This document shows positions 1 to 32,650 of a stretch of DNA of 32,650 bases, in pieces (the stretch's first letter is position 1; every line of letters starts with the position of its first letter). The DNA is from Lachnospiraceae bacterium (lineage in GTDB: Bacteria > Bacillota > Clostridia > Lachnospirales > Lachnospiraceae): positions 1-32,650 of the forward strand of contig JAIECJ010000159.1 in the NCBI GenBank assembly GCA_029068555.1, given 5' to 3'. The notes under the pieces are model-generated. The model made no database searches. It was not told the origin of the DNA and saw only the letters and a list, made by a program, of their open reading frames with translations. The translations under genes and the position numbers were made by a program.

Positions 1-1
1 C

Positions 2-130
2 AAAAAAGAACCCCGAGTACCTGGGATTGGACAGTCAAGTGCTTCAAAGATTGCTGATCAATATCATGGATATTTAGAGTATTATATTATTGATGGAAAA
101 TTTAATGCTGTGTTAGTCATGGCAGTTTGA
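2..130 (+). CDS. C-terminal end of a GHKL (AgrC-like) sensor histidine kinase, cut by the window edge
   Basis: The frame from base 2 is open for 42 codons to a TGA at 128-130. It has a short G-I-G motif followed by an A-D-Q-Y-H-G-Y-L-E segment and an alternating hydrophobic end. This is how the ATP-binding domain of GHKL/AgrC-type kinases ends: a G-x-G-L-like box, then a helix and the last beta strands. The kinase would autophosphorylate on sensing an extracellular peptide and pass the phosphate to a LytTR-type regulator. The AgrD-like peptide gene 210 bp downstream supports the AgrC reading. Only the last 42 residues are visible, so the membrane sensor part and any agrB or agrA lie outside the window. 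The family call rests on a short segment. Confidence 0.6.
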   Translation, partial: KKEPRVPGIGQSSASKIADQYHGYLEYYIIDGKFNAVLVMAV

Positions 131-155
131 TTTATACATATTTTTAAAAGGTTAT

Positions 156-213
156 ACTCCTTTTCGGACGGGTAATTAAATGTGGGTTACTTGATGTCTG
201 AGAAGGAGTTTTT
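156..213 (+). terminator. Rho-independent terminator after the sensor kinase
   Basis: Arms 156-169 and 196-209 pair over 14 bp with only two G-U wobbles, enclose 26 nt, and run into a five-T tract (209-213). This sits 25 bp after the kinase stop codon. It would separate the kinase transcript from the agrD-like gene, which therefore needs its own promoter. Confidence 0.6.
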
Positions 214-252
214 AGATTTTCGAATTTATGGAATAATTGGTTTGCAGAGTTC

Positions 253-326
253 GGACATAAAATGTTGAAATATGGACATTGGGTTTAAATATTTTGCCAA
301 TAGATGTATGATACAAAAAATATAAT
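253..326 (+). promoter_or_regulatory. Candidate agrD promoter with two direct repeats 21 bp apart
   Basis: GGACAT occurs at 253-258 and again at 274-279, start to start 21 bp, i.e. two helical turns on the same face. LytTR-family regulators such as AgrA bind 9-bp direct repeats separated by 12 bp, the same 21-bp period. A TATGAT at 307-312 could be the -10. No good -35 sits upstream of it, as expected for an activator-dependent promoter. TATAAT at 321-326 is too close to the ribosome binding site (GGAGG 328-332) to serve as the -10. The repeats do not match the staphylococcal AgrA consensus, so this rests on spacing and location. Confidence 0.35.
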
Positions 327-340
327 TGGAGGATAAGATT

Positions 341-496
341 ATGAAAGTAAAAAAAAGCTTCGGTAAAGGTGTAATGAAATGTTTAAATGTCTTGGCGTTA
401 TTGCTGGTTATGCAGACTGCCAATTCAGCATGTATATGGGTGGCTCATCAACCTGAATTTCCAGAAGCGGCTAATAAGCTAAAATTTAATAAGTGA
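341..496 (+). CDS. agrD: AgrD-like cyclic lactone autoinducer propeptide (51 aa)
   Basis: The ATG at 341 follows GGAGG (328-332) with an 8-nt spacer. The 51-aa product has the three-part layout of AgrD prepeptides. First comes a basic amphipathic leader (residues 1-17, many Lys). Then a hydrophobic stretch (18-26) leads into the core around Cys31. Last is an acidic/proline recognition tail, H-Q-P-E-F-P-E-A-A-N-K-L (36-47), matching the conserved P-E-x-P-x-x-x-x-K-L pattern that AgrB reads. By alignment with staphylococcal AgrD, the ring would be the five residues C-I-W-V-A (31-35), closed as a thiolactone by AgrB. The AgrC-like kinase end lies just upstream; agrB is not in the window. It is a quorum-sensing signal and might control the adjacent biosynthetic operon, which is inference. 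Confidence 0.8.
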   Translation: MKVKKSFGKGVMKCLNVLALLLVMQTANSACIWVAHQPEFPEAANKLKFNK

Positions 497-794
497 TTTG
501 TAAATGGTCGATATAATACGACTTTATATCTTCTATGTCAACTAGATTGATGTATAGGTAGTATAATATAGCACAAAACTCGAAGTGAAAAAAAGTGCAT
601 ACTTAACAACATGATACATACCATGTGATTTTATAAGTCGATATAATGTCGTATTATAGAGGTATTATGAAAAAAGTTGGGGGAGTGTTGTTAAAAGGAA
701 GAATATGTAATGCATGTAAATAAGAAATACAAAGAGAAATAGATTTCTTCAGCCTTTGACCTGCTGAAGTTGTACTTCTTATACAATTCCGGAT
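497..794. other. Gene-free, AT-rich interval with a repeated 11-bp motif
   Basis: I see no supported gene here. GTCGATATAAT occurs at 507-517 and at 637-647. The first copy is part of the near-palindrome GTCGATATAATACGAC (507-522). Bases 513-522 are the inverted complement of 648-657. These could be operator half-sites or leftovers of a mobile element. An 18-codon frame at 667-723 is too short and has no matching family that I recognise. TATAAT at 562-567 has no convincing -35. Confidence 0.35.
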
Positions 795-947
795 TCGCCT
801 TCGATAGAGTTGATGAGTTCAACAAGTGAATTGATGTCACTGGTTGTGTGTTTGATTTCAAAAGGTGTGGAAACAATTTTACCCAAAGGTCGCATAATAG
901 CAACCATACTTTTACCTTTTTGAACCATCGATACCTACTGCGTTCAT
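795..947 (-). pseudogene. IS110-family transposase, N-terminal fragment with a frameshift
   Basis: Read on the - strand from an ATG at 947-945, with AAGGAG just upstream, the product starts M-N-A-V-G-I-D-G-S-K and then hits a stop. Removing one base from the A run near 918-922 restores S-K-G-K-S-M-V-A-I-M-R-P. The frame then continues as F-E-I-K-H-T-T-S-D with a leucine-rich helix. That is the start of the DEDD (RuvC-like) domain of IS110 transposases, whose N-terminus reads M-x-x-V-G-I-D-V-S-K with the catalytic Asp in G-I-D. Homology ends near 795 after about 50 of an expected 300-450 residues. The element is therefore dead by both frameshift and truncation. Confidence 0.7.
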
Positions 948-949
948 AA

Positions 950-1180
950 ATTTGTCACTCCTTCAGATTATTGCAATGGATAAGTACCAGATTTACTCAT
1001 TGCCTATTCAAGCTATTGTGGTGTGACACGAACGTACCTAAGGCAGTTCAACCTGCATAAAACGAACGCTGCGAATGAGGAGCTGGTTATCAGTCTACTG
1101 TACGGACGCGAAGTCCAAGAAAGGAGAAGATATCCAATTGTTACCTACATTCTGACAGCTTATGCAACAAGATGGATAAT
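950..1180 (-). ncRNA. Upstream non-coding end of the IS110 remnant; possible bridge-RNA locus
   Basis: IS110 elements carry a non-coding end ahead of the transposase gene that encodes a structured bridge RNA pairing with donor and target DNA. Here about 230 bp upstream of the transposase start hold no gene. They contain several short hairpins: GGAC/GTCC around 1104-1116, GCAG/CTGC around 1042-1055, and CTG/CAG around 1083-1093. The location and size fit a bridge-RNA region. The exact ends and fold cannot be fixed by eye, and the partner transposase is broken, so any RNA may be a relic. Confidence 0.3.
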
Positions 1181-1195
1181 AACCTAACTGGCTGC

Positions 1196-1359
1196 TAGAG
1201 CGTGTTTGAAAAATCATTCCTGCCATCTGCACGCCCCACTTTGCGTGATATTTGCACCAAATTCAGTCACCGTAGCCCGCTACGCCTCCTTCATTTGGCA
1301 CAAATCTCCCACAAATTGTGACGCACATCTGTCAGAAAGCATTTTTCAAACACGCTCTA
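1196..1359. mobile_element. 164-bp hairpin MITE with 19-bp perfect terminal inverted repeats
   Basis: The ends TAGAGCGTGTTTGAAAAAT (1196-1214) and its exact inverted complement (1341-1359) frame an element that is an imperfect palindrome throughout. The apex CGTAGC-CC-GCTACG (1271-1284) sits exactly at the centre, 1277.5. The outermost TA at each end looks like the TA target duplication made by IS630/Tc1-mariner-type transposases. There is no coding capacity; the open frame crossing it, with an ATG at 1206, is an artefact of low stop density. It lies directly upstream of the truncated accD and the operon. It could therefore have brought or destroyed promoter sequence, or form a strong RNA hairpin at the start of the message. 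Confidence 0.85.
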
Positions 1360-1412
1360 GGTATATTATCCATAAATATATTGTAGTAGAAGAGAGAAGG
1401 AAAGGGGATAGT

Positions 1413-1775
1413 ATGGAAACCGAATATCGGGAATGCAAAAAGTGCAATGGCAAGATTTTACGAACTGTTTTAAATGCTAATCATTCTGTGTGTCCTAATT
1501 GCGGAAACTACTTAAGATATCATGCTAGGCGCAGGATTACAGCGCTTGCTGATAATGGATTATTTAACGAGTGGACGGATAAAGGGGGAACCTCCAATCC
1601 ATTGAAAGATGAATCTTATGTTGAAACACTTACAAAAGTTAAGTTGAAGCACAATTTAGAGGAAGCTGTTATTGGTGGTGAAATTTGGGTGAACGGCGTT
1701 AAAACAGTGATCGGTGTTATGGACACTAGATTCCTCATGGCCAGCATGGGGCATGTTGTTGGGGAGCAAAAATGA
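1413..1775 (+). CDS. accD: Truncated acetyl-CoA carboxylase beta subunit (AccD), N-terminal 120 aa only
   Basis: AccD is the carboxyltransferase beta subunit that, with AccA, makes malonyl-CoA. Residues 1-30 hold the four-cysteine zinc ribbon (C8, C11, C27, C30). Next is the R-I-T-A-L-A-D region, then the start of the crotonase-like fold, ending at the G-V-M-D-x-x-F-x-x-x-S-M-G-H-V-V-G-E signature. It stops there with Q-K-stop. Normal AccD runs about 280-300 aa, so the CoA-binding and catalytic part is missing. The ATG at 1413 is preferred because AAAGGGGA (1401-1408) precedes it; the in-frame ATG at 1206 lies inside the MITE. The next short ORF overlaps its stop by ATGA. It is probably a non-functional relic, or at most a free zinc-ribbon protein. 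Confidence 0.7.
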   Translation: METEYRECKKCNGKILRTVLNANHSVCPNCGNYLRYHARRRITALADNGLFNEWTDKGGTSNPLKDESYVETLTKVKLKHNLEEAVIGGEIWVNGVKTVIGVMDTRFLMASMGHVVGEQK

Positions 1776-1942
1776 AAATTGTAGATCGAATCATAAAGGA
1801 AGATGAAGCTGTTACAAGGGATAATATATCAGCTGTGTGCAGTGAGCTTCGAGATCATATGAACAGATTTTTTTCAAGATTTGACAGAAGAACCTCTCGC
1901 GAAATAGTTAGGCAGAGATACCTTCGATTTAGAAAGTATTGA
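1772..1942 (+). CDS. Short ORF of unknown function (56 aa), possibly decayed
   Basis: It starts in an ATGA overlap with the truncated accD stop and runs 56 codons. The first 37 residues look like ordinary soluble protein (V-D-R-I-I-K-E-D-E, then S-E-L-R-D-H-M-N-R-F-F). The last 19 are unusually Arg-rich. In another frame the same DNA reads F-F-Q-D-L-T-E-E-P-L-A-K, then a stop, then L-G-R-D-T-F-D-L-E-S-I-D up to the racemase start. That suggests a frameshift in a run of T (1866-1873) in a once longer gene. I do not recognise the family. It may have no function beyond coupling translation to the racemase. Confidence 0.3.
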   Translation: MKIVDRIIKEDEAVTRDNISAVCSELRDHMNRFFSRFDRRTSREIVRQRYLRFRKY

Positions 1943-1955
1943 TCGAGGCGGTAAG

Positions 1956-3587
1956 ATGTCAAGGTATAAAACAATTGGAATCATTGGTGGAATGGGCCCT
2001 TTGGCAACCTGTGATATGTACAGAAAGATTATTTTACATACTCGGGCGGATAAAGACAGTGAGCATCTTCATATCATTATAGACAGCAATTCGGATATAC
2101 CCGATCGAACCAAGGCAATTCTATACCACGGAAAAAGCCCGGTGAAATACCTAAAAAAAAGTGCACAAAGACTTGAACAATGCGGAGCTGAACTGATTAT
2201 TATTGCCTGTAATACCTCACATTATTTTTTGGATAAGGTAAGAAGCAGTGTAAAAGTACCGATTCTAAGCATGATTGATGTAACGCTAAGCGCAGCAAAA
2301 AGAAAAGGGATCACAAAAGCCGCTCTTTTTGCAACAGAGGGTACTGTAAAGTCGGGAATCTATACAACTGAATTTGAGAGGAATGGAATAGAGCTTCTAT
2401 TACCTGATGATATACAGCAGGGCATCATAACAGATGCAATTTACAGGTGTATTAAGGCAGGAAAAGATGGCAATGACTCACAGGATATTCAAAGACTTGT
2501 AAACAGGTTTGAAGCTGAAGGTGCACAGGCAGTGATATTGGGATGCACTGAGCTTCCTATATTTATGCAGACACAAGACATAGCTGGTGAATTTATTGAT
2601 CCTTCACTGGAACTCGCAAAAGCAGTTATTCTTGCCGCAGGCGCAGAACTAAAAGAAGAAAGGAATTTTATGATGAATGATATTATATCTGTTAAAGGAT
2701 TAAAGAAAAAATATGGAAATTTTCAGGCGGTAAAGGGAATTGATTTTTCTGTAAAAAAAGGTCAGCTGTTTGCCTTTCTGGGACCTAACGGAGCAGGTAA
2801 ATCAACAACCATTAATATGCTTTGTACCTTGCTTTCGCCTAGTGAAGGAGAGGTGACAATCAATGGATATGACCTTAAAAAGAAGCCTGAGAAGATACGA
2901 GACAGCATTGGCGTTGTTTTTCAAGATAGCCTTCTGGATTCTGTACTTACAGTAAGAGAGAACTTAAGAGTGAGAGCTGGCTTTTATTATTCTGATAAGA
3001 CTCAAATAAATGAAGCCATTGAAAAAGCCGCTAAGGCAGCAGACATTATTGATTTTATTGACAGGCCTTACGGCAAGCTTTCCGGTGGTCAGAGAAGAAG
3101 AGCAGATATTGCAAGAGCACTTCTTAATACACCGAAAATTCTGTTTCTTGATGAACCGACCACAGGACTTGATCCCCAGACTAGGAAGAACGTGTGGGAG
3201 ACAGTATTGAAGCTCCAGAGGGAAAATGACATGACAATTTTCCTCACAACTCACTACATGGAAGAGTCAAGGGATGCGGATGAAGTAGTCATCATCGATG
3301 GAGGTCAGATTGCAGTTCAGGGAACACCTCTGGAACTGAAAGAGAAATATAGTGCAGAAATATTAAAGATGTCTACAAACGATGATGAGAAGATGGAAGA
3401 ACTGCTTAATGAATTAGATGCTGATTTTGAAAAGAATGGACAGGCATATTTTGTAAAACTTAAGAACACCAAGGAAGCGATTCCAATTCTTAACAAAGTA
3501 AATGATGTCCTTGAGACCTTTGAAGTACTTCACGGAACAATGGACGATGTATTTTTGAATGTTACAGGTAAGGAGATAAGAGAATGA
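1956..3587 (+). CDS. Asp/Glu racemase fused in frame to a DrrA-like ABC transporter ATPase (543 aa)
   Basis: Residues 1-236 are a PLP-independent aspartate/glutamate racemase. They start I-G-I-I-G-G-M-G-P and carry both catalytic cysteines, Cys85 in A-C-N-T-S-H and Cys197 in G-C-T-E-L-P. Residues 240-543 are a full ABC-2 ATPase. Walker A is G-P-N-G-A-G-K-S (276-283), the signature is L-S-G-G-Q (375-379), Walker B is I-L-F-L-D-E-P (395-401), and a DrrA-type C-terminal extension follows. The two are normally separate proteins. No stop separates them, but GAAAGGA (2658-2664) precedes two in-frame ATGs (2670, 2673), so the ATPase may also be made alone. The racemase could provide a D-amino acid to the NRPS, and the ATPase pairs with the permease that follows by ATGA overlap. 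Either a true fusion or a recent stop-codon loss fits. Confidence 0.85.
   Translation: MSRYKTIGIIGGMGPLATCDMYRKIILHTRADKDSEHLHIIIDSNSDIPDRTKAILYHGKSPVKYLKKSAQRLEQCGAELIIIACNTSHYFLDKVRSSVKVPILSMIDVTLSAAKRKGITKAALFATEGTVKSGIYTTEFERNGIELLLPDDIQQGIITDAIYRCIKAGKDGNDSQDIQRLVNRFEAEGAQAVILGCTELPIFMQTQDIAGEFIDPSLELAKAVILAAGAELKEERNFMMNDIISVKGLKKKYGNFQAVKGIDFSVKKGQLFAFLGPNGAGKSTTINMLCTLLSPSEGEVTINGYDLKKKPEKIRDSIGVVFQDSLLDSVLTVRENLRVRAGFYYSDKTQINEAIEKAAKAADIIDFIDRPYGKLSGGQRRRADIARALLNTPKILFLDEPTTGLDPQTRKNVWETVLKLQRENDMTIFLTTHYMEESRDADEVVIIDGGQIAVQGTPLELKEKYSAEILKMSTNDDEKMEELLNELDADFEKNGQAYFVKLKNTKEAIPILNKVNDVLETFEVLHGTMDDVFLNVTGKEIRE
2658..2675 (+). promoter_or_regulatory. Internal ribosome binding site that could start the ABC ATPase separately
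   Basis: GAAAGGA at 2658-2664 lies 5 nt before ATG 2670 and 8 nt before ATG 2673. It sits exactly at the junction between the racemase and ATPase domains. From 2673 the product would be a 304-aa protein beginning M-N-D-I-I-S-V-K-G-L-K-K-K-Y, the usual start of a stand-alone DrrA-type ATPase. Confidence 0.5.
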
Positions 3588-4444
3588 GAGGAATGTTAAA
3601 AAGGAATTTGAGTATATATTTTAGGGATAAGGCGGCAGTGTTTTTCTCACTGTTCGGAGCTCTTTTGATAATTGTTCTCTATGCACTTTTCCTTGGAGAT
3701 ACAATGACAGATTCTATACAGATGGATATAAATGGTGCATTCATCATGAATAGCTGGGTAATGGGAGGACTCATTGCAGCAGCAACTATGACAACCAGCA
3801 TGGGTGCATATGGCGTTATGGTAAATGATGAAGCGAATAAAAACTATAGAGATTTCTATACTTCTCCCGTCAAGAAGTCCAAGATAATCGGAGCCTATAT
3901 GCTTAACTCGATTGCCATTGGCGTCATTATGACTCTGATTACTTTTGCACTGGCAGAGATATATATTGTGGCAAATGATGGAGAACTGCTCACAGCACAG
4001 CAGGCACTCAAGGTTTTCGGAGTAATCTTCCTTACTGTTTTGTCATCAAGCTCAATTGTAGGATTTACCTGCACATTTCTTAATTCATCCCAGTCTTTTT
4101 CAGGGTGCTCGATTCTGATTGGTGCATCGATCGGTTTCTTGGTTGGAGCATATGTTCCGATTGGTCATCTTCCGGATGCGGTTCAGAAGGTAATGTGTTT
4201 CCTTCCGTGCACTCATTCTGCGGCACTTTTGAGACAGATCATGACAGAAACGGCTATTGAGATAGGACTTAAAGATTTTCCTGAGGAATTCATTCTGGGC
4301 TTCCGTGAGGAGATGGGAATTCTTATTAAGATTGGAGATACTCAGTGCACTCCTAATATTCATCTGGCGTTTATCATAGGATCAGCTGTTTTGTTTTACT
4401 TATTATCACTTATTCGAATCACTTTTTTCAAAAAAACAAAGTGA
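3584..4444 (+). CDS. ABC-2 type (DrrB-like) transporter permease
   Basis: This is the membrane half of an ABC-2 exporter, translationally coupled to the ATPase by an ATGA overlap at 3584. The 286 residues show about six hydrophobic segments: near 17-39, 57-80, 101-129, 143-165, 173-193 and 260-282. The N-terminus is the short basic amphipathic kind (M-R-G-M-L-K-R-N-L-S-I-Y-F-R-D-K) typical of DrrB/ABC-2 permeases. A short loop, N-K-N-Y-R-D-F-Y-T-S-P (85-95), lies before segment 3 and resembles the coupling region that contacts the ATPase. Its place just ahead of the NRPS suggests export of, or self-protection against, the pathway product. The substrate is not shown by sequence. Confidence 0.85.
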   Translation: MRGMLKRNLSIYFRDKAAVFFSLFGALLIIVLYALFLGDTMTDSIQMDINGAFIMNSWVMGGLIAAATMTTSMGAYGVMVNDEANKNYRDFYTSPVKKSKIIGAYMLNSIAIGVIMTLITFALAEIYIVANDGELLTAQQALKVFGVIFLTVLSSSSIVGFTCTFLNSSQSFSGCSILIGASIGFLVGAYVPIGHLPDAVQKVMCFLPCTHSAALLRQIMTETAIEIGLKDFPEEFILGFREEMGILIKIGDTQCTPNIHLAFIIGSAVLFYLLSLIRITFFKKTK

Positions 4445-4457
4445 TAAATACTAACGT

Positions 4458-7400
4458 GTGAATAATATGGGACTACTGACGAAAAGTTTATCAAGTGAAG
4501 TAATAAAACAAGCAGCTGAAGCTCCAACGAGTATTGCGGTTGAATACAAAGATAAAAAGATTACATATTCAGAGTTGGTCTCTCAGATGATGCATAAGGC
4601 ATCCTTCTTTGAGCAGAAGGGAATCTATGATGAAAAGATCCTAATTCTCAAGGATAAAAGCGATGAGATTCCAACGGATATTTTGGGAATCATTCATTCT
4701 GGTAATGCTTTTGTACCACTACATGCACAATGGCCTGACAAGCAACTGATGACGGTCCTGTCAAATACAGAAGCTCGTTATATTTTTACAGAAGAAAGAT
4801 ATCTGGACAGGATATCTGAGATTGCTGAATTGGTAGGTGTAACACTTACTGTTTTGATTAGTTGTTCAAAAAATGATTATAAAAAGAATAATCTTCTAAT
4901 CGAAAACCTGGGTACACCGGATTTTGATAAAAATATAAATTTTCCCTTAAAGTACAATGACAAGTGCTATATTTACCATACCTCGGGTTCCACGGCGGAT
5001 GCCAAGGAAATCCTGGGGAGTCAGGAAAGCGTTCTGCATTTCATAGAATGGGAAAAAAGCGAATTTAAGATTGATGAGAAGATAAGGGTGAGTATGCTTG
5101 CAAGCATAACCTTTGATTCAGTGTTAAGGGATATCTTTTTACCGCTCATGTCGGGTGGAACCATTTGTATTCCTGAGGATGATGTGATTTATGACAGCAT
5201 TAAGCTTGCGGATTTCCTGCATGAAAAAGGAATAACACATATTCATACGGTTCCTACTCTGTATCGTGGGTGGATTGGTGAGATAAGAACAGGAATGATG
5301 CCTCATCTAAAGTATATCCTACTTTCGGGAGAACCGGTTGAAAGTGAAGACCTGCGAAGGTGCATGAAGGCCTTTTGTGGCCAGGTTCAATTGGTAAACC
5401 TATATGGGGCAACCGAGACATGTATGATCAGATTCTTTTACAGGTTACGACCAGAGGATTTGGAAAAAAGCGAGATTCCCGTAGGCTTTCCTCTTCCGGG
5501 TACCTGCGCAAAGATATTGAATGAAGAAGGTAGGGAATGCGCACCGGGCGAGGCCGGTGAGATTCATGTAATCACCGATCATTCAACTTATGGGTACTTT
5601 AATAACCCTAATCAAAATAAAAAGAATTTTGTAAAACTCGACGATATCAGAGCTGAATACAGAACAGGAGATATCGGCTATCTGGACGAAAAGGGATGCC
5701 TATACTGCGTCGGACGAAAGGATTATCAGGTAAAAGTCAGAGGAATGAAAGTCAATCTCAAGGAGATAGAGGAGATCATCAATTCCTACCCTGAAGTAAT
5801 GATGTCAGCTGTTGTTACGAAGATTGGAAGTACCGGAGAAAAAATAATTGCGGCTTACTATGTAGCAGAATCGGAAAAAGATCTTTACAAGGAACTCATC
5901 GACTATCTGGATAAATATCTTCCCTATTATATGGTGCCTTCTTTGTTGTGCCAGCTAGAGAGTCTTCCAAAACTTGTTAACGGAAAAATAGATAAAAGAG
6001 TTCTTGAGGAAATGCAGGATGTTGCCATAAAGGATGAGATTAAACATCCCTACACTGCAGATGAAATAATGCTTGCAGAGTTATGGACACAGGTTCTTGA
6101 AATTACTGAAACAAATATAGGCGTGGACCAGGATTTCTTCAGACTGGGAGGACAGTCTCTAAAGGCAGCGAAACTTGTTTACAGAATAAAGCAAGTCTTT
6201 GGAATTGAAATGCAGGTAAAGGATATTTTTATCCACAGAACCATTGTCAGCCAGCTTGAGTATATTTCAAAGAATTCAGATACTAAAATTGTCTTTGAAG
6301 CTTTAAAGCATGCGGATAAAAAGGCTGCCTATGGAGCGTCCATGGTTCAAAAAAGAATTTTTTATGCAGAAGCAGCAAGCAACACCCCTCTGTATAACAT
6401 GCCATTAGCATTCCTTTTAAGAGGAAATGTAGATGAGGAGAAGGTAAGAACTTCACTTCAGATTATTTTGGACAGACATGAGGCACTTAGGACAAATCTA
6501 ATGTTTGACGGCGAGATGATTGTTCAGAAGATATGGGATAAGAGAGAACTTCCCTTTGAAATAAGAGAAGCACTCGGAGGGACTATAAATGATATCCTTA
6601 CGGAATGCATCAGGCCTTTTAGCCTTGAGAAAGATGTTCTTTTCAGAGCGTATCTTTATTACATCGGGGACAAGGAATACATACTCTTCTGGGATATGCA
6701 TCATTGCATCAGTGACGGAATCAGTGAAGAAATAATAAAAAGTGAATTCATCAGACTTTACAAAGGGGAGGTGCTTCCTCCTCCGAAATATCAATATCGT
6801 GACTATTCCGAATGGATGCTAGGAAGAAAGCAGGATAATTCTTACTGGTTAAATGAACTGAAAAACGGAAATTTCAGTTTGAATCTCCCGACAGACTATA
6901 AACGAAGCAAAGACAGAAAATTCATTGGTTCAAATGAAAGGATTTTGCTAAAAAATGAGCTTTACAGAAAGCTGATTAACTTTGTAGAAAACGAAGGTTT
7001 GACACTGTACAGCATTCTGCTTTCAGCGATGTATATCACCCTTAGTCGCTATACGGGACAGAATGACATTATCTTAGGTACTGTAAGTTCAGGCAGAGAA
7101 ATTGAAGAAACAGAGGAGCTTGTGGGCCCTTTTATTTCAGTTTATGCCATGAGAAACATTGTAAAGGAAGATGAGAATGTCTTTTCATTTATAAGAAATG
7201 TATATGAAAAAACACTTGAGATGATGTCACATAGCAATTATAGCTTTAACGACCTTTTGGCAGAGCTACCTATATCAAGAAGCGGGACCAGACTTCCGCT
7301 CATTGAGACCATGCTGATTTTGCAAAACATGGATAAGGCAATTATGGAATGTGAGGGTATGACCATTAGGCCGTTGGAGGTTACTAGAGGAACATCCAAA

Positions 7401-10004
7401 TACGACTTGACATTATACGCAGTTCAAAATAGCGAGGGACTTCTTCTGGATATGGAGTACAGCACCGAATTGTTTGAGGCAGAGACTGTTGCAAAGATGC
7501 TGGATAGCTATGAGACGGTGCTAAACAATCTGGTGGTTGCTGAAAGGAACTGTAGCGTTAGTGCAATTCCTGTGCTTAACAGCCGAAGGAAATCTGAAAT
7601 TCTTGCAAGAAGCAATTGTGCGGAAAAACAGATGCTGCTTGAGGCTCGCTCCGTACAAGAGAAATTTGAAAATAGAGTGAAGTTATCTGGAGAACGAACA
7701 GCGATTACCTGTAAAGGAAGAAGCATCTCTTATGAGGAGCTGAATAAAAGGGCAAATCAGTTAGCAGGGAAGCTTATTTCAGAGGGAGCTGTCAGAGGCG
7801 AACTTGTTGGAATCATGATGCACAGGGATTTAGACATGATAGCGTCGGTTTTGGCGGTGCTTAAGACAGGATGTGCCTATGTGCCTATCGATCCTAGCTA
7901 TCCACAAGAACGAGTGGAGTATATGTTAAGCCACAGTAAGTGTAGACTTCTCTTGACAGATCAGGAATCTGAAAGTTATGACCAGACCCCACTTCTGAAA
8001 AACCGTGTGACTCAGATTTCTATTAAAGATGTGACAATAAATTCATTTCCAACTGACAACCCTGAAGTGGAGGTTTCCTATGAGGATTTGGCCTATGTGA
8101 TCTACACCTCAGGTTCAACAGGGAAGCCCAAAGGAGTAATGCTTAAGCAGGGTAATGTGGTGAACTTCATAGAGGCAATGTGCAGAGAAATCGATTTTTC
8201 GCAGGACCAAAAGATACTGTGCCTTACCACAATATCATTTGATATCTTTGTACTGGAGACGCTTATTCCGCTTTCGCAAGGCATGGAAATAGTTCTTGCC
8301 ACCGAGGATGAACAACTAGATGTGGGCAAAGTTGGGGCGCTGATCAGGGAAAACAATGTCAGTATCATGCAGAGCACTCCTTCAAGACTTGAGATGTTCA
8401 TGGAAAACAAGAAGGCAGGAGAACTACTGGAAGGAATTAGTACGTATCTTCTTGGAGGTGAGCCGGTTAAGGAAAGTACATTCAGAAAGCTGAGGGAGAT
8501 AGTAACCGGTGATACTGAAATCTATGATGTTTACGGCCCTACGGAAACTTGTGTATGGAGCACGATAAAAAAGCTTGAGAAGGATAAGCCAATAACCATT
8601 GGAAAAGCTATAGGAAATACCAGGCTATATGTGCTAGATAAGGACAAAAATATACTTCCAGATAATGTTGTGGGAGACCTCTATATCGGAGGGATGGGAG
8701 TAGCAAAAGGATATCTTAATAACCCTGAACTGACAGAGGAAAGATTTGTATCAAATCCCTTTGTAGAGGGCGAGATCATGTACTGTACCGGTGACAAAGC
8801 GCGTTGGAACAGTGACGGTGATCTGGACTTCCTTGGAAGAGACGATGGTCAGGTCAAGGTAAGGGGATATAGAGTAGAACTTGGAGAAATTGAAGAAAGC
8901 ATCCTAGTAGATCCTGATGTGCATAGCTGCGCATGTATTTTAAAACAGGATAAAAGTGCTAATGAAAATTACATTCTGGCGTTCTATTCGTCGGACTCGG
9001 AAATCGAGAACACAAGGCTCTATGCCAGAGTTAATAAGAATCTTCCGTTCTACATGATTCCCAAAGACTTCATTTATCTTGAAAAGTTACCTTCGACTCC
9101 AAACGGAAAAGTGGATCGAAAAAGCCTTTGCCAGTTGCAGATTGCAGTAAATACGAAGTATGACAATCCACCTTCAGCAAAGATTAACTTTGATAATCCT
9201 GAGGAGGAATTTATCTGGAATACCTGGAAGGAAGTTCTTTCCAGAGAGTACTTGGGGCTGGACGACAATTTCTTTGAAACCGGAGGCAATTCATTGCTTC
9301 TTGTTAGAATTTTTTACAGGATTGATGAGAAATTTCCGGAGGTAATAAGTCTGGCAGAGATGTTTTCAAATCCTACCATAAGGATGACTGCAGAACTTAT
9401 TAGATCCAGGCTGTATGTGGACAAGGAGATTGAAAAAAAGCGAATGCCTGTTGCAGGAATCCGGCTGAAGGAAGGCTACAAACCGTTTATTCAGACGGGA
9501 AGCATTAAAGGGCAGGAGCTCAAGGTACTTAAAAGGATTTGTGAAAAGAAAAAGCTTGAGATTGAAGAGATTATGTTTGCAATATACGCCTTTATTGGTG
9601 CAAAGATCACAGGAGAACGAGACATCTATATACAATGCCTTATCTCCGATGAAGAAGGAATCGAAAAGCAGGTGGATCTTAAAGAAACACATAGTTTTGA
9701 AGACTTGTTAAGACGAGCGTCAAATGCTTATAGGAAAGGCCAGGAAGCTGCTGAGGTCTATCGTGTTCAGGATGTGAAACAGGCCAGCGGTAGGGATGAA
9801 AAGAGTGTTTTCCTATCATACACATACAATAGAAATCCTACCTGCAGTAACCTTGAGTTGATGAACATGTGCATGTGTGTCAATGATGATGATGAAAATC
9901 TGCATTACCGCATGATCACCAATAAGAATTGTGTCATAAATGAATTTTCAGAAAAAATATTTGAAGCATTTAACGACACCTTAACAGGTGTAATCATAGA
10001 ATAA
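4458..10004 (+). CDS. Non-ribosomal peptide synthetase, A-T-C-A-T plus a C-terminal half condensation domain (1848 aa)
   Basis: It activates two amino acids and joins them. A1 spans about 14-520. Its A3 core is altered (T-S-G-S-T-A-D-A-K-E instead of T-G-x-P-K-G, Lys183 kept), but Y-G-A-T-E-T, Y-R-T-G-D and the C-terminal N-G-K-I-D-K lysine are normal. T1 has Ser567 in G-G-Q-S. The C domain (about 625-1060) has an intact H-H-C-I-S-D-G (748-754). A2 (about 1065-1560) is canonical. Aligned to GrsA, its pocket reads D-I-L-Q-L-G-V-V-W-K, close to the known glycine code D-I-L-Q-L-G-L-I-W-K. A1 reads D-S-R-H-L-S-L-M-I-K, which I cannot assign. T2 has Ser1612. Residues 1665-1848 resemble only the second half of a C domain and lack H-H-x-x-x-D-G. 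There is no starter C and no E domain. The start is GTG 4458 or ATG 4467, neither with a clear ribosome binding site; it may rely on coupling to the permease 13 bp upstream. Confidence 0.95.
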   Translation: MNNMGLLTKSLSSEVIKQAAEAPTSIAVEYKDKKITYSELVSQMMHKASFFEQKGIYDEKILILKDKSDEIPTDILGIIHSGNAFVPLHAQWPDKQLMTVLSNTEARYIFTEERYLDRISEIAELVGVTLTVLISCSKNDYKKNNLLIENLGTPDFDKNINFPLKYNDKCYIYHTSGSTADAKEILGSQESVLHFIEWEKSEFKIDEKIRVSMLASITFDSVLRDIFLPLMSGGTICIPEDDVIYDSIKLADFLHEKGITHIHTVPTLYRGWIGEIRTGMMPHLKYILLSGEPVESEDLRRCMKAFCGQVQLVNLYGATETCMIRFFYRLRPEDLEKSEIPVGFPLPGTCAKILNEEGRECAPGEAGEIHVITDHSTYGYFNNPNQNKKNFVKLDDIRAEYRTGDIGYLDEKGCLYCVGRKDYQVKVRGMKVNLKEIEEIINSYPEVMMSAVVTKIGSTGEKIIAAYYVAESEKDLYKELIDYLDKYLPYYMVPSLLCQLESLPKLVNGKIDKRVLEEMQDVAIKDEIKHPYTADEIMLAELWTQVLEITETNIGVDQDFFRLGGQSLKAAKLVYRIKQVFGIEMQVKDIFIHRTIVSQLEYISKNSDTKIVFEALKHADKKAAYGASMVQKRIFYAEAASNTPLYNMPLAFLLRGNVDEEKVRTSLQIILDRHEALRTNLMFDGEMIVQKIWDKRELPFEIREALGGTINDILTECIRPFSLEKDVLFRAYLYYIGDKEYILFWDMHHCISDGISEEIIKSEFIRLYKGEVLPPPKYQYRDYSEWMLGRKQDNSYWLNELKNGNFSLNLPTDYKRSKDRKFIGSNERILLKNELYRKLINFVENEGLTLYSILLSAMYITLSRYTGQNDIILGTVSSGREIEETEELVGPFISVYAMRNIVKEDENVFSFIRNVYEKTLEMMSHSNYSFNDLLAELPISRSGTRLPLIETMLILQNMDKAIMECEGMTIRPLEVTRGTSKYDLTLYAVQNSEGLLLDMEYSTELFEAETVAKMLDSYETVLNNLVVAERNCSVSAIPVLNSRRKSEILARSNCAEKQMLLEARSVQEKFENRVKLSGERTAITCKGRSISYEELNKRANQLAGKLISEGAVRGELVGIMMHRDLDMIASVLAVLKTGCAYVPIDPSYPQERVEYMLSHSKCRLLLTDQESESYDQTPLLKNRVTQISIKDVTINSFPTDNPEVEVSYEDLAYVIYTSGSTGKPKGVMLKQGNVVNFIEAMCREIDFSQDQKILCLTTISFDIFVLETLIPLSQGMEIVLATEDEQLDVGKVGALIRENNVSIMQSTPSRLEMFMENKKAGELLEGISTYLLGGEPVKESTFRKLREIVTGDTEIYDVYGPTETCVWSTIKKLEKDKPITIGKAIGNTRLYVLDKDKNILPDNVVGDLYIGGMGVAKGYLNNPELTEERFVSNPFVEGEIMYCTGDKARWNSDGDLDFLGRDDGQVKVRGYRVELGEIEESILVDPDVHSCACILKQDKSANENYILAFYSSDSEIENTRLYARVNKNLPFYMIPKDFIYLEKLPSTPNGKVDRKSLCQLQIAVNTKYDNPPSAKINFDNPEEEFIWNTWKEVLSREYLGLDDNFFETGGNSLLLVRIFYRIDEKFPEVISLAEMFSNPTIRMTAELIRSRLYVDKEIEKKRMPVAGIRLKEGYKPFIQTGSIKGQELKVLKRICEKKKLEIEEIMFAIYAFIGAKITGERDIYIQCLISDEEGIEKQVDLKETHSFEDLLRRASNAYRKGQEAAEVYRVQDVKQASGRDEKSVFLSYTYNRNPTCSNLELMNMCMCVNDDDENLHYRMITNKNCVINEFSEKIFEAFNDTLTGVIIE

Positions 10005-10020
10005 AAAGTAGGAGAAAAAA

Positions 10021-11262
10021 ATGAATAGATTAGCATTTTTATGTTCAGGACAAGGTTCTCAGTATATTGGAATGGGAAAGGAATTATACGATAACTACCT
10101 GGAGGCAAAAGAAATTTTTGACAAAGCAGATGAGGTTCTCGGATTCTCATTGAGTCAGCTGTGCTTTTCGGGAGATCTTGCAGAGCTTACATTGACCAGC
10201 AATGTTCAGCCTGCAATTCTCACTTATAGCTATGCATTATACAAGGTATTTGGCAAAAAGTATGATCTTACACCCTCTGTAGTCGCAGGACACAGTTTGG
10301 GTGAGTATACTGCACTTCTCATTGCAGGAGTTATGGATTTTGAGGATGCTGTCAGAATCGTAAGAAAAAGAGGTAAGCTCATGCAGGAAGCAGCCTGTGA
10401 GGATGGATGCATGGCAGCAGTCATCGGTTTCGATAGCGATAAGCTCAAGGAACTGTGTGATAAGTATTCCACAGAGGAAGCAACAGTATCGATCTCAAAT
10501 TATAATTCTTTGAAGCAGACAGTAATTTCAGGTTCAAAGAAGGTTCTTGATAAGGTTGCCGCAGAACTCGAGGGCACAGATGCAACAGTTAAATATCTCA
10601 ATGTCAGCGCACCTTTCCATTCGCCCTACATGGAGTCAGCCGCTGAAAAACTTAAGGAAGAGCTTTTGAAGTATGAGTTTAATGAGTTTAGGATCCCCGT
10701 GATCTCCAATGTAACTGGAAAGCCCTATAAATCAAAGGATGAAATCGTAAAGAACCTCACAAAACAGATCGTATCACCTGTTCAGTGGGTTGATTCCATG
10801 AATTATATAAAGACATTAAACATCCATTCCTATGTTGAACTCGGACCTAAGAGAATCCTTGCAAATATAGTTAAGTCCGATATAGGACCTGACATCTCTT
10901 TCTCACTGGATAATGCTCAGGATATTGAGAATCTGTTGGGCAGACTTTCCTGGAAGTACGGAGATCCCACAGTTGTTTCAAGGTGTATGGCGATTGCTGT
11001 ATGTACAAGAAATAACAATTGGGATGAAGCAGAATACGAAAAGGGTGTATCTGCACCCTACAAGGAGATTGAAGCACTTCAGGGCAAGCTTGATGAAACC
11101 AAGGAGGCACCTACTAAGGACCAAATGCTTCAGGCTTTGGATATGTTGAAGAGCGTATTCAAAACTAAGGGAACTCCAATTGAAGAGCAGCGGGAGAGAT
11201 TTGCACAGATTTTTAATGAGACGCGAACAAATGAGATGTTCATAGACTATACAGTAGATTGA
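10021..11262 (+). CDS. Free-standing malonyl-CoA:ACP acyltransferase (FabD-like trans-AT, 413 aa)
   Basis: It moves malonyl units from CoA to the ACPs. The N-terminus has G-Q-G-S-Q (10-14). The nucleophile elbow is G-H-S-L-G-E (90-95; Ser92), the malonyl-type form. Arg117 for the malonyl carboxylate and the catalytic His200 in P-F-H-S-P are present. None of the four PKS proteins downstream contains an AT, so this enzyme is the obvious supplier in trans. It has about 115 extra residues after the usual FabD end near 290. These are charged and helical, including an M-L-K-S-V-F-K-T-K-G segment near 374-383, and are not a domain I recognise. TAGGAG (10009-10014) precedes the ATG. It lies 16 bp after the NRPS stop. 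A housekeeping FabD is less likely given the surroundings. Confidence 0.92.
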   Translation: MNRLAFLCSGQGSQYIGMGKELYDNYLEAKEIFDKADEVLGFSLSQLCFSGDLAELTLTSNVQPAILTYSYALYKVFGKKYDLTPSVVAGHSLGEYTALLIAGVMDFEDAVRIVRKRGKLMQEAACEDGCMAAVIGFDSDKLKELCDKYSTEEATVSISNYNSLKQTVISGSKKVLDKVAAELEGTDATVKYLNVSAPFHSPYMESAAEKLKEELLKYEFNEFRIPVISNVTGKPYKSKDEIVKNLTKQIVSPVQWVDSMNYIKTLNIHSYVELGPKRILANIVKSDIGPDISFSLDNAQDIENLLGRLSWKYGDPTVVSRCMAIAVCTRNNNWDEAEYEKGVSAPYKEIEALQGKLDETKEAPTKDQMLQALDMLKSVFKTKGTPIEEQRERFAQIFNETRTNEMFIDYTVD

Positions 11263-11303
11263 TATCTAGCTGAATGAATTAGAAAAGGGTTACAAATGGA
11301 CAT

Positions 11304-14300
11304 ATGATTGATTATTTATTAGATTTTTCAGGAATTTCCGTTAATGAAAATGAGAAGAAAAAAAAAGAACAAAGTGATGGAATCGCAATAATCGGTATGA
11401 CGGGCTCCTTTGCAAATGCAGAAGAGACGAAGGATTTCTTTGACGCACTTCTTAAGGGGCGGGATCTGGTAAGGGAAATTCCTTTAAAGAGATTCGAAGC
11501 AGTAAAGGACTATATTCCGGGAAATAAACGAGTATGCAGAGCTGGATATAGCGAAGACATTAGTTGCTTTGATCATGAGTTTTTTGGGATTTCCTATAAT
11601 GAGGCCTGTTTTACAGATCCGCAGCAGAGACTGTTCCTTGAAGCGGTATACCATGCACTTGAAAATGCAGGCTATGCAAATGAATCGCTAAAGGGTGCAA
11701 GATGCGGTGTATACGCAGGGCAAAGCGCAGATCTTTCTGTGGAATACAGCGTTCTCGTTGAAAAGGCAATACCGGAGCGTTACAGCGAAATTTCAGTTCC
11801 TGGAAATATCAGATCGGTCATGGCTGGAAGGATTGCATATTACTTTGATCTTCATGGGCCTGCAATGATTATCGATACAGCTTGTTCATCAGCACTCACG
11901 GCAGTCTGTGCTGCATGTGATGCCATCAGAAACGGCCAGATTGATATGGCCATAGCGGGTGGTGTTAAAGCGGATATTTTTCCTGTTATGGAAGGACTAG
12001 ATAACGAGATTGGAATAAGGTCCTCAAGGGATCTGTTGAAGACCTTTGATGATTCATCAGATGGAATTAGTTCTGGTGAGGGATGTGCAGTAATCATCCT
12101 AAAGGATCTAAAAAAAGCTATAGAAGACGGAGATCATATTCATGCTGTTATTCGTGGCTATGCAGTAAATAACGACGGAAATAGCATTGGTGTTACGGCA
12201 CCAAACCCTGTGGCACAGCAGGATGCGATATGCCGTGCATGGGAAATGTCCGGAATTGATCCGGAAGATCTTGATTATGTCGAGACCCACGGAACTGGAA
12301 CGAGACTGGGAGATCCCATTGAAGTTGAGGGCCTTACAAAAGCGTTTAACAAATACACGGACAAAAAAAGTTTTTGCGGAGTGGGATCAGTAAAGACCAA
12401 CATAGGGCATCTTGATAATCTGGCAGGAATTGCGGGACTTTTTAAGGTTGTTGAGATTCTGAAAACAGGGGTGATTCCCCCATCACTGCATTTTGAAAGA
12501 CCGAACAGAAATATTGATTTTGTAGATTCCGCATTGTATGTCACTGACAGCTATGAAAAGCTTTCGGAAAAAGACAGGCCTTATCTGTGCGGTATTAACA
12601 GTTTCGGACTTGCAGGAACCAACTGCCACATGGTCTTAGAACAATATAAGGCTTCTACATATGAGCAAAAAGATGAGAATGAACAAAAGCAATTGTTTGT
12701 CTTATCCGCAAGAAATCCTGATGTACTTCTTGAACTATGCAGGAACAATTTTGAGCAGATTCGGCTAAGCAGTGATAGTCTCTCGGATATATGCTATACA
12801 GCTATGTCAGGAAGATATTCTTACGAATATAGAATTTCCCTGATGGTCTGCAGCAAGGAAGAACTTGTGAATGAGTTGGAAAAAGTGATTGCTTCCGGCA
12901 AAACCGCTTTTTCCAAAATTGATAGAAATATCAGCAGACAACAAGAGCAGAAAATGCAGGAGCTGAGTCTCCTGTTCATGGAATTTCGCGAAGAGAGTGT
13001 GATTGAAAAGATAAGAAGCCTCTACTTGGAGGGTACAGCACTTCTTCCGGAAATTCTTTATGAAGGCATTGAGGTTCACAGATGTGAACTTCCCGTGTAT
13101 CCCTTCAAAAGGACAAGGTGCTGGATTCCTACAGACAGTAGCAATAAGGATTCCCTAATCGATAAATGTCTAGTTCGAACTGGAAACCTGATGGTTTATG
13201 AGACTGAGTTTTCTGAAAAAAGTCATTGGGTTTTAAGAGAACACAAGGTAAATGGGAAGTATATTCTTCCAGGGACAGCTTATATTGCGAGTCTGTTTTC
13301 AATTCTTGATCAGTTAAGCCAAGAGATGAAAACAGTATCTATAAAGAATATGTTTTATTTACAGCCGGTGGTTCTTAACAAAGGAGAAGCGCGAAAAGTA
13401 ATCTTTAGCTTAAGGCGGCAGGAGGATGATATCATCTTCGAGATCGGAAGCTTTGAGAACAAGGATAATGACGAGAAGTGGATTCTTCATGCCATTGGAA
13501 GCATAGGATTTTCAGATAAAGAAGGAAATGAGATTAAAAAGATAAAATCAGATGATCAGGGTGAAGCAGTAGAAGAACGAAGCATTACCGTGGATATTGG
13601 AAAGCACTGGACTGATTTGGAACGAAAAGTCTGCAAAATCTCTGAGTCGGAATATGAAACTTACTTCGGTATTCCTGAGGCGTCGGCATTTGAGGCACAA
13701 AAGACAAGGATTTATGCGCCTGCACTTGATAGGGCAATGAACGTGGTAAACGCTATTGCTGGCGAGGGGACTTATCTTCCTTTCTCCTTTGCGGAGCTTG
13801 AACTATATGAAAACATGCCACTTTCGTTTTATTCGGACACAGTAATCAAAGAAGTTAAAGACTCTATGATCCGCGTGGATGTCAGCTTGTATGACACAGC
13901 TGGAAAAGTCTTTTGCAATATTAAAGATTTTATCGTAAAGGGAATAACTGAGGCAGGGGATGCGTTTGAAAAAACTTCGCCTGTACAGCTTTCGAGACTT
14001 ACATGGATAGAGATGCCTTTGGGATCGCAGGAGGAATCACCCCAGAAGAAAAAGTATATCTGCATTTCAGGGGGCGAGAAAGTCTCGGAACGTATAGAGA
14101 ATCTGGTAAAAGAAAGTTTTGCCTCGGCAGAGTTTGCGTTTACTCATTCTTGCGAAGCAGTACTTAATAACTGTAAAGCTGCTTCCAGAATAGTGATTAT
14201 CGCTGCTTTTTCTGGAAAAGAGTCTGTATATGAGCTGCTCGATCTTGTAAAAAAAGTGGAGAAGGCCGGAATCAGCTCTAGGACAGAAATTGTTCTTATA

Positions 14301-15716
14301 TCAGGAGCTGCGGATAAAGTTGTTGATACAGATACTGAGATTTTGCCGGAAAACACGGCACTTAAAGGAGCATCAATTACAGTGATGCAGGAGTTCCCGG
14401 ATATGCTGTGCAGATTTATCGACTGGGACAGGAACACTGAGCCGGAAAATATAGTCAGAGAGATACGAAATCAGGAATTTGTTGGTGAATGTGCGTACAG
14501 AAACGGAATCAGATACACAAAGGTACTCAAGTCGGTAAGGTCTGAAGAGGTGTTCGGAAGTGCGGACAGAAAGTTGCAGAAAGATGGCGCATATATCATA
14601 ACCGGAGGAAGCGGAGACCTTGGAATGGCAGCTGGAAGACGTATTGCAGCCGCAGGAGGGAAAGTTGTTCTTCTTGGACGAAGAAATACTCTTGATATAA
14701 AACGGGAAGATAGTAGTAATATCTCATATTCGCAATGTGATGTTACCAATAGAGAAGAACTTGAAAATAAACTTGAGACAATCAGAGAGCAACATGGCAG
14801 GATAAATGGAATCATTCATAGCGCCGGAATTGTAAGAGATAATCTGATTCTTATGAAGAGTGCAAGTGAAGTTCAGGAAGTGTTTGCACCAAAGGCAGTC
14901 GGAGCAGAGCTTTTGTATGAACTTACTAAGGAAGATGGAACTGACTTTTTCATAGTCTATTCTTCTATATCTGCTCTTACAGGTGGGGCAGGCCAATTTG
15001 ATTATGCTGCAGCAAATGCATATCTGAACGGTTTTGCCCAGGAAAAAGAAGGAGTTATTGCGATAGACTGGGCTGCCTGGGATGAAATAGGAATGTCTGC
15101 AAAAGCGAATCTTTCAGATGATAAGCACAGCTTCAAAAAGCTGAAACCTTCAAAAGCATTGGATGCTCTTGAAAAGATCATGACCTACGGATGTAAGGAA
15201 AAGGTTGTGGTCATTGGTACTCCCAACAAAGTAGTCCTTGAAAAACTGATCAATAAGCCTTTGTTCTCAGATGTTCAGAATCATCGACAGACAAAGAGCT
15301 TTTTGCTTAGAAAATCGGAAAAAAAGCTTGTTAAAGAACAGGATATTATTTTTGAAGGCTCAGATTCTCTTACACAGACAGAAAAGATTGTTGCCAGGGC
15401 GTGGCGTGATGTCCTTGGCAATGAAAGCATCAGCATAAATGAAAATTTTGATCAGCTTGGCGGAGATTCCATTATGGCGGTTCGCCTCCTGACCAAACTA
15501 AATCAAAGCTTTGATGGGTTAGATATAACGATGGTTTATACATACCCTACTATTCAAAAGATGGCGGCTTATATTGACAGACTAAACGATCATCAGCCTA
15601 AGGAAACGCCTGTTGCGAGGGAAGACATTGGTATGTTGGAAGACATCGATAAGATCCTTGAACAGCTGGAAAATCGCGAAATCATGGTAAGCGATGCTGT
15701 TATGAAACTATCGTAA
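11304..15716 (+). CDS. AT-less type I polyketide synthase, KS-DH-KR-ACP (1470 aa)
   Basis: This is the first polyketide module and should extend the peptidyl chain from the NRPS by two carbons to an enoyl unit. KS (about 25-450) has Cys194 in D-T-A-C-S-S, His329 in T-H-G-T-G-T and His369 in N-I-G-H. No AT follows, only the short linker ending Y-P-F-K-R (599-603). DH (about 625-890) has H647-x3-G651-x4-P-G and Asp809. KR has T-G-G-S-G-D-L-G (1100-1107), the Ser/Tyr1234/Asn1238 set and Asp1179 at the B-type diagnostic position. The ACP serine is 1389. The C-terminal 28 residues look like a docking helix pair. The start ATG 11304 overlaps the stop of a three-codon frame (ATG 11296, Met-Asp-Ile) that sits at ideal distance from AAAAGGG (11283-11289), which may couple initiation. 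Confidence 0.95.
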   Translation: MIDYLLDFSGISVNENEKKKKEQSDGIAIIGMTGSFANAEETKDFFDALLKGRDLVREIPLKRFEAVKDYIPGNKRVCRAGYSEDISCFDHEFFGISYNEACFTDPQQRLFLEAVYHALENAGYANESLKGARCGVYAGQSADLSVEYSVLVEKAIPERYSEISVPGNIRSVMAGRIAYYFDLHGPAMIIDTACSSALTAVCAACDAIRNGQIDMAIAGGVKADIFPVMEGLDNEIGIRSSRDLLKTFDDSSDGISSGEGCAVIILKDLKKAIEDGDHIHAVIRGYAVNNDGNSIGVTAPNPVAQQDAICRAWEMSGIDPEDLDYVETHGTGTRLGDPIEVEGLTKAFNKYTDKKSFCGVGSVKTNIGHLDNLAGIAGLFKVVEILKTGVIPPSLHFERPNRNIDFVDSALYVTDSYEKLSEKDRPYLCGINSFGLAGTNCHMVLEQYKASTYEQKDENEQKQLFVLSARNPDVLLELCRNNFEQIRLSSDSLSDICYTAMSGRYSYEYRISLMVCSKEELVNELEKVIASGKTAFSKIDRNISRQQEQKMQELSLLFMEFREESVIEKIRSLYLEGTALLPEILYEGIEVHRCELPVYPFKRTRCWIPTDSSNKDSLIDKCLVRTGNLMVYETEFSEKSHWVLREHKVNGKYILPGTAYIASLFSILDQLSQEMKTVSIKNMFYLQPVVLNKGEARKVIFSLRRQEDDIIFEIGSFENKDNDEKWILHAIGSIGFSDKEGNEIKKIKSDDQGEAVEERSITVDIGKHWTDLERKVCKISESEYETYFGIPEASAFEAQKTRIYAPALDRAMNVVNAIAGEGTYLPFSFAELELYENMPLSFYSDTVIKEVKDSMIRVDVSLYDTAGKVFCNIKDFIVKGITEAGDAFEKTSPVQLSRLTWIEMPLGSQEESPQKKKYICISGGEKVSERIENLVKESFASAEFAFTHSCEAVLNNCKAASRIVIIAAFSGKESVYELLDLVKKVEKAGISSRTEIVLISGAADKVVDTDTEILPENTALKGASITVMQEFPDMLCRFIDWDRNTEPENIVREIRNQEFVGECAYRNGIRYTKVLKSVRSEEVFGSADRKLQKDGAYIITGGSGDLGMAAGRRIAAAGGKVVLLGRRNTLDIKREDSSNISYSQCDVTNREELENKLETIREQHGRINGIIHSAGIVRDNLILMKSASEVQEVFAPKAVGAELLYELTKEDGTDFFIVYSSISALTGGAGQFDYAAANAYLNGFAQEKEGVIAIDWAAWDEIGMSAKANLSDDKHSFKKLKPSKALDALEKIMTYGCKEKVVVIGTPNKVVLEKLINKPLFSDVQNHRQTKSFLLRKSEKKLVKEQDIIFEGSDSLTQTEKIVARAWRDVLGNESISINENFDQLGGDSIMAVRLLTKLNQSFDGLDITMVYTYPTIQKMAAYIDRLNDHQPKETPVAREDIGMLEDIDKILEQLENREIMVSDAVMKLS

Positions 15717-15728
15717 GGAGTTAATGTT

Positions 15729-18700
15729 ATGAATTCGTTGAAAAACTATATATTACAACAGGTATATAATCATAGTCTGACAAAAGATGAAGCGAAAGAA
15801 TACCTGCTAGAACTGGAAAAGAACAACTCGAAAACAGGAAATAAGGACATCGCAATAATCGGTATGTCAGGAAAATTCCCGTTGGCTGACGATCTGGATC
15901 AGTACTGGGGAACTCTATTGCAGGAACGCAACTGCATCAGGGATTTTCCTAAGGAAAGATATCCCATGGTAGATAATTTCCTTAAGAATTTCTATATGAA
16001 AGAGCTTATTCAGGATGATTGTCTGGACGTTGAGGGCAATATCGATATCGAATATCAGCACAGGGGATATCTTGACAGCATTGATAAATTCGATGCGGAA
16101 TTCTTTGGCATAGCTCCACGAGAAGCAAAGGCCATGGATCCGGATCAGAGAATTTTTTTGGAATGTGCGTACGAAGCAATAGAAGACGGTGGTTTCAGTG
16201 GGCAAAGCATTTATGGCAAGAAAGTCGGTGTGTTTGTCGGAGTTGACCATATTGAAGAAATAAAGTACAAACAGGTTGCATCTTCGGATCCGATGGTGGT
16301 TACAGGAACCTGGCCTGGAGTTCTTGCGGGCAGACTGTCCTATATATTTGACTTCAAGGCACCCAGCATGGTTATTGATACAGCCTGCTCTTCAGGCCTT
16401 GTATCGGTACATCAGGGCTGCAAAGCAATTTGTAATGGTGAGTGCGAAATGGCAATTTGTGGTGGCCTTTCCAGTTTTATTTATTCACCGACGGTATTCT
16501 CAACTCAACTCAAGGAACTTGAGAGCATTGAGACTCAGGATGATATGATCAGAACTTTTGACAATGATGCGAAAGGAACTACCTGGGGAGAAGGCGTTGG
16601 AGTAGTTCTATTAAAACCGCTGGATAAGGCGCTTGAAGATGGAGACCCCATTCATGCGGTGATCAAGGGAAGTGCGATAAACAATGACGGAGCTTCAAAC
16701 GGACTGACAGCACCCAATGTAGATGCACAGCAGCAACTTTTAAAGGATGCCTGGGAGGATGCAGGTGTTGAACCTGAATCCATCCAGTATATAGAGGCTC
16801 ATGGAACAGGAACAGTTCTGGGAGACCCCATTGAGATTAAGGCGATGACCAACGCGTTTCGCAGTTATACTGAAAAGAAACAGTTTTGTGGAGTGGGATC
16901 AGTAAAGCCTAATATCGGTCATCTTGTTGGAGCATCGGGTATAGCCTCCATGATAAAGGTCATAAAAATGCTTGAAAATAAGACAATGCTTCCCAGCATC
17001 AATTTTGATACGCCCAACAAATTTATCAATTTCATAGGGTCTCCAATATATATAAATGATAAAAAAAGAACATGGGAAAAGCTTGATACTCCCAGGAGAG
17101 CAGGAGTAAATTCCTTTGGCTTCAGCGGCACAAACTGCCATGTAGTACTGGAGGAGGCACCCTCAGAAGCAAATATCACAAAGACTAAACAAACTCAGCA
17201 TCCTGATGAGGTGAGGATTTTTACACTGTCTGCACGAAAGAAAGAGCTTTTGAAAACTCTTGTGGATCGTACAATCGAAACTCTTGAAAACAAAGAAACA
17301 GATATTGATTCCCTTTGCTACACCTCCAATATCTGCAGAGGACATTATGGTGAGAGAATTGCCCTGATTGTAAAAGATTCCAAGGATCTTATCTCAAAAC
17401 TTGAATATATAAAGAATACAGAATATGAAAACCTCAACAGATTTGGAATTTGCTACGGTTCCTACAGAATTGTTTCTGAAAGTAAACAGAACAGGGAAGC
17501 AGATGAAATCACCGAAAGCCAGCAGAGAAAGTTTACAAGAATGGCAGAGGAGAAGCTCATGGAATACCAGGAAAATAGAGACTTTCCGGGCGCATTTGAA
17601 CTCTGCGGATTATATGTCAAAGGCGCTGAGGTCAAGTGGGAAAAGATATATGAGGGCAAACAGGTAAAGAAGTTCAGACTCCCTTTTTATCCGCTTGAGA
17701 AAAAGTCCTATTGGTATTTTGAGGACAAGCAGGATGCATATGTTCTCGAGAAAACAGCAAAAATGGCAGCCTTTGTTGATAGGCTCAGTGCAAAAACAAT
17801 GTATGGGGATATCTATACTACTAAGGTTTCGCCTCTTGAAAACTGGGTGCTTAGTGATCATGTGATTCTGGGGCAGAATATAATTCCTGGAACGACATAT
17901 GTGGAGATGTCCTGTGAACTTATGCGACAGTATTATGGCACCGACATAAGAATTGATAACTTGATTTTTTATACTCCTTGCATCACTGGGAAAGAAGAAA
18001 CAAAAGAGATTCAATCGATTGTAGAAAATAAAGGAGATCATTACGATATTACCTACATGAGTTGCAATGAAGAAGGCGAGTGGGAAAAACATGCGGAATG
18101 CAGTGCATATCCCGCTGAAGCTTCAAAGATTGTTCTGAATCTGGAGGATATCAGAAACAAGCTTAAGGCCCAGGACGGAAAAGCCTATATCCGTGAGGAA
18201 AGCGGAGGGACTGCAATTTCTCTTGGCGCACGTTGGGATAATGAACGCACGGACACAAGGGGCAAGACAGAGGTTCTTTGCAGAATGGAACTTCATTCGG
18301 ACATGCTTTCAGATTTAGACAACAGTTTCCTCCATATAGCTATGTTTGACAATGCAATTAATGCAATCAGCCAGGATGTGGGAGAAGGCCTTTATCTTCC
18401 GTACTTCTACAAGACAATGGAATTTCATGAAGTAATGCCGGCACAGTTCTACAGTTATATAAGATTAAAGATTGAAAAGGATGACGAGGAACTGGATACT
18501 ATCACCTACGACGTAGATCTTATCAAGGATGATGGAACAGTATTTGCAAGCGTTCGTGACTACAGCACCAAAAAGGTAAGCATGGATGCCATGGCTAAGA
18601 TAAAGAGTGCAAATTCCAAAATGGTAGATTATTCCGTGAGATGGGTACGAGAAGATTCTAATAATACTAATGAGATTCCCACTGAAGGAAGCACTCTTGT

Positions 18701-20525
18701 AATAGGATTTGACTGTGAGTACACAGAAAAGATTACAAATGAGATCCATTCCACTGGTAGAAAAACAGTGACAGCCATTGTTGGTGATGAATATAAAAAG
18801 ATATCCGGGGAAAAGTATATAGTTGGACTTTCTGAGAAGGATTTCCAGGAACTGTTACAGGATATAAAGGATAGAACCCTTGACAGTATAGTTTACTCCG
18901 CTGCAATTCGTGACACTGCGGCCTCATCTGAAAATGAGTTGGAAAAAGTCATTTATGAGTATTACTTTGGAATTGTTAACCTCATAAAGACCTATCTAAG
19001 AACCTATTTTTCCAAGGATATAAGATTTACGGCGATAGGAAATCTAGCATACAAGATTAAGGACTGCGACATGGTTATTCCAGAGCAGTCGGTTATGAGC
19101 GCACTTATGAAGTCAATAAATATTGAGTATGAGAGTGTTCATTGTAAATATGTAGACACAGATCTTGAAACAGATGTAAGCTACATCGTTTCGGAGATTA
19201 TTAGCCAGGATGTCACTCTGAATACTGCATACAGAAATAATGAGAGATATGTTACTGAATTGTATTCGGTTGAGGTAAATAAAAACGCAGAGGATTTTGT
19301 TAAGGAGGGCGGTATCTACTTGATCACAGGAGGAACCGGAGGAATTGGATTGGCTCTTGCAGAAAAGCTCTCTGAGAAAAACTGCGATATTATCTTGGCT
19401 AATCATTCGGGATTCCCGGAAAGAGAAGCATGGGATGCTGTTGTGAAAGCAGAGGAAAACCAAAAGCAGATAAGAGCTATCAAGACAATTCGCAAGATCG
19501 AGGAAAGGGGCTCAGAGGTAACGATTATTAAAGCGGATGTGTCTAAGGAAGAGGAAGTGAAGGCACTTGCTAATAAGATCAGGACTGAACATGAAGCAGT
19601 CACAGGAATCTTCCATTGTGCAGGTAATGCCGGTGACGGAATGTTGATCAACAGAAGCCCAGAGCGTATGAGAAGTGTACTGGAACCAAAGATTAAAGGA
19701 ACTGTTTATCTGAAGAAGTACCTGCAGGATATGAGTCCAAAGTTCATGCTTCTTTTCTCCTCAATGCTCACGGTATTTGGAGATGTGGGACAGGCGGATT
19801 ACATGAGTGCCAATACCTATATGGACTCTTTTGCAGCTAAAGAAGATACAGCAGCTTTTAGGATCAAAGCGGTCAACTGGCCTGCTTGGAAAGAAACGGG
19901 TATGGCGGTTGATTATGGAGCAGTAAATACAGACAGCTCCATTGAACCCATCACTACATCAGAGGCTATGCTTACAGTAAGTGAGATACTTGCATCCGAG
20001 GTGACCAGAGTTATGCCTGGAAGATTGAATTTCACCAAGATTAATAAAAATAAGCTGTTTTCGAAGATCAAATATGATAAGAGTATAGATGCAAAGATAA
20101 ACGCAGCAAAGGAAAGACAGAAGGAAGAGACTAAGATTTCTCCAAAGAAGGTATATCAGTATAATAGTGAGTACACAGAAACAGAAAATAAACTCTATCA
20201 GATCTGGTCTGATGTATTGCAGGTAGATAAGTTGGATATTTATGACAGCTTCTCATCACTAGGAGGAGATTCATTCCTGGCAATTCAGCTATATAAAGAG
20301 ATGAATCGGGAATACCCGGGAGTAGTCGAGGTATCTGATATCTTTACATATCCAATGATCAGTAAAATGGCTGATTATATAGATAAGAGAACAGGGAAAA
20401 AGACAGATGATAAGAAACGAAATACGGAGGACAGGCTGGATCAGGATATTTCTGACCTCATGTCAGCGGTTAAAGACGGTTCAACATCTATCGAGGATGC
20501 AGTAAAGATGCTGATCAGAGATTGA
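15729..20525 (+). CDS. AT-less type I polyketide synthase, KS-DH-KR-ACP (1598 aa)
   Basis: This is the second polyketide module, predicted to add a second conjugated double bond. Residues 1-32 form a short helical docking segment. KS (about 38-476) has Cys220, His358 and His398 in normal motifs. The post-KS linker ends near Y-P-L-E-K-K-S-Y-W-Y (654-663). DH (about 690-950) has H711-x3-G715-x4-P-G and Asp874. KR has T-G-G-T-G-G-I-G (1200-1207), Ser1344/1345, Tyr1358 and Asn1362, and keeps the Asp of the B-type L-D-D motif (N-A-G-D-G). The ACP serine is 1515 in L-G-G-D-S. The last 27 residues carry a V-K-D-G-S-T-S-I-E-D-A docking motif. TAAGGAG (15714-15720) overlaps the upstream stop, so translation is coupled. 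Confidence 0.95.
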   Translation: MNSLKNYILQQVYNHSLTKDEAKEYLLELEKNNSKTGNKDIAIIGMSGKFPLADDLDQYWGTLLQERNCIRDFPKERYPMVDNFLKNFYMKELIQDDCLDVEGNIDIEYQHRGYLDSIDKFDAEFFGIAPREAKAMDPDQRIFLECAYEAIEDGGFSGQSIYGKKVGVFVGVDHIEEIKYKQVASSDPMVVTGTWPGVLAGRLSYIFDFKAPSMVIDTACSSGLVSVHQGCKAICNGECEMAICGGLSSFIYSPTVFSTQLKELESIETQDDMIRTFDNDAKGTTWGEGVGVVLLKPLDKALEDGDPIHAVIKGSAINNDGASNGLTAPNVDAQQQLLKDAWEDAGVEPESIQYIEAHGTGTVLGDPIEIKAMTNAFRSYTEKKQFCGVGSVKPNIGHLVGASGIASMIKVIKMLENKTMLPSINFDTPNKFINFIGSPIYINDKKRTWEKLDTPRRAGVNSFGFSGTNCHVVLEEAPSEANITKTKQTQHPDEVRIFTLSARKKELLKTLVDRTIETLENKETDIDSLCYTSNICRGHYGERIALIVKDSKDLISKLEYIKNTEYENLNRFGICYGSYRIVSESKQNREADEITESQQRKFTRMAEEKLMEYQENRDFPGAFELCGLYVKGAEVKWEKIYEGKQVKKFRLPFYPLEKKSYWYFEDKQDAYVLEKTAKMAAFVDRLSAKTMYGDIYTTKVSPLENWVLSDHVILGQNIIPGTTYVEMSCELMRQYYGTDIRIDNLIFYTPCITGKEETKEIQSIVENKGDHYDITYMSCNEEGEWEKHAECSAYPAEASKIVLNLEDIRNKLKAQDGKAYIREESGGTAISLGARWDNERTDTRGKTEVLCRMELHSDMLSDLDNSFLHIAMFDNAINAISQDVGEGLYLPYFYKTMEFHEVMPAQFYSYIRLKIEKDDEELDTITYDVDLIKDDGTVFASVRDYSTKKVSMDAMAKIKSANSKMVDYSVRWVREDSNNTNEIPTEGSTLVIGFDCEYTEKITNEIHSTGRKTVTAIVGDEYKKISGEKYIVGLSEKDFQELLQDIKDRTLDSIVYSAAIRDTAASSENELEKVIYEYYFGIVNLIKTYLRTYFSKDIRFTAIGNLAYKIKDCDMVIPEQSVMSALMKSINIEYESVHCKYVDTDLETDVSYIVSEIISQDVTLNTAYRNNERYVTELYSVEVNKNAEDFVKEGGIYLITGGTGGIGLALAEKLSEKNCDIILANHSGFPEREAWDAVVKAEENQKQIRAIKTIRKIEERGSEVTIIKADVSKEEEVKALANKIRTEHEAVTGIFHCAGNAGDGMLINRSPERMRSVLEPKIKGTVYLKKYLQDMSPKFMLLFSSMLTVFGDVGQADYMSANTYMDSFAAKEDTAAFRIKAVNWPAWKETGMAVDYGAVNTDSSIEPITTSEAMLTVSEILASEVTRVMPGRLNFTKINKNKLFSKIKYDKSIDAKINAAKERQKEETKISPKKVYQYNSEYTETENKLYQIWSDVLQVDKLDIYDSFSSLGGDSFLAIQLYKEMNREYPGVVEVSDIFTYPMISKMADYIDKRTGKKTDDKKRNTEDRLDQDISDLMSAVKDGSTSIEDAVKMLIRD

Positions 20526-20541
20526 GTGGAGGCTAAAGGAC

Positions 20542-23500
20542 ATGGCACAGAAAAAAGAGATTAATCAATATATTTTAGAAAAAGTAAAAGACGGAAGTAT
20601 TGATAGTGAAATGTCACTGGAGATTCTTAAGGAGCTTAACGGATATAAAAGAAGCGAAGATGATATCGCTATCATAGGTATATCTTGTAGATTCCCTTCA
20701 GCTGACGACAAGGATGAATATTGGGAGAACATTAGAAATTCCAGAGGACTGATAGGAAGTTTTCCCGAGGAAAGAGCCAGGGACATTGGCAAAGGAAGTG
20801 GGTTAAAAGCAGGTTATATTCAGCATATAGGAGATTTTGATCCTGCTTTCTTTAGAATCTCTCCAAAGGAAGCAACAGTTATGCACCCATCACAACGTCT
20901 TTTCCTAGAAGAATCATGGAAAGCGCTGGAGGATGCAGGATATTGTGGCAAAGACATGGACGGCGCCAACTGCGGTGTTTACGTTGGCATAGACCATTCC
21001 TATCAGATGGAGTACATCTCCAAAACGGTCGAGCAGGACTTGCTTACTATGTCAGGAGCTATGACCAGTGTGCTTGCAAGCCGAATTGCTTTCATCTTAA
21101 ACCTTCACGGCCCCAACCTTGTTGTTGATACAGCCTGCTCTTCAGGACTTGTGTGTACTCATCTTGCTTGTGCTGCAATCAAAAATAAGGAATGTGACAT
21201 GGCTATCGCAGGTGGTATGCATATTCTAGGAGTTATGGATGCCAAGTTCGATGGAGTAGATTCTCAGAATGGTATGGTAAGGTCTTTTGATAAGGACTCA
21301 CAGGGTACGCTCTGGGGCGAAGGTGTTGGATTTATTGTTCTTAAGCCCTACAAACTTGCAGTAGAAGACCATGACCATATTTATGCGGTCATAAAGGGAA
21401 CAGCTATAAACAACGATGGAAAGACAAACGGAGTAACCTCACCAAGTTCAGAGACTCAGGCAATGGTTGTTGAAAGAGCCTGGAAGCAGGCCAAGATCGA
21501 TCCTGAAAAGATCTCTTATATCGAGGCGCATGCAACAGGAACGAAGCTTGGAGATCCTATTGAGGTAAAAGGCTTAAAGATGGCTTTTGAGAAGTATACT
21601 CAGAAGAAACAGTTTTGCGGAATCGGCAGTGTTAAACCGAACATTGGACATGGGGTAAGTTCAGCATCAATTTCTTCTCTTATCAAAGTTATCATGGCAA
21701 TGAACGCCAAGGAACTTCCTCCAGTGATCAATTTTGATGCACCAAATCCTTATATTCAGTTCCAGGATTCTCCCATGTATGTAAATGACAAACTCAGGGA
21801 GTGGAAGCCTATAGGCGAAAAGAGACTTGCGGGTGTCAGCTCATTTGGATTTGGCCGTACGAATGCCCATGTGGTGCTTGAGGAAAGTCCTGTTAATGAG
21901 AAGGATCCCAGCCCAAGAAAATGGAGAAATGTGTTTACTCTTTCCGGAAAAACAGAAAAAGCATTATTTGATTATATAAAGAAATACCAGAAATTTGTTA
22001 AAAAGAATCTTGATTTTGATGTCGATGATTTTTGCTATTCCGCAGCAATAGGAAGGCTGCATCACGATTATCGTCTCTGCATCATAGCGGGCAGTAAGGA
22101 AGATCTTATAAACAAGATCAGTAGTATTTCATTTCCTCTTAAGAACTCAGAGTTTGTTTACTATGGCGTTCACAAGGTAATAGCTGAGAAGGAAGAAAAA
22201 CTTAATGGCTATGAGATTACCGAAAGTGAGAAGAGAAAGATATCAAGAGATGCAGCAACTCTCCTTGAAGTGGAAGACAAGAATTCGGTGATTAATGAAG
22301 TCTGCAGACTTTACGCACAGGGTGCGGATATTGAGTGGAAGCAGCTCTACAGTGACAGATACTACAGAAGAATGCCACTTCCCACCTATCCTTTCCAGCA
22401 CAAGCACTATTGGGCAGAACTCTCCAAGCAGCCCTTTGGCCAGAATACTAATGCTGTTGAAAAGCCTTTTCATCCCCTTATCGACAAGCTGGCAGTCAAC
22501 TCTGTGGAGCAGGATATTTATGTTACTCAGTTTGAGATTGGCAAGCAGTGGGTTTTGACAGAGCACCTCATCAACGGTATGAGTGTAATCCCAGGAACTG
22601 CATATATAGAGATGTTGGTTGAAGCAGGTAAGCGATCACTCCTTTGTGAGCAAGTGGCTCTCAGTGATGTTATTTTTTATGCCCCTGTTGTTATCGGTGA
22701 GAAAGGAAAAGAACTTCAGACAATCTTAAAGCATACAGATAAATGCTTTGCGGCTTCGATCGTAAGTAAGAATGAAGCAGGACAGTGGGTAACCCATGTC
22801 AAAGCTAATATCAGTGAACTTAAGGAAGAAACTCCTGAGCCAATGGATATTTCCAAGTTAAAAGAAATCTGTAATAAGGAAGAACTTCATATCGACCTTA
22901 CCAAAGAAAACGGTGGATTCAGATTTGGTCCCCGTTGGAGAAATATCGGAACTATTACCATCAAGCAAGGACATGTTCTTACAGAGATTGCAATCGATAA
23001 TAAATTTAAGGCAGATATGTCTGAGTTTAATATCCATCCTGCAATGCTTGATAATGCAGCTAATATTGCTTCGGAGTTTGTGGCACAGAACATTACTCAT
23101 GATATGTTTCTTCCGTTTACATACAATTCGTTAAAGCTGTACAAGTCCCTGCCTGAGAGATTCTACAGCTATCAGATTATGAAAAATGACATTGATAAGG
23201 AAACAAGTGTAGTAAATCTTGATGTTTTCCTTGTGGCTGAAAATGGCGAAGTTATAGCAAAGATTGAGAAGTATTCAATAAAGCGTGTTAAGAGAAATGA
23301 GATCAGCAAACATAGCGAAGGTCTTCCTCTTTATCACGAAGTAAGGCTTGTTCCCAAAGCTATTGATAAGAAGGCAAATGATGAGGAGCCTAAGAAGCTT
23401 CTCGTTATAAAGGGTGGAACTGCCACAGAAGAGAGAATAACAGATTTCTATAAAAACAAAGGTGCAAAGGTAGTTGTTACAACTATTGGAAAAGACCTTG

Positions 23501-25233
23501 ATGGAAGCCAGGAGTCCTTTGCAAGCTTCTTTGAAAAAATAAATATTGATGAAATAGATGCAGTTCTTTACACTGCGGGCATCCTTGCAGACAAGGACAT
23601 GGATTCCTATGAGACCTTTAAGGAAGCTAAGAAAAACACAGTACTTAGTTTCTATAATTTCCAGAAGGCCCTAGCTGACGTAAGAAGATCCTCTAAGACA
23701 AAAATCGTCGTATTTGCCGATCATGCAAGAAGGGTTGGAGACAAAGAAGCTCTTAGCAATCCCCTCGGAGCAGCATTATTTGGTCTTGCACAGGTTTCTG
23801 CAAAAGAGTTTAAGAAGACCAACATTCGTTGTGTCGATATAGACGAGGCGACTAACTTTGAAATAGTAGATGCAGACATTATGTCTGATGTTAAGGAAGA
23901 CGGAGTGATAGTATATCGTGACAACAGAAGATATGGCGAAGCTCTTGGCATCTTCACTGAGGAGAATGTTGGAGAAGCACAGATCCCTGTTAAGAAAGAT
24001 GGAGTATATGTTATCACAGGTAGTATCACAGGTATTGCTAATGTGGTGTCCGAAATGCTTCTTAAAAAGGAAAAAGTTAACTTGGCCTTCATCTGCAGAA
24101 GCGGTGTTCCGGAGTGTGATAAGTGGGACGGAATCTTGGAATCTGGCGAAGACAAAAAGACAGTTGAGAAGGTAACTTTGCTTAAAGCATTAGAGGAAAA
24201 GGGGGCTGTAACTCGAGTATTTGCCTGCGATGTAACAGATTATGAAGGAATGAAGACCGTTATCTCAGAGCTTAGAACGCAGTTTGGACATATTAACGGT
24301 ATCTTCCACGGCGCTGGTCTTCCGGGTAACTCACTTATTCTTAACAAGCCAGTGGAAGATTTTGATAAGGTTATTGCTCCAAAGATGGAAGGAGCATGGG
24401 TGATCGATGATCTCACAAAAGATGACAGACCTGACTTTATGATTCTTTTCTCATCCATCTTGTCAAGGTTCGTGCCTATGGGACAGTCCGACTACGCATC
24501 TGCAAATGCCTTCCTCAATGCCTATAGCTGCTATAGAAGAGACAAGGGCAGCAGGACATCAACATTGGAGTGGTCTGTATGGAACGAAACAGGTATGGCT
24601 CTGCAGTTCAATATGGATGATTTGAGAGGAACTTTCTACTGTGTAACAAACCAGGACGGAGAGAGAGCACTTGAACTGGCAATGAACAGAGATGTAAGGG
24701 ATGTTCTTGTAGGAAGTCTTGATTATGAACGAGTTGCCCAGTATGGCGGCGACATCGGATTCCCTGTGGATGAGGAACTTGAAAAGCAGTTCAAGAAGCT
24801 TAAGGGCACCAAGGAAGATAGCAAAGGTAATTCCAAGAGACCTGCAAAAGAGATCAAGATAATTTGCAAGGAAGAGATTTCTGATATTGAAAGAGTTGTT
24901 GCTAATATCTGGGGCATGGTTCTTGGAGCAGATGAAGTTGACGTAAATGACAACTTCTATGAGCTAGGAGGAGATTCCATTATTGCCACAGAACTTGTAA
25001 ATGCCATCAACAGTGAATTTAATGATGTTATCGATATCTCTGATGTGTTTACCTACAGCAACATTAAGAGCCTTTCCAAGTACATTGATAGCATAGTAAA
25101 TAAGGAAAGTAAGGCGACTGAAAAAACCACTGAAGAAGAGACATACACAGTTGATGAAATCATGGAACTTGTTGATGAAGGTTCAATTAGCCTGGAAGAT
25201 GCAGATAAGCTTCTTCAGAAGATTCAGAACTAA
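20542..25233 (+). CDS. AT-less type I polyketide synthase, KS-DH-KR(degenerate)-ACP (1563 aa)
   Basis: This is the third polyketide module. The N-terminal docking segment (6-33) contains D-G-S-I. KS (about 41-448) has Cys199, His330 in E-A-H-A-T-G-T (Ala where the other three have Gly) and His370. DH (about 645-915) has H675-x3-G679-x4-P-G and Asp837 in H-P-A-M-L-D. The KR catalytic residues Ser1304/1305, Tyr1318 and Asn1322 are present. Its NADPH loop, however, reads T-G-S-I-T-G-I-A (1159-1166), where the other modules have T-G-G-x-G-x-[LI]-G. The usual Asp of the L-D-D motif is Asn. KR activity is therefore doubtful, which would leave the DH without substrate. The ACP serine is 1479. The C-terminal docking motif reads V-D-E-G-S-I-S-L-E-D-A. 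A strong GGAGG (20526-20530) lies upstream. Confidence 0.95.
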   Translation: MAQKKEINQYILEKVKDGSIDSEMSLEILKELNGYKRSEDDIAIIGISCRFPSADDKDEYWENIRNSRGLIGSFPEERARDIGKGSGLKAGYIQHIGDFDPAFFRISPKEATVMHPSQRLFLEESWKALEDAGYCGKDMDGANCGVYVGIDHSYQMEYISKTVEQDLLTMSGAMTSVLASRIAFILNLHGPNLVVDTACSSGLVCTHLACAAIKNKECDMAIAGGMHILGVMDAKFDGVDSQNGMVRSFDKDSQGTLWGEGVGFIVLKPYKLAVEDHDHIYAVIKGTAINNDGKTNGVTSPSSETQAMVVERAWKQAKIDPEKISYIEAHATGTKLGDPIEVKGLKMAFEKYTQKKQFCGIGSVKPNIGHGVSSASISSLIKVIMAMNAKELPPVINFDAPNPYIQFQDSPMYVNDKLREWKPIGEKRLAGVSSFGFGRTNAHVVLEESPVNEKDPSPRKWRNVFTLSGKTEKALFDYIKKYQKFVKKNLDFDVDDFCYSAAIGRLHHDYRLCIIAGSKEDLINKISSISFPLKNSEFVYYGVHKVIAEKEEKLNGYEITESEKRKISRDAATLLEVEDKNSVINEVCRLYAQGADIEWKQLYSDRYYRRMPLPTYPFQHKHYWAELSKQPFGQNTNAVEKPFHPLIDKLAVNSVEQDIYVTQFEIGKQWVLTEHLINGMSVIPGTAYIEMLVEAGKRSLLCEQVALSDVIFYAPVVIGEKGKELQTILKHTDKCFAASIVSKNEAGQWVTHVKANISELKEETPEPMDISKLKEICNKEELHIDLTKENGGFRFGPRWRNIGTITIKQGHVLTEIAIDNKFKADMSEFNIHPAMLDNAANIASEFVAQNITHDMFLPFTYNSLKLYKSLPERFYSYQIMKNDIDKETSVVNLDVFLVAENGEVIAKIEKYSIKRVKRNEISKHSEGLPLYHEVRLVPKAIDKKANDEEPKKLLVIKGGTATEERITDFYKNKGAKVVVTTIGKDLDGSQESFASFFEKINIDEIDAVLYTAGILADKDMDSYETFKEAKKNTVLSFYNFQKALADVRRSSKTKIVVFADHARRVGDKEALSNPLGAALFGLAQVSAKEFKKTNIRCVDIDEATNFEIVDADIMSDVKEDGVIVYRDNRRYGEALGIFTEENVGEAQIPVKKDGVYVITGSITGIANVVSEMLLKKEKVNLAFICRSGVPECDKWDGILESGEDKKTVEKVTLLKALEEKGAVTRVFACDVTDYEGMKTVISELRTQFGHINGIFHGAGLPGNSLILNKPVEDFDKVIAPKMEGAWVIDDLTKDDRPDFMILFSSILSRFVPMGQSDYASANAFLNAYSCYRRDKGSRTSTLEWSVWNETGMALQFNMDDLRGTFYCVTNQDGERALELAMNRDVRDVLVGSLDYERVAQYGGDIGFPVDEELEKQFKKLKGTKEDSKGNSKRPAKEIKIICKEEISDIERVVANIWGMVLGADEVDVNDNFYELGGDSIIATELVNAINSEFNDVIDISDVFTYSNIKSLSKYIDSIVNKESKATEKTTEEETYTVDEIMELVDEGSISLEDADKLLQKIQN

Positions 25234-25244
25234 GGAGGGCTGGA

Positions 25245-25964
25245 ATGAGGAATAGTGTTAATTTATTTTGCATCCCTTATGCTGGAGGAAATGCCTCTGC
25301 ATACAGATGTTTTATGGAGCATCTTGATTCTGAAATAGTTCCCTATTTCATTGAACTGGCAGGACATGGAAGACGCATGGGAGAAAAACTCAAGTCCAGT
25401 GTTATGGAAAATGCAGAGGACATTTACTCACAGATCAGTGCCAGACTTGATGGAACGCCATTTATATTATTTGGCCACAGCATGGGAACATTGTTGGAAT
25501 ATGAGGTATTAAAGTTGATTCAGGAGAGAAAGGGCATGGCTCCGATCCATGCCTTCTTCTCCGGAAGATATACTCCCGATGTTTTTACATGGGAAGAGCA
25601 CTATAAGCTTCCGGAGGACCACTTCCTTGCAATGCTCAGACTGTACGGAGGGACTCCCGATGAGTTCTACAGCAGTCCTGAGCTGATACAAATATTTCTT
25701 CCTATCATTCGCAATGACTATCAGGTGGTGGAAACCTACAATTTTGGCAAGAAAAAGGTATTTGATGCTGACTTTACCGTAATGGCAGGAAGAGAGGATT
25801 GTATTGTATCCGGAGAGCAGCTGGAAGAATGGAAAACATATACAACGGGAAGATGCGATGTCCATATGTTCAATGGCGATCATTTCTATCTTTTCAAAGA
25901 GCCGCGGTCGGTTTGCGAGCTGATCAATAATGTGGCGCACGAATGGCTGGATAGGAGAATGTAA
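25245..25964 (+). CDS. Type II thioesterase (GrsT/SrfAD-like, 239 aa)
   Basis: This alpha/beta hydrolase clears wrong or stalled acyl groups from carrier-protein arms of NRPS/PKS lines. Features are the N-terminal C-I-P-Y-A-G-G oxyanion loop (9-15), L-A-G-H-G-R (38-43), the nucleophile Ser79 in G-H-S-M-G, a probable Asp near 185 in G-R-E-D, and the catalytic His213 in N-G-D-H-F. The length matches the family. GGAGGG precedes the ATG, and its stop TAA directly abuts the ATG of the next PKS gene (25965). Because the last module ends in a reductase, this enzyme is an editor rather than the release enzyme. Confidence 0.92.
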   Translation: MRNSVNLFCIPYAGGNASAYRCFMEHLDSEIVPYFIELAGHGRRMGEKLKSSVMENAEDIYSQISARLDGTPFILFGHSMGTLLEYEVLKLIQERKGMAPIHAFFSGRYTPDVFTWEEHYKLPEDHFLAMLRLYGGTPDEFYSSPELIQIFLPIIRNDYQVVETYNFGKKKVFDADFTVMAGREDCIVSGEQLEEWKTYTTGRCDVHMFNGDHFYLFKEPRSVCELINNVAHEWLDRRM

Positions 25965-28900
25965 ATGGAGAATTACAGCGAATTAAATAAATACATCCTC
26001 AAGAAAACAATCGATGGTTCCATAGAAAAAGAATATGCATCAAAGATTCTGAAAGCTATTTCCAATGAAAAAATTCAGGAGGATTATGCTATCATCGGCA
26101 TGGAGTGCCGTGCCGCTAATAATGATACCAAGGAGGAACTGTGGAATAGTATTATCAGCGGAGGAAGCGGTGTCAGGAAGATGCCGCAGCAGAGAATCGA
26201 CCAAGTAAAAAGTGTACTGAGGCTTCCGGAATACTCCGACAGTGCGAACATGGGTTATCTTAACAAAATAGATGAATTTGATCCTTCCTTTTTCAGGATA
26301 TCCAATCGTGAAGCTAAGATGATGGACCCAAAGCAGCGAATGTTTCTTGAGGTATTCTATAATGCCCTAGAGGACGCAGGCTATTCTGCGGAAGAACTCT
26401 CGGGGAAAAAGGTTGGAGTCTTCGTTGGCGCTGATCACAGCTCAGATATGCAGATGTCCTATAAGATGATGATGCGTGAAAACGATATGATGGGTGAGGC
26501 TGGAACAGTATCAGGAATCGTCGCAAGAAGACCGGCATACATCTATAATTTAAAGGGACCGGCAATTGTGGTTGATACCTCCTGTTCATCGTCACTTGTT
26601 GCGGTACATACAGCATGTCAGTCTATGCGCAATGGGGACTGTGAGATGGCCGTGATTGGCGGTATCAATATGGTTTTCTATACAAGCAATGAAGGAAAAT
26701 TCAGTGATATCGAGTCCCAATCCGTGATGATCCGAAGTTTTGATAAACATGCCAACGGAACCAACTGGGGAGAAGGTGTAGCTGCCGTTGTATTAAAACC
26801 GTTGAAGGCAGCGCAGAGAGATCATGATAATATCCTGGCCGTATTAAAGGGGACCGGAATAAATAACGACGGATTATCCAATGGAATCGTTTCCCCAAAT
26901 CCGGAAGCTCAGGAGGAACTTATCTGCCAGACCCTCAAGGCTGCCAAGGTTGACCCCTCCACGATTTCTTATGTGGAGTGTCACGGTACAGGCACTATAG
27001 TCGGTGACCAGATCGAGATCAGAAGCCTTACCAATGTCTATAGTAAATACACTGATAAGAAGCAATATTGCGGAATCGGAACGATAAAGCCAAATATTGG
27101 ACACCTCGTAGGAGCCTCTGCGCTGGTTAGTATTGTAAAGCTGGTTATGGCAATTGATAAGCGCATTATTCCTCCAAGCATTAATTTTGAAACGCCCAAT
27201 CCTTTCATCAGATTCATAGAATCACCCTTTTATGTGGTTGATAAAGAGACTGTGTGGGGAGAGGCAGGGAAGCCTGTTCGAGCAGCTATCAATTCCTTTG
27301 GCTTTTCGGGAACCAATACTCATGCGATTTTTGAGTCGGCACCAATTAAGGAAAATGAAAGCAATGCAGATGAATATGAGCTTCTGACGGTTTCGTCCAT
27401 GCACAAAAGGCTTATGCCTATGTTTCTGGAAAGATACATCGCCTTTTTATCGGAGAGAGAAGATCTGAATTTTGCGGATTTCTGCTACACAGCTAACAAG
27501 GGAAGACGAGATTGCAAGAACAGAATGGCATTTGTTGTAAAAAACAGAGAAGATGCTATTTCTCAGCTGAAAGAGGCATTGGACAAGTTGCAGAGAGGCA
27601 CATACATTTTTACTTCAAAGACCGAGGAATTGCAGGCCGGAATGCGGGAAATGCGAGGATATGTTGCCGGGTATATCGAAGCTGAAAGGAATAATAAGGC
27701 CATTCTTAATGAGATTGCAAATCTTTATGAGCAGGGTGTCGATGTTAAGTGGGAGAAATTCTACGAGGGCTGTGATCGATATAGAATAAGCATTCCAGTA
27801 TCACTTTTCAAAAAGACATCCTATTGGATCGATCCGGACGAAAAGTTAATGGATGGCTACGAGGGAGACACAGGCTTTGAGACTAAGAAGAATATAACAG
27901 ACGGAATTTATAGACCTACCTGGAGACTATCGGAAAAGAAAAAAGCAAACAGACAAAATTGCCGTTATCTCATTTTCGGAGACGGAGATGAGTTCTCAAA
28001 AGCAGTTGAGGAGATGCTTTCTGACGAGGGACTGGAGGTCTGCAACATTGTCAGAAGCAGGAGAAAGGGAGAGGCCTTTGTTGTTGATCCGAAGGATGAT
28101 AACAGCTACAGAGGAGTTCTTGAGAAAATCGGCTCGGCAGATGACAAGGAATATCAGGTTATCTATCTCTGGGGTATTAAGGATACTGATCCGGTGGAAG
28201 CCTATAACAATCTGGTAAGTCTTCTTAAGGCATTGTCGTTCTCTTTATCCGGAGCAACAATAAAAATAATCACAGACAGAGCCTTTACTATTACGGGAGA
28301 TGACAATTATCTGGGTGGAAATTACCAGAGCATGTTACTTGGATTATGCAGGACTGTTGAAAGAGAGATTACTGATATCAGATGCGAATGCGTTGACATT
28401 GTCAAAGAGGAGATAGCAGATGTTCTCGGATCAAAGCAGCTGTTTATTGATAAAATGTGCACCAACGGCGACCATGTGATTGTGGGAATCCGCAAAGGAT
28501 TGTGCTTTGCAGGAAGTCATGAGAAAATGATAATACAGGATGATTGGGAGACAGAAACTCATTTTAGGGAAAATGGAACATATCTGCTCACCGGAGGCTG
28601 CGGGGCCCTCGGAAGTGTGATAACTGAGTATCTAGTCAATGAATTCAATGCAAACGTAGTATTACTGGTAAGACACGAATTCGGAGATCTGAATGAATGG
28701 ATAAAGAATCATAGAGAAAGTGATAAAAACTATAATTCCATAGGCAAGATAAAAAATCTTATTGAAAATGGCGCGAATATCTCCATAATGAGTACAGATA
28801 TCACTGATGCTGATGTTTTGCAGGAGGTGGTAACTGAGGTCGAGAAGAAATATGGCAGTATTAATGGCGTTTTCCATCTTGCAGGTGTCAAAGGAGGAAA

Positions 28901-30917
28901 ACTGATTCAGGCTCAGCAAAGAAATGAGACCAATGATGTATTTGATGGTAAGGTTCGTGGACTTCAGGCACTTGATAAGGTCTTTGCCTCAAAGAAGATT
29001 GATTTTATGATCCTGTTTTCATCACTATTGAATTATTTTGGCGTACCCGGACAAAGTTCCTATATTTCTGCAAATACATACCTAGATGGATATGCGGAGA
29101 AGGCGGATGAGGTATATCGCGGAAGAAAGACAATAAGTATCAACTGGGATAATTTCAGCGATTTCGGAATGGCAGCAGAGCTTAACATCTATGGTAAACA
29201 GCAGAAGGATTTGGCCTATAGCTTTAGGAACGGACTTTTGTTCACGGATTGTATGAAGGCCATCAGGATTGCCATGGGTAAGGGGAGATCACATCTTCTT
29301 GTTTCGTTTAAGGATATGGATAAACTTAAGGATCATTTAAAGCAAAAAGGAATGCTTTCTGACATTGAGGTGACATCAAAGGCAAAGAAGGTGTTTTTTG
29401 AGAGACAGGAACTTTCTACTGAGTATGTTGAACCTAGGGATGAAGTTGAAGGATTTTTTGCTCAGGTATGGTCTGAACTTTTCGAGATTGATAAAGTAGG
29501 CGTCAAAGATAATTTCTATGATCTTGGCGGTGATTCTATTATAGCCATAAAGTTTGTAACTGCAGTTAAGGACAAATACCAGATCGGTGTCGGTGATGTA
29601 TTTAAATATCTTACGATAGAGGGCCTTGCTCGCTTTGTGACATCCGGACAGGATGATATAAAAGAAAAGTTTGAGAAAGCCAAGCATTCATTGATGAGTA
29701 TGGCCAATCCTGTAGGACTTATTCCTGAGGAAAAGGAAAGAGAAGAGAGGTATCTAGCCGGTCTTGAAGAACTGGAAAAGACTGATTTTTCAAAAAAGAA
29801 GGAGTTTAAAAACATTCTACTTCTCGGAAGCACAGGATTCTTGGGCACATATCTGGTTAGAGATCTGATGACAAAGACTTCGGCAGATGTGACACTGATT
29901 GTAAGAGGAGGAACCGATTCCTCAGCGGAGATGCGTCAGAAGGAGATCCTTGATGAGTTCTTTGGACAGGAATTTTACGAAAACTATTCTGATAGACTGC
30001 ATATTCTGGGCGGTGAAGTATGCGAGAAGAACTATGGGCTGTCAGATGAAGAGTATGACAGACTTTGTCAGGATATCGACTGCATTGTAAATTCAGTAGG
30101 TAAGGTTGATCATTATGGGAAATACGAGGACTTCTATGAAGCAAATGTTGTCTCTGTTGAGAACATTATTAAAATGGCAAAGACAGGAGTAGCCAAGGAG
30201 ATCCATCACATTTCCACAAAGGGTGTAGCTATGGGAGATATCAAGAACCGTGAAGAGGTAGTGTTTACGGAAGATGATATTGACTTTGGCCAGGAGATTC
30301 CCAACTACTATACCAAGTCCAAGAATTTAGCCGAGAAACTGCTGATGAAAGCCAGAGAGGAAGGCATCTTCGTAAATGTTTACAGAACTGCGGACATTAT
30401 CGGTGATTCCGTTACAGGAAGATTCCAAAAAAATATTGATAAGAATGCAGTATATCTGGAGGTTCGTGCGATTCTAAATTTCGCCTGTGTAATGGAATCG
30501 GATATAGGTATCTGGGAAGTTTCTTTTGTCGATGTTGTGAGCAGCTTCCTTGTGGCGCTTATGATCTCCGAGGCAGCAAAAAATCAGATATACCATCTTT
30601 ATAGCAGTGAACGAATTTCTATTAATGATTGGAGTAAGGCTTTTGCAAAGCTTGGAATTGAAAAGCAAGGAGTTAATCTGGAGGACTTTTTGGATTATCT
30701 TTATGAGAACATCGACAATCCTGAACAGAAGGAATATGTTAATGACTTCCTTCTTCACACAGGTATTTTGGAATGGGGAGAAACAACCCGTTACAAAATA
30801 ATGTCTGATAAAACTGAAGCAGCACTTTCCGAACTGGGACTTAAATGGGAGAGACCCACAACCGAACAACTTGTAAATATCCTTGTTTACGGAAGAAAAG
30901 TAGGATTTTTTAGGTGA
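25965..30917 (+). CDS. Terminal AT-less polyketide synthase, KS-KR-ACP-thioester reductase (1650 aa)
   Basis: This is the last module: it adds two carbons, reduces the beta-keto group to an alcohol and releases the chain reductively. The docking segment (5-33) contains D-G-S-I. KS (about 40-458) has Cys207 in D-T-S-C-S-S, His340 and His380. There is no DH: after the post-KS linker (about 470-625) comes the KR structural half, then T-G-G-C-G-A-L-G (876-883), Ser1019/1020, Tyr1033 and Asn1037. The L-D-D Asp is Gly (V-K-G-G-K), so an A-type KR is plausible. The ACP serine is 1191. The C-terminal 370 residues are a short-chain-dehydrogenase-like terminal reductase. It has G-S-T-G-F-L-G (1288-1294), Thr1418 after I-S, and Y1449-x3-K1453. 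The family uses NAD(P)H to release an aldehyde, sometimes an alcohol. Confidence 0.95.
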   Translation: MENYSELNKYILKKTIDGSIEKEYASKILKAISNEKIQEDYAIIGMECRAANNDTKEELWNSIISGGSGVRKMPQQRIDQVKSVLRLPEYSDSANMGYLNKIDEFDPSFFRISNREAKMMDPKQRMFLEVFYNALEDAGYSAEELSGKKVGVFVGADHSSDMQMSYKMMMRENDMMGEAGTVSGIVARRPAYIYNLKGPAIVVDTSCSSSLVAVHTACQSMRNGDCEMAVIGGINMVFYTSNEGKFSDIESQSVMIRSFDKHANGTNWGEGVAAVVLKPLKAAQRDHDNILAVLKGTGINNDGLSNGIVSPNPEAQEELICQTLKAAKVDPSTISYVECHGTGTIVGDQIEIRSLTNVYSKYTDKKQYCGIGTIKPNIGHLVGASALVSIVKLVMAIDKRIIPPSINFETPNPFIRFIESPFYVVDKETVWGEAGKPVRAAINSFGFSGTNTHAIFESAPIKENESNADEYELLTVSSMHKRLMPMFLERYIAFLSEREDLNFADFCYTANKGRRDCKNRMAFVVKNREDAISQLKEALDKLQRGTYIFTSKTEELQAGMREMRGYVAGYIEAERNNKAILNEIANLYEQGVDVKWEKFYEGCDRYRISIPVSLFKKTSYWIDPDEKLMDGYEGDTGFETKKNITDGIYRPTWRLSEKKKANRQNCRYLIFGDGDEFSKAVEEMLSDEGLEVCNIVRSRRKGEAFVVDPKDDNSYRGVLEKIGSADDKEYQVIYLWGIKDTDPVEAYNNLVSLLKALSFSLSGATIKIITDRAFTITGDDNYLGGNYQSMLLGLCRTVEREITDIRCECVDIVKEEIADVLGSKQLFIDKMCTNGDHVIVGIRKGLCFAGSHEKMIIQDDWETETHFRENGTYLLTGGCGALGSVITEYLVNEFNANVVLLVRHEFGDLNEWIKNHRESDKNYNSIGKIKNLIENGANISIMSTDITDADVLQEVVTEVEKKYGSINGVFHLAGVKGGKLIQAQQRNETNDVFDGKVRGLQALDKVFASKKIDFMILFSSLLNYFGVPGQSSYISANTYLDGYAEKADEVYRGRKTISINWDNFSDFGMAAELNIYGKQQKDLAYSFRNGLLFTDCMKAIRIAMGKGRSHLLVSFKDMDKLKDHLKQKGMLSDIEVTSKAKKVFFERQELSTEYVEPRDEVEGFFAQVWSELFEIDKVGVKDNFYDLGGDSIIAIKFVTAVKDKYQIGVGDVFKYLTIEGLARFVTSGQDDIKEKFEKAKHSLMSMANPVGLIPEEKEREERYLAGLEELEKTDFSKKKEFKNILLLGSTGFLGTYLVRDLMTKTSADVTLIVRGGTDSSAEMRQKEILDEFFGQEFYENYSDRLHILGGEVCEKNYGLSDEEYDRLCQDIDCIVNSVGKVDHYGKYEDFYEANVVSVENIIKMAKTGVAKEIHHISTKGVAMGDIKNREEVVFTEDDIDFGQEIPNYYTKSKNLAEKLLMKAREEGIFVNVYRTADIIGDSVTGRFQKNIDKNAVYLEVRAILNFACVMESDIGIWEVSFVDVVSSFLVALMISEAAKNQIYHLYSSERISINDWSKAFAKLGIEKQGVNLEDFLDYLYENIDNPEQKEYVNDFLLHTGILEWGETTRYKIMSDKTEAALSELGLKWERPTTEQLVNILVYGRKVGFFR

Positions 30918-30924
30918 GGATGTC

Positions 30925-31602
30925 ATGCAACTATTTTTTCTTGAAGATGTGCCTACTGAGTGGGAGGACAGGCATAGTGAAATGCTTCCTGTCCTCTCGG
31001 TGGAAAGAAGAGAACGTATAGCACATTATAGGTTCTCTTCGGATAAGTTATTGTCATTATATTCTGCAGTATTAGTTAGGTACGCAATTGACATGGCAGG
31101 TGTACTTCCTGACAGTTGCAGACCTACATTTTCTGGCGGTATCAATGAAAAACCTTTTTGTAACGAAGCGGCTTTTCTTGATTTTAGTATTTCTCATACC
31201 CATGACGCTGTGTTATGCGGCACCACCTCTATTGGAAAGATTGGCGTAGACCTGGAGCCGTTAAGAGAAGCACCTTTTGAAATAATGAAGATTGTTTTCC
31301 ATGACAATGAAATTGTCGAAATATCCTCCCATAATTCGGAAAGCGACCTTAGATTTTTTAAAATGTGGACACGAAAAGAAGCTTATACCAAGTGCATTGG
31401 AACAGGACTTGTAGCCAATCTGACTCAGATTGATACAACCGAAAGCGTTACTAATGAAAGAACCATTACATGGCAGGAAGGCAAATATATCTGCTCTGTC
31501 TATGCGGATAAGGACAGGTTTTCACAGATAAGCCGTGTGAGTTGTGAAGAACTGGAAGATTATTGTAGAAGCAAGATTATTATAACGAATTTTTTGAATT
31601 AG
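30925..31602 (+). CDS. Sfp-type 4'-phosphopantetheinyl transferase (225 aa)
   Basis: It converts the six carrier domains of this pathway to their active form by attaching phosphopantetheine from CoA. The family motifs are F-S-I-S-H-T (87-92), G-V-D-L-E-P (107-112; Mg-binding Asp109 and Glu111) and W-T-R-K-E-A-Y-T-K (148-156). The length is normal for the Sfp group. GTGAGGA (30914-30920) overlaps the PKS stop and lies 4 nt before the ATG, so it is the last gene of the coupled operon. Its stop (31600-31602) is immediately followed by IS1182-like sequence. The insertion may thus have landed right at, or slightly inside, the original 3' end. Confidence 0.93.
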   Translation: MQLFFLEDVPTEWEDRHSEMLPVLSVERRERIAHYRFSSDKLLSLYSAVLVRYAIDMAGVLPDSCRPTFSGGINEKPFCNEAAFLDFSISHTHDAVLCGTTSIGKIGVDLEPLREAPFEIMKIVFHDNEIVEISSHNSESDLRFFKMWTRKEAYTKCIGTGLVANLTQIDTTESVTNERTITWQEGKYICSVYADKDRFSQISRVSCEELEDYCRSKIIITNFLN

Positions 31603-32407
31603 GGCAACAGAAAATTAACTTCAGTTTCTTTGAATTGCGTCTACCCGATGACGATCCAGTGTGGAGAATTATTTTATTGTCCATGCTTATGTAAGTAATG
31701 ACCGGACGGATTATAACACACTGATCCCGGTTTTGGAAAAGCATAAAAAAGCATTTGGGGATATCCTGAATGAGGTTACGGCAGACAGTGGTTACTGCAG
31801 TGAAAAAAATCTTCTGTATTTAAAAACGAATCAGATATCCAGCGATATCAAACTTCAGGATCATGAAAAGCGGAAAACACGTGCTTATACAGAAGATATC
31901 GGAAAGTATTACAACATGAAAACACAAGTGTTCGAGGATGAACTGTATTATATTTGTCATGATGGAAGAGAACTGCATCATATCCGCACAGAGACAAAAG
32001 AACAGGCTGGTTATACACAGACTTTTGAGGTGTATGGATGTGCAGACTGCAGCGGCTGTGAACACAAAGCCAAATGTTTATATAAATATAACGCTGAAAA
32101 AGATGCAGAGAAAAACAAAGTCATGAAGATCAATGAGCAGTGGGAAACGTTGAAGGAAGAATCTCATGCCAATATCCAAAGTGAGAAAGGGATATTGAAC
32201 CGCCAGATCCGTTCCATACAGACGGAAGGACATTTTGGAGATATCAAAGAAAACGACAGCTTTCGACGTTTCAACTACCGCACATCAGAGAAGGTGTATA
32301 AAGAGTTCATGCTGTATGCCATTGGAAGAAATATAAATAAATATCATCGTTTTCTTCATGATGAGATCAAAAAATATGAAGGAAAAACAGAGGAAAAGAC
32401 TGCTTAG
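31603..32407 (+). pseudogene. IS1182-family transposase with an internal deletion
   Basis: Two parts of one transposase lie in different frames. From about 31602, in the frame ending at a TAA near 31698, residues read N-F-S-F-F-E-L-R-L-P-D-D-D-P-V-W, the N-terminus typical of IS1182 transposases. From about 31661 a 248-codon frame (formal GTG start) gives the C-terminal half. It has A-D-S-G-Y with the second catalytic Asp, a cysteine cluster (C-A-D-C-S-G-C-E-H-K-A-K-C), and E-G-H-F-G-D-I-K-E-N with the catalytic Glu. The family is near 500 aa, so roughly 200 residues with the first catalytic Asp are gone. It is an inactive relic on the right edge of the biosynthetic operon. Confidence 0.8.
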
Positions 32408-32466
32408 AAAAAATGCACTTTTAAGAATGCAGTCAAGGGGTTTTTGCGCCCTAAAATATAAACAGA

Positions 32467-32533
32467 AAAATAAGAATCTCCCATAACATATCAGAAGTTT
32501 AAAATACTGATTTCTATGGGAGATTCTTATTTT
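32467..32533. terminator. Perfect 18-bp inverted repeat, likely bidirectional terminator
   Basis: Arms AAAATAAGAATCTCCCAT (32467-32484) and its exact inverted complement (32516-32533) enclose a 31-nt loop with a smaller ATCAG/CTGAT stem. There is an A-rich start on one side and a T-rich end on the other, as a two-way intrinsic terminator would show. It lies after the transposase relic and before a possible gene end on the opposite strand. A mobile-element end is an alternative. Confidence 0.55.
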
Positions 32534-32580
32534 AAGATTTAGAGGCTAAAAAACGGTATTAACCGATTGCCCCGTTTACA

Positions 32581-32649
32581 TTATTTATTTGCATTAACTA
32601 AGGATTGATACATGATTCCCCAATCAAATAAAGATGATATGATTGGGCG
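32581..32649 (-). CDS. Possible C-terminal end of a gene on the - strand, cut by the window edge
   Basis: On the - strand the frame from 32649 is open for 22 codons (R-P-I-I-S-S-L-F-D-W-G-I-M-Y-Q-S-L-V-N-A-N-K) and ends with TAA at 32583-32581. Its place opposite the two-way hairpin at 32467-32533 is what a convergent gene would show. The stretch is too short to assign a family. Confidence 0.25.
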   Translation of the reverse strand, partial: RPIISSLFDWGIMYQSLVNANK

Positions 32650-32650
32650 C

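Follow-up and report, generated by a model that had tools for sequence, protein, structure and literature searches.

The closest characterised relative found for the locus described here is the cluster (efi) of the nasal antibiotic epifadin on plasmid pIVK83 of S. epidermidis IVK83, whose genes run in the order NRPS, AT, PKS, PKS, oxidoreductase, PKS/NRPS, ABC, ABC, thioesterase, PPTase. In the accessible text of PMC11310079, the authors describe epifadin, whose polyene has its UV band at 330-410 nm, as the founder of a class of human-microbiome antimicrobials that are short-lived and broad-spectrum; they count three PKS modules for nine malonyl units and infer iteration, with no module identified in that text. 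The line, which also includes the oxidoreductase EfiO, ends in KS-ACP-C-A-T-CT, the part that makes an Asp tetramate. Iteration has also been proposed for solanimycin of Dickeya solani, which, according to the accessible part of PMC10204066, is made by AT-less modules too few for its polyene. A polyene aldehyde has been seen there too, but a mutant makes it as a shunt product, and the polyene comes ahead of the peptide, unlike in the line described here; for these reasons solanimycin was set aside as a model for a polyene aldehyde.

The window analysed here, by which is meant the whole stretch of 32,650 bp, is one entire contig (G000:C67), and probably encodes an epifadin-like trans-AT NRPS/PKS line, making a peptide-polyene that is released reductively. 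Pfam and motif searches recovered the complete domain string that had been put forward from the sequence-only reading -- A-T-C-A-T-half C, a free AT, KS-DH-KR-ACP three times, a TE, KS-KR-ACP-reductase and a PPTase (Table 1) -- and the ORF coordinates bear out its account of a single strand with gaps of 0-41 bp (13, 16, 41, 12, 16, 11, 0 and 7 bp in succession after 4444, from NRPS to PPTase). The four KS domains match ketoacyl-synt with E-values of 4e-66 to 3e-68, far beyond chance. No AT is found by Pfam inside any module and one separate gene encodes an AT, as had also been claimed, so that in this respect the line is of the trans-AT type, with the AT outside the modules and supplied by a separate protein. 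An Rfam scan of the window gave no match.

Table 1. Features of the NRPS/PKS locus and their positions in the window.
Feature	Position	Strand	Evidence
Asp/Glu racemase-like domain fused to ABC ATPase (DrrA-like)	1956..3587	+	PF01177 residues 10-220, PF00005 260-403
ABC-2 type permease	3584..4444	+	Pfam PF01061
NRPS, A-T-C-A-T-half C	4458..10004	+	Pfam: two AMP-binding, one Condensation, two PP-binding
Half C (C-terminal lobe of condensation domain, after last carrier)	9459..10001	+	Profile alignment
Free malonyl-type acyltransferase, GHSLGE, C-terminal extension of ~125 residues	10021..11262	+	Pfam PF00698 (Acyl_transf_1)
Module 1 (M1), KS-DH-KR-ACP, without N-terminal hairpin	11304..15716	+	Pfam, motifs
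Module 2 (M2), KS-DH-KR-ACP	15729..20525	+	Pfam, motifs
Module 3 (M3), KS-DH-KR-ACP, KR cofactor motif TGSITGIA	20542..25233	+	Pfam, motifs
Stand-alone thioesterase (TE), type II-like	25245..25964	+	Pfam PF00975
Module 4 (M4), KS-KR-ACP-reductase (thioester reductase, NAD_binding_4)	25965..30917	+	Pfam
Phosphopantetheinyl transferase (PPTase)	30925..31602	+	Pfam PF01648

Immediately 5' of the NRPS gene lie two genes that were absent from that earlier account, encoding what are probably the ATPase and the partner permease of an ABC exporter. The ATPase shares one open frame with a racemase-like domain, an arrangement with no other example among the matches listed for 60 genomes, and the fusion possibly reflects a lost stop codon or an assembly error. 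Further upstream, positions 1195-1360 hold an imperfect palindrome of 166 bp (arms of 82 nt, 73% complementary). The genome has at least 43 copies of it, which tie the contig to the rest of that genome. The Pfam DUF6783 (PF20574) match of an overlapping ORF is the translation of this palindrome, and the family itself may represent a MITE-like repeat read as protein. At 1414-1775 a truncated piece from the N-terminal end of a carboxyltransferase beta subunit (accD-like) was recognised by eye; it has no Pfam match. The C-terminal part of a DDE transposase (PF13751) lies directly downstream of the cluster, at 31661-32407.

The resemblance to epifadin is seen first in the order of the genes: an NRPS, then a discrete AT, then monomodular AT-less KS-DH-KR-ACP proteins, with TE, PPTase and ABC genes within the cluster in both cases. 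In a protein search of plasmids with M2, two staphylococcal plasmids came top (31.4% identity over residues 1-1595, 100% of the query), one of them pIVK83; the two ATs are 33% identical. There are differences too. The epifadin NRPS is longer and has more A domains than the two found here, and the line in the window has one more DH-KR module and a terminal reductase, with identity between modules of only ~31%. The tetramate-forming C-A-T-CT end was sought in the window, but no Condensation or AMP-binding match follows position 10004, nor was EfiO found there, so the line is not a member of the tetramate class.

More relatives occur among the Clostridia. AT homologues (E 1e-70 or better) were found in 15 of 391 genomes of the class, and relatives of M2 (E 1e-60 or better) in 7 of 299 genomes of the host family, probably Lachnospiraceae, which has at least 298 genera in the searched set; both counts include the window's own genome, and one genome, G113, has two similar lines. 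The clostridial NRPS-AT-PKS lines (G549 C49, G113 C22 and C28, G488, G571, G710, G591/G551) have ATs 37-52% identical to that of the window, share its KS clades and, in most cases, carry a half-C tail before the AT; unlike the window, the 11 AT-homologue locus sets scanned gave no reductase match. M4 has matches (E 1e-30 or better) in 9 of 60 genomes, its own included; those in the same genus (4 of 35) cover only the ACP-reductase part, and thus the PKS was not seen elsewhere in this genus sample. Among named genome contigs, a single scan turned up six distant relatives and no near copy. In G113 C28 (L031, 652-3594), two KS-DH-KR-ACP modules are followed by a 319-residue protein with no Pfam match, then by a KS-like protein of 653 residues whose expected Cys and His motifs were not located; a second AT comes next.

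A KS phylogeny and a comparison with characterised clusters had been proposed as the check on the line's identity. The tree has 73 rows and a midpoint root, with the KSs of macrolactin included and cis-AT references left out. KS1 of the window and the first KS of each G113 line group together (95/84), nested in a 100/98 clade that holds Efi_KS1. The KS directly after the AT falls in that clade in all ten lines compared (the window, Efi, G113C22, G113C28, G488, G549C49, G571, G591, G710a and G225), though the clade also has KSs from other positions. KS2 of the window lies with G549C49_KS2, the second KSs of both G113 lines and G488_KS4 (99/90), in a weaker group with Efi_KS2 (92/41). The macrolactin KSs, together with four KSs of other clostridial AT loci, are set off across a 100/99 branch (the 41-row side of this midpoint-rooted tree without cis-AT references). 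The check thus places KS1 and KS2 with epifadin-like lines and not with macrolactin; KS3, KS4 and Efi_KS3 show no supported grouping. A one-to-one match by best hit of window KS1-3 to EfiC-E was rejected, since by plain identity Efi_KS3 is the nearest Efi KS for all four window KSs (45, 51, 50 and 45%). Tree placement is therefore claimed for KS1 and KS2 only, and no one-to-one correspondence of modules with epifadin is drawn.

The dehydratases point the same way. All three in the window keep H-x3-G-x4-P and have D-x-x-x-N in place of D-x-x-x-Q/H, as do 16 of the 18 DHs in the printed alignment rows of the window, epifadin, G113, G488, G549C49, G571, G591 and G710a, against none of 9 in the printed rows of macrolactin, L019 and L020; judged from these alignments, the motif is a signature of this lineage. 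The macrolactin line of B. velezensis, a canonical trans-AT system whose locus we take from its gene layout to be the macrolactin one, also has AT-less modules and a separate AT gene, but D-x-x-x-N is found in none of its four DHs. An inactive or isomerase-like role for the window DHs was considered on account of the motif and rejected, since the 16 include both DHs of epifadin, a line that does make its product.

The other catalytic motifs are largely in place. The Cys and both His motifs (HGTGT, with HATGT in KS3, and NIGH) are retained in each of the four KSs, and K, S and Y in each of the four KRs. In KR3 the cofactor motif reads TGSITGIA, whereas the 34 other KR rows printed, those of KR1, KR2 and KR4 among them, have its GG; this damage bears out an earlier hint about the third KR, and KR3 may be weak, possibly leaving a ketone. 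In the alignment, the usual Lys is missing from the EfiC KR of pIVK83 (L039), which reads ISSVIIG there; this would be consistent with EfiD doing most of the reduction if the epifadin line is iterative.

The code of the second A domain, DILQLGVVWK, is Gly-like, as had been read before, when set against what we take to be the Gly code. G549C49 has the identical code in its final A domain ahead of the AT, and that of G488 is near it; a rule of Gly before the AT for the whole group was rejected, as the corresponding codes are DLSHAGMVWK in G591 and G551 and DISQYMCIWK in EfiA. The first A domain, DSRHLSLMIK, has no firm match. It has six of ten letters in common with what we presume to be the Ser code, too weak a match to assign Ser, and its substrate is accordingly written as X. 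The same extraction gave an Asn-type code for one EfiA domain and an Asp-type code for the EfiE domain, in agreement with the accessible text of PMC11310079.

The ~180 residues that follow the last NRPS carrier have no Pfam match of their own. When nine such tails were combined into a profile, it matched the second, C-terminal half of condensation domains (hhalign probability 98.2, E 3.8e-14, template columns 207-417), which confirms the half C that had been noted at the end of the NRPS. Among 31 A-domain ORFs compared, the tail is present in 8 of the 9 NRPSs directly upstream of an AT homologue, G710b being the one that has an AT next to it yet no tail, and in none of the 22 others (EntF among them) at a comparable score, with three weak matches. 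The E-values of the tail HMM are circular, as it was built from these same tails, and the tails were therefore also judged by leave-one-out, in which six are recovered (window, G488, G549C49, G571, G591 and G551, at 3.5e-17 or better), the window tail with 53.9 bits against 17.3 for the best other. The G113C22 tail stays at background (16.7 against 15.4 bits), the EfiA tail was not recovered, and the G710a NRPS lies outside the 31 ORFs. From this outcome the half C is well supported in several Clostridia, while in epifadin it is placed by position and length. An AlphaFold model of the half C, based on an alignment with a single further window row, had a mean pLDDT of 32. The HHxxxDG motif sits in the condensation lobe that is missing here; the half C should therefore not be a normal condensation catalyst, and we propose that it is a hand-off or docking element.

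The reductase that had been placed at the end of the line is supported by its NAD_binding_4 match (E 3.1e-49) and by a glycine motif and Y-x-x-x-K, both recognised by eye; the line thus ends in a thioester reductase with Y-x-x-x-K, and going by these motifs its product may be an aldehyde or an alcohol. At E 1e-40 or better, 8 of 392 genomes of the order, its own included, have a homologue, and each of the eight matches outside its own genome has an A or A-T unit directly upstream, with no KS within the ~1.5 kb flank. These NRPS thioester reductases of the dipeptide-aldehyde type are thus NAD_binding_4 proteins like that of the window, but follow an A-T module rather than KS-KR-ACP. Since their flanks have no KS and the 11 AT-locus sets no reductase, an NRPS-type reductase joined to such a PKS was seen, within these samples, only in the window. 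Mutanoclumpin, a PKS/NRPS product for which two-electron reductive release has been proposed, offers a similar comparison: its McgC has a NAD_binding_4 terminal reductase, but after an amino-acid module (A-T), according to the accessible part of PMC12403116. Neither a KS-KR-ACP-reductase line of this kind nor a half-C hand-off was found described in the literature searched, most subscription journals being outside its scope. The earlier statement that no described compound has this assembly line thus stands for the line as a whole in the searches made, but the related epifadin cluster, which that account did not name, is characterised.

The order M1-M2-M3-M4, which had been taken from the genes, is supported by hairpin-like short stretches, alike in sequence, at the ends of M1, M2 and M3 and the starts of M2, M3 and M4 (by eye), resembling at all three junctions the four-helix ends by which trans-AT lines dock (accessible part of PMC9113145). 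M1 starts without such a stretch, as do the first modules of both G113 lines (by eye), which sets the NRPS-M1 junction apart. With four modules in gene order, docking-like ends and intact motifs in all KSs, in the DHs and in three of the four KRs, each module might be used just once, giving X-NH-CH2-(CH=CH)3-CH(OH)-CH2-CHO, or a ketone variant if KR3 is dead. Unlike in epifadin, M3 has its own DH and KR and M4 a KR, enough domains for a plausible product without iteration. We nonetheless regard strict colinearity as unlikely: in epifadin three modules serve for nine malonyl units, iteratively according to its authors (PMC11310079, accessible text), so that chain length cannot be read from the number of modules, and the damage to KR3 breaks a simple triene. 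The exact product that had been predicted on this basis is therefore not upheld, the reductase leaving a choice of aldehyde or alcohol as well. It is very unlikely that the cluster is a recent acquisition now decaying or silent, its product no longer made, for although the PKS part was not seen in 35 same-genus genomes, a transposase fragment lies downstream, the palindromic repeat and the accD-like fragment (by eye) lie upstream, the racemase-ABC fusion is without a second example among the matches listed for 60 genomes and KR3 is damaged, the megasynthase genes are open over ~27 kb with no internal stop or frameshift in the ORF list, and nearly all active-site motifs are intact.

The epifadin-like, reductively released peptide-polyene thus remains the preferred reading. 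What the analysis establishes for it is the domains, their order, the active-site motifs and the relationship of the AT, KS1 and KS2 with epifadin-like lines; the chemical course, the role of the half C, export and product that we infer would be as follows. The NRPS would form X-Gly on its second carrier, and the lone half C behind that carrier would help the chain pass to M1, which has no N-terminal docking hairpin. The free AT would load malonyl onto the ACPs, and M1-M3 would build a polyene by cycles of KS, KR and DH, one or more of them perhaps used repeatedly, as inferred for epifadin, with the chain passing from M1 through M2 and M3 to M4 by way of helical docking ends. M4 would add the last unit, whose reduction would stop at the alcohol stage. 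Release by the terminal reductase would give a beta-hydroxy aldehyde or, if it reduces twice, a diol end. The TE would clear stalled carriers, the PPTase would prime carriers and the ABC pair would export the product.

We thus read this line as a reductively terminated sibling of epifadin-type lines, of interest for its mode of release and for the proposed half-C hand-off; the cluster seems to build a short peptide with a conjugated chain and to free it as a reactive aldehyde or an alcohol instead of closing a ring. More tentatively, it could mark a new release branch of epifadin-type lines, in which an iteratively made aminoacyl-glycyl polyene is freed as a reactive aldehyde and in which, across Clostridia, a half C links NRPSs with a trans-AT and with a first KS module that lacks the hairpin. 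Through the half C, the way in which an NRPS passes its chain on to a separate first KS module with no helical docking hairpin becomes open to experiment, and, if the line works as read, the epifadin machinery would reach beyond tetramates to aldehydes able to react with amines or to cyclise.
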